This document shows, piece by piece, positions 1 through 64,000 of a stretch of 64,000 bases of DNA (positions are counted from its first letter, which is position 1; every line of letters starts with the position of its first letter). The DNA is taken from contig OX359190.1 in NCBI GenBank assembly GCA_947172415.1, forward strand, positions 992,001 to 1,056,000. The letters are read 5' to 3'. The translations under genes were made by a program, and so were the position numbers. The notes beneath the pieces are model-generated. The model saw only the letters and a list, made by a program, of their open reading frames with translations. It did no database searches and had not been told where the DNA came from. The DNA comes from Chondrosia reniformis (taxonomy: Eukaryota > Porifera > Demospongiae > Chondrillida > Chondrillidae).

Positions 1-55
1 GCAGCAGGGGAGGAAATTGTGTATTAATCATGTGATAATCATGTGACATCCTTAC

Positions 56-1372
56 ATTTCTGTATCCACAGATTGGGAGGTGTGTATTAGCCGTGCAATA
101 CAGAACGGTCTCATTGATGGGCACGCTAGCACCAGTGATACTCTTCACAGTGATGCCAGTCGAATCAGATTGGGGCAGCAGTACCAGCATCACATCAACA
201 TGACAATAAGAGGGAATCTACATATATGGAGCCAACATGTGTGTGGGTTATCATGTGTGATAGTCAAACCACAAGTATTGTATTTGGTGGGTACTCATGC
301 AGCTCCTTGGTGCTTTATGATTTGATAAATTTGATGACCGAAACAGGTACAACTATCTAGCACTGTTCCCAACCACAATGGATCTAGATATATGAGACTG
401 CCATATATAGACTCACGAGCTCTGGTTGAGAACGTAAACTCTTCTTACATTCTTCAATTTGATCGGAAAAGTGAAAATTTCTATTATCTGTATCTGTGAA
501 ATTGTTTGGTAAATCTACAGACTGAGAGAAGATAGACTATTCACAAGTGGCCACTATGGAGAGGTGGTCACATTAGAGAGGTGGTCGCACTAGAGAGGTG
601 GTCACATTAGAGAGGTGGTCACACTAGAGAGGTGGTCACACTAGAGAGGTGGTCACACTAGAGAGGTGGTCACACTAGAGAGGTGGTCACTAGAATGCGT
701 AGGATCACATGAAACATGGTGATTTCAAATCCTTAGTTCTACACTTATTTTAACAACACAGGAGAATGTGCTCTAATGGTGACAGTTCTGTTATGTGCAG
801 AGGGAGGAGGTGCTGCTGGAATAACAATGACAAATATAGTCAGATCAACCTTCAACTCTCAACAAACAAGAAAGTAGAAGAGACAAAGGACCAGAATAGC
901 AAATGGAAGAACATGGACATGTACGTACGTACGCATGTGGACAAATCTAACAGAATGTCTTCAGGGTGGATGTGTGAGGCTTAAAGATAAATAATTTAAC
1001 ATTCTGTATTCAAGGAATGGAAATGATTTGGGAAAATTTGCTTCCCCCAAGATCTTTAAGAGAATTTTTGCCTTTTTTTCCTGAAACCCTCTAATGGAGA
1101 AACAAAGTCAAATTCCTATGATTGGTCGTAATAGGTTCCAATTGTCACTGAGGAGACTTCTGGTACTGTGCAATACATGAGCATTCCAACCACTTCCTTT
1201 TAAATACCAGCTTAGCCTAGTCGTTGTCATAGTTATCAGTTGCCATGACAATACTCACACATTCACAGTATATATACGTATGTACATAATAAAATGCAAA
1301 TAAATGTAAAGTAAAAGGAAACTCACTTGAATTATTTGTGACAAATCCGAGGAATACTCCACCAGTTTGTAT
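56..1372 (-). CDS. Semaphorin copy A, N-terminal exons only (gene continues off the left edge)
   Basis: Minus-strand exons matching the 5' exons of semaphorin C. Exon 1327-1372 encodes GGVFLGFVTNNS, which fits the first beta strand of a sema domain. A tentative exon 760-815 follows. Exon 56-217 (54 codons, acceptor TAG, donor GTAAGG, phase 0 at both ends) contains ETVLYCTANTHLPICGY, which fits the conserved sema segment around the LYTCGT-type cysteine. Later exons would lie left of base 1. The start codon was not found; a signal peptide exon upstream is expected for this family. Exon 56-217 is well supported, the other two less so. Role by family: extracellular guidance or adhesion ligand/receptor at the cell surface. 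Confidence 0.6.
559..690. repeat. 17-bp minisatellite, about 8 copies
   Basis: Head-to-tail copies of GAGAGGTGGTCACACTA, the first few with CACATTA or CGCACTA variants. It lies in a semaphorin intron. The duplicate at 60507-60740 has about 14 copies, so the array changed length after duplication. Confidence 0.95.
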
Positions 1373-2447
1373 CTGCAGAAATACAATTGTATACATACAC
1401 ATATGTACGTACACAAATACATATTAAAGTAAATACTTATATACATTTATATTAATTACAGTGCAAAATAAAGTAGTATAGTTTTTGATCCTCAATTCAA
1501 TACAGATCAACCTTTGCACTATCTGAGGAAACAGCGCATACAAGTTCTTATTATTAAACCTCTACTATACTAGCCTTAGTACTGAAATCCAACCACTTTG
1601 GAAGTGATTAAAGTTAATTTTACTAAATGGAGCACTTCTTTATATCTATTTTGCACAATTTAGGAATAACAGTTTTGTATTTGAGTGACAAACCTTAGTC
1701 GTTATGTACACATGGCAAAGAAGTCTGCACTAATCACATATACATATTGAATATGTCATATAAAGTAATGTATACGTATATACATTACGTACACATGCAC
1801 ATAAACCTGTATAAATACTATGGTTAGAGTGATATGGATTATACAGTAGATACAATATTTGTACTTGTTGCCCACAAAAATGAAATGTCAGTGGAAGGGG
1901 GAGGGAGTTCATGACTGCTCGCCTTGATAAAGTAATATGCTGACATAACAACAAATTCTACACTGACATGACAACCAATATATTTACACAGTGAAAGTGA
2001 AGAATTTCAAACATTAGACCAGTCACCCTTAAAATTGTAAGGGCCCTGTGATATCATGAAACTAAATTAGGTCACTGAAAAGTCTGTGGGCCTATTTCAC
2101 TTATTGAATGTACCAACTACAAAAGAAAACTATTTAATTAAAAGGTTCTTATTTAATAGGACTTCAGTCCCACAGGCAAGACTTCATTGTTTAGTGCAAT
2201 AATGTTCCTTTTCTGTTTCTTTCTTCTTCATACGAGGATGATCATAAGCACTTGTGGTTTGATTATCACTTGTCATGCAGTGATGGGTTGCATCTAGTCA
2301 ATTTTGAAACCTAATGTATATGAGTAATAAATATTTTCTTACATGCTATATTTACATGGATTAAATTAATGGGATTTAATAGGATTCAGTCCCACAGGCA
2401 AGACTCTTTCCTTTAAGTACATAAGTAAGTTACCTTCCTTCTTTTCT
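1373..2447. other. No convincing gene; AT-rich semaphorin upstream or intronic sequence
   Basis: No exon here is supported by splice sites plus family similarity. A weak candidate first exon (minus strand near 1880, containing MNSLPLPL) ends at a poor donor and does not look like a clear signal peptide. The tract is conserved in the copy at 61435-62473, but simple duplication explains that. Confidence 0.5.
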
Positions 2448-2970
2448 TTACTCTTTCCTTCGAAGAGAGTAATAATTACTCCCTCCTTCCTCCCCAGTAG
2501 GGAGGTTCATCTTGTAGCTGACATGGCTGGCCTTTGCTTCCCCTCTCTCAGTACTATAAGTCAGCTTGTACAAGTACAGCTTCTTCTCAACTACAAAACA
2601 ACAAACATTTATAAAGCGATGAGAAAGCAGTATAGGAAGATGGTTGTAATTTGGTATAGTAGACCAATCTAAACTGATGAAATGTCACAAAATGTGTCAC
2701 TTTGTAAACCAGTAGCTCTGACAGTATTCCAATGACACAAAATTCAGAGAATCATTCACACCTCCCTAATGTATTACATAGGTACAGTGAATGTCTATAA
2801 TTCACTGTTTCCAATGTGTTCTCCCAAACTCCACATTTCAACTCATTTTGGTGTAAACAGAGCTTTGAGTGCGAAGGGCAGTTATTGTGACAAGTCAACT
2901 TACATTTGTGTGTACTCAGAGCATAGACAATTGTTTAATTCTTTGACTGTGATAGAAGTTCGTAAATGCC
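2448..2970 (-). pseudogene. Relic of two semaphorin exons
   Basis: The minus strand at 2448-2590 repeats the sema exon that is intact at 57480-57634. It diverges near its 3' end into a stop (KE then TAA) and has lost the AAT/GTAAGT donor. At 2904-2970 the YALSTHK end of the preceding exon is recognisable but its 5' half is replaced. No PSI, membrane or tail exons follow, so this is a fragment of an older semaphorin duplicate. Confidence 0.75.
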
Positions 2971-3245
2971 TTTTATTCTTGAATTATCGATGTATACTTT
3001 TCCAATTCTCAGACCGTTCCAGTTGATCGAACTTAATAATGCAAATTCTATATATACACGCTAACTTTTTGAGACTGTATAATACTTGCCAACAAACCGT
3101 GGTCGTGGCAGTTCTTGACCACGTGCTCAGAATCCTGATCGATTGACAGCCATTTTGTTCCATAAAATTTCCGAAATGAATAGAATACATATAATGTACA
3201 AATTGATAAATGATGTACTAAATAGTACGTAAACTAAAGACTTAA

Positions 3246-3710
3246 TTATAAACGGAAAACAAGTGAAAGTTGCTTGTCCTCTTGCAGTTTCTGCAGAATC
3301 TCTTCATGTACCGGATACTTGTCAGATGCATCTTGAAGCACTTTACAAAACAGCCTCAATGTCTCCTTTGTACCAGTACTCAGGAGGTGACGGAGAAAGA
3401 TTACATTGGATTCTTCTCTGCTCTTTGCTGCTTTGATTTCATCGTACACCTTGTCTGTAATTAGTGGCTTTCCACCCACTCCCTGGTATAGTTCGTTGAC
3501 TATGTTGCCAATGGCGAGGTCTTTCACAAGGAAAACCCAATGTTTGGTCCGTAAGGTCTGCTTCCAACTGCCTCCCTCACCATCACACTCTCCCGAGTTG
3601 GCAGACGGTGTTGGCTGTCTAACAACTTTAGGTCCTTCAGTACAGGTAGACTGGTCTTTATAGAGAAGGAACTTGTCTCCATCAACTTCCATTTCACCAG
3701 CCACGCTCAA
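3246..3710 (-). CDS. KRC1 terminal exon: linker plus CARD
   Basis: Acceptor CTGTATAG at 3711; frame opens LSVAGEMEVDGDKF. A Cys-containing linker (STCTEGPK, NSGECDGE) precedes an all-helical domain with CARD spacing: WVFLVKDLAIGNIVNELYQ, then PLITDKVYDEI, then FLRHLLSTGTKETLRLF and a last helix near YPVHEEILQKL. The FLxxLLxxGT...LxxF pattern favours CARD over death domain. Unlike KRC2 and KRC4, no intron splits the linker; GGTGAGGGAGGC is read through at that place. Confidence 0.72.
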   Translation of the reverse strand: MSVAGEMEVDGDKFLLYKDQSTCTEGPKVVRQPTPSANSGECDGEGGSWKQTLRTKHWVFLVKDLAIGNIVNELYQGVGGKPLITDKVYDEIKAAKSREESNVIFLRHLLSTGTKETLRLFCKVLQDASDKYPVHEEILQKLQEDKQLSLVFRL

Positions 3711-6700
3711 CTATACAGAAGAAAATATAAAAATCAATAAATTACTTGTGTCCAAAGAATAACAATTAGCATATTAAATAGAGTCCGTAGCAATGTAAAA
3801 TATACAGTCAATAATTGTTACACTCGTAATAAGGTCTATTTTGTTGAATACATAATATTATGTAAACTTACATTGGTGTTGCTGTCCTGTTCCTTAGCAA
3901 CCCAAACCAACTCTCTTGGAGTTAGTCCAGTCACCTTGTTCAGTCTGGTACACAGACCTGTTCTCTGGTTGTCACTCTCAAATCGCAGAAGATGCAAACT
4001 GGATCCCTCACAATTCTGGTGACTGCAAATGACACCATCCTCTAAAGTAGCCTTTTGGGTGAGAAACTCACTTCCGAAAACAGCTTCGCTTATGAAAGCA
4101 ATTCGCTCTTTCATTTCCATTCTGATACACCTGCAGAGCTCTGTCAAAGAGGGACCAAACTGAGAAACGTACTTAGGAACCAGCAGTTGGAGCTGAATGA
4201 GGTCCTCCTTCTGAGAAAGGACAATGTGGGCGTTCTCTTGGGAGAAATAGAATTGTGTACTGTCAGATTGACTGGAACAGTACACCCACTGGCTTCCACT
4301 GATGTATGCTTGCTTGATCTGCTGATCCTCAAGAGCCTGTCGGTTGCTTGCAATGTCCACAGCCAGTCTGTGGAATAGACCAGTTGGTATGCAGGTGTAC
4401 CTCTGATATTCAAATGCTGAATGGAATGAGAAAGTGAATCCCAAAGTGGCCACAGATGGTTCGGGGAGATTAATTTCCCTTTCAGGAAGGGCTGCTGGAA
4501 TGAAGTAGTGTGTCTTCTTCTTTGTCACTTTGGCTGCAATACCTATTTTTACCAGGACCTCAAGGAGCCATCTTGTTGGAATATCAGCATTGATACCTAG
4601 CTGTTGGAACAAATCTTTAGAAGTTGCTTCAGGAATTTCTCCACTTTTCCTTAAGTTACGTAACTCTGGACTAGAAGATTCACTTGGGCCATACTGGACC
4701 GATAGCACTTTGGACATTTCCTTGTACAGAAAGGTTGCATCTGTACAGATCCACTGCTCTTTGTACTCACTCAGCTCAAAGTACACATAGAACCCAAGGC
4801 AATGAAACAGGTTCAGCAGTGCAAGGAGCTGTCCATCAGCATCTACACCTTGGATAAATTGGCATCGGATGCAGAACTCTTTCAGTTCTGTAAACTTCCA
4901 CATTTTCTTTTTCACGCTAGATGTGATTAGCTGAAGGCAGAACCAAACTTTGGGGACTTTCAGTGTTAATCGATTCTTGGCATCCGAAAGTAGAGAGCGA
5001 AGAACATTTACAGCTTTACGAGTGTGCTCCTTCAGTTTGCTGTCTCCCTGTAGCTGACTGTCCACTACAAAGTAGCTACCAGCACCTTTGTAGGCAACTT
5101 CTTTTGGGGGGAATACCCTGTTGCTGTCATATGGCTTGTCTTCCATTTCTTCTAGAACCTTCTTGTTGTGGTCCAGTAGAGCTCTCTCAGCTTCAGGATC
5201 TTCGGGAAGAAGGGAAAGGTGAGTGCCAACAAGGAAAATGCGAAGTTGGGGCTCATTAGGCATGTCAAATGCTTCCAACTGCCGCTTGCTCTTCATTGAC
5301 ATTGTGTAGGCAGCTGTAATGGACTCCTTCATTAATTCCCAGGTTGAACGGCTGTTGGCACTCTCTACTTCAGTGACTCCATCTTGACAGTAAGCATTGA
5401 TGTACGAATCTGTTAACCTCTCTGAAGCTTTAAAGATGTGTAAGAAGTTGCAGGGAAAATCCAGTAGAAGTGGAAGGACATTCTGAAAGGAGGGCTGGCC
5501 TCCTGTGTCCAGGAGGTAAATGAACGTGCACTGCTTCTCATCAAATTCTGCTTCAGTGGAGATATTGTGCTTCTGCAGGAAGCTGTCCCTGGCTTGTACT
5601 AGCAGCTCCAGTGGGTCTTGCACTGCTAAAGCCTCAGTGGTATCATCTCTATGGCTAGGAGGAGGAGGGGTTATGGAGGTGTCGGTTGGTAGCTTGGTCG
5701 TCTCACTGGCTACCTCGGTTGTCTTGGCAATATCATCAGCTAAAGTGGTATCATCAGATGTAGCCTGTGGAAGAGAGGCAGGTGGGGTCTCTAGAGTGCC
5801 GCCTGGAAAGACCTCCATTTCCTCCATTTTAATCTTTGAAATAAGCTGCCCTAGCTTTTCATCTGTTAAAACTTTCCAGGAAGAACCAACTGCAAAACAT
5901 TTAATGAAATCATACTCCTCTTCCTTCCCCTGACCTTCCTCCTCAAATCCTGTCCTAATAGCTTGCTCCCCAGCAATGGTGGCCACTTCAGGAGCTTCCA
6001 GCACTCCAGTGCTAGTTTTGTCTTTTCTTGCTGTGTTGTGGAGCAGGTAGTGCTTCAGTGAGGTTTTACCAACACGCGAGCCTCCTGTGAAGATTGCACG
6101 GCTAATATTCACTTCAACTGAACCATGTCTTTCTACAGCTTCTTCATACCACTTTGGCCCCTGCATGGGGTATACCAAGAAGAGATACATAAATATCATA
6201 GACAATTGAGATTAATATGTATTTACAATGTAATACACACTTAACATATTTGAAGTATTGACTATTCTCACCAATAAGTCATTCTATGAATAAGCAGTTT
6301 TAATTTTTCATTATCCAAATTCGAGGGTTATCAGTTTGTTATTCCTCAAACACCTGCTACAGTTTACATGTGATCAACTAGAAACTACTTTAACGTCCTC
6401 TATGGAGTGTCCTAAATGGTTTGGCGTTTTCTTTATTAGTTCGACCTGTTATTCGCTGTATTCAAAGACACCACTTTTACTATCATTCAAGTTCAAGTTG
6501 TGCAGTTTACTAGTAAGTATTTAGATACGTACAACTTCTGAGAGCTCTTTCAACTACGTATGTAACACAACTTGGCTGTAGCTGTACTATTTATTAAAAC
6601 ATTTACAGGTTCATAAATACAGATCTTTATCTTTCATCACACTCTTATCAATAAGAGTAGAATAGGGTCTCGATTAATTATTGCTACATGTGAATGCTAC

Positions 6701-9700
6701 ACATAAAGTAAATAAAAAACATTTACAAAAATGATGTTAGAAGTAGGAATGGTAGTGTTCACTAATACATCTGCAAAAAGTATCGAAACAAGACACTGAT
6801 TATATGATAAGGCTAATCATACAGAAGTTGCATATATACTGAAATTTAAGTAAATTAACCATACACTTCTGTGTTTGGGCGCACTAACCTTAAGTAGGGA
6901 TGGTGCGCCCAAACACAGAAGTGTATGGTTAATTTACTTAAATTTCAGTATATATGCAACTTCTGTATGATTAGCCTTATCATATAATCAGTGTCTTGTT
7001 TCGATACTTTTTGCAGATGTATTAGTGAACACTACCATTACTACTTCTAACATCATTTTTGTAAATGTTTTTTATTTACTTGTATTCCCCCTTTTTTCTT
7101 CTTAATATTACTAGTTTTAAATTGATTTGAAAGTTTTCTTGGCGAAGATCTCAAAATAACGTCTTAGACAAGAGAAATATGCCGAAAACCACGATCTCTT
7201 AATTAAAAAATGGCGTCCGAGAAGACCACAATTTTCGCTCTTCACAATTAACATGCTTATTGTAGAGCGCATTCAGATTTAGGGCTGTCTATTCCCTAGC
7301 TCCGAAATATTTATGACGATTTATAACTAGTACGTGCCCGCATAAGTTCGCATATTAGCGCTAGTCTATTCAATAAAAGAAGAAGAAGAAGAAGAAGAAA
7401 AAATGAATTTTTGGAAGTGGGTCTAATTCCTAGTTAGCCGCTTTTTGAACGCTATAGAGTAGTCTGATTTCATCAGACTACTATAAAGCGTGTAGAGCGT
7501 CGAAACATGTTTTGGCATTTAGGAAAGCGTGAATTAATCGCTGCAAATAACCGAATATAACCGAAAATCGCTTCGTTGGCGATTTATGAGGTGTTGATTG
7601 CTAATACATTGGATAGGGCGGCCATTTTTTTTTCCGGCCATTCCTACTTAGAGAGTACTACCGTACTCTCTGATATTATTGTCATTGCCTAACTTCACAT
7701 TAATTACTTTTCAACAGTCTACCCACAAAGGGACAGTCTGTGTTTATAAACAAACATTCTTTTGACAATTCAGTCAGTAGGTCAATATTATTGGTGATGC
7801 TTAGCTTCAGGAAAACTAGCAAGAAGCATCTTTAGAGAACAGTCAATTCAGCCAAGTATAATACAGTCAATACCCGACATCTCTTCTAAACATTCACTGA
7901 CACATTCATTTGACTTCTGTGTACCTTTCACTTACTTTGAACAAGACAGACTGTATAATTTAAAAACGTGGCAACTCTCTTCTTTTTAAGAGAACAATAA
8001 AAATTTTCTACAAAAATAGTAAAGATGTAGGGATGGCACAAAAAGCAGAGAAACAAGAAAGGGATGTTACACAGTGAAGCATTAGCTATATATGCATGAA
8101 TCATACAACACCCTTGCTTGTAGGATTCATGCATATATAGCTAATGCTTCACTGTGTAACATCCCTTTCTTGTTTCTCTGCTTTTTGTGCCATCCCTACA
8201 TCTTTACTATTTTTGTAGAAAATTTTTATTGTTCTCTAGTTTCTGTACTTTTTATGGAGCATAAGCTAGGAATTCGTTGTATTTTAAACCACTTTGGTTT
8301 TGCAATCTTCGACTGATTATGACGTCATTAAAATGGCGAATTTATTGAGGTCTTGACTCTTGAGCCATGAAAACTGTCATACTCAATAATAGCGTTATCG
8401 CTCTCGCTTCTACAAAAGAATACAGCTCGGAAAATTTAGAGTAATTTCGATTAAGAAGTAGTCCGAAGGCTTATTTCGTTTTTTAGTTACAGCGGGCGAA
8501 GAAGATGAAGAAGATGAAGAAGAAGAAGATGAAGAAGAAGAAGATGAAAAAGAAGAAAACGAAAATGGGAGATTTCAAAGTTCGTTCGTTTACCAACGAT
8601 ACACGGTCGCTTGCCTTCAAGGCCAATTTATAGCATGTTTGTTCTATATTCAACTCTACATAGTCTCGTTTTGGCGATTTTCAGCCTAATTCGGAATTTC
8701 GCTCCTATACCAATGTATGAGGAAAACGAAACAACCCGTACCATCCCTACATAGAGAGTACTACCGTACTCTCTGATAACAGACAAAAACAACGGCGCCC
8801 CAAAAATTAGGCTAAGACTTATTGAATACTAAAACAAAATGGCCGACTTCACCTTGGGACGCTTCCGGTCCGTGCCTAGCAGTTAACTCTCGTTGTGTTA
8901 GGAAGCAGTTTATTAAACGTGTCTACAACTAACATTTCTGTACTACCAACATCTTATAACTAATCACACGAACGTTCACAGGACGAGAAATTAACATACC
9001 TACGTAGCACGCGATAATAAACAGTTTAACTACAGCGGATAATACTTGAAACGCTTTCCTCTACTTTCTCACTTCAAATGCAAAGAACAAGAAGACTTAA
9101 CAGTCTTCGTTAGTGGAAACAAGTTAACACTTAAATTCGTGAGAGCGTTCGTAGAACACACTCGTATGAGAACATTAAAGCAACACAAGTCTTGTTAACA
9201 TTGACACGCGCTTCGTGTACACTGAGCGCACAAGTTAGGTGACTCTAACGAAGGAAATAAAACCTTCTAATGTTTCTATTTGAAGGAGAAAGTGCACGCG
9301 AAGCTCGCAACGAATGTTAACAAGACTTGTAATACTTAAATGAGTTTACTAACCTTAACTGCAATATCGTACTGTACAGCTCTTGTCTGAAAGTCTCCTA
9401 TTCTTCCTCCTCCAAATGTGAGAAATGTAGTTCCGTTGAGGGAAGCCGTACAAGTGAAGCCATAAGACGTTTCTTCACTAATTCGTGTCCACTTCTTCTT
9501 CTCGAAAATGAAGATTCCTTTTGGACCTACTACGACTGGTAGTGTGCTGTATTGTAATAGTGAACTGCTCCATGGTGCATCCTCGAGCAGTTCCCAGTGA
9601 TGTTCATCATTTGTTGTAAGTGAAGCCATAAAATTCTTCTTATTCATTCTCCAAAAATATCCATTGTAGTCGTAGATGTAAATGTATTCACCACACAATG

Positions 9701-10896
9701 CCATGTGGTGTAGTAATAATGGTTGAGGAAGTTTCAGATTCGACTTTATCCATATTCTTTTGTTAACATCCAGGAATTCAATTGTGTCTGCTCCTCTTCC
9801 TCCAGATACAATTACTAAGTCTCCAATAGCAAGAACACTTGGAAAGGCTCGGGCGGTGTGCATTGGAAGATATAGTACTTTCCATTCTTTGCCTGTCCAC
9901 GTCACTAGATCGTTTGTAGTTCTGCCACGAGTGTCTCTACCTCCTATTAAAGTAAACTGGTTCCCTATGATGGCTGCTCCACTCTCAGAATGAGGAGGTC
10001 GAGGCAGTGTTGACCATTTAGTGTTCTTAATATTGTAAACCTGAACCTGTTCCTCAATGCCTCCATAGACGAATACACTTTGGAGATGTGCAAGTGCTTT
10101 AGCAAAGGATGTTCCACTTAAAATTTTGGGGATATTGGTGGTTTTCAGAAAATGACCTCCTCCAGCTCTGAGGAGGTCACTGCAAAAGATCTAATTGAGA
10201 TAAGAAACATTTACTGATTGAAGCGTGTCTGCTTGGAAACTCTATAAATTAGCACACACGGATATGTAAGTTTTCAGTAGCAGTTTATTACAAGAAACCT
10301 TTGAGTTACAGTCTGTAAATCATGCAGTCTGTTTGTACAAGGTCCAACTTAACAGAATGTAAAGAGTCATTTCAGCGTTTACTGTCTAATAGTCTATTGA
10401 ATCTGAACCTCCTCAACGCGCACCAGTTAAACATTCTGCCACTATATGGACGAGCGGCGTACTTCGCTTTCTAAAGTGTTCCTTAGAAGCCTACGAATTT
10501 CAAAGTTGCATTTCGCTAGCTAGTTTGAGCGAGGTTTTGTATAACTCAACTGTGTCGCAGTATTCTAAACAAAGAGACTTTGGGCAAGGGTCTCTGAAAG
10601 CTAAAGGTGTGACTGTTCTAAAACTCTCGGGTAATATCAGCTTAGGATGACCACTCTTTCAACCTAGCGAGTTGGACGCATATCAAAAATTGAGCTTACA
10701 AGACCTGACTAGATATTGCGCTGAATTGGACTATTTGCTGTAACGAGTTTCATATATACTGGCAGAACATGTAGTTCGCTAAATTAATCTGAACTCATAT
10801 TGACCGGTGAAAGGTTAGCGACTGCGAGTCTATATAGTAACACCCACTTCTACGAGAAACTGAATGAATAAATAAACTCACTTTATCTTCGGACAT
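3246..10896 (-). CDS. KRC1: kelch-Roc/COR GTPase-CARD protein, about 1201 aa
   Basis: Exons in order: 10882-10896 (start ATG, MSEDK), 9354-10190 (kelch), 3872-6160 (Roc-COR), 3246-3710 (CARD, stop). Every junction is GT-AG and phase 0, so the four exons form one open frame. Kelch covers residues 6-284, Roc-COR 285-1047, an acidic linker and CARD 1048-1201. Expected role: a cytosolic sensor in which ligand binding at the propeller controls a GTPase switch that exposes a CARD for homotypic signalling; this is inferred from domains. The start is chosen because MS-D-K is followed by a donor in KRC1-3 (MSKD in KRC4). The kelch/Roc intron is 3.2 kb, enlarged by two insertions absent from paralogues. 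Alternative: two separate genes. Against this, the kelch frame has no stop before its donor and KRC3/KRC4 have no ATG at the Roc exon start. Confidence 0.8.
3872..6160 (-). CDS. KRC1 Roc-COR exon (763 codons)
   Basis: P-loop GGSRVGKTS (protein residues 310-318), switch-like TSTGVLEAPE, G3 DTGGQPSF (502-509) and G4-like LVGTHLS (594-600). G1 and G3 are about 185 residues apart because of a Ser/Thr/Pro- and acid-rich insert (SITPPPP). After the GTPase, KVPKVWFCLQLITSS through WICTDATFLYKEM matches the COR layout, with the small-hydrophobic LNLFHCLGFYVYF core. A 200-residue region with PTGLFHRLAVDI follows. Donor AAT/GTAAGT ends the exon in phase 0. Family: ROCO GTPase. G4 has Ser where Asp is usual in THxD. 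Confidence 0.82.
6703..7673. mobile_element. Insertion 1 in the KRC1 kelch/Roc intron, about 970 bp, hairpin-ended
   Basis: Absent from the KRC2 intron, where CTACACATTGAGTATT runs straight into GTCATTGCCTAA. It starts with a 376-bp inverted repeat (6706-7081), contains a (GAA)n tract near 7378-7400, and ends in a 22-bp palindrome at 7650-7671 (AGAGAGTAC, 4 bp, GTACTCTCT). No protein is encoded, so it looks like a non-autonomous foldback element. It shares its right-end palindrome with the insertion at 7989-8774. Confidence 0.65.
6706..7081. repeat. Long inverted repeat, arms of about 179 bp with an 18-bp spacer
   Basis: Left arm 6706-6884, right arm 6903-7081. The arms are almost perfectly complementary, differing by about one base near GGAATGG/CCATTAC, so they would form a very long hairpin in RNA. 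Diverged single-arm relatives (ACTTCTGT..., ...CTACTTCTAAC) lie downstream of both collagens near 19870-19970 and 46530-46640. Confidence 0.92.
7989..8774. mobile_element. Insertion 2 in the KRC1 intron, about 785 bp, hairpin-ended
   Basis: KRC2, KRC3 and KRC4 have an empty site (TCTTTTT, A-rich, then ACAGACAAAAACAACGG); only KRC1 is interrupted. The insertion opens with inverted arms 7989-8102 and 8124-8237 (114 bp each, perfect as read), carries a GAA/GAT repeat at 8499-8560, and ends with the same 22-bp palindrome (8753-8774) as insertion 1. The motif ATGTAGGGATGG at 8025 is mirrored at 8741-8752. TAA flanks both ends, a possible target-site duplication. Two short reading frames here are the same hairpin read from each arm and are not genes. 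Confidence 0.7.
9186..9329. repeat. Conserved foldback block before the kelch donor
   Basis: CAAGTCTTGTTAACATT at the left is mirrored by AATGTTAACAAGACTTG at the right, with inner partly complementary ACGCGCTTCG / CGCGAAGC. The same 145-bp block sits at the same place in KRC2 (25249-25392), KRC3 (35885-36028) and KRC4 (51808-51951). It may be an old miniature element or an intronic RNA structure. Confidence 0.7.
9354..10190 (-). CDS. KRC1 kelch exon (279 codons), six-bladed propeller
   Basis: Acceptor ...CAATTAG at 10191, donor AAG/GTTAGT at 9353, phase 0 at both ends. Six repeats are visible, with glycine pairs in VFVYGG, LIGG, IVSGG and LTFGG and closing tryptophans in NTKW, GKEW, KRIW, EHHW and KKKW. 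Blade slot residues in order: FA, SE, AF, LL, WS, GF. The loop after IVSGG is short (RGAD) and the blade-4 loop is DY. The propeller is probably the ligand-binding part. Confidence 0.85.
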
Positions 10897-11036
10897 TGAG
10901 CAAACAAATAACGAAAAAACTAAGCTAAAGTGTCACTGTGGTATTTCTACTATATATCACAACTGTGATTGCAACTATAGCAACGCCTGTTATGTAGTGG
11001 CGGTAATCTCTTTGATCTCAGTGTGTAGCACTCAAA
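10897..11036. promoter_or_regulatory. Head-to-head promoter region, KRC1 and collagen side
   Basis: Only 140 bp separate the KRC1 ATG (minus, 10896) from an AAAATGGCGG start context on the plus strand (ATG 11037). GCAACTATAGCAACGCC is present here and in the equivalent interval of KRC2, KRC3 and KRC4. AAAATGGCGG may be a true start or a YY1-like initiator. No clear TATA box. A bidirectional promoter is inferred from geometry and conservation. Confidence 0.5.
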
Positions 11037-11714
11037 ATGGCGGTTCTTATGCTCTTCCAGTATTTAGCTAGTCATACATATATGCCTTTGGATTGCTTTA
11101 GTGAGGTATTGTAATATATTTAATTTGTAATTTATATATAATATATTAGTTGGACCTGCCGTGGTAGACTAAAGGACTATTGCACAAAGACAGATGAAAG
11201 TAGGTAGGCAAATGATACAAGTACATTTTAGTCTCTCCAGCCAGTGGAGATCACATGTTCAGGTAGGGTAGTGCTGTTTTGTGAGGTCTACATTCCATAG
11301 GACCTTAATAAGGAAGTACTAATCCTATGAATAACATTATGAGCCCTTAATTTTATTCATTGGTATCTTAATGTTATTCATTTGTTCTCCTTCCCTGCAG
11401 GTGCAAGTGTGGCTGGTACCAATTAAATGAAGATGTCTACTTCTGTATTATTTGAAACAGTGTTGGGTCCACTGGTAAATATAACTGTGATGATGTTCTC
11501 TCAACAAGGTCAGCAAGGACAGATGGTCCCCAGGTCCACCTGGAGTAATTGTGTATGTTTGTTTGGATACAAAGAAAACTGTCAGAAAGGAGAAAATCGT
11601 GCAAGTGGATCCTGAGAAAGTGACAGAACAGTAACCATGGTAACCATGGAGCCAGTGGTGCTTGTTATATCTGATGATTCAATATTGTATCTCATTCCTT
11701 ATATTCTCTCACAG
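11037..11714 (+). other. Candidate 5' exons of COL1, not resolved
   Basis: ATG at 11037 opens MAVLMLFQYLASH, a possible but weak signal peptide. A conserved exon-like block starts after CCCTGCAG at 11401 and reads CKCGWYQLNED in one frame, like the start of a cysteine-rich N-propeptide, then hits a stop within 20 codons. The collagen-like frame of the same block is shifted. I could not assemble a frame from these pieces into the helix. Confidence 0.35.
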
Positions 11715-13354
11715 TATGCATTATAAGTGAGGATGGTTCTAGAGGTACGTGCCAGCCATTTTCCAGCTTCATCTTACTGGACAACTTTTGATTCTTGGGT
11801 GAGAGAGGTGATCCAGGAAGGCAAGGCAACCCTGGAGCACCAGGTTCAGCAGGAAGTAGTGGTGTGGGTGGATCTGGTGGAGTTGAAGGACCCCAAGTGA
11901 GTTGCATGCATAAGAAGTAATGAACTTTTAAAAAAATTCAATTTCTAGGGTGAAAAAGGTGTGGCTGGTGCCTCAGGTGTCAAGGGAGCATCTGTGAGTG
12001 ATTAGTGTTTTTCATACATATACTTTCTCCATCATTTTAACTGTTATAATAATAGGGCGATGTGGGGGCCCCTGGTGCCAGTGGTGAGCCTGGTCTCCCG
12101 GGTCGACAAGGTACAGATGGTCCCCCGGGTCCACCTGGTCCTCCTGGCAATGTTGGTGCAGAAGGAAAGCAGGGTTCTCCTGGCCGTGATGGTTCACCTG
12201 GTAATCCTGGTGCATTTGGTGAAAATGGTGTGGATGGCAGACCTGGACGTATTGGAGACCAAGGTAAACCTGGTCAGAAAGGAGAAAAGGGACCCATAGG
12301 GTCTCAAGGTGCCAGAGTAAGTGGATTTACATGTCAGACCCAAAAGTGCTATAATTGTTCAAAATTATGATCATTTCAGGGTATTCGAGGATTGACTGGA
12401 TTTAATGGTGCAGTTGGTAAACCAGGAGTTGGTGGTTCACAGGGAGATCGTGGTGAGAATGGACTCCGTGGTGCTCCAGGTGCTATTGTAAGTGAAACCA
12501 GCTAGCATTGTATATATCTAGGTTGTTTAAAAGTTACGTACTATAATTTAGGGAGGAAGGGGAATTAGAGGTTTTGATGGAGAACCTGGTAATCCAGGTG
12601 CTGTTGGAGACCCAGGCAGCAATGGTGAGCATGGTAGCCCTGGTAAACACGGAGATTCTGGCCCTAATGGTCTCTCTGGAATAGCTGGAGCAGCAGTGAG
12701 TTAATTGATGTTATGCATTCAAAAACCTAATAGTCATTCTCCTCGTGAGTGGTCTGATTGAAGCATACTGCATGTTATTGGACTACATTTCATTATCTGT
12801 AGGGTGTGAGTGGTCTTACTGGTGCAACTGGTGCACAAGGTATCAAAGGTGTCAAGGGAGATATAGGTTCTACTGGGGCACAAGGTGATCAAGGAGAAAA
12901 GGTCAGTTAAAAGATCTTACATAGTAGGTAGCATCCTGTTGACTAAAAATATCTCGAGTATGTTTTTTCATCACTCATTTTAATTACATTACTTAGTAAA
13001 ACATCTAATATTGTATACAATTCACTGGCAGGGTATGAGAGGTAACGCTGGAGCTCCTGGAGGTGATGGTGGAACTGGAACTGCTGGTACAAAAGGTAAT
13101 AAGGGAGCAAAGGGTGTCGCTGGATCGGAGGGTTTACAAGGTGCAGCAGTAAGTACAGCATTTATATGAATAATTGTAGTGTTGATCAGAGTACAAATAA
13201 TCATTCTCAGACATCATTTTAGAGGGAATAAACAAAACAAGTTCTAGGCCATGGAGTCTACCATTGTCCTCAGCAGTACCTCATGTAGTATTATCTCCTG
13301 TTATATTAATATGGCAAATGTTAAATTTGCACTTGTTTGAACTGGTGGTGATTC

Positions 13355-13390
<36 letters not shown>

Positions 13391-16300
13391 ACAAACTGAC
13401 TATGTATTGTGTTATAAAACTTTACAACCGATCAATCCAAAAATTAGATAGTGTTAAATTAACTCCTTTGAAGTGTACCATTTTTGGTCTTGCATAATCT
13501 AATCAATGTACGTATACTTTTGTCACTACGTGTGTATGTATGTATATGTTTAGGGTTCCAGAGGACTAGCAGGTGGTCCTGGTATCACAGGATCACAGGG
13601 TCTACCTGGAACAGGTGGAGATCGTGGTCCAACTGGTCCAGCCGGTCCCCAAGGAGCTGATGGATCTACTGGTCTTGCTGGACCACAGGGAATTACTGGT
13701 CCTAAAGGTCAGACTGGAGAACCAGGTCTAGATGGCAAAGATGGCAGACCTGTAAGTTGTACTTATGATTGATAGCTAAGCAACTTGAAAACAAGTCCAG
13801 TTTAATCTGTTACCATGGCTGCATAAGTCAATCCATGTTCATTATGTATATGCAGTATCTTTTATTCAATGGATATATACACACAGACTGTCTATATTTA
13901 TCTTTAAACGTGTCCACAGTGCAGCTTATATATAGCAATGTAACGATTCTATTCTGGTTGATAGTATCCAATTACAATTTGTGTCCTTAATTGCAGGGAG
14001 ATGAGGGTCCAGAAGGTGAAAAGGGAATAAGAGGAGATATTGGTGCAGCGGTAAGATGTCATATATAGAAGTACTGTCTGACTGTCCATTGTATACAGTG
14101 ATATGCATTGTTACAACTGTAGGGTCTGGCTGGAGGTCAAGGTCCTGCTGGAAATCCAGGAGAGAGTGGACCAGAAGGACGTATAGGACTCCAAGGAGCC
14201 CGAGGGGCAAGAGGAGAGCGTGGAGATCCAGGACCTCTAGGAGCCCAAGGCCCTAATGGTACTGATGGTCTAATGGGACTTAAGGGTACTCAGGGGATGC
14301 GTGGTGAGCCAGGAGATGTTGGAGATCCAGGTGATGCTGGAGGTGTGGGCATAGCAGGAAATATTGGTCTCCCTGGCCCACAAGGACCTGCTGTAAGTAT
14401 ATGTGTGTAATGTATTGCTGATCATTTGATAGTATTTGATGACTTGTACAGTGTTGCACACTCTGTAATATATGTAACAAAAAATTTCTCTTTTGACTCA
14501 ATTATTAATTGTCATCAACTAGAGGCTGTTTCCCTTTTACTGCATAGGGGGGTGAGGGTGACCCTGGAGTTATGGGTGTTATGGGTGATCCGGGTGTAAA
14601 TGGAACAGAGGGAGGTCCTGGTCCCAAAGGAGAAAAAGGAGGAAAAGGTGACATGGGTCCAATGGGTACGATAGGCTTCCGTGGCGCTGATGGCTTCCCA
14701 GGTAGTAATGTAAGTATACCTCTATACACTAACTGTGGACTCCACTAATGTACGTATATATACTAATGGTACTAATAGACACTTTAGAGGTCAAATGTTA
14801 ACACTTTTAATCTAAAAGGATTTGTCTCCTCCATTTTAAAATAATTATTTGATATCAACTTTAGGGAGGGATAGGTAGCAGTGGTCCAGCTGGAAGTCTC
14901 GGATTGCCAGGTGATGCTGTGAGTTGATCTGCTTACTGTACACTGGCTGACCAATTGTTCATCCATTCATCCACATGCTACCAATGATTATAGGGTGAAG
15001 ATGGACCTCAGGGTCCTGATGGTAGTCCAGGAAGGGATGGAGTCAACGGTGGGTCTGGACCTCGTGGTGACCCTGGTCCAGGTGGAAGCAATGGAAGACA
15101 GGTATATACATACATAGCTATAGTTGTTGAAATGTGAAAGTGGCCTTTAGAAGTCTCAATGTGTGTGTTTACTGTCCTGTAGGGTCCAACAGGAGGTAGG
15201 GGAGACAGAGGAAATGATGGGGGAGTTGGTGATCCTGGTGATGATGGTGTACCAGGTGGACCTGGTGAGAAAGGTGTTCCCGGTTCACCTGGTACACAAG
15301 GCCTGAGAGGTGGTGAGGGAGGAAGAGGCCTGCAGGGTGCTCGTGGTGCTCCTGGTCTTGATGGTGACCGTGGTGACCAAGGGCCCACTGGAGAGACTGT
15401 AAGTCTTGCAAATAATAGTTGATCACCTAATAAATTGCATACACTATACTTTGATTGTATGCAGATATTAGATGATTAATGAAACATGTTTGTATGGCAA
15501 GGAATATGACGATGTAGTACCTTTAGAAGATTAACAGTTACTTTTCTTAACTAATGATTATATAATATTATTATATATATATATACTGTTTGCTGTGATA
15601 TTCTTAGGGTGAAATGGGTGAACAAGGTCTGACTGGAGTTACTGGCCTAAAAGGATCTCCTGTAAGTTATTTCTCACCACCTATGTTTCCCAATCCATTG
15701 CACTAACAACAAATTCCACCATTCCCTGTGTGCATCATGTTATGTTTATTATACGTACGACCTGTATTTACTGTTTTTGATCTCATGAGTTGCTAAAATG
15801 AGCTGAGAAGTCCGCCCCACAGGCAGGCTCCTTATCTCACACACTTCATTCGGTTTAAAGAACAATTGAACTAACAATGGAGGGCTCAAAAAGCACCAAA
15901 GGTCTTATGACACTCCACAGATGTCCCTAAAGGAGGTTTTAGATTGATCGTGTGCAAACTGAATAAGTTTTAGGACAAACAAACAGAATCCTTGAATTAT
16001 AAAACTTTATTTCTTCTTAAAGGGTCAAGATGGGAGTGATGGATATAATGGAAGAAATGGAGACAAGGGTCCTGGTGTGAGTTATTATGGCAACATGTGA
16101 CTGTCACGTGATTTTTATGTGATAGATGTGATGTAGCTCGTATTATATATTTTTGTGTGAATTTTAGGGTATGGTTGGAAATCCTGGGCCCCAGGGTAGA
16201 GCAGGTCCTCCTGGTCCAAATGTAAGCCCTTTTTTAAAACCTGCACCAAATGTAAACCTGCACCAAATGTATAGTTGTTGAGCTACATGGCCAACCAGTG

Positions 16301-19300
16301 TAGTATGCTGTGCCTATCATATGTATCATACGGTGTACCTCCATTGCTAGGGCCCTATTGGTCCAACTGGTGGTCCTGGTGAACGTGGAGCTGATGGAGA
16401 ATCCGGAACTGGTGGTTCATCCGGACCAAGTGGAGCAAGAGGTCAGAAGGGTGACCGTGGCAACCGTGGAAGGGATGGTATTCGTGGAACACGTGGTAAC
16501 AGGGGTGCAAAGGGTGATCCAGGATTCAGAGGCCAAAGAGGTCCAGATGGTATCCCGGGTAACCAAGGAACCATTGGCTCGCCAGGTCCTCAAGGCAGAC
16601 CAGGAGACACTGGTGCAAGAGGTCCTCCTGGACCACCAGGTCCATCTGGTCCACCTGGAGACAGTGGTACACCTGTAAGCATTAAAGATGGCATTTTATT
16701 TGCTACCAATCATGTTACCATGGTAAGTTCCTCTTTAGGGTTTGATAGGTATCCATGGCCAGCGTGGACCAGCTGGTCGTGATGGAGACAAGGGAGATAC
16801 CGGTGATGCAGGTAACCCTGGTCTACCTGGTCCAGCTGGTGTCTGTCTTGGTTGCCGGGCATTGATCCAGCCAAACAAGATCCACCCATACGGAGGCGGT
16901 CAAGGTGGAGAAGACACTCAGCCTGACACTTCATCAGCAGACTTGGTCTTCTTTGAGGTGGAGCAACTCTGCAATGGAACACAAGATCTACCTTGCACCA
17001 CCTGCAAAGAGCTCTTCCTCAACTATCCCAATACAAGAGATGGTGAGCCTCTCTAACCAAGTGTTGTACGTACTTGTTGTGTGACCTTTATGGACAAATG
17101 CAGTATAGATGGGATGTTCTCACTGATAGTGCGATTGTATATAGTGCAAAGTGGTGAAATATTTCCCCAATAATCACACCATGAGGCTAAGAAAGTATAT
17201 GCAAATATAACAGACTGAAACACCAACTTCCTAGACTCAGTTCTTTGGGAAGGTATATAAGGTTTTGAATGATGACACAATTGTAACTTTTCTTCCTATT
17301 CCACTGGGTAAGCATATCTTGTTAGTGTGTACCAATCATGGTTCTATTCGAACCTCCTCTTCTGTTGCAAGCTTACAAGAGTTTTAAATTAGCTGGGTAG
17401 TTGGATTGTTTTGTCTCATGTCATACTCTTCACTTCCATACGCCTCCAAAGTATGTGCAAACTGGTATAGGAAAACTATATACATGTGCAAAAATGTATT
17501 TAAACCTTGCAAGTTACAAATATATGTATTATTATTTGTATACCTGTCCAATGTATATATCTTGATCCATACGTGTATTAAATGGTGTGCATGTATACCT
17601 CCTGTCTGTATGTAGGGGTATACTGGATGGATCCAAATGATGGATCAAAGAGGGATGCCACCCAAGTGTTCTGCTGGAGAGCAGATACTATGAAGAAACA
17701 GGAAGTCGTTGCCACCTGTGTTTCTCCATTACAGACAGAATATGTGAGCCTCCCATTATCTCTTTTTGTCCATGCCTGTACATACAAGGATACAAATAAG
17801 GGGTGACTAGGGGGAGCAGAAGACCAAAGGGAAGATTCCTGTATCCTAGTTCAAGACTCTCACTATAATTCCCAATAGGCCCTTTACTGTAGTGAATGGA
17901 GGTAATAGTTATTATTATGTGGAAAATGGTGTTTTAATCACTCGTATGAGTAGGATTTCATGCGGATTTCTCTATTTAGTTCCCCCAACACAATGGATTC
18001 AGCACAACTTATCAAGTTACAGATGAAAGCCAATTTTGGGCATTAGCCTCCGTTTCTGAGGGAGCATTCCAACACTGGACTTTACCTGAAGGTTGGGATA
18101 TGACAGAAAGTGTGAGAGTTACGTTTAATGATGAAACCGTGGCCCACCTCAGAGACGTATGCAATGGAGTAAGTATACATACATAAGCAACACATTATAT
18201 TGGAATACAATCTTTATGTAGTACAATAAATAAATATATTATACTGTCGGGAAAGACATTATTACAAAATAGCTTTAAAATAGCACCGAGTAGAGATATA
18301 GTTTAATAGTATATTATACATTTAATGTTTACCAATGAAAGGAAACCAATAGTAATTTAAATACAAAGCAACCTGGTATATAGTGTATACCGGAATATGT
18401 AGGAAATATCAGATGACATTGATGATGTCTAAATTTTTAAAATGTGTTTTTGTAGTGAGTATATTAAAATTGAATATTAAATGACATTTATGACCGCAAC
18501 ATTAAAATATCAGTACATGCGGATAGATTTCTGAGAATAAAGAGATTTTACTGATGAATTTGTTGACAATTCTCTGTATTCACAAGTAGTACACCTTACT
18601 ATAGCTATCCATTTATACATGAATTGGTTGTACTCGTTCTATTAAGGTCTGTAACCAGGCAACCTTACAACTAGTTAAACCTCTTATATCAGCTGTATGT
18701 ATCATCTATACAGTAATATCAATAAAGTGATAGGGAGATTATTTGTTGTGATCATGATGAGATATAAAGATTATTGAGCAATAGCATTAGATCTTTGGAA
18801 TAGAACATTTCAACCCGTATAGGTCTTAATCAGCAATAGAACCTTTATATCTCATTAATGGATTTAAGTTGTGTGTATATGTTGAGACATTTGTGGATTT
18901 TTTTTATTTTTTTTGCAATTAACGAACAACATATACATGCTACAGAGAGAAAGTTATTACATCATAGTAAATGGGAAAATTAAGTTTTTATGTATAGTCA
19001 ATAAAAGCCATGCAAGCATAGTTACAATAGTTAGATTGAAGGCAGGACTCATGACCTGCAGTCATTATTGGCAAGTGTAAATGAGGAGTTTGAATTTGTG
19101 TATTTGTGGATTTACACCAATTAGTACACCAATTATTAAGACATTATATGTGGATTCAAATTAAAACATTATGTGGATTCATATCTTTTAACTTGACCTT
19201 GCTTCCATTCCTTTTAGAACACCTGCTATTATGAGACCAGAATGGCCTCATCTCTGCCAGTCCATGTCTTCCATAGTGCACAGAGCAGTGCCAGTTTGAC

Positions 19301-19325
19301 TGTGAATAGGGCGTGCTTCTATTAG
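11715..19325 (+). CDS. COL1: fibrillar collagen (about 840-residue Gly-X-Y helix plus C-propeptide), 5' junction rearranged
   Basis: Helix exons: 11798-11896 (5' edge uncertain), 11949-11993, 12056-12316, 12380-12487, 12552-12695, 12803-12901, 13032-13148, 13554-13751, 13997-14050, 14123-14392, 14548-14709, 14865-14918, 14994-15101, 15183-15398, 15608-15661, 16023-16076, 16168-16221, 16351-16674. All start on Gly and stay in phase 0. The C-propeptide follows: 16739-17042, 17616-17743, 17980-18168, 19218-19325 (stop). [20 protein letters not shown] is the COLFI signature region and [12 protein letters not shown] precedes it. Product: secreted fibril-forming collagen chain of the extracellular matrix. 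Five helix exons are exactly 54 bp. At the 5' side, about 50 bp of unrelated sequence (11742-11797) replaces the roughly 430 bp present in COL2 and puts a stop before the helix, so this copy may need another start or be non-functional. Confidence 0.85.
13359..13386. repeat. (TA)n microsatellite in a COL1 intron
   Basis: About 14 TA units. The duplicated intron in COL2 (40369-40391) has about 11, another length difference since duplication. Confidence 0.9.
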
Positions 19326-20147
19326 AACACTAACAATACGAGCCATCAAGTATAACATTTATAATATTCCTGCTTTTCAAGTTGAACACAATATATACAA
19401 ACTCATGCTTGCGCAGTTCATGTCAGTGAATCCTCTCTAGACACAGTTTGTTGTACTAACACATAATACCTTTAATTGAAATATGATTGCACCTTATTAT
19501 GTAAGAATAATTGACACAGTATATATACAGTATACCTCAGTAATCCATGGCCAGTACTTATATATACAGCTATATAATATGTATAAGAGAATACAGTATA
19601 GTTTTGTTTGGATAATTTCATAAGCCACTTCTGTGTGGCTATATATATAACTGTATCTTTCATTATTATTTCATAATATGATTGCACCTTATTATGTAAG
19701 AATAATTGCCTCAGTATATACAAAACCTACCAAACAGTATACCTTACAACCTAAATCTACAAGGATTATTAATCCAGCTAGTACATACAGCTATATGTAT
19801 GTCAGAGAATACAGGAGTTCTGTTTGGGTGCACTCCAAGTGAATATGGATAATTACAGTTTTTCACAAGCCACTTCTGTGTGGTTATAGCTGTATAATCT
19901 TTCATAATCACCATATTGTTTTGATATGTACATTACAACACTGGCCATTTCTACTTCTAACTTAATCTTTAAATGTCTTTTTAAATATGAATTAAAAATT
20001 ATTAACCTTAACTATTGTTCCACTTTGAGAGTTTTAAAACATTAAATTTACAAATACTACACGTACGTACGTAGGTACATGTAATGTACAAAATACGAAA
20101 TACTAAAGAGTTGTTAAGTTATAAAAGTCTATAAATGGAAAAATAAG
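19326..20147. other. Collagen/KRC2 convergent 3' interval with diverged tandem repeat
   Basis: No gene seen. A 195-bp unit starting ATATGATTGCACCTTATTAT occurs at 19481 and again at 19676. The second unit grades into sequence resembling one arm of the long inverted repeat at 6706-7081. The same arrangement lies at 46148-46660. Both flanking genes end here, so 3' UTRs are expected. Confidence 0.6.
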
Positions 20148-20455
20148 TTAAATGGTGAAATCCTCTTTCAGTTTCTCAAGAATCTCTTCATGAATGGGAT
20201 AGTCATCTGATGTCTGCTGGAGTACTTTACCAAACAGATACAAGCTCTCCACTGTACCAGTGGTCAACAGGTGGAGAAGGAAGATCGCGTTTGCCTCCAT
20301 TATGCTTTTTGCCTTCCTAATCTCCTGATAAACTTGTAGAGTGATTAGTGGCTTTCCATCCACTCCCTGGTAGAGGTGATTCACTATCTTGTCAACAGAA
20401 AGGTTGCCCAACAGGTAGATCCAGTGTTTGGATTGTATTGTTTCTTTCCAATTGC
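20148..20455 (-). CDS. KRC2 CARD exon
   Basis: Opens NWKETIQSKHWIYLLGNLS and continues KIVNHLYQ, PLITLQVYQEI, FLLHLLTTGTVESLYLF and YPIHEEILEKL, the same helix pattern as the KRC1 CARD with many substitutions. Ends EDFTI then stop. A truncated, frameshifted sister lies at 46790-46971. Confidence 0.72.
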
Positions 20456-23400
20456 CTGGAAACACATGAACACATGAAATAAATTAACGAATGAATTTAC
20501 AACAATCATTACAACATCATTTGGCAGTTAATATAACTGACGTTACGTTTAGTGGTACAGTGAATATGCACTCACCATCACACTCTCCTGAGTTGGCAGA
20601 TTGTGTTGGCTGTCTAACAACTTCAGGTCCTCCAGTACAGGTAGACTGGTCTTTATAGAAAAGGAACTGGTCTCCATCAAATTCCACTTTACCAGCCACA
20701 CTCAACTATACAGAAGAAGATATAAAAATTAATTAATTACTTGTGTCCAAAGAATAATAATAATAACATATTAAGTAGAGTCAGTAGCATCAAGATTAGA
20801 ATGTAAAATATACAGTCAATAATTGTTACATTCGTGATAAGGGACTATTTCGTTGAATACATAATATTATGCAAACTTACATTGGTGTTACTGCCCTGTT
20901 CCTTAGCAACCCAAACAGACTCTCTTGGAGATAATGACTCCACCTTGTTCAGTCTGGTACACAGACCTGTTCTCTGGTTGCCATCTTTAAATCGCAGAAG
21001 ATGCAAAGTGGAGCCCTCACAGTAACGGCAAATGACACCATCCTCTAAAGTAGCCTTTCTGGATAAAAACTCGCTTCCGAAAACGGCTTTACTTACAAAA
21101 GCAATTCGCTCTTTCATTTCCATTCTGATACGCCTGCAGAGCTGTGTCAAAGAGAGACCAAACTGAGAAACGTACTGAGGAACCAGCAGTTGGAGCAGAA
21201 TGAGGTCCCCCTTCTGGGAAAGGACAATGTGGGCATTCTCTTGGGAGAAAATGAATTGAGTACTGTCAGATTGACTGGGACAGTACTCCCACTGGCTTCC
21301 ACTGATGTATGCTTGCATGATCTGCTGATCCTCAAGAGCCTGTCGGTTGGTTACAATGTCCACGGCCAGTCTGTGGAACAGACCAGTTGGTATGCAGGTG
21401 TACCTCTGATATTTAAATGCTGAATGGAATGAGAAAGTGAATCCCAAAGTGGCCACAGATGGTTCGGGGAGATTAATTTCCCTTTCAGGAAGGGCTGCTG
21501 GAATGAAGTAGTGTGTCTCCTTTGTCTCTTTGGCTGCAATACCAACTTTTACCAGGACCTCCAGGAGCCATCTTGTTGGAATATCAGCATCAATGCCTAG
21601 CTGTTGGAACAAATCTTCAGAGGTTGCTTCAGGAATTTCTCCACTTTTCTTGAGATTACGTAGCTCTGGACTTGAAGATTCACTTGGGCCATACTGGACT
21701 GATAGCACTTTGGACATTTCCTTGTACAGAAAGGTCGCATCTGTACAGATCCACTGCTCTTTGTACTCACTCAGATTAAAGTACACATAGAACCCAAGAC
21801 TGTGAAAAAGGTTCAGCAGGACAAGGAGCTGTCCATCAGCATCTACACCTTGGATAAATCGGCATCGGATGCAGAACTCTTTCAGTTCTGTGAGCTTCCA
21901 CATCTTCTTTTTCACGCTAGATGTGATTAGTTGAAGGCAGAACCAAACTTTGGGGACTTTCAGCGTTAACCGATTCTTGCCATCTGAAAGTAGAGAGCGA
22001 AGAACATTTACAGCTTTACGAGTGTGCTCCTTCAGTTTGCTGTCTCCCTGTAGCTGACTGTCCACTACAAAGTAGCTACCAGCACCTTTGTAGGCAACCT
22101 CTTTTGGGGGGAATACCCTGTTGCTGTCATATGGCTTGTTGTCCATTTCTTCTAGAACCTTCTTGTTATGGTCCAATAGAGCTCTCTTAGCTTCAGGATC
22201 TTCGGGAAGATGGGAAAGGTGAGTGCCAACAAGGAAAATGCAAAGTTGGGGCTCAGTGGCAACATCAAATGCTTCCAACTGCCGCTTGCTCTTCATGGAC
22301 ATTGTGTAGGCAGCTGTAATGGACTCCTTCATCAATTCCCAGGTTGAACGGCTGTTGGCGCTCTCCACTTCAGTGACTCCATCTTGACAGTAAGCATTGA
22401 TATATGGATCGGTCAACTTCTCTGAAGCTTTAAAGACGTGCAAAAAGTTGCAGGGAAAGTCCAGTAGGAGTGGAATGACATTCTGAAAGGAGGGCTGGCC
22501 TCCTGTGTCCAGGAGGTAAATAAACGTGCATTCTTTTTCATCAAATTCTGCTTCAGTGGAGAGATTGTGCTTCTGCAGGAAGCTGTCCCTGGCTTGTACT
22601 AACAGCTCCAGTGGGTCTTGTACTGCTAAAGCCTCAGTGGTAACAGGGCTAGGAGGAGGAGGGGTTATGGAGGTGTCGGTTGGCAGCTTGGTCGTCTCAC
22701 TGGCTATCTCGGTTGTCTTGGCAATATCACCAGCTAAAGTGGTATCATCAGATGTAGCCTGTGGAAGAGAGACAGGTGGCGTTTCTAGAGTGCTGCCTGG
22801 AAAAACCTCCCTTTCCTCCATTTTAATCTTTGAAATAAGCTGCCCTAGCTTTTCATCTGTTAAAACTTTCCAGGAAGAACCAACTGCTAAACCTTTAATG
22901 AAATCATACTCCTCTTCCTTCCCCTGGCCTTCCTCCTCAAATCCTGCCCTAATATCTTGCTCCCCAGCAATGGTGGCCACTTCAGGAGCTTCCAGCACTC
23001 CTGTGCTAGTTTTGTCTTCTCTTACTGTGTTGTGGAGCAGGTAGTGCTTCAGTGAGGTTTTACCAACACGCGAGCCTCCTGTGAAGATTGCACGGCTAAT
23101 GTTCACTTCAACTGAACCATGTCCTTCTATGGCTTCTTCATACCACTTTGGTTCCTGCATGGGGTATACCAAGAAGAGATACGTAGCTATCATGGACAAT
23201 TGCATGTGTTTACAATGTAATACATACTTAACATATTTGAAGTATTGACTATTCTCACCAATAAGTCATTCTATGAATAAGCAGTTTATCCTAATTCGAG
23301 GGTTATCAGTTTATTATTCCTCAAATGCCTGCTACAGTTCACATGTGATCAACTAGAAACTACTTTAACATTCTCTATGGAGTGTCGTAAATGGTGTTTT

Positions 23401-26400
23401 CTTTATCAGTTCGAATTGTTATTCGCTCTATTCAAAGACGCCAGTTTTACTATCGTTTGGAGGTAAGCCATTGTCACAGAAATAGGAAAATTTTAATCCA
23501 CATTACATTAGCCATCCAAAGTGTGAATTACATTCTATTTAGATACAACTTCTGAAGGCTCTTTTAAGACAGCTTTGTTATGTAACACAACTTGGCTGTA
23601 GATGTACTATTTACTAAAACATTTACAGGTTCATAAATACAGATCTTATCTTCCATGACACTCTTATCAATAAGAGTAGAATAGGGTCTTGATTAATTAG
23701 ATTGTTACATGTGAATGCTACACATTGAGTATTGGCATTGCCTAATTTTACATTAATTACTTTTCAATAGTTTACCCACAAAGGGACAGTCTGTGTTTAT
23801 AAACAAACAGACAAAACAACGGCGCCCAAAAATTAGAATTATTCAATACTAAAATAAAATGGCCGACTTCGCCTTGGGACGCTTAGCAGTTAACTCTCGT
23901 TGTGTTAGAAAATAGTTTATTAATTGTGTCTACAACTAACATTTCTGTACTACCAACATCTTATAATTAATCACACGAATGTTCACAGGACGAGAAATTA
24001 ACATACGTACCTACGTATTTAAGATTAAGTGTAATATGTGTTTACAATGTAATACACACTTAACATATTTGAAGTATTGACTATTCTCACCAATAAGTCA
24101 TTCTATGAATAAGGAGTTTCAATTTTTATTATCCTAATTCAAGGGTTATCAGTTTATTATTCCTCAAATACCTGCTACAGTTTATATGTGATCATTGACA
24201 ACTAGAAACTACTTTATTGTCCTCTATGGAGTATACTACGTAAATGGGGTTTTCTTTATTAGTTCGACCTGTTATTCGCTGTATTCACCACTTTTACTAT
24301 CATTCGGAGGCAGTTACAGAAATTGTTTCAGAAATAGGAAGATTTTAATCCAAATTACATCCTTCTGAAGGCTCTTTCAGTTATGCAACACAACTTGGCT
24401 GTAGCTATACTATTTATTAAAACATTTACAGGTTCATAAATACAGATCTTATCTTCCATCACACTCTTATCAATAAGAGTAGAATAGGGTCTTGATTAAT
24501 TATTGCTATATGTGAATGCTACACATTGAGTATTGTCATTGCCTAAATTCACATTAATTACTTTTCAACAGTCTACCCACAAAGGGACAGTCTGTGTTTA
24601 TAAACAAACACTCTTTTGACAATTCAGTCAGTAGGTCAATATTATTGGTGATGCTTAGCTTTAGGAAAACTAGCAAGAAGCATCTTTAGAGAACAGTCAA
24701 TTCAGCCAAGTATAATACAGTCAATACCCGACATCTCTTCTAAACATTCACTGACACATTCATTTGACTTCTATTTACTTTTCACTTACTTTGAACAAGA
24801 CAGATTGTATAATTTAAAAACGTGGCAACTCTCTTCTTTTTAAAAACAGACAAAAACAACGGCGCCCAAAAAATTAGGCTAAGACTAATTGAATACTAAA
24901 AACAAAATGGCGGACTTCGCCTTGGGACGCTTCCGTGCCTAGCAGTTAACTCTCGTTGTGTTAGGAAGCAGTTTATTAAACGTGTCTACAACTAACATTT
25001 CTGTACTATCAACATCTTATAACTAATCACACGAACGTTCACAGGACGAGAAATTAACATACGTACGTAGCACGCGATAATAAACAGTTTAACTAAAGCG
25101 GATAATACTTGAAACGCTTTCCTCTACTTTCTCACTTCAAATGCAAAGAACAAGAAGACTTAACAGTCTTCGTTAGTGGAAACAAGTTAACACTTAAACT
25201 CGTGAGAGTGTTCGTAGAACACACTCTTACGAGAACATTAAAGCAATACAAGTCTTGTTAACATTGACACGCGCTTCGTGTACACTGAGCGCACAAGTTA
25301 GGTGACTCTAACGAAGGAAATAAAACCTTCTAATGTTTCTATTTGAAGGAGAAAGTGCACGCGAAGCGCGCAACGAATGTTAACAAGACTAGTAATACTT
25401 AAATAAGTTTACTAACCTTAACTGCAATATCGTACTGTACAGCTCTTGTCTGAAAGTCTCCAAATCCTTCTCTTCCTCCAAATGTGAGAAACGTAGTTTC
25501 GTTGAGGGAAGCCGTACAAGTGAAGTCATAAGACGGTTCTTCACTAATTCGTGTCCACTTCTTCTTCTCGAAAATGAAGATTCCTTTTGGACCTACTGTG
25601 ACTGGTAGCGTGCTGTATTGTAATAGCGAACTCCTCCTTGGTGCATCCTCGAGCTCTTCCCAGTGATGTTCATCATTTGTTGTAAGTGAAGCCATAAAAT
25701 TCTTCTTATTCATTCTACAAAAATATCCATTGATCCAGTAGTTGTGGTAATATCCATTGTAGTAGTAGTAGATGTAAATGTATTCACCACACAATGACAT
25801 GTGGTGATCTGATAATGGTCGAGGAAGTTTCAGATTCGACTGTATCCATATTCTTTTGTTAACATCCAGGAATTCAATTGTGTCTGCTCCTCTTCCTTCT
25901 CCTCCAGAGACAATTACTAAGTCTTCAAATGCAAGAACACCTGGACTGGATCGGGCGGTGTGCATTGGAGGATATAGTACTTTCCATTCTTTGCCTGTCC
26001 ACGTCACTAGATCGTTTGTAGGAATGCGACGAGTGTCTCTACCTCCTATTAAAGTAAACTGGTTCCCTATGATGGCTGCTCCACTGTAATAATGAGGAGA
26101 TCGAGGCAGTGTTGACCATTTAGTGTTCTTAATATTGTAAACCTGAACCTGTTTCTCAGTGCCACCATAGACGAATACACTTTGGAGATGTGTAAGTGCT
26201 TTAGCAGAGGATGTTCCACTTAAAATTTCCGGGATATTTGTGGTTTTCAGAAAATGACCTCCTCCAGCTCTGAGGAGGTCACTGCGAAAGATCTAATTGA
26301 GATAAGAAACATTTACTGATTGAAGCGTGTCTGCTTGGAAACTCTCTATAAATTAGCACACACGGATATGTAAGTTTTCAGTAGCAGTTTATTACAAGAA

Positions 26401-27005
26401 ACCTTTGAGTTACAGTCTGTAAATCATGCAGTCTGTTTGTACAAAGTCCAACTTAACAGAATGTAAAGAGTCATTTCAGCGTTTACTGTCTAATAGTCTA
26501 TTAAATCTGAACCTCCTCAACGTGCACCAGTTAAACATTCTGCCACTATATGGATGAGCGACGTACTTCGCTTTCTAAAGTGTTCCTTAGAAGCCTACGA
26601 ATTTCAAAGTTGCATTTCGCTAGCTAGTTTGAGCGAGGTTTTGCATAACCCAACTGTGTCGCAGTATTCTAAACAAAGAGACTTTGGGCAAGGGTCTCTG
26701 AAAGCTAAAGGTGTGACTGCTCTAGAACTCTCGGGTAATACCACTATTTCAATCTGACGAGTTGGATGCATTTCAAAGACTGAACTAGTTTCTATTATCC
26801 GCTACAAGACCTGACTAGATATTTCCTGCGCTGAATGGTACTATTTGCTGTAACGAATTTCATATATACTGGCAGAACATGTAGTTCGCTAAATTAAACT
26901 GAACTCATTTTGACCGGTGAAAGGTTAGCGACTGTGAGTCTAGTAACGCCCACTTCTACGAGAAACTGAATGAATAAATAAACTCACTTTATCTATGGCC
27001 GACAT
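20148..27005 (-). CDS. KRC2: kelch-Roc/COR GTPase-CARD protein, about 1201 aa
   Basis: Exons: 26988-27005 (MSAIDK), 25417-26292 (kelch), 20881-23154 (Roc-COR), 20576-20705 (linker), 20148-20455 (CARD). The first junctions are phase 0; the linker/CARD intron is phase 1 (GATG/GTGAGT, CAG/GC). Residues: kelch 7-298, Roc-COR 299-1056, linker to about 1099, CARD 1100-1200. The Roc-COR exon is closest to KRC1, including its insert, whereas the CARD differs strongly from KRC1 and matches the even-position family. The kelch/Roc intron contains a tandem duplication. Same inferred role as KRC1; the CARD difference suggests a different downstream partner. Confidence 0.8.
20576..20705 (-). CDS. KRC2 linker exon
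   Basis: Encodes the LSVAGKVEFDGDQFLFYKDQ linker with STCTGGPEV and NSGECD. Ends in phase 1 at GATG/GTGAGTGC. KRC1, KRC3 and KRC5 lack this intron. Confidence 0.75.
20881..23154 (-). CDS. KRC2 Roc-COR exon (758 codons)
   Basis: Same order as KRC1: GGSRVGKTS, long SITPPPP-containing insert, DTGGQPSF, LVGTHLS, COR core LFHSLGFYVYF, WICTDATFLYKEM. Acceptor ATGCAG/GAACCAAAG. Compared with KRC1 it has a small deletion near SPVTTEAL and loses a cysteine-containing stretch (GVICRYCEGS against GVICSHQNCEGS). Confidence 0.82.
23206..25070. repeat. Tandem duplication inside the KRC2 kelch/Roc intron
   Basis: The block starting TGTTTACAATGTAATAC occurs near 23208 and again near 24037. Each copy runs through TTATCAATAAGAGTAGAATA and ACGGCGCCCAAAAA to ACAGGACGAGAAATTAACATACG. 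The first copy is shorter, missing about 200 bp present in the second and in KRC1/3/4. Confidence 0.85.
25249..25392. repeat. Foldback block, KRC2 copy
   Basis: Homologue of 9186-9329. The right terminus reads AAGACTAG instead of AAGACTTG, slightly weakening the terminal pairing. Confidence 0.65.
25417..26292 (-). CDS. KRC2 kelch exon (292 codons)
   Basis: Framework almost identical to KRC1. Blade slot residues: SA, YY, SS, SD, RR, DF. It has the longest blade-4 loop of the family (IYIY followed by a Tyr/Asn-rich stretch before NGYFCRM), encoded by repeated GTAGTA-type codons, and a two-residue longer loop after IVSGG (EGRGAD). Confidence 0.85.
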
Positions 27006-27144
27006 TGACAATTCAAGAAACAAAAGAAGAGATGAAAAACTGAAACTTCACTTGTATTGCACTATCACAACTGCGATTGCAACTATAGCAACGCCTATAT
27101 GTAGTGGCGGTAATCTCTTTGATCTCAGCGTGTAGCATTCAAAA
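27006..27144. promoter_or_regulatory. Head-to-head promoter-like region, KRC2
   Basis: 139 bp between the KRC2 ATG (27005) and AAAATGGCGG on the plus strand (ATG 27145). Contains GCAACTATAGCAACGCC. The rightward partner is now only a collagen relic. Confidence 0.45.
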
Positions 27145-27477
27145 ATGGCGGTTCGGATGCTCTTCCGGTATTTAGCTATATTAATTTATAGCATGTGTCA
27201 CTTTAAAAAACAATTATAATAGTTGGATCTGCTGGTGTTGCAGGTGAATTAGGCTATATACAAGTACGTACACGTCTCTCCAGCCAGTGGAGGTCACATG
27301 TTGTGGGGGGGTCTTGTAGTTATAGTCCTTTCCTATACATATGTATAATTGTTTTGTGAGGTCTACATTCCATTGGTCCTTAATGAGGAAGTACTAATCC
27401 AATGAATAACATTATGAGAACCCTAAAATTGTATTCATTGTTATCATAATGTTATTCATTTGTTGTCTTCCCTGCAG

Positions 27478-27570
27478 GGTGCAAGTGTGGCTGGTGCCAA
27501 TTGCAAAAGGATGACATCTACTTCTGTACCAGCAAGGTCAGATGGTCCTCCAGGTTCACCTGGAGCAATT
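27478..27570 (+). pseudogene. Orphan collagen 5' exon beside KRC2
   Basis: After CTTCCCTGCAG the sequence matches the COL1/COL2 5' block at 11401 and 38027. One frame reads CKCGWCQLQKDDIYFC; another ends in collagen triplets DGPPGSPGAI. No helix or propeptide exons follow; semaphorin B begins on the other strand at 27904. A remnant of a collagen gene that once paired with KRC2. Confidence 0.65.
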
Positions 27571-27903
27571 GTGAAGGGTTATAATATATTTGTTTGGATG
27601 TATGAAGATAAGGAAAACGTGATCAGAAGGAGAAAATCATGCAAGAGGACCCAGAGGTTGCTTAGAACAGTACACTCTGCATTTCAATCAATTTAAAATT
27701 TAAATATTACATTGTACATAGTATAATAAATTTTATATGTAACTGGATTGAAAATGTTACGATTAAACACATAATATTGTAAACATCTCACATGAGAAAG
27801 AGTACAATTGATACAACATGTATAATATAGGTACATATGGCACTAGATACTGTATAATATATACATTTCAAATGGTGTCATTACTATGTTTGGAGTGAGA
27901 CCT
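27571..27903. other. AT-rich gap between collagen relic and semaphorin B
   Basis: No gene or clear motif. It probably includes the semaphorin B 3' UTR; the same sequence recurs before 54536. Confidence 0.5.
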
Positions 27904-30900
27904 TTAGCAGTCAAAACTATCAGTTTTAGTCAAACTGGTCTGACTGTGCCCAATGATAAAGGGTTGACCAGAGGTAGTCGACCATCTTCTTGACACCTCT
28001 GGTTTGGAGGAGGTGCTGCGGATGGTGGAAGGAGTGTTGGAACGTCTCGGATCCTTCTCATTGATGGACCCCAGGACAAAGTTGAGAGAGCCTTGGGACA
28101 GTCTACTGTCTCTTTTAGTTTCCCTAGGGGAAAACCCTTCTGGTGTTGGAGGTAATTGCTGAGACAAATAACTATCACATCTCTGATCACAAGGTGATGA
28201 ATATCTTATATAGTGGGTGGAGCCTTGGGAGAGGGTACTTTCCCTCTTAATATCACGCACTGGACTGAAAGTAGGGGAGTTTTGAGACAGATTTGAGAAG
28301 GGCTTTTCCCTCCTAATGACTATATCAGGATAGTCTGAAGTTTGAGACATTGGAGCAACTCCCATTTTATAGTTTTTATCTGGTGACTGTTGAAGGTTGT
28401 CCTTAAACTTGTCGTACTCCCAGTTAGTGATGGGTGTCTCAGGAGTCCCACAAGAGCTCTCTGCAAGGTTGAGGTCAGTAGGGAGGGACACTGCACTATC
28501 TGATGAGTTTTGGAGATCTGCCGGTTTCCTCAACAAGCCAGTCTCATTGTCAGTTTTTAGGTTCAAATTTAAGAGTGGAGGCTTTTCGTCTTTGTTTTCT
28601 ATAGTCTGGTTACTCCCTTTTACACTAATTGGGGCATTCTCCCCTCCATCATCAAAGGCATTGTTGGGCTTTTGAACACCATTTGGAACTGATCCATTTG
28701 CAGATTTGTTGTTTCCGTTGGATGAGGAATGGTAACCAGTGTATGAATCTCCAAAGCCTTGCTTGTTATTTCTGTTTTGTCTCCATTTGCATATGAAACA
28801 GGCAAATATTCCAATTACCACACCTTGAAAAGGACAAGATTGGAAACACATTAAAATGGTGTATGATGAGTGGTATATTCAGAATTTCATTGTTACAATA
28901 AATTTTGTATCAAATGTCTATTTTAGTGAAAGCCACACTAAATAACCAACCCAGTAGGTGAGCACTTAAAAACAGCCATAAAATTGAGGTCCCAATTTAT
29001 TGTAAATGGTATTTTCTCGATTACTATATCTGATGATTATACATTTCATGTATTACTGTACGTTACTGTGGAGCTGATGTTTCCTTTGAATGAACACTGA
29101 TCACATGACATACTCACCAACAACAAGTCCTATGATCACTCCAATACCTAATGGCCACCAATCAATCTCATCGTCACCATCTCCTGCTACTACAAGCTTC
29201 TCGGTTACCTCTATATTACAAGATACAGATCACATACTATTATAACTAATATATAAAACTACATTAAAGTAAGAATTGAATGTATCTTTTGGATGGTACA
29301 TCTTTCAACTTGTTGAGTGTCTAAAGATACAGTTTTGGCATTTTGATCTCGAGTGTCTTCATCAGCAACTGAGAGATACCATAGAATACCAAAACCTATG
29401 TCTTCAGATGCTCAACAAGTCTAAAGATCATGTTCCATCCAAAATATAAAACTACTTGTAGCAACACCAGTGTTACTGTACCCCCAACAGACATACAAGT
29501 GTATTAGTAGAATAAAACAGTTAACAGTAAATGTTCCCTCAAAACAGGTAATGTGATATTTGGCTAACTTGGTGTCGGAGTAGCTGTAGTTTGAATTACT
29601 GTTGTTGATTTAGCTGTTGCTGTGAGGCTGTTAGGTTCTGTTCTAGTAGGAGGAGTAGGAGTGCCACCACGACCTACAGAGAGGGGAAGGGGTGGATTAG
29701 ACAATGGAACTAGACTGAACTGGAATGTGGAGAGGTGAGGTAGGGAGGTGAGGTGGTGAGGGTGAAATGGGAGGTTGAGATGGAGGGACTGCAGAGAGGG
29801 TGCATTACACAGCACAAGCGTGATTCCCTACCTGTACAGATACCTTCATCTCCATTAATTAAATCTTGAAATAGGGAACTAGGATCATTTGAGCTGAAAA
29901 TAAAAATAAAGTTACTCTATATACCTCTAGGAAGGTCAATTGCAACATTATTCTTTAGAAAACTTTGCCAATTAATCCATAAAGAAATGAAAGAAATACA
30001 ATATACGTAAAATATTCTAGCACACCATTTTTCTTACATGCTACATCTACGTTTGAGTAAAGACCTATATGGGACTAAATCTAGTGAGAGCTTTGGATGA
30101 GGATACAAGAGTCTTCTCCTTCTTCTTCTTCTCCACTGGGGCTTCGTGTATTACAAAATTGGCAGAAGAATATTCATCAACTGTTTATTAACCAAATACC
30201 AAAGTATGTAAGACTAAAATGTACACATAATTAAAACAAAATGGCTACTCATAAGTACTGACCTACTGATGGAGACACACTTATTCTGTTTGAAGTCGTA
30301 TGCACAGTGTGGATCTAGACTAGTCACACAAGAAGAGCAGTCATCGTAAAGAGTACAGTCATCAGTGTCAATGAGGTACAGTCCACCTTCCGCTGTTATG
30401 TACATCTTGGTCTCCTGTAAGTACCACAACCACAGGACAGTCACACTTAGTGAAGACTTGTACATTCAAATAGTACTTAGTAGAGTGTGCAACATGAATA
30501 TTCCAAATGATCATGGAAAAGATAAATAAATGTCAACCTTGCGAGCAACAATTGAAGCAAAAAGCATTGTACGACAATTTTTTACATTATTAACTAAAAT
30601 GTTCATTTCTGCTGACATTTAAGGGTCACATAATCTTTTAGTTACAAACGATAGAATATTACTCTAAACACTCATTGTGTTATTCCAGTTGCTGCGATTA
30701 TGCTCAGTAACTCTCAATAATCAGTACCCTCTATGCAGAAATGAGCCTTTACAGTACTACTCTAAACACTTACATTAACAAGTTTCATTCTCTTTCCTTC
30801 AAAAGAGTCATAATTACTTCCTCCTTCCTCCCCAGTAGGGAGGTTCATCTTGTAGCTGACATGACTGGCCTTTGCTTCCCCTCTCTCAGTACTATAAGTC

Positions 30901-31287
30901 AGTTTGTACAAGTACAGCTTCTTCTCAACTACAAAACAACAAACATTCCTATTCTTCTCAACTAGAATAGGAAAATGGTTTGTAATTTGGTATAGTAGAC
31001 CAATCTCAACTGATGAAATGTCACAAAATGTGTCACTTTGTAAACCAGTAGCTCTGACAGTATTCCAATGACACAAAATTCAGAGAATCATTCACACCTC
31101 CCTAATGTATTACATAGGTACAGTGGATCTCAATAATTCACTGTTTCCAATGTGTTCTCCCAAACTCCACATTTCAACTCATTTTGGTATAAACAGAGCT
31201 TTGAGTGTGAAGGGCAGTTATTGTGACAAGTCAACTTACATTTGTGTGTGCTCAGAGCATAGACAATTGTGTACTTCTTTGACTGTA
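27904..31287 (-). CDS. Semaphorin B: 5'-truncated copy with sema C-terminus, PSI, membrane span and tail
   Basis: Exons: a partial one at 31240-31287, 30774-30928 (KKLYLYKLTYSTER, last sema blade), 30263-30414 (PSI: CTLYDDCSSC, HCAYDF, NKCV), 29832-29893, 29569-29673 (Thr/Pro-rich stalk), 29118-29210 (start of the span, WWPLGIGVIIGLVVG), 27904-28823 (rest of span, IGIFACFICKW, and a roughly 290-residue cytoplasmic tail). Phases match semaphorin C at every junction. Upstream of YALSTHK the sequence departs from copy C, and the six sema exons found at 58147-60181 in copy C are absent; KRC3 starts 200 bp on. The 3' exons are open and about 98% like copy C, so loss was recent. Probably non-functional as a semaphorin unless a fused 5' end exists. 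Confidence 0.7.
29287..29444. repeat. Imperfect inverted repeat in a semaphorin intron
   Basis: TTTTGGATGG ... CAACTTGTTGAG pairs with CTCAACAAG ... CCATCCAAAA about 150 bp on, with CCAAAAC opposite GTTTTGG inside. Duplicate at 55934-56091. It could be a small foldback element. Confidence 0.65.
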
Positions 31288-31569
31288 CTTCTATAGCAGA
31301 TCGCAAATGTACATGTCTTGAATTATCGATGTATACTTTTTCAATTCTCACACGATAACATTTCGAGACTGTATAATACTTGCCCAATCAAATCTCAAAT
31401 CGTGGTCGTGGCAGTTCTTGACCATGGCTCAGAATCCTGATCGATTGACAGCCATTTTGTACCATAAAATATTGCGACATGAATACAATACATACATATG
31501 TATATATACATAAAATAATGTATAAATTGATAAATGATGTACTAAATAGTACATAAACTAAAGACTTAA

Positions 31570-32034
31570 TTATAAATGAAAAACAAGTGAAAGTTGCTTG
31601 TCCTCTTGCAGTTTCTGGAGAATCTCTTCATGTACCGGATACTTTACAGATGTATCTTGAAGCACTTTACAAAACAGCCTCAATGTCTCCTCTGTACCAG
31701 TACTCAGGAGGTGACAGAGAAAGATTACATTGGATTCTTCTCTGCTCTTTGCTGCTTTGATTTCATCGTACACCTTGTCTGTAATTAGTGGCTTTCCACC
31801 CACTCCCTGGTACAGTTCATTGACTATGTTGCCAGTGGCGAGGTTTTCTAAAAGGTAAACCCAGTGTTTGGCCCGTAAGGTCTGCTTCCAACTGCCTCCT
31901 TCACCATCACACTCTCCCGAGTTGGCAGATGATGTTGGCTGTCTACCAACTTCAGATCCTCCTGTACAGGTAGACTGGTCTTTATAGAGAAGGAACTGGT
32001 CTCTGTCAAATTTCACTTTACCAGCTACGCTCAA
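31570..32034 (-). CDS. KRC3 terminal exon: linker plus CARD
   Basis: LSVAGKVKFDRDQFLLYKDQ linker, then WVYLLENLATGNIVNELYQ, PLITDKVYDEI, FLCHLLSTGTEETLRLF. Nearly KRC1 in the CARD, but the linker carries GGSEVGRQPTSS. No intron in the linker. Confidence 0.72.
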   Translation of the reverse strand: MSVAGKVKFDRDQFLLYKDQSTCTGGSEVGRQPTSSANSGECDGEGGSWKQTLRAKHWVYLLENLATGNIVNELYQGVGGKPLITDKVYDEIKAAKSREESNVIFLCHLLSTGTEETLRLFCKVLQDTSVKYPVHEEILQKLQEDKQLSLVFHL

Positions 32035-35000
32035 CTATACAGAAGATATAAAATCAATAAATTACTTGTGTCCAAATAATAACAATAATAACATATTATA
32101 TAGCGTCAGTAGCAGTAAGATTAGAATGTAAAATATACAGTCAATAATTTCTACATTTGTGATAACGTCTATTTTGTTGAATACATAATATTATGCAAAC
32201 TTACATTGGTGTTGCTGTCCTGTTCCTTAGCGACCCAAGCCAACTCTCTTGGAGTTAGTCCAGTCATCTTGTTCAGTCTGGTACACAGACCCTTTCTCTG
32301 GTTGCCGACTTCAAATCGCAGAAGATGCAAACTGGATCCCTTACAATTCTGGTGACTGCAAATGACCCCGTCCTCTAGAGTGGCTTTCTCTTCAAGAAAC
32401 TCTGCACCAAATACTACCTCACTCACGTAACAAATGCGCTCGTACATCTCCCTTCTGATGTGCCTGCAGAGCTCAGACAAGGACGGCTCTGTGTTTGGAA
32501 AGTCCTCAGGAACCAACAGTTGAAGTTGAATGAGGTCTTCCTTTTGGGAAAGAGCAATGTGGGCATTTTCTTGTGTGAAAATGAACTGTCTACTGTCAGA
32601 CTGCTTGTGGTAGTATCTCCACTGCTTTCGTCTCAACTGCAATGGCCTTACTTCCTCCTCGTTTAAAACCTGTCTGCCACTTGCAATATCCACAGCCAGT
32701 CTGTGGAATAGACCAGTTGGTACACAGCTGTATCTCTCATATTCGTCAGATTGGAATGAGAAAGTGAATCCCAAAGTGGCCACAGATGCTTCAGGTAGGT
32801 GGATCTGCCTCTCAGGAAGGACTGCTGGAATGAAGTAGTAGTGTGTCTCCTTCTCTCTCACTTTGGCTGCAATACCGACATTTTCTAGGACTTCCAGGAG
32901 CCATCTTGTTGGGATGTCAGCATCAATGCCTAGCTGTTGGAACAAATCTTCAGAAGTTGCTTCAGAAATCACACCTTTTTCGATGAATTTGCGTAGCTCT
33001 GGACTTGGAGATTCACTTGGGCCATACTGGACTGATAGCACTTTGGACATTTCCTTGTACAGAAAGGTTGCATCTGTACAGATCCACTGCTCTTTGTACT
33101 CACCCAGATCAAAGTACACATAGAACCCAAGGCAATGAAAAAGGTTCAGCAGTGCAAGGAGCTGTCCATCAGCATCTACAGCTTGGATAAATTGGCATTG
33201 GATGCAGAACTCTTTCAGTTCTGTGAACTTCCACATCTTCTTTTTCGCAATAGATGTGATTAGTTGCAGGCAGTACCAAGCTTTGGGAACTTTCAGTGTT
33301 AACCGATTCTTGCCATCTGAAAGTAGAGAGCGAAGAACATTTACAGCTTTACGAGTGTGCTCCTTCAGTTTGCTGTCTCCCTGTAGCTGACTGTCCACTA
33401 CAAAGTAGCTACCAGCACCTTTGTAGGCAACCTCTTTTGGGGGAAATACCCTGTTGCTGTCATATGGTCTGTTGTCCATTTCTTCTAAAACCTTCTCATT
33501 GTGGACCAGTAGAGCTCTCTTGGCTTCAGGATCTTCAGGAAGAAGGGAAAGGTGAGTGCCAACTAGGAAAATGCGCAATTGGGGCTCAGTGGCAACATTG
33601 AATGCTTCCAACTGCCGCTTGCTCTTCATGGACATTGTGTAGGCAGCTGTAATGGACTCCTTCATCAATTCCCAGGTTGAACGGCTGTTGGCTCTCTTCT
33701 CTTCAGTGATTCCATCTTGACAGTAAGCATTGATGTACGGATCTGTCAACCTCTCTGAAGCTTTAAAGACGTGCAGAAAGTTGCAGGGAAAGTCCAGTAG
33801 GAGTGGTAGGACATTCTGAAAGGAGGGCTGGCCTCCTGTGTCCAGGAGGTAAATGAACGTACATTCCTTCTCATCAGAAGTGGCTCCAGTAGGAACACTG
33901 TGCTTCTGTAAGAATCTCTCCCTGGCCTGGTGTAGTAACAGTAAAGGGTCCTGGTGTTCTGGGGAAGGACGAGATTTGCTGGGAAGGGCTTGTGTGGCAG
34001 CAGTCAGAGTTGGATTGGGAGAGACATCAGACTGCACTGTTGTGGACATTCTGTGAAACAGCCCTTTGACTTTGTCCCACAAAGTCAATACTCCTGTGTT
34101 ACCTGCTGCTGTAGCTTGTTGAGGCGAGTATTCTGTGATGTGTGGAGTGTTGCTGGGAAAGGTCTTTGTCTTCTCCATATCAATTTGGGAAATAAGTTCA
34201 CCTAATCTGTCATCATCCAAAACTTCCCAAGAAGACCCAATGGCAATGCCTTGTGCAATGGTGGCCACTTCAGGAGCTTCCAGCACTCCAGTGCTAGTTT
34301 TGTCTTCTCTTGCTGTGTTGTGGAGCAGGTAGTGCTTCAGTGAGGTCTTACCAACACGCGAGCCTCCTGTGAGGAAACAGCAGATAATGTTCACTTCAAC
34401 TGAACCATGTTCATCTATGGCCTGTTTATACCATTTAGGATCCCCCTGCAGGTAGAGCACAGAGAAGGAACTTATTATACTACAGGTTTATACATTTTCC
34501 ATGAAAGTATGTCATACATTTATGGTACCAGTCAATAAAAACTGACAGGTTCTGACGGTTGGCAATACTTCCAACTGAACGGCTTTACCTGTTGCTCTAC
34601 TAACGTGTTGACAAAAGGTATTTGACACTTACGTACGTATAATTCAAGAAGTGTTACAATCGTTCGGTAGTGTAAAAATATCACTAACTTTTAAACCACT
34701 ACGTATAAACATTCCTCACTTTAAACAACTTGACGTTGACAGACGGGTAAAACCGTTCCAAGATTAGAGCAGGTTTATTGAACAGTTTACGAACAGGTCG
34801 ACACTGGGACGGGTACGGGCGTTGACTGTTTAGTTTTTACTGACTGGTAACGTACGTATGTAAATGTACATACGACATAGTCTCGTATGATAATACTTTC
34901 TCCAAATCAATGTATAACTGGTCAATAAAGCTAATTAAAAATGGCCACAGGACCACAAGCATTACAACCATTTCCATACTTTAACGCGTGAGCGGATCCC

Positions 35001-37546
35001 CAAAATCGTATCTATTTGTTAATTACAATTAGCTGACTGTCCAATCAAGTACGTACATTTATCTGCAAACTGATATTACAATTAGCTGACTCTGCATATG
35101 GCCAGAATGTGTACATTCTCCCAGTTAATTAGATAATTGATATGAATACTATTCTGAGTGCCATTTATTATTGTCATTGCCTAACTTCACATTAATTACT
35201 TTTCAACAGTCTACCCACAAAGGGGCAGTCTGTGTTCAAAAACAAACATTCTTTTGACAATTCAGTCAGTAGGTCAATATTATTGGTGATGCTTAGCTTT
35301 AGGAAAACTAGCAAGAAGTATCTTTAGAGAACAGTCAATTCAGCCAAGTAATACAGTCAATACCCGACATCTCTTCTAAACATTCACTGACACCTTCATT
35401 TGACTTCTGTTTACCTTTCATTTACTTTGAACAAGACAGATTGTATAATTTAAAAACGTGGCAACTCTCTTCTTTTTTAAAAACAGACAAAAACAACGGC
35501 GCCCCAAAAATTAGGCTACAACTTGTTGAATACTAAAACAAAATGGCCGACTTCGCCTTGGGACGCTTCCGTGCCTAGCAGTTAACTCTCGTTGTGTTAG
35601 GAAGTAGTTTATTAAACGTGTCTACAACTAACATTTCTGTACTACCAACATCTTATAACTAATCACACGAACGTTCACAGGACGAGAAATTAACATACCT
35701 ACGTAGTACGCGATAATAAACAGTTGAACTACAGCGGATAATACTTGAAACGCTTTCCTCTACTTTCTCACTTTAAATGCAAAGAACAAGAAGACTTAAC
35801 AGTCTTTGTTAGTGGAAACAAGTTAACACTTAAATTCGTGAGAGCGTTCGTAGAACACACTCGTACGAGAACATTAAAGCAATACAAGTCTTGTTAACAT
35901 TGACACGCGCTTCGTGTACACTGAGCGCACAAGTTAGGTGACTCTAACGAAGGAAATAAAACCTTCTAATGTTTCTATTTGAAGGAGAAAGTGCACGCGA
36001 AGCGCGCAACGAATGTTAACAAGACTTGTAATACTTACGTAAATAAGTACTTAAATAAGTTTACTAACCTTAACTGCAATGTCGTACTGTACAGCTCTTG
36101 TCTGAAATTCTCCAAATCCTTCACTTCCTCCAAATGTGAGAAATGTAGTTCCTTTGAGGGAAGCCGTACAAGTGCCGTGATAAGACGTTTCTTCACTAAC
36201 TCGTGTCCACTTCTTCTTCTCGAAAATGAAGATTCCTTCTGGACCTACTACGACTGGTAGTGTGCTGTATTGTAATAGTGAACTGAACACTGGTGCATTC
36301 TCGAGCTCTTCCCAGTGATGTTCATCATTTGTTGTAAGTGAAGCCATAAAATTCTTCTTATTCATTCTACAAAAATATCCATTGATCCAGTAGTAGATGT
36401 AAATGTATTCACCACACAATGCCATGTGGTGATATGATAATGGTTGAGGAAGTTTCAGATTCGACTGTATCCATATTCTTTTGTTAACATCCAGGAATTC
36501 AATTGTGTCTACTTGTCTGAAATCTGCTCCTCTTCCTCCAGAGACAATTACTAAGTCTTCAAATGCAAGAACACCTGGTCTGGATCGGGCGGTGTGCATT
36601 GGAGGATATAGTACTTTCCATTCTTTGCCTGTCCACGTCACTAGATCCTTTGTAGGAATGTGATGAGTGTCTCTACCTCCTATTAAAGTAAACTGGTTTC
36701 CTATGATGGCTGCTCCACTGTGAGAATGAGGAGGTCGAGGTAGCGTTGACCATTTAGTGTTTTGAACATCGTAAATCTGAACCTGTTCCTCCATGCCTCC
36801 ATAGACGAATACACTTGGAAGATGTACAAGTGCTTTAGCATCGGATGTTCCAGTTAACATTTCCGGGATATCCGTGGTTTTCAGAAAATGACCTCCAGCT
36901 TTGAGGAGGTCACTGCGAAGGATCTAATTGAGGTAAGAAACATTTACTGTGTCTGCTTGGAAACTCTCTATAAATTAGCACACACGGATATGTAAGTTTT
37001 CAGTAGCAGTTTATTACAAGAAACCTTTGAGTTACAGTCTGTAAATCATGCAGTCTGTTTGTACAAAGTCCAACCTAACAGAATGTAAAGAGTCATTTCA
37101 GCGTTTACTGTCTAATAGTCTATTAAATCTGAACCTCCTCAACGTGCACCAGTTAAACATTCTGCCACTATATGGACGAGCGGCGTACTTCGCTTTCTAA
37201 ATTGTTCCTTAGAAGCCTACGAATCAAGGTTGCATTTCGCTAGCTAGTTTGAGTGAGGTTTTGCATAACCCAACTGCGTCGCAGTATTCTAAACAAAGAG
37301 ACTTTGGGCAAGGGTCTCTGAAAGCTAAAGCGAGTTGGACGCATTTCTTACAAGACCTGACTAGATATTTCGCTGAATTGGACTATTTGCTGTAACGAGT
37401 TTCATACACTGGCAGAACATGTAGTTCGCTAAATTGAACTGAACTCATTTTGACCGGTGAAAGGTTAGCGACTGCGAGTCTATATAGTAACACCCACTTC
37501 TACGAGAAACTGAATGAATAAATAAACTCACTTTATCGTTGGACAT
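31570..37546 (-). CDS. KRC3: kelch-Roc/COR GTPase-CARD protein, about 1191 aa
   Basis: Exons: 37532-37546 (MSNDK), 36069-36923 (kelch), 32205-34445 (Roc-COR), 31570-32034 (linker plus CARD). All phase 0. Kelch residues 6-290, Roc-COR 291-1037, linker/CARD 1038-1191. Here the Roc exon acceptor is CTGCAG/GGGGATCC with no ATG, which supports joining to the kelch exon. The Roc-COR exon belongs with KRC4, whereas the CARD exon belongs with KRC1 and KRC5. The kelch/Roc intron (1.6 kb) lacks both KRC1 insertions and part of its 5' sequence differs from KRC1/2. Cytosolic sensor role inferred from domains. Confidence 0.8.
32205..34445 (-). CDS. KRC3 Roc-COR exon (747 codons)
   Basis: GGSRVGKTS, DTGGQPSF, LVGTHLS and the COR core are unchanged from KRC1. 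The G1-G3 insert is a different sequence (ITEYSPQQATAAGN, LTLWDKVKGLFHR, SKSRPSPEHQD), and the C-terminal part after LAVDIASGRQ diverges (RKQWRYYHKQSD). The change is in blocks: conserved cores separated by two replaced stretches. Confidence 0.82.
35885..36028. repeat. Foldback block, KRC3 copy
   Basis: Homologue of 9186-9329 with intact CAAGTCTTG / CAAGACTTG termini, in the same place 40 bp below the kelch donor. Confidence 0.65.
36069..36923 (-). CDS. KRC3 kelch exon (285 codons)
   Basis: Blade slot residues: DA, SH, SR, SY, VF, HG, different from KRC1 in every blade. Loop after IVSGG is RGADFRQVD; blade-4 loop is YWI; blade 2 carries DTHHIPTKD. Confidence 0.85.
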
Positions 37547-37684
37547 TGAGAACGAATAACGAAAAAACTAAACTGAAGTGTCACTGTGGTATTTCTACTA
37601 TATATCACAACTGTGATTGCAACTATAGCAACGCCTGTTATGCAGTGGCGGTAATCCCTTTGATCTCAGCGTGTAGCACTCAAA
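37547..37684. promoter_or_regulatory. Head-to-head promoter region, KRC3 and COL2
   Basis: 138 bp between the KRC3 ATG and AAAATGGCTG on the plus strand. GCAACTATAGCAACGCC is conserved. In this copy the rightward ATG runs into TAG after seven codons unless spliced at GTATTT. Confidence 0.45.
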
Positions 37685-38341
37685 ATGGCTGTTCTTATGC
37701 TCTTCTAGTATTTAGCTAGTCACACATATATGCCTTTGGATTAGTGTTGCTTTGTGTGGTATTGTAATATATTAGTTGGACCTGCCATGGTATACTAAAG
37801 GACTATTACACAAGGACAGCTGAAAGTAGGTAGGCAAATGATACAAGTACATAGTAGTCTCTCCAGCCAGTGGAGATCACATGTTCAGGTAGGGTGGTGC
37901 TGTTTTGTGAGGTCTCCATTCCATAAGACCTTAATAAGGAAGTACTAATCCAATGAATAACATTATGAGTCCTTAATTTTATTCATTGGTATCTTAATGT
38001 TATTCATTTGTTCTCCTTCCCTGCAGGGTGCAAGTGTGGCTGGTACCAATTAAATGAAGATGGCTACTTCTGTATTATTTGAAACAGTGTTGGGTCCACT
38101 GGTAAATATAACTGTGATGATGTTCTCCCAACAAGGTCAACAGGGACAGATGGTCCCCAGGTCCACCTGGAGCAATTGTGTATGTTTGTTTGGATACAAA
38201 GAAAACTGTCAGAAAGGAGAAAATCGTGCAAGTGGATCCTGAGAAAGTGACAGAACAGTAACCATGGTAACCATGGAGCCAGTGGTGCTTGTTATATCTG
38301 ATGATTCAATATTGTATATCATACCTTATATTCTCTCACAG
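37685..38341 (+). other. Candidate 5' exons of COL2, not resolved
   Basis: Counterpart of 11037-11714. The exon-like block after CCCTGCAG starts at 38027 and reads CKCGWYQLNEDGYFC before a stop. A donor at TTCT/GTATTA would let this frame continue into 38342 ([10 protein letters not shown]), but that splice is a guess. Confidence 0.35.
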
Positions 38342-41300
38342 TATGCATTATAAGTGAGGATGGTTCTAGGGGTCCCCCTGGTCCTCCTGGAGCAAATGGC
38401 TTGCAAGGGCAAAGAGGAGAGAAAGGTCCAGTTGTAAGTAAATTTACCCTCAGTTTGAATCACTCTTTAAAAGTGTAAACTTCCTCTGTCAGGGTGATCC
38501 TGGATCAAAAGGAAAAGACGGAGAACCAGGCAAGCCTGGTGAACCTGGTCCAACTGGCGATTCAGGTCCCAGTGGTCCAGCTGGAGCTCCTGTAAGGATA
38601 CAACATAGTGAGAAACTAGGTTAGATGTGATGGAATGATTATTCCATTAATTAGGGTCTCCCTGGAGAAACTGGTTTGGAAGGTGACCCGGGTGCACGTG
38701 GTCCTGATGGAACCAATGGTAACCCAGGGCGAAGAGGTGAACTAGGTACCCAGGGACCTTCAGGCAAAGATGGTATTCCTGGTGTCCGGAGGGGTGGGCC
38801 CTAAGGGTGAGAGAGGTGATCCAGGAAGGCAAGGTAACCCTGGAGCACCAGGTTCATCAGGAAGTAGTGGTGTGGGTGGATCTGGTGGAGTTGAAGGACC
38901 CCAAGTGAGTTGCATGCATAAGAAGTAATAAACTTTTACAAAAATTCAATTTCTAGGGTGAAAAAGGTGTGGCTGGTGCCTCAGGTGTCAAGGGAGCATC
39001 TGTGAGTGATTAGTGTTTTTCATACATATACTTTCTCCATCATTTTAACTGTTGTTATAATAATAGGGCGATGTGGGGGACCCTGGTGCCAGTGGTGAGC
39101 CCGGTCTCCCGGGTCAACAAGGTACAGATGGTCCCCCGGGTCCACCTGGTCCTCCTGGCAATGTTGGTGCAGAAGGAAAGCAGGGTTCTCCTAGCCGTGA
39201 TGGTTCACCTGGTAATCCTGGTGCATTTGGTGAAAATGGTGTGGATGGCAGACCTGGACGTATTGGAGACCAAGGTAAACCTGGTCAGAAAGGAGAAAAG
39301 GGACCCATAGGGTCTCAAGGTGCCAGAGTAAGTGAATTTACATGTCAGAACCAAAAGTGCTATAATTGTTCAAAATTATGATCATTTCAGGGTATTCGAG
39401 GATTGACTGGATTTAATGGTGCAGTTGGTAAACCAGGAGTTGGTGGTTCACAGGGAGATCGTGGTGAGAATGGACTCCGTGGTGCTCCAGGTGCTATTGT
39501 AAGTGAAACCAGCTAGCATTGTATATATCTAGGTTGTTTAAAAGTTACGTACTATAATTTAGGGAGGAAGGGGAGTTAGAGGTTTTGATGGAGAACCTGG
39601 TAATCCAGGTGCTGTTGTAGACCCAGGCAGCAATGGTGAGCATGGTAGCCCTGGTAAACACAGGGATTCTGGCCCTAATGGTCTCTCTGGAATAGCTGGA
39701 GCAGCAGTGAATTAATTGATATTATACATTCAAAAACGTGATAGTCATTCTCCTCGTGAGTGGTCTGATTGAAGCATACTGCATGTTAGTGGACTACATT
39801 TCATTATCTGTAGGGTGTGAGTGGTCTTACTGGTGCAACTGGTGCACAAGGTGCCAAAGGTGTCAAGGGAGATATAGGTTCTACTGGGGCACAAGGTGAT
39901 CAAGGAGAAAAGGTCAGTTAAAAGATCTTACATAGTAGGTAGCATCCTGTTGACTAAAAATATCTCGAGTATGTTTTTCCATCACTCATTTTAATTACAT
40001 TACTTAGTAAAACGTCTAATATTGTATACAATTCACTGGCAGGGTATGAGAGGTAACGTTGGAGCTCCTGGAGGTGATGGTGGAACTGGAACTGCTGGTA
40101 CTGAAGGTAATAAGGGAGCAAAGGGTGTCGCTGGATCGGAGGGTTTACAAGGTGCAGCAGTAAGTACAGCATTTATATGAATAATTGTAGTGTTGATCAG
40201 AGTACAAATAATCATTCTCAGACATCATTTTAGAGGGAATAAACAAAACAAGTTCTAGGCCATGGAGTCTACCATTGTCCTCAGCAGTACCTCATGTAGT
40301 ATTATCTCCTGTTATATTAATATGGCTAATGTTAAATTTGCACTTGTTTGAACTGGTGGTGATTCAACTATATATATATATATATATATATCAGAACAAA
40401 CTGACTATGTATTGTGTTATAAAACTTTACAACCGATCAATCAAAAAATTAGATAGTGTTAAATTAACTCCTTGAAGTGTACCATTTTTGGTCTTGCATA
40501 ATCTAATCAATGTACGTATACTTTTGTCACTACGTGTGTATGTATGTATATGTTTAGGGTTCCAGAGGACTAGCAGGTGGTCCTGGTATCACAGGATCAC
40601 AGGGTCTACCTGGAACAGGTGGAGATCGTGGTCCAACTGGTCCAGCCGGTCCCCAAGGAGCTGATGGATCTACTGGTCTTGCTGGACCACAGGGAATTAC
40701 TGGTCCTAAAGGTCAGACTGGAGAACCAGGTCTAGATGGCAAAGATGGCAGACCTGTAAGTTGTACTTATGATTGATAGCTAAGCAACTTGAAAACAAGT
40801 CCAGTTTAATCTGTTACCATGGCTGCATAAGTCAATCCATGTTCATTATGTATATGCAGTATCTTTTATTCAATGGATATATACACACAGACTGTCTATA
40901 TTTATCTTTAAACGTGTCCACAATGCAGCTTATATATAGCAATGTGACGATTCTATTCTGGTTGATAGTATCCAATTACAATTTGTGTCCTTAATTGCAG
41001 GGAGATGAGGGTCCAGAAGGTGAAAAGGGAATAAGAGGAGATATTGGTGCAGCGGTAAGATGTCATATATAGAAGTACTGTCTGACTGTCCATTGTATAC
41101 AGTGATATGCATTGCTACAACTGTAGGGTCTGGCTGGAGGTCAAGGTCCTGCTGGAAATCCAGGAGAGACTGGACCAGAAGGACGTATAGGACTCCAAGG
41201 AGCCCGAGGGGCAAGAGGAGGGCGTGGAGATCCAGGACCTCTAGGAGCCCAAGGCCCTAATGGTACTGATGGTCTAATGGGACTTAAGGGTACTCAGGGG

Positions 41301-44300
41301 ATGCGTGGTGAGCCAGGAGATGTTGGAGATCCAGGTGATGCTGGAGGTGTGGGCATAGCAGGAAATATTGGTCTCCCTGGCCCACAAGGACCTGCTGTAA
41401 GTATATGTGTGGAATGTATTGCTGATCATTTGATAGTATTTGATGACTTGTACAGTGTTGCACACTCTGTAATATATGTAACAAAAAATTTCTCTTTTGA
41501 CTCAATTATTGTCATCAACTAGAGGCTGTTTCCCTTTTACTGCATAGGGGGGTGAGGGTGGACCTGGTTTACCTGGAGGTATGGGTGATACGGGTGTAAA
41601 TGGAACAAACGGAGATCCTGGTCCCGATGGAGAAAAAGGAGAAAAAGGTGACATGGGTCCAATGGGTACGATAGGCTTCCGTGGCGCTGATGGCTTCCCA
41701 GGTAGTAATGTAAGTATACCTCTATACACTAACTGTGGACTCCACTAATGTACGTATATATACTAATGGTACTAATAGACACTTTAGAGGTCAAATGTTA
41801 AGACTTTTAATCTAAAAGGATTTGTCTCCTCCATTTTAAAATAATTATTTGATATCAACTTTAGGGAGGGATAGGTAGCAGTGGTCCAGCTGGAAGTCTC
41901 GGATTGCCAGGTGATGCTGTGAGTTGATCTGCTTACTGTACACTGGCTGACCAATTGTTCATCCATTCATCCACATGCTACCAATGATTATAGGGTGAAG
42001 ATGGACCTCAGGGTCCTGATGGTAGTCCAGGAAGGGATGGAGTCAACGGTGGGTCTGGACCTCGTGGTGACCCTGGTCCAGGTGGAAGCAATGGAAGACA
42101 GGTATATACATACATAGCTATAGTTGTTGAAATGTGAAAGTGGCCTTTAGAAGTCTCAATGTGTGTGTTTACTGTCCTGTAGGGTCCAACAGGAGGTAGG
42201 GGAGACAGAGGAAATGATGGGGGAGTTGGTGATCCTGGTGATGATGGTGTACCAGGTGGACCTGGTGAGAAAGGTGTTCCCGGTTCACCTGGTTCACAAG
42301 GCCTGAGAGGTGGTGAGGGAGGAAGAGGCCTGCAGGGTGCTCGTGGTGCTTCCGGTCGTGATGGTGACCGTGGTGACCAAGGGCCCACTGGAGAGACTGT
42401 AAGTCTTGCAAATAATAGTTGATCACCTAATAAATTGCATACACTATACTTTGATTGTATGCAGATATTAGATGATTAATGAAACATGTTTGTATGGCAA
42501 GGAATATGACGATGTAGTACCTTTAGAAGATTAACAGTTACTTTTCTAAACTAATGATTATATAATATTATTATATATATATACTGTTTGCTGTGATATT
42601 CTTAGGGTGAAATGGGTGAACAAGGTCTGACTGGAGTTACTGGCCTAAAAGGATCTCCTGTAAGTTATTTCTCACCACCTATGTTGCCCAATCCATTGCA
42701 CTAACAACACAGTCCACCATTCCCTGTGTGCATCATGTTATGTTTATTATACGTACGACCTGTATTTACTGTTTTTGATCTCATGAGTTGCTAAAATGAG
42801 CTGAGAAGTCCGCCCCACAGGCAGGCTCCTTATCTCACACACTTCATTCGGTTTAAAGAACAGTTGAACTAACAATGGAGGGCTCAAAAAGCACCAAAGG
42901 TCTTATGACACTCCACAGATGTCCCTAAAGGAGGTTTTAGATTGATCGTGTGCAAACTGAATAAGTTTTAGGACAAACAAACAGAGTCCTTGAATTATAA
43001 AACTTTATTTCTTCTTAAAGGGTCCAGATGGGAGTGATGGATATAATGGAAGAAATGGAGACAAGGGTCCTGGTGTGAGTTACTATGGCAACATGTGACT
43101 GTCACGTGATTTTTATGTGATAGGTGTGATGTAGCTCGTATTATATATTTTTGTGTGAATTTTAGGGTATGGTTGGAAATCCTGGGCCCCAGGGTAGAGC
43201 AGGTCCTCCTGGTCCAAATGTAAGCCCTTTTTTAAAACCTGCACCAAATGTAAACCTGCACCAAATGTATAGTTGTTGAGCTACATGGCCAACCAGTGTA
43301 GTATGCTGTGCCTATCATATGTATCATACGGTGTACCTCCATTGCTAGGGCCCTATTGGTCCAACTGGTGGTCCTGGTGAACGTGGAGCTGATGGAGAAT
43401 CCGGAACTGGTGGTTCATCTGGACCAAGTGGAGCAAGAGGTCAGAAGGGTGACCGTGGCAACCGTGGAAGGGATGGTATTCGTGGAACACGTGGTAACAG
43501 GGGTGCAAAGGGTGATACAGGATTCAGAGGCCAAAGAGGTCCAGATGGTATCCCGGGTAACCAAGGAACCATTGGCTCGCCAGGTCCTCAAGGCAGACCA
43601 GGAGACACTGGTGCAAGAGGTCCTCCTGGACCACCAGGTCCATCTGGTCCACCTGGAGACAGTGGTCCACCTGTAAGCATTAAAGATGGCATTTTATTTG
43701 CTACCAATCATGTTACCATGGTAAGTTCCTCTTTAGGGTTTGATAGGTATCCATGGCCAGCGTGGACCAGCTGGTCGTGATGGAGACAAGGGAGATACCG
43801 GTGATGCAGGTAGCCCTGGTCTACCTGGTCCAGCTGGTGTCTGTCTTGGTTGCCGGGCATTGATCCAGCCAAACAAAATCCACCCATACGGAGGCGGTCA
43901 AGGTGGAGAAGACACTCAGCCTGACACTTCATCAGCAGACTTGGTCTTCTTTGAGGTGGAGCAACTCTGCAATGGAACACAAGATCTACCTTGCACCACC
44001 TGCAAAGAGCTCTTCCTCAACTATCCCAATACAAGAGATGGTGAGCCTCTCTAACCAAGTGTTGTACGTACTTGTTGTGTGACCTTTATGGACAAATGCG
44101 GTATAGATGGGATGTTCTCACTGATAGTGCGATTGTATATAGTGCAAAGTGGTGAAATATTTCCCCAATAATCACACCATGAGGCTAAGAAAGTATATGC
44201 AAATATAACAGACTGAAACACCAACTTCCTAGACTCAGTTCTTTGGGAAGGTATATAAGGTTTTGAATGATGACACAATTGTAACTTTTCTTCCTATTCC

Positions 44301-45992
44301 ACTGGGTAAGCATATCTTGTTAGTGTGTACCAATCATGGTTCTATTCGAACCTCCTCTTCTGTTGCAAGCTTACAAGAGTTTTAAATTAGCTGGGTAGTT
44401 GGATTGTTTTGTCTCATTTCATACTCTTCACTTCCACACGCCTCCAAAGTATGTGCAAACTGGTATAGGAAACTGTAAACATGTGCAAAAATGTATTTAA
44501 ACCTTGCAAGTGACAAATATATGTATTATTATTTGTATACCTGTCCAATGTATATATCTTGATCCATACGTGTATTAAATGGTGTGCATGTATACCTCCT
44601 GTCTGTATGTAGGGGTATACTGGATGGATCCAAATGATGGATCAAAGAGGGATGCCACCCAAGTGTTCTGCTGGAGAGCAGATACTATGAAGAAACAGGA
44701 AGTCGTTGCCACCTGTGTTTCTCCATTACAGACAGAATATGTGAGCCTCCCATTATCTCTTTTTGTCCATGCCTGCACATACAAGGATACAAATAAGGGG
44801 TGACTAGGGGGAGCAGAAGACCAAAGGGAAGATTCCTGTATCCTCATCCAAGACTCCCACTATAATTCCCTATAGGCCCTTTACTGTAGTGAATGGATGT
44901 AGTAGTAGTTATTATGTGGAAAATGGTGTTTTAATCACTCGTATGAGTAGGATTTCATGTGGATTTCTCTATTTAGTTCCCCCAACACAACGGATTCAGT
45001 GCAACTTATCAAGTTACAGATGAAAGCCAATTTTGGGCATTAGCCTCTGTTTCTGAAGGAGCATTCCAACACTGGACTTTACCTGAAGGTTGGGACATGA
45101 CAGAAAGTGTGAGAGTTACGTTTAATGATGAAACCGTGGCCCACCTCAGAGACGTATGCAATGGAGTAAGTATACATACATGAGCAACACATTATATTGG
45201 AGTACTATTAAGCTCCATCTTTATGTAGTACAATAAATAAATATATTATACTGTCAGGAAAGACATTATTTACGAAATAGCTTTAAAATAGCACCGACTA
45301 AGTCTCAATATGTAGGAAATATCAGATGACATTGATGATGTCTAATTTTTTAAAATATGTTTTTGTAGTGAGTATATTAAAATTGAATATTAAATGACAT
45401 TTATGACCGCAACATTAAAAATATCAGTACATGCGGACAGATTTCTGAGAATAAAGAGATTTTACTGATGAATTTGTTGACAATTCTCTGTATTCACAAG
45501 TTGGCTCTTTTAGTACACCTTACTATAGCTATCCATTTATACATGAATTGGTTGTACTTGTTCTATTGAGGTCTGTAACCAGGCAACCTTACAACTAGTT
45601 AAACCTCTTATATCAGCTGTATGTATCAACTATACAGTAATATCAATGAAGTGATAGGGAGATTATTTGTTGCGATCATGATGAGATATAAAGATTATTG
45701 AGCAATAGTGTTAGATCTTTGGAATAGAACATTTCAACCAGTATAGGTCTTAATCAGCAATAGAACCTTTATATCTCAGTAATATATTAATGGATTTAGT
45801 TGTGTGTATATGTTAACTCGTATATTAAGACATTATGTGGATTCAAATCTTCTTTTAACTTGACTTTGTTTCTATTCCTTTTAGAACACCTGCTATTATG
45901 AGACCAGAATGGCCTCATCTCTGCCAGTCCATGTCTTCCATAGTGCACAGAGCAGTGCCAGTTTGACTGTGAATAGGGCGTGCTTCTATTAG
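38342..45992 (+). CDS. COL2: fibrillar collagen, second copy, with a frameshift and glycine losses
   Basis: Exons: 38342-38433 ([13 protein letters not shown]-propeptide to helix), 38493-38591, 38655-38904, 38957-39001, 39067-39327, 39391-39498, 39563-39706, 39814-39912, 40043-40159, 40558-40755, 41001-41054, 41127-41396, 41548-41709, 41865-41918, 41994-42101, 42183-42398, 42606-42659, 43021-43074, 43166-43219, 43349-43672; C-propeptide 43737-44040, 44613-44740, 44977-45165, 45885-45992. Exon 38655-38904 is 250 nt where 252 would keep frame; Gly-X-Y changes frame near 38788. Three helix glycines are replaced: Ser near 39193, Val at 39617, Arg at 39662. The donor at 39707 is GTGAAT against GTGAGT in COL1. 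The C-propeptide is intact and almost identical to COL1. Likely decaying, unless the frameshift is a sequencing or assembly error. Confidence 0.82.
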
Positions 45993-46789
45993 AACACTAA
46001 CAATACGAGCCATCAAGTATAACATTTATAATATTCCTGCTTTTCAAGTTGAACACAATATATACAAACTCATGCTTGCGCAGTTCATGTCAGTGAATCC
46101 TCTCTAGACACAGTTTGTTGTACTAACACATAATACCTTTAATTGAAATATGATTGCACCTTATTATGTAAGAATAATTGACACAGTATATATACAGTAT
46201 ACCTTAGTAATCCATGGCCAGTACTTATATATACAGCTATATAATATGTATAAGAGAATACAGTATAGTTTTGTTTGGATAATTTCATAAGCCACTTCTG
46301 TGTGGCTATATATATAACTGTATCTTTCATTATTATTTCATAATATGATTGCACCTTATTATGTAAGAATAATTGACACAGTATATACAAAACCTACCAA
46401 ACAGTATACCTTACAACCTAAATCTACAAGGATTATTAATCCAGCTAGTACATACAGCTATACGTATGTCAGAGAATACAGGAGGTTTGTTTGGGTGCAC
46501 TCCAAGTGAATATGGATAATTACAGTTTTTCACAAGCCACTTCTGTGGTGGTTATAGCTGTATAATCTTTCATAATCACCATATTGTTTTGATATGTACA
46601 TTACGGCACTGGCCATTCCTACTTCTAACTTCATTTTAAATGTTTTTATTTTACTTTATAAGTATGAATTAAAATTAACTGATTATTCCACTTTGAGAGT
46701 TTTAAAACATTAAATTTACAAATAATACACATACATACGAAATACTGAAGAGTTGTTAAGTTATAAAAGTCTACAATTGGAAAAATAAG
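45993..46789. other. COL2/KRC4 3' interval with diverged tandem repeat
   Basis: Duplicate of 19326-20147, with the 195-bp repeat beginning at 46148 and 46342. No gene seen. Confidence 0.55.
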
Positions 46790-46971
46790 TTAAATGGTGA
46801 AATCCTCTTTCAGTTTCTCCAGAATTTCTTCATGAATCGGATAGTCATCTGATGTCTGCTGAAGTACTTTACCAAACAGATATAGACAAGCTCTTCACTG
46901 TACCAGTGGTCAACAGGTGGAGAAGGAAGATCGCGTTTGCCTCCATTATGTTCTTTGCCTTCCCGATCTCC
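46790..46971 (-). pseudogene. Relic CARD exon beside KRC4
   Basis: Matches the last part of the KRC2 CARD exon (KAKNIMEANAIFLLHLLTTG, later YPIHEEILEKL in another frame). A 4-nt insertion after GTVKSL shifts the frame to a stop, and the 5' half with its acceptor is gone. It sits where the KRC2 CARD sits relative to the collagen stop. Confidence 0.8.
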
Positions 46972-47351
46972 TTACATCATGAGTCAGTTAACTGACATAA
47001 TGTATCTGGGTCAACTGGTTTGATCTTCGTACCCAGCTTCCTGTAATCAATGAATGACAACGGACCAGTGGTCACACTTATCCATTTTATGTTCTAAACT
47101 ACGTTGAGACATCTCTTTTAGCTGTATCTTGACACCCTTGACACCATATTTACAAATATTTTAAATGTATTTTCACCACTATAGATAAGCGATAACACAA
47201 GTGTTACATCAAAAGCCTTAAACTGATAAAGGGTAATTAGTGTCTATATATATACGCTGCTTATATGAACTTGTAAATTTACAAAGGACATTATAAATCA
47301 ACAAATAAGACAAAGTAAGTCAAAATTTACAAGATACGATCAACTTGAAAG
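46972..47351. other. Spacer between relic CARD and KRC4
   Basis: AT-rich and not similar to the KRC2 side. No exon or repeat recognised. It marks the segment introduced with the new KRC4 CARD. Confidence 0.5.
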
Positions 47352-47665
47352 TTACATTCCAAATTTGAAATCATTGTTCAGTTTCTCAAGAATCTCTTCA
47401 TGAATTTGATAGTCACCAGATGTTTGTTGAAGAACTGTACAAAAGAACTTCAAACTCTCCTCTGTACCCGCATTCACCAAGTGCTTTAAGAAGATCTTGT
47501 TTGCTTCCCTTTTGCTCTTTGCATTCTCAATCTCATCACGCACCTCTTCAGTAACCAGTGGCTTTCCATCCACTCCCTGGTAGAGGTGATCCACTATCTT
47601 GTCGACAGTGAGGTTGCCCAACAGGTAGACCCAGTGTTTGGATTGTATTATTTCTTTCCAATTGT
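47352..47665 (-). CDS. KRC4 CARD exon
   Basis: DNWKEIIQSKHWVYLLGNLT, KIVDHLYQ, PLVTEEVRDEIENAKSK, FLKHLVNAGTEESLKFF, YQIHEEILEKL, ending FKFGM. Helix pattern as in the other CARDs. It begins in phase 1 after TTCCAG. Confidence 0.72.
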
Positions 47666-50600
47666 CTGGAACATCTACACAAATGAATTTACAACAATCA
47701 TTACATCATCATGAGGCAGTTAACTGATATAATCTGTTTCACATTTTAGTGGTACAGTGAATATGCACTCACCATCACACTCTCCTGAGTTGTTAGATGG
47801 TGTTGGCTGTCTAACAATTTCAGGTCCTCCAGTACAGGTAGACTGGTCTTTATAGAGAAGGAACTGGTCTCCATCAAATTTCACTTTACCAGCTACGCTC
47901 AACTATACAGAAGAAGATATAAAAATCAATAAATTACTTGTGTCCAAATAATAACAATAATAACATATTATATAGCGTCGGTAGCAGCAACATTAGAATG
48001 TAAAATATACAGTCAATAATTGCTACATTCGTGATAAGGGACTATTTCGTTGAATACATAATATTATGCAAACTTACATTGGTGTTGCTGTCCTGTTCCT
48101 TAGCAACCCAAACAGACTCTCTTGGAGTTAGTCCAGTCATCTTGTTCAGTCTGGTACACAGACCCTTTCTCTGGTTGCCGACTTCAAATCGCAGAAGATG
48201 CAAACTGGATCCCTTACAATTCTGGTGACTGCAAATGACCCCGTCCTCTAGAGTGGCTTTCTCTTCAAGAAACTCTGCACCAAATACTACCTCACTCACG
48301 TAACAAATGCGCTCGTACATCTCCCTTCTGATGTGCCTGCAGAGCTCAGACAAGGACGGCTCTGTGTTTGGAAAGTCCTCAGGAACCAACAGTTGAAGTT
48401 GAATCAGGTCTTCCTTTTGGGAAAGAGCAATGTGGGCATTTTCTTGTGTGAAAATGAACTGTCTACTGTCAGACTGCTTGTGGTAGTATCTCCACTGCTT
48501 TCGTCTCAACTGCAATGGCCTTACTTCCTCCTCATTTAAAACCTGTCTGCCACTTGCAATATCCACAGCCAGTCTGTGGAATAGACCAGTCGGTACACAG
48601 CTGTACCTCTGAAATTCACCTGAATGGAATGAGAAAGTGAATCCCAAAGTGGCCACAGATGCTTCGGGTAGGTGGATCTGCCTCTCAGGAAGGACTGCTG
48701 GAATGAAGTAGTATGTCTCCTTCTCCCTAACTTTGGCTGCAATACCGACATTTACTAGGACCTCCAGGAGCCATCTTGTTGGGATATCAGCATCAATGCC
48801 TAGCTGTTGGAACAAGGCCTCAGAAACAACTTCAGAAATCGTGCCTTTTTCAATGAATTTGCGTAGCTCTGGACTTGAAGATTCACTTGGGCCATACTGG
48901 ACTGATAGCACTTTGGACATTTCCTTGTACAGAAAGGTTGCATCTGTACAGATCCATTGCTCTTTGTACTCACTCAGGTCAAAGTACACATAGAACCCAA
49001 GGCAATGAAACAGGTTCAGCAGTGCAAGGAGCTGTCCATCAGCATCTACAGCTTGGATAAATTTGCATTGGATGCAGAACTTTTTCAGCTCTGTGAACTT
49101 CCACATCTTCTTTTTCACGCTAGATGTGATTACTTGCAGGCAGTACCAAGCTTTGGGGACTTTCAGTGTTAATCGATTCTTGGCATCTGAAAGTAGAGAA
49201 CGAAGAACATTTACAGCTTTACGAGTGTGCTCCTTCAGTTTGCTGTCTCCCTGTAGCTGACTGTCCACTACAAAGTAGCTACCAGCACCTTTGTAGGCAA
49301 CCTCTTTTGGGGGGGAAACCCTGTTGCTGGCATATGGCTTGTTGTCCATTTCTTCTAGAACCTTCTCGTTGTCATCCATTAGAGCTCTCTTAGCTTCAGG
49401 ATCTTCAGGAAGAAGGGAAAGGTGAGTGCCAACAAGGAAAATGCGCAATTGGGGCTCAGTGGCAACATTGAATGCTTCCAACTGCCGCTTGCTCTTCATG
49501 GACATTGTGTAGGCAGCTGTAATGGACTCCTTCATCAATTCCCAGGTTGAACGGCTGTTGGCTCTCTTCTCTTCAGTGATTCCATCTTGACAGTAAGCAT
49601 TGATGTACGGATCTGTCAACCTCTCTGAAGCTTTAAAGACGTGCAGAAAGTTGCAGGGAAAGTCCAGTAGGAGTGGTAGGACATTCTGAAAGGAGGGCTG
49701 GCCTCCTGTGTCCAGGAGGTAAATGAACGTACATTCCTTCTCATCAGAAGTGGCTCCAGTAGGAACACTGTGCTTCAGTAAGAATCTCTCCCTGGCCTGG
49801 TGTAGTAACAGTAAAGGATCCTGGTGTTCTGGGGAAGGACGAGATTTGCTGGGAAGGGCTTGTGTGGCAGCAGTCAGAGTTGGATTGGGAGAGACATCAG
49901 ACTGCACTGTTGTTGACTTTCTTTGAAACAGCTTTTTGACTTTGTCCCACAAAGTCAATACTCTTGTGTTACCTGCTGCTGTAGCTTGTCGAGGCGAGTA
50001 TTCTGTGATGTGTGGAGTGTTGCTGGGAAAGGTCTTTGTCTTCTCCATATCAATTTGGGAAATAAGCTCACCTAATCTGTCATCATCCAAAACTTCCCAA
50101 GAAGACCCAATGGCAATGCCTTGTGCAATGGTGGCCACTTCAGGAGCTTCCAGCACTCCAGTGCTAGTTTTGTCTTCTCTTGCTGTGTTGTGGAGCAGGT
50201 AGTGCTTCAGTGAGGTCTTACCAACACGCGAGCCTCCTGTGAGGAAACAGCAGATAATGTTCACTTCAACTGAACCATGTTCATCTATGGCCTGTTTATA
50301 CCATTTAGGATGCCCCTGCAGGTAAACCACAGAGAAGGAACTTATTATACTACAGGTTTATACATTTTCCATGAAAGTATGTCATACATTTATGGTACCA
50401 GTCAATAAAAACTGAACATTTTACAGGTTCTGACGGTTGGCAATACTTCCAACTGAACGGCTTTACCTGTTGCTCTACTAACGTGTTGACAAAAGGTATT
50501 TGACACATACGTACGTATAATTCAAGAAGTGTTACAATCGTTCGGTAGTGTAAAAATATCACTAACTTAAACCACTACGTATAAACATTCCTCACTTTAA

Positions 50601-53541
50601 ACAACTTGACGTTGACAGACGGGTAAAACCGTTCCAAGATTAGAGCAGGTTTATTGAACAGTTTACGAACAGGTCAACACTGGGACGGGTACGGGCGTTG
50701 ACTGTTCAGTTTTTACTGACTGGTAACGTACGTACATATACCAACTTTTATCATATAGCACAAACAGACAACAAAACAGCTACCTACGTATGTATGTAAA
50801 TGTACATATGACATAGTCTCGTATGATAATACTTTCTCCAAATCAATGTATAACTGGTTAATAAAGCTAATTAAAATGGCCACAGGACCACAAGCATTAC
50901 AACCATTTCCATACTTTAACGCGTGAGCGGATCCCCAAAATCGTATCTATTTGTCCAATCAAGTACGTACGTACACATATCTGCAAACTGATATTACAAT
51001 TAGCTGACTGTGTATATGGCCAGAATGTGTACATTCTCCCAGTTAATTAGATAATTGATATGAATACTATTCTGAGTGCCATTTATTATTGTCATTGCCT
51101 AACTTCACATTAATTACTTTTCAATAGTTTACCCACAAAGGGACAGTCTGTGTTTATAAACAAACACTCTTTTGACAATTCAGTCAGTAGGTCAATATTA
51201 TTGGTGATGCTTAGCTTTAGGAAAACTAGCAAGAAGTATCTTTAGAGAACAGTCAATTCAGCCAAGTATAATACACTTAATACCCGACATCTCTTCTAAA
51301 CATTCACTGACACCTTCATTTGACTTCTGTTTACCTTTCATTTACTTTGAACAAGACAAATTGTATAATTTAAAAACGTGGCAACTCTCTTCTTTTTTAA
51401 TAACAGACAAAAACAACGGCGCCCAAAAATTAGGCTACAACTTGTTGAATACTAAAACAAAATGGCCGACTTCGCCTTGGGAAGCTTCCGTGCCTAGAAG
51501 TTAACTCTCGTTGTGTTAGGAAGCAGTTTATTAAACGTGTCTACAACTAACATTTCTGTACTACCAACATCTTATAACTAATCACACGAACGTTCACAGG
51601 ACGAGAAATTAACATACGTAAGTATGTAGCACGCGATAATAAACAGTTTAACTACAGCGGATAATACTTGAAACACATTCCTCTACTTTCTCACTTCAAA
51701 TGCAAAGAACAAGAAGACTTAACAGTCTTTGTTAGTGGAAACAAGTTAACACTTAAATTCGTGAGAGCGTTCGTAGAACACACTCGTACGAGAACATTAG
51801 AGCAACACAAGTCTTGTTAACATTGACACGCGCTTCGTGTACACTGAGCGCACAAGTTAGGTGACTCTAACGAAGGAAATAAAACCTTCTAATGTTTCTA
51901 TTTGAAGGAGAAAGTGTACGCGAAGCTCGCAACGAATGTTAACAAGACTTGTAATACTTACATAAGTTTACTAACCTTAACTGCAATATCGTACTGTACA
52001 GCTCTTGTCTGATGTTCTCCTACTCTTCCTTCTCTTCCTCCGAATGTGAGAAACGTAGTTCCGTTGAGGGAAGCCGTACAAGTGAAGTCATAAGACGTTT
52101 CTTCGCTAATTCGTGTCCACTTCTTCTTCTCGAAAATGAAGATTCCTTTTGAACCTACTATGACTGGTAGTGTGCTGTATTGTAATAGTGAACTGTTCCA
52201 TGGTGCATACTCGAGCTCTTCCCAGTGATGTTCATCATTTGTTGTAAGTGAAGCCATAAAATTCTTCTCATTCATTCTCAAAAAATATCCATTCAAGTGG
52301 TAGATGTAAATGTATTCACCACACAATGCCATGTGGTGTCGTAATAATGGTTCAGGAAGTTTCAGATTCGACTGTATCCATATTCTTTTGTTAACATCAA
52401 GGAATTCAATTGTGTCTACTGCTTCGCCATCTGCTCCTTCTCCTCCAGAGACAATTACTAAGTCTCCAATAGCAAGAACACCTGGCCAGGATCGGGCGGT
52501 GTGCATTGGAGGATATAGTACTTTCCATTCTTTGCCTGTCCACGTCACTAGATCGTTTGTAGGAATGTGACGAGTGTCTCTACCTCCTATTGAAGTAAAC
52601 TGGTTTCCTATGATGGCTGCTCCACTCTCAAAATGAGGAGATCGAGGTAGCGTTGCCCATTTAGTGTTCTTAACATTGTAAACCTGAACCTGTTCCTCAA
52701 TGCCACCATAGACGAATACACTTGGAAGATGTACAAGTGCTTTAGAAAAGGATGTTGTAGTTAACGTTTTCGGGATATCGGTGGTTTTCAGAAAATGACC
52801 TCCAGCTTTGAGGAGGTCACTGCGAAAGATCTAATTGAGATAAGAAACATTTACTGATTGAAGCGTGTCTGCTTGGAAACTCTCTATAAATTAGCACACA
52901 CGGATATGTAAGTTTTCAGTAGCAGTTTATTACAAGAAACCTTTGAGTTACAGTCTGTAAATCATGCAGTCTGTTTGTACAAAGTCCAACTTAACAGAAT
53001 GTAAAGAGTCATTTCAGCGTTTACTGTCTAATAGTCTATTAAATCTGAACCTCCTCAACGCGCACCAGTTAAACATTCTGCCACTATATGGACGAGCGGC
53101 GTACTTCGCTTTCTAAAGTGTTCCTTAGAAGCCTACGAATTTCAAAGTTGCATTTCGCTAGCTAGTTTGAGCGAGGTTTTGCATAACCCAACTCTGTCGC
53201 AGTATTCTAAACAAAGAGACTTTGGGCAAGGGTCTCTGAAAGCTAAAGGTGTGACTGTTAGAGAATTCTCGGGTAATACCACTATTTCAATCTGACGAGT
53301 TGGACGCATTTCAAAGACTGAACTAGTTTCTATTATCCGCTACAAGACCTGACTAGATATTTCCTGCGCTGAATGGTACTATTTGCTGTAACGAGTTTCA
53401 TATATACTGGCAGGACATGTAGTTTGCTAAATTAAACTGAACTCATTTTGACCGGTGAAAGGTTAGCGACTGTGAGTCTATATAGTAACGCCCACTTCTA
53501 CGAGAAACTGAATGAATGAATTAACTCACATCTTTGGACAT
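47352..53541 (-). CDS. KRC4: kelch-Roc/COR GTPase-CARD protein, about 1182 aa
   Basis: Exons: 53530-53541 (MSKD), 51976-52830 (kelch), 48078-50315 (Roc-COR), 47773-47902 (linker), 47352-47665 (CARD). Junctions are phase 0 except the linker/CARD intron, phase 1. Kelch residues 5-289, Roc-COR 290-1035, linker to about 1079, CARD to 1182. Roc-COR is nearly KRC3. The CARD is the most divergent of the set and a relic of a KRC2-type CARD remains downstream, so the signalling end has been exchanged. The first exon is one codon shorter than in the others. Sensor role inferred from domains. Confidence 0.8.
47773..47902 (-). CDS. KRC4 linker exon
   Basis: LSVAGKVKFDGDQFLLYKDQ, STCTGGPEIV, NSGECD; donor GATG/GTGAGT. 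Same exon structure as KRC2. Confidence 0.75.
48078..50315 (-). CDS. KRC4 Roc-COR exon (746 codons)
   Basis: Close to KRC3 throughout, including the LTLWDKVKKLFQRKS insert and the RKQWRYYHKQSD region. Same GGSRVGKTS, DTGGQPSF and LVGTHLS. Local changes such as ALMDDNEKVLEEMDNKPYASN against ALLVHNEK in KRC3. Confidence 0.82.
51808..51951. repeat. Foldback block, KRC4 copy
   Basis: Homologue of 9186-9329 with intact terminal pairing. Confidence 0.65.
51976..52830 (-). CDS. KRC4 kelch exon (285 codons)
   Basis: Blade slot residues: FS, FE, SW, LR, WN, DF. Loop after IVSGG is EGADGEAVD, the blade-4 loop is HL, and the last loop is REGRVGEHQ. The framework between slots is almost unchanged from KRC1-3. 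Confidence 0.85.
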
Positions 53542-53692
53542 GGAGCTAACGAAGAAACGAAAAACTAAACTGAAAAACTAACTGAACACAACTGAAACTT
53601 GTCACTGGAATTTCTATCACAACTGTGATTGCAACTATAGCAACGCCTATTTGCAGTAATCTCTTTGATCTCAGCGGATGTAGCACTTAAAA
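53542..53692. promoter_or_regulatory. Head-to-head promoter-like region, KRC4
   Basis: 151 bp to AAAATGGCGG (ATG 53693). Contains GCAACTATAGCAACGCC. Faces a collagen relic, as at KRC2. Confidence 0.45.
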
Positions 53693-53988
53693 ATGGCGGT
53701 TCGTATGCACTTCTGGTATTATCTAGTCACATGGTCCTCTAGTGTTGCTTTGGTTGAAGGATCAGGTGAGGTAGGTAGGCCTACATATATACAAGTACAT
53801 AGTAGTCTCTCCAGCCAGTGGAGGTCACATGTACTGATCTGATAGGGTCTGGTATTGTTTTGTGATGTCTATATACATTCCACAGGATCTTAATGAGGAA
53901 GTACTAATCCAATGAATAACATTATGAGAGCCCTTAAATTGTATTCATTGGTGTCATAATGTTATTCATTTGTTCTCCTTCCCTGCAG

Positions 53989-54119
53989 GGTGCAAGTGTG
54001 GCTGGTGCCAATTAAAGGATGACACCTACTTCTGTATCGCTTGCTATACAGCAACAGTACTAGTGTTGGGTCCACTGGTAAATATGACTGTGATGATGAT
54101 CTCCCAACTATAGGTCAAC
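53989..54119 (+). pseudogene. Orphan collagen 5' exon beside KRC4
   Basis: After CCCTGCAG one frame reads CKCGWCQLKDDTYFCIACY, the clearest cysteine-rich version of this exon in the window. It is followed by scrambled sequence containing GGTCAACAAGGACAG. No collagen helix follows; semaphorin C ends at 54536 on the other strand. Confidence 0.6.
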
Positions 54120-54535
54120 AAGGACAGATGGTCCAACTGGGAGTAATTGTGTATTTATATGTTTCAAAACTTTGTGGATCACGAGAAAGAGCACACACAA
54201 ACACACAGAACAGTAACCATGGTAACCATGAAATCAGTGGTGCTTGTTATATCTGATGATTAAATATGGTATTTCCTTTTAATTTGTAAATTCTCTCACA
54301 GTATGCATGTTCTGCATTTCAATCAATTTAAATACATGTATTTTACATTGTACATATAATAGGTTTTTAATGAGTTATGTAACTGGATTGAAAATGTTAC
54401 GAATAAACACATAATATTGTAAACATGAGAAAGAGTACAATTGATACAACATGTATATATAGGTACACATGGCACTAGATACTGTATAATATATACATTT
54501 CACATGATGTCATTACTATGTATGGAGCGAGACCT
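54120..54535. other. Gap between collagen relic and semaphorin C
   Basis: AT-rich; shares AACTGGATTGAAAATGTTACG with the interval before semaphorin B. No gene seen; probably the semaphorin 3' UTR. Confidence 0.5.
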
Positions 54536-57500
54536 TTAGCAGTCAAAACTATCAGTTTTAGTCAAACTGGTCTGACTGTGCCCAATGATGAAGGGTTGAC
54601 CAGAGGTAGTCGACCATCTTCTTGACACCTCTGGTTTGGAGGAGGTGCTGCGGATGGTGGAAGGAGTGTTGGAACGTCTCGCATCCTTCTCATTGATGGA
54701 CCCCAGGACAAAGTTGAGAGAGCCTTGGGACAGTCTACTGTCTCTTTTAGTTTCCCTGGGGGAAAACCCTTCTGGTGTTGGAGGTAATTGCTGAGACAAA
54801 TAACTATCACATCTCTGATCACGAGGTGATGAATATCTTATATAGTGGGTGGAGCCTTGGGAGAGGGTACTTTCCCTCTTAATATCTCGTACTGGACTAA
54901 AAGTAGGGGAGTTTTGAGACAGATTTGAGAAGGGCTTTTCCCTCCTAATGACTATATCAGGATAGTCTGAAGTTTGAGACATTGGAGCAACTCCCATTTT
55001 ATAGTTTTTATCTGGTGACTGTTGAAGGTTGTCCTTAAACTTGTCGTACTCCCAGTTGGTGATGGGTGTCTCAGGAGTCCCACAAGAGCTCTCTGCAAGG
55101 TTGAGGTCAGTAGGGAGGGACACTGCACTATCTGATGAGTTTTGGAGATCTGCCGGTTTCCTCAACAAGCCAGTCTCATTGTCAGTTTTTAGGTTCAAAT
55201 TTAAGAGTGGAGGCTTTTCGTCTTTGTTTTCTGTACTCTGGTTACTCCCTTTTACACTAATTGGAGCATTCTCCCCACCGTCATCAAAGGCATTGTTGGG
55301 CTTTTGAACACCATTTGGAACTGATCCATTTGCAGATTTGTTGTTTCCGTTGGACGAGGAATGGTAGCCAGTGTATGAATCTCCAAAGCCTTGCTTGTCA
55401 TTTCTGTTTTGTCTCCATTTGCATATGAAACAGGCAAATATTCCAATTAACACACCTTGAAAAGGACAAGATTGGAAACACATTAAAATGGTGTATGATG
55501 AGTGGTATATTCAGAATTTCATTGTTACAATAAATTTTGTATGAAATGTCTACTTTAGTGAAAGCCACACTAAATAACCAACCCAGTAGGTGAGCACTTA
55601 AAAATGGCCATAAAATAGAGGTCCCAATTTATTGTAAATGGTATTTTCTCAATTGCTATATCTGATGATTATACATTTCATGTATTACTGTACGTTACTG
55701 TGGAGCTGATGTTTCCTTTGAATGAACACTGATCACATGACATACTCACCAACAACAAGTCCTATGATCACTCCAATACCTAATGGCCACCAATCAATCT
55801 CATCGTCACCATCTCCTGCTACTACAAGCTTCTCGGTTACCTCTATATTACAAGATTCAGATAACATACCATCATAACTAATATATAAAACTACATTAAA
55901 ATAATAATTCCTTCTTACTGCCTCGAATATATCTTTTGGATGGCACATCTTTCAACTTGTTGAGTGTCTAAAGATACAGTTTTGGCATTTTGATCTCGAG
56001 TGTCTTCATCAGCGACTGAGAGATACCATAGAATACCAAAACCTACATCTTCGGATGCTCAACAAGTCTAAAGATCATGTTCCATCCAAAATATAAAACT
56101 ACTTGTAACAACATCAGTGTTACTGTACCCCCAACAGACATACAAGTGTATTAGTAGAATAAAACAGTTAACAGTAAATGTTCTCTCATAACAGGTAATG
56201 TGATATTTAGCTAACTTGGTGTCGGAGTAACTGTGGTTTGAATTACTGTTGTTGATTTAGCTGTTGTTGTGAGGCTGTTAGGTTCTGTTCTAGTAGGAGG
56301 AGGAGGAGTGCCACCACGACCTACAGAGAGGGGAAGGGGTGGATTAGACAATGGAACTAGACTGAACTGGAATGTGGAGAGGTGAGGTAGGGAGGTGAGG
56401 TAGAGAGGTGAGGTAGGGAGGTGAGGTGGAGAGGTGAGGTAGGGAGGTGAGGTGGAGAGGGTGAAATGGGAGGTTGAGATGGAGGGACTGCAGAGAGGGT
56501 GCATTACACAGCACAAGTGTGATTCCCTACCTGTACAGATACCTTCATCTCCATTAATTAAATCTTGAAATAGGAAACTAGGATCAGTTGAGCTGAAAAT
56601 AAAAACAAAGTTACTCTATATACCTCTAGGAAGGTCAACATTATTCTTAAAAAAAATATGCCAATTTATCCATAAAGAAATGAAAGAAATACAATATATG
56701 TATAATATTCTAGCACACCATTTTTCTTACATGCTACATCTACGTTTGAGTAAAGGCCTATAGGGAACTAAATCTAGTGAGAGCTTTGTATGAGGATACA
56801 AGAGTCTTCTCCTTCTCCTTCTTCTCCACTGGGGCTTCGTGTATTGCAAAATTGGCAGACGAATATTCATCAACCATTTATTAACCAAATACATACATAC
56901 CAACTATAAAGTATGTAAGACTAAAATGTATACATAATTAAAACAAAATGGCTACTCATAAGTACTGACCTACTGATGGAGACACACTTATTCTGTTTGA
57001 AGTCGTACGCACAGTGTGGATCTAGACTAGTCACACAAGAAGAGCAGCCATCGTAAAGAGTACAGTCATCAGTGTCAATGAGGTACAGTCCACCTTCCGC
57101 TGATATGTACATCTTGGTCTCCTGTAAGTACCACAACCACAGGACAGTCACACTTAGTGAAGACTTGTACATTCAAATAGTACTTAGTAGAGTGTGCAAC
57201 ATGAATATTCCAAATGATCATGGAAAAGATAAATAAATGTCAACTTTGCGAGTAACAATTGAAGCAAAAAGCATTGTATGACAATTTTTACGTTATTAAC
57301 TAAAATGTTCATTTCTGCTGACATTTAAGGGTCACAAAATCTTTTAGTTACAAACGATAGAATATTACTCTAAACACTCATTGTGTTATTCCAGTTGCTG
57401 CGATTACGCTCAGTAACTCTCAATAATCAGTACCCTCTACTCAGAAATGAGACTTTACAGTACTACTCTAAACACTTACATTAACAAGTTTCATTCTCTT

Positions 57501-60500
57501 TCCTTCAAAAGAGTCATAATTACTCCCTCCTTCCTCCCCAGTAGGGAGGTTCATCTTGTAGCTGACATGACTGGCCTTTGCTTCCCCTCTCTCAGTACTA
57601 TAAGTCAGCTTGTACAAGTACAGCTTCTTCTCAACTACAAAACAACATTTATAAAGCGATGAGAAAGCAGTACAGGGAGATGGTTGTAATTTGGTATAGT
57701 AGACCAATCTCAACTGATGAAATGTCACAAAATGTGTCACTTTGTAAACCAGTAGCTCTGACAGTATTCCAATGACACAAAATTCAGAGAATCATTCACA
57801 CCTCCCTAATGTATTACATATAGGTACAGTGGATCTCAATAATTCATTGTTTCCAATGTGTTCTCCCAAACTCCACATTTCAACTCATTTTGGTGTAAAC
57901 AGAGCTTTGAGTGTGAAGGGCAGTTATTGTGACAAGTCAACTTACATTTGTGTGTGCTCAGAGCATAGACAATTGTGTACTTCTTTGAATCCAAACCTGT
58001 TGCCGTGCCAACCACTACACGTTTCAACCTAACAGATTTAAATCAACAAACATTCTGATGATGACTTTTAAGAGTAATAATGTTGTATATGCTGTACACA
58101 TACACAATTAAAGGCACTGTTTACTGTGATATAGAGTATGAATCACCTTTCTCCGTCAGCTATCAAATGAGTAGCAGACTTTAGAATGGACTCTTCGTTA
58201 GTAACAACTGCTTTAGACAAAGTTACATCTGTAATTTGGTCCATTGTACGATTGACTGAAGTCTCACACTAAACGTAAATTGAATGTGATACTAATAAGA
58301 CATGCCATACAGTACTATACACATTATAGACTTTGAATATCACTAATGGGATTTCTAGATGAGCGATAATTAAGGCGTCCAGTGAATACAACTTACAGTA
58401 ACAGATGGTCCATTGACTGATTCACCAGTTTTAAAGTTGTGCAGTTCTCCAGACTCCAAAGCCGTTACAATCTTCTCCACGTCAAACACACAAATAGCTG
58501 AAGAGGATACAACTTGTTTTCCATGCGGATGGGACATCTGGAATGTAGTGTATATCATTGGCTTCATAACCTTTTGATCCAAACTTGCCTCCTCCACATA
58601 AACAGCGTCAACTGAAGACAGAAATAAAAGATAATGTTTGAGATGGTTCATCTTTAGTCTCCTGAGCATCTAGTGAATCCTCTATATGAGTAGTGAGTTG
58701 GATATACAGAGCAGGGCTTTCCCCATATCATCATTACTACACTCTGGATATTACTGTAATGATGATGATATCAATGCTTTTACGTAGATCAGCTTTAAAT
58801 CTTAAAGTTTCCCTATTTTTCAAGGGCTTACCTATATAAGGAAATACGTAGTGCTGGTTGAGGTCCCCTGGAGAAGAGGCATTGCAAACGATGTCATCCT
58901 ACAAACAGAAGATCTAGTAGGCTCTGCCCACAGGAAATGGATCTGGTAGGCTCCGCCCACAGGAAATGGGTCTGGTAGGCTCCGCCCACAGGAAACAACC
59001 ATAACACATGTAACTGTTGTCTGGCTTTCTCTGCGGTAGTGATGGCTTACCTTACACACTCTACCAACTCTGGACACCACTTGCCACTTCCTTTCGATGG
59101 CCTTCTCCCAAAAGAAGATGTACATGTAGTCGCCCATTTCCAGAATGTTGGCAAAACCAGCGTTATTGAACCAGAACCTCCTCTCCAGATCAGCGTTCAG
59201 CCAAAGAACTTTAGAGCGGTCCAGAGCAAAGTTTCTTCTGTCAAACCAGATGGAATTGGCTATATCGGATTCACTAATGCTAACACTCCAAAACTCATTG
59301 TCTCCTGCAGGTACAGTAAAGATCATACAAGAACAGATAAGTTGTGCAGAAAATATAATTCAGTGTTGCCAGTAGAAATTGCAGAAAATGGTGCAAAAAC
59401 CAAAATCGTTTTTTTTTTCTTCTAGTAAACATCTCTATGTACCTTAGGGAATTTGTGTACCAAGTTTGAGTGAAAGTCTCTTCTTTATGAAGGAGATACG
59501 GTCGATTAAAAATATCCTACCTTTTTTACCATATTGAAATATACGACAGCCATTTTTCGATAAATAACTGTGTGATTTCTATCAGCAACCTCATATATAT
59601 AATCCCAAATTAAATATATATCATGTAAGCATGGCCTACGTGTTACAAAACTATTGCACTGCATAGACAAGTGAGTTTAACAGGTATATAATTACTGTAT
59701 ATACTCAATGTATGACCTTTGACCTCCGTACCTTCAACAAAGGTCTCCACTGGAATGAAGTTGTAATACGAAGAGAACCCACTTCCGACCTTCTCTCGGA
59801 TGAGTTGATTGAGGTTTGAACGCTGTAGACACATTAGAACAAGAAGAAGTTGAAGAAAACGAATAATTGTCTATTTTCATTGCTACTGCCTACCCTAGGG
59901 GTGGGGGGGAGGGGAGGTGTTACTATACCTCAGGGCTAGTTGGTGGAGTAGCAGCTACTGAAATATGCATCATTGCAGCATTGTGTACTAATCATGTGAT
60001 AATCATGTGACATCCTTACATTTCTGTATCCACAGATTGGGAGGTGTGTATTAGCCGTGCAATACAGAACGGTCTCATTGATGGGAACGCTAGCACCAGT
60101 GATACTCTTCACGGTGATGCCAGTCGAATCAGATTGGGGCAGCAGTACCAGCATCACATCAACATGACAATAAGAGGGAATCTACATATATGGAGCCAAC
60201 ATGTGTGATAGTCAAACCACAAGTATTGTATTTGGTGGGTACTCATGCAGCTCCTTGGTGCTTTATGATTTGATAAATTTGATGACCGAAACAGGTACAA
60301 CTATCTAGCACTGTTCCCAACCACAATGGATCTAGATATATGAGACTGCCATATATAGACTGACGAGCTCTGGTTGAGAACGTAAACTCTTCTTACATTC
60401 TTCAATTTGATCGGAAAAGTGAAAATTTCTATTATCTGTATCTGTGAAATTGTTTGGTAAATCTACAGACTGAGAGAAGATAGACTATTCACAAGTGGCC

Positions 60501-61434
60501 ACTATGGAGAGGTGGTCACATTAGAGAGGTGGTCGCACTAGAGAGGTGGTCACATTAGAGAGGTGGTCACACTAGAGAGGTGGTCACACTAGAGAGGTGG
60601 TCATACTAGAGAGGTGGTCACACTAGAGAGGCGGTCACACTAGAGAGGTGGTCACACTAGAGAGGTGGTCACACTAGAGAGGTGGTCACACTAGAGAGGT
60701 GGTCACACTAGAGAGGTGGTCACACTAGAGAGGTGGTCACTAGAATGCGTAGGATCACATGAAATATGGTGATTTCAAATCCTTAGTTCTACACTTATTT
60801 TAACAACACAGGAGAATGTACTCTAATGGTGACAGTTTTGTTATGTGCAGAGGGAGGAGGTGCTGCTGGAATAACAATGACAAATAGAGTCAGATCAACC
60901 TTCAACTCTCAACAAACAAGAAAGTAGAAGAGACAAAGGACCAGAATAGCAAATGGAAGAACACGGACATGTACGTATGTACGCATGTGGACAAATCTAA
61001 CAGAATGTCTTCAGGGTGGATGTGTGAGGCTTAAAGATAAATAATTTAACATTCTGTATTCAAGGAATGGAAATGATTTGGGAAAATGTGCTTCCCCCAA
61101 GGTCTTAAAGAGAAATTTTGCCTTTTTTCCCTGAAACCCTCTAATGGAGAAACAAAGTCAAATTCCTATGATTGGTCGTAATAGGTTCCAATTGTCACTG
61201 AGGAGACTTCTGGTACTGTGCAATACATGAGCATTCCAACCACTTCCTTTTAAATACCAGCTTAGCCTAGTCGTTGTCATAGTTATCAGTTGCCATGACA
61301 ATACTCACACATTCACAGTATATACGTATGTAGATTTATTCATGAAAATATTAAAATGCAAATAAATGTAAAGTAAAAGGAAACTCACTTGAATTATTTG
61401 TGACAAATCCGAGGAATACTCTATCAGTTTGTAT
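54536..61434 (-). CDS. Semaphorin C: transmembrane semaphorin, at least 826 aa
   Basis: Exons 5' to 3': tentative 61389-61434 (DRVFLGFVTNNS) and 60810-60865; then 60020-60181, 59732-59822, 59051-59304, 58832-58898, 58397-58611, 58147-58268, 57946-58028, 57480-57634, 56970-57121, 56531-56592, 56216-56320, 55750-55842, 54536-55455 (stop). All splice phases agree. Residues (tentative exons included): sema about 1-430 (VLYCTANTHLPICGY, RVGRVCKDDIVCN, SSSAICVFDVEKI), PSI 431-465 (CTLYDGCSSC...HCAYDF), Thr/Pro stalk 490-525, membrane span 540-568 (VIIGLVVGVLIGIFACFI), Ser-rich tail to 860. Cell-surface guidance or adhesion molecule; plexin is the usual partner family. The tail has two similar units, each ending KR-E/D-S-x-LSQGS. 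Start and signal peptide not found. Confidence 0.85.
55934..56091. repeat. Imperfect inverted repeat, semaphorin C copy
   Basis: Duplicate of 29287-29444 with the same outer TTTTGGATGG / CCATCCAAAA ends. Confidence 0.6.
56375..56461. repeat. 14-bp G-rich tandem repeat in a semaphorin C intron
   Basis: About six units of the GAGGTGAGGTAGGG type. The semaphorin B copy near 29730-29765 has only about two to three. The expansion adds Pro/Ser codons to a spurious frame on the minus strand but lies between exons 56216-56320 and 56531-56592. Confidence 0.85.
58912..58995. repeat. 29-bp tandem repeat, three copies
   Basis: Each unit contains TAGGCTCCGCCCACAGGAAA (first unit CTCTGCCC). It lies in a semaphorin C intron between exons 58832-58898 and 59051-59304. 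CTCCGCCCAC resembles a GC box; regulatory use is unproven. Confidence 0.9.
60507..60740. repeat. 17-bp minisatellite, about 14 copies
   Basis: Same GAGAGGTGGTCACACTA unit as 559-690, with single variants (CATACTA, GCGGTC). The first five units match the left array in variant order, so the extra copies were added within the array. Confidence 0.95.
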
Positions 61435-62473
61435 CTGCAGAAATACAATTGTATACGTACACAAATACATATTAAAGTAAATACTTATATACATTTATAT
61501 TAATTACAGTGCAAACTAAAGTAGTATAGTTTTAGATCCTCAATTCAATACAGATCAACCTTTGCACTATCTGAGGAAAGAGTGCATACAAGTTCTTATT
61601 AATAAACCTCTACTATACTAGCCTTAGTACTGAAATTCAACCACTTTGGAAGTGATTATAGTTTTACTAAATGGAGCACTTCATTTATATCTATTTAGCA
61701 CAATTTAGGAATAACAGTTTTGTATTTGAGTGACAAACCTCAGTCGTTATGTACACATGCAAGGAAGTCTGCACTAATCACATATACATATTGAATATGT
61801 CATATAAAGTAATGTATACGTATATACATTACGTACACATGCACATAAACCTGTATAAATACTATGGTTAGAGTGATATGGATTATACAGTAGATACAAT
61901 ATTTGTACTTGTTCCCCACAAAAATGAAATGGTAGTGGAAGGGGGAGGGAGTTCATGACTGCTCGCCTTGATGAAGTAATATGCTGACATAATAACAAAT
62001 TCTACACTAACATGACAACCAATATATTTACACAGTGTAAGTGAAGAATTTCAAACATTAGACCAGTCACCCTTCAAATTGTAAGGTGCCACTTTGATAT
62101 CATGAAACTAAATTAGGTCACTGAAAAGTCTGTGGGCCTATTTCACTTATTGAATATATCAACCACTAAGGAAAACTATTTAATTAAAAGGTTCTTATTT
62201 AATAGGACTTCAGTCCCACCGGCAAGACTTCATTGTTTAGTGCAATAATGTTCCTTTTCTGTTTTTTTCTCTTCATATGAGGATGATTATAAGTACTTGT
62301 GGTTTGATTATCACTTGTCATGCAGTGATGGGTTGCATCTAGTCAATTTTGAAATCTAATAATGTATATGAGTAATAAATATTTTCTTTATATGCTATAT
62401 TTACATGGATTAAATTAAAAGGATTTCAGTCCACAGGAAAGGGTCCTTTAAGTAAGTTACTTTTTTTCTATTC
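61435..62473. other. No convincing gene; semaphorin C upstream sequence
   Basis: Duplicate of 1373-2447. The missing signal-peptide exon may be here, but no exon has both a good donor and a hydrophobic leader. Confidence 0.45.
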
Positions 62474-62995
62474 TTAACTCTTTCCTTCAAAAGAGTCATA
62501 ATTACTCCCTTCTTCCTCCCCAGTAGGGAGGTTCATCTTGTAGCTGACATGGCTGGCCTTTGCTTCCCCTCTTTCAGTACTATAAGTCAGCTTGTACAAG
62601 TACAGCTTCTTCTCAACTACAAAACAACAAACATTTATAAAGCGATGAGAAAGCAGTATAGGAAGATGGTTGTAATTTGGTATAGTAGACCAATCTAAAC
62701 TGATGAAATGTCACAAAATGTGTCACTTTGTAAACCAGTAGCTCTGACAGTATTCCAATGACACAAAATTCAGAGAATCATTCACACCTCCCTAATGTAT
62801 TACATATAGGTACAGTGGATCTCAATAATTCACTGTTTCCAATGTGTTCTCCCAAACTCCACATTTCAACTCATTTTGGTGTAAACAGAGCTTTGAGTGT
62901 GAAGGGCAGTTATTGTGACAAGTCAACTTACATTTGTGCGTACTCAGAGCATAGACAATTGTTTAATTCTTTGACTGTGATAGAAGTTCGTAAAT
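62474..62995 (-). pseudogene. Relic of two semaphorin exons, right copy
   Basis: The sema exon 62474-62616 keeps VEKKLYLYKLTYSTER but ends in a stop (GKS then TAA) with no donor. The YALSTHK fragment lies at 62932-62995. Same lesion class as 2448-2970. Confidence 0.75.
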
Positions 62996-63288
62996 GCTTT
63001 TTATTCTTGAATTATCGATGTATACTTTTCCAATTCTCAGACCGTTCCAGTTGATCGAACTTAATGATACAAATTCTATATATACACGCTAACTTTTTGA
63101 GACTGTATAACACTTGCCAACAAACCGTGATCGTGGCAGTTCTTGACAGCGTGCTCAGAATCCTGATCGATTGACAGCCATTTTGTTCCATAAAATTTCC
63201 GAAATGAATAGAATACATATACATGTATATACATAAAATAATGTACAAATTGATAAATGATGTACTAAATAGTACGTAAACTAAAGAG

Positions 63289-64000
63289 TTAATTACAAAG
63301 AAAAACAAGTGAAAGTTGCTTGTCCTCTTGCAGATTCTGTAGAATCTCTTCATGTACCGGATACTTGACAGATGTATCTTGAAGCACTTTACAAAATAGC
63401 CTCAATGTCTCCTCTGTACCAGTACTCAGGAGGTGACGGAGAAAGATTACATTGGATTCTTCTCTGCTCTTTGCTGCTTTGATTTCATCGTACACCTTGT
63501 CTGTAATTAGTGGCTTTCCACCCACTCCCTGGTATAGTTCATTGACTATGTTGCCAATGGCGAGGTCTTTCACAAGGAAAACCCAATGTTTGGTCCGTAA
63601 GGTCTGCTTCCAACTGCCTCCCTCCCCATCACACTCTCCCGAGTTGGCAGATGATGTTGGCTGTCTAACAACTTCAGATCCTCCTGTACAGGTAGACTGG
63701 TCTTTATAGAGAAGGAACTGGTCTCTGTCAAATTTCACTTTACCAGCTACGCTCAACTATACAGAAGATATAAAATCAATAAATTACTTGTGTCCAAATA
63801 ATAACAATAATAACATATTATATAGCGTCGGTAGCAGCAACATTAGAATGTAAAATATACAGTCAATAATTGCTACATTCGTGATAAGGTCTATTTTGTT
63901 GAATACATAATATTATGCAAACTTACATTGGTGTTGCTGTCCTGTTCCTTAGCAACCCAAACCAACTCTCTTGGAGTTAGTCCAGTCATCTTGTTCAGTC
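63289..64000 (-). CDS. KRC5: 3' end of a further kelch-Roc/COR-CARD gene
   Basis: CARD exon 63289-63756 and the last 74 bases of the Roc-COR exon (63927 to the edge; donor AAT/GTAAGT in phase 0). The linker part (KVKFDRDQFLLYKDQ, GGSEVVRQPTSS) is KRC3-type while the CARD (RTKHWVFLVKDLAIGN) is KRC1-type. The end reads SLVFLCN, extended by one codon relative to KRC1/3. The kelch and first exons would lie right of the window. Confidence 0.78.

Follow-up and report, generated by a model that had tools for sequence, protein, structure and literature searches.

Four closely related kelch exons lie in a 64,000-nucleotide stretch of the genome of the kidney sponge Chondrosia reniformis (the window, by which we mean the whole stretch analysed), and a preliminary description had proposed that they differ mainly at one two-residue slot in each of six kelch blades, at a place expected to line the ligand pocket. 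This raises the question of whether the locus encodes diversified receptors and, if so, of what kind. Our analyses make it probable that the exons belong to a large tandem family of Kelch-ROCO-CARD receptors with a ligand face diversified by selection and a putative ligand-triggered CARD output. Judged from their sequences, some ninety kelch receptor-like genes of this sponge suggest a recognition repertoire.

The coordinates given for the kelch exons were correct: K1 occupies 9354..10190 (within the ORF 9336-10190), K2 25417..26292 (within 25399-26292), K3 36069..36923 (within 36051-36923) and K4 51976..52830 (within 51958-52830), and all four genes are read from the minus strand. Each slot residue listed for these copies, there called KRC1 to KRC4, was reproduced. 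For blades 1 to 6, the minus-strand slots read FA, SE, AF, LL, WS and GF in K1 (10101-10106, 9984-9989, 9843-9848, 9711-9716, 9567-9572 and 9456-9461); SA, YY, SS, SD, RR and DF in K2 (26203-26208, 26086-26091, 25945-25950, 25807-25812, 25633-25638 and 25522-25527); DA, SH, SR, SY, VF and HG in K3 (36837-36842, 36720-36725, 36579-36584, 36432-36437, 36285-36290 and 36174-36179); and FS, FE, SW, LR, WN and DF in K4 (52744-52749, 52627-52632, 52486-52491, 52339-52344, 52195-52200 and 52084-52089). Among the four window copies the amino acid differs at all 12 slot codons, with synonymous variants at none, just as had been claimed. The codons flanking the slots (two on each side) had been described as the same in all copies, which holds for 22 of 24, the exceptions being codon 117, with an amino-acid change in K1, and codon 215, with a synonymous change in K2. 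The near-identity asserted for the rest of the exon has to be qualified: the slots do stand out, but 49 of the 264 ungapped codons outside them vary, some loops are of unequal length among the four exons, and positions directly after the GG pairs are hypervariable too in the wider family (groups A and B, below).

We then mined the whole assembly for homologues of the K3 exon, which returned at least 137 matches (best 135 of 222 candidates scored), while the corresponding Roc-COR search covered the best 58 of 211; since both sets of candidates were only partly scored, family sizes are lower bounds. Sequences were read for 110 loci and, from the window, for K2. Group A comprises 38 intact close copies at C2 0.77-1.51 and 8.18-8.29 Mb, of which 36 are non-redundant (L041 and L043, near-copies of L040, are left out of the counts of 36) and have a mean pairwise identity of 83%. 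Group B comprises 51 more distant copies at C2 1.70-3.99 Mb and on C5, so that at least 89 intact related copies lie in arrays. The remaining loci were five intermediate copies, seven from an array on C7 and nine from one on C14 (7 of 8 and 9 of 13, respectively, among the matches listed), and one stop-bearing copy. L042, which has a stop codon, and the split, partial or stop-bearing matches of the K3 search were excluded, and a group D of five sequences was aligned but is not in the counts.

The preliminary description had allowed that further paralogues might show slot differences no more often than differences elsewhere; in both groups they proved far commoner in the slots. Across the 36 group A paralogues, the top four of 270 columns by variability are slot positions, as are six of the 12 most variable (P 1.5e-6), and mean entropy is 2.18 bits in slots vs 0.36 in other columns (P 8e-9). 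The 51 group B copies gave 2.05 vs 0.54, the variable position of blade 1 sitting one residue earlier. The 12 slot positions are unequal, ranking 1-56 of 270 in A and 2-99 of 269 in B. With the slots in place pN is 0.450 in A and 0.417 in B; when all six were displaced together by one codon it did not exceed 0.297 and 0.278, respectively, and larger shifts gave 0.175 or less, so the scan peaks at zero shift. When six adjacent codon pairs were drawn at random 5000 times, no draw reached the slot pN in either group. Distinct slot strings numbered 35 among 36 copies in A and 49 among 51 in B.

An AF2 model of K1 built from a four-sequence alignment (mean pLDDT 68.8, pTM 0.74) forms a propeller, in which both the repeated kelch motif and the six-bladed fold that define a kelch beta-propeller were found. 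Every slot ends one or two residues ahead of strand A, although some strand limits, for example strand D of blade 4, were set by hand. The slots had been expected to share one propeller face, and in this model each lies in the loop before strand A, although confidence is low towards the ends of the chain, close to blades 1 and 6 (pLDDT below 50 for residues 1-28 and 253-279); by strand topology, these DA loops and the BC loops are predicted to occupy one common face. Fold matches of the model include NS1-BP, KLHL20-DAPK1, KLHL3-WNK4 and Keap1-Neh2. Counting residues back from the GG pair, the blade 2 slot would correspond to Keap1 N414/R415. In kelch propellers the substrate pocket is formed by DA and BC loops, and the KLHL20 peptide contacts every one of the six DA loops and all but one of the six BC loops, according to sections of PMC4668279 and PMC6720452; a table in PMC10146909 assigns the Keap1 residues N414 and R415 to a DA loop, and R380 and N382 to a BC loop.

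Variability in the sponge family follows the same loops. Mean entropy in group A is 1.03 in BC and 0.90 in DA loops, compared with 0.35 in AB loops, 0.29 in CD loops and 0.19-0.32 in strands; in group B the values are 1.32, 1.04, 0.49, 0.54 and 0.34-0.51, respectively. Sites with an entropy of 1.9 or more fall inside DA or BC loops in 18 of 22 cases (A) and 17 of 21 (B), four in each group lying outside. AB loop length has a single value in all six blades (36/36 in A and 51/51 in B), and for BC loops several lengths occur in every blade but blade 5. The earlier claim that diversity is limited to the slots of the pocket is thus borne out for the DA slots but has to be widened, as BC loops vary as well, in sequence and in length. 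These data support the view that the variable part of the family is the ligand face of the kelch propeller. The slot excess in paralogues and its position on one face also favour the reading of a diversifying receptor, one whose function would presumably be recognition.

A codon-level test, suggested at the outset, agreed: with codon models on fixed trees, slot omega was 11.2 (A) and 6.4 (B), and all non-slot sites pooled gave 1.02 and 0.98, values that are indicative because the trees ignore recombination, which can inflate omega. A free MG run in IQ-TREE on the group A slots halted at omega 49 with a likelihood worse than the grid. Pairwise NG86 estimates of slot pN/pS were only 2.25 (A) and 1.59 (B) because slot pS is high too (0.20 vs 0.09 exon-wide in A; 0.26 vs 0.145 in B). 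By the same measure BC loops gave 1.73 and 1.46 and DA codons other than slots 3.52 and 1.02, the pS of the latter being 0.021 and 0.112. Relaxed constraint or drift, with the slots as exposed loop positions that tolerate change, would fit their being loop positions and the pooled non-slot omega near 1. It is nonetheless very improbable, given a slot omega far above 1 and pN/pS values that stay low in AB and CD loops (0.57 in A, 0.60 in B) and in strands (0.56, 0.52). The most variable slot positions, moreover, have a strongly non-random composition, with T and I almost absent.

To place the kelch exon in its gene, we examined the surrounding sequence, and the resulting gene model predicts the order micro-exon, kelch, Roc-COR, CARD. 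In every one of the 30 group A loci read together with their flanks, the kelch ORF is preceded by AG, and its AAG end is followed by a GT donor, which reads GTTAGT in 28, GTTAAT in one and GTTATC in one. In 25 of these 30 a candidate ATG micro-exon of 3-6 residues (for example MSNDK, MSKDK or MSAIDK), followed by a GTGAGT donor, was located 623-781 nt upstream of kelch; the phase 0 of this micro-exon is by construction, as the search required whole codons. That of K3 (MSNDK) is at 37532..37546 on the minus strand, followed by its GTGAGT donor, and those of K1, K2 and K4 start, on the same strand, 706, 713 and 711 nt upstream of their own kelch exons. The minus-strand Roc-COR exon ORFs lie at 3836..6211 (K1, with P-loop GGSRVGKT, DTGGQ and COR-A), 20845..23265 (K2), 32169..34487 (K3, with the donor AAT/GTAAGT close to its 3' end) and 48042..50357 (K4). 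P-loop and DTGGQ are present in all four. In a scan at E up to 10 all four also match Roc and then COR-A, in the right order, with E 0.0032-0.014 for the former and 8e-5 to 2e-3 for the latter, all below the Pfam cut-offs; K2 (Roc E 0.0032, COR-A E 0.0013) gave nothing at E 0.001. CARD-like exons follow on the same strand at 3246..3710 (K1) and 31570..32034 (K3, with a stop at its end), and both exons scanned match CARD below the Pfam cut-off (E 0.0042 and 0.025, respectively). A further one at 63289..63756 (minus strand) belongs to the copy that comes next upstream; the kelch exon of that copy is outside the window, at C2:1059632-1060501. The model of residues 56-151 of the CARD-like exon is helical, and CARDs make up most of its best 50 Foldseek matches (probability up to 0.97, but E 0.2 or more). 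Junctions after the kelch exon, read from genomic DNA in K3 only, are all in phase 0, the Roc-COR exon running from cag/GGG to AAT/GTAAGT and the CARD exon from tag/TTG to the stop.

This exon order recurs in the genome. For 55 of 58 Roc-COR exons (best 58 of 211 candidates) a kelch exon lies 0.6-6.4 kb upstream on the same strand; conversely, 37 of 39 group A kelch exons, the C13 stop-bearing copy counted, have a Roc-COR exon within 6 kb downstream, and at least 18 of 51 in group B have one within 8 kb. NACHT and LRR gave no match in four Roc-COR and two CARD exons (E up to 10; HMMER filters may hide very weak matches) or in four kelch exons (E 0.001), and BTB was absent from the kelch, Roc-COR and CARD ORFs scanned, while the same scan detects BTB and BACK in two KLHL-type genes of this genome. 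On the ORFs scanned and the gene model, the family would thus be neither an NLR (NACHT plus LRR) nor a BTB-kelch (KLHL) protein, and the model suggests cytosolic receptors. Many C2 paralogues have their CARD exon in two parts: residues 1-45 form a conserved piece, in most cases 74-89% identical, and the CARD piece is diverged, at about 34-63%. The output module may therefore also be exchangeable. The Roc-COR exons of the four window genes are under purifying selection, with pN/pS of 0.27-0.43 vs 1.14-1.53 for kelch in six of six pairs; the kelch front end is apparently under selection for change, mostly on its target-gripping face.

Comparison of the two modules also points to exchange. Between the K1/K2 type and the K3/K4 type, pS is about 0.33-0.34 in Roc-COR and 0.06-0.07 in kelch, which makes it probable that exchange or homogenisation has acted on kelch exons across diverged backbones. 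A PHI-like test of our own making gave a recombination signal in group A (0 of 300 permutations at or below the observed value) and detected none in group B (171 of 300). In group A no association between slots was detected, all 15 pairs falling within permutations (34 sequences, L037 and L038 also being left out; up to 30 alleles per slot, hence little power), and slot distance is not predicted by that between scaffolds (r -0.05); in group B association was found for five of the 15 slot pairs, with an r of 0.27. Among the closest pairs listed, those at most 2.5% divergent outside the slots differ at 0-1 of 12 slot residues in A (five pairs) and 0-2 in B (six pairs), and the next nine A pairs, 4.2-5.0% divergent, differ at 5-11. 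Slot turnover thus is fast in evolution, though not among the latest duplicates.

That retention also bears on a targeted mutational mechanism at the slots, with selection secondary. The raised slot pS would fit such a mechanism, as would the group B slot pairs with the same residue, which use different codons more often than elsewhere (13.5% vs 8.4%); in group A they mostly share the codon (3.6% vs 5.8% differ), slot pS can be inflated by multi-step codon paths, and the low pS of other DA codons argues against it, so that we consider it highly unlikely. Regional hypermutation was set aside because of the same low pS.

Other kelch arrays of this genome were compared. The C14 family, 31-33% identical to K3, has a similar pattern in nine copies, its eight most variable columns being slots or post-GG loops as judged by eye; in 7.4 kb downstream of a C14 kelch exon no CARD or Roc-COR was seen by eye. 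The seven C7-array copies vary less, with slots affected too, and a CARD-like ORF (CARD E 4.8e-5, 23.7 bits vs a cut-off of 23.9) follows the kelch exon with no Roc-COR between, by eye. Tandem kelch genes at C12:6.02-6.05 Mb and C13:4.51-4.56 Mb are 84-98% identical with differing slots, and BTB and BACK were found in the two scanned (L008 and L005). Slot vs other entropy was 1.52 vs 0.33 for C12 and C13 jointly (six slot columns, eight sequences; L126 and L128 omitted, and the C4 loci L129 and L130 not aligned) and 0.43/0.11 and 0.41/0.19 for the separate arrays. They were rejected as a negative control, since the same slot tendency leaves no clean control. A silicatein-like active-site pattern, tried as a sponge marker, had 0 matches and was set aside as uninformative.

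As BTB-kelch tandem copies trend alike, the pattern could be a feature of duplicated kelch substrate receptors in general. Each paralogue might then be a fixed, dedicated sensor or adaptor for a separate endogenous or chemical ligand, like KLHL adaptors or chemoreceptors, its slots having diverged after duplication and then stayed. The BTB-kelch divergence fits this, as do the slots retained in the closest copies and the KLHL family itself, whose DA and BC loops vary across members and are conserved within each (in the part of PMC10146909 dealing with these loops). We nevertheless think it unlikely: the number of intact related copies in arrays looks more repertoire-like, no slot-slot association was detected in group A, the A pairs at 4.2-5.0% divergence already differ at many slot residues, and omega well above 1 and a CARD-like output also speak for a diversified Kelch-ROCO-CARD receptor family.

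Several known systems resemble this family in part. In Podospora anserina the HNWD genes (het-D/E/R) likewise encode an NTPase receptor with a beta-propeller sensor, have two positively selected codon pairs per repeat, modelled at the top face, and evolve in concert between paralogues (from portions of PMC2873952). They differ in being fungal, in combining WD40 with a STAND NTPase rather than kelch with Roc-COR-like domains, in hypervariability among repeat units exchanged within and between genes, and in an established role in nonself recognition, which for the sponge family is presumed. The sponge family therefore falls outside the HNWD type (WD40 on a STAND NTPase), with an analogous hypervariable face. 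Brown-algal LRR-ROCO candidate immune receptors share a ROCO switch and shuffled sensor exons with it, and have positively selected sites on the presumed binding surface, as described in parts of PMC11378527; they differ in their LRR sensor, encoded by one exon per repeat, and the word kelch is absent from that paper. By analogy, the sponge family may work like both without being a member of either. ROC-COR occurs with CARD in an early-branching animal, Trichoplax (at least 17 genes), with no diversification described in the relevant passages of PMC4104024, where the word kelch is absent. The kelch motif is named among Roc-COR-flanking domains in a section of PMC6320773, in a kinase-bearing group, and that paper mentions CARD 0 times. 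KLHL/Keap1 proteins have the fold and the DA/BC-loop ligand face in common with the sponge family (same part of PMC10146909), and differ in their BTB/BACK domains, none of which was found in the sponge gene model. Animal NLRs, for example in Dysidea avara, form large families in sponges that combine a sensor with an NTPase switch and a CARD or Death type domain (parts of PMC12909245), but carry NACHT and LRR, and the words kelch and Roco are both absent from that paper. In two other sponges, exposure to microbial patterns changed one 'kelch motif containing gene' each, according to a passage of PMC6208332. Among the matches listed in the open-licence literature, titles and abstract openings named no kelch-ROCO-CARD family and no Chondrosia kelch diversity, which is no proof of absence. 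Kelch-repeat ROCO proteins occur in Dictyostelium.

Under the diversified-receptor reading, the six-bladed kelch propeller would be the sensor, the Roc-COR GTPase module the switch and the C-terminal CARD the output. Propeller scaffold and switch would be conserved, while selection would diversify the residues crowning one face, namely the slot before each blade's strand A and the post-GG loops, and whole or partial kelch exons would be swapped between genes. The face of each gene would bind a ligand of its own, most probably a protein or peptide from a microbe, a parasite or a conspecific, and binding could free the Roc-COR switch so that CARDs nucleate a signalling or cell-death assembly. 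The family may guard against microbes, serve allorecognition or read many internal ligands; both allorecognition and the handling of symbionts have long been known in sponges, and few candidate receptors exist for them. Since the variable residues are already marked, the ligand question is testable. More tentatively, and with somewhat less than even confidence, we propose a germline-encoded, combinatorial intracellular recognition repertoire in which the kelch propeller would act as an antibody-like variable domain, slots and BC loops as complementarity-determining elements, with a ROCO GTPase and CARD coupled to the propeller and exchange of kelch exons reassorting these elements among about 90 loci. 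If true, this would add a sponge receptor class beside NLRs and surface receptors, possibly for allorecognition. It would also suggest convergence, in that fungi, algae and an animal would each have arrived at diversified repeat sensors joined to a nucleotide-driven switch.

Two further duplicated gene types were observed in the window. Nearly identical 324-residue ORFs at 27904-28878 and 54536-55510 (minus strand), duplicated along with the array, show by eye a hydrophobic stretch and a long Ser/Pro-rich tail, and both gave zero Pfam matches at E up to 10. Two duplicated collagen-like genes at about 12056-16846 and 38655-43844, with 12-36 Gly-X-Y triplets per run, lie on the plus strand, interleaved with the receptor genes, which occupy the opposite strand.
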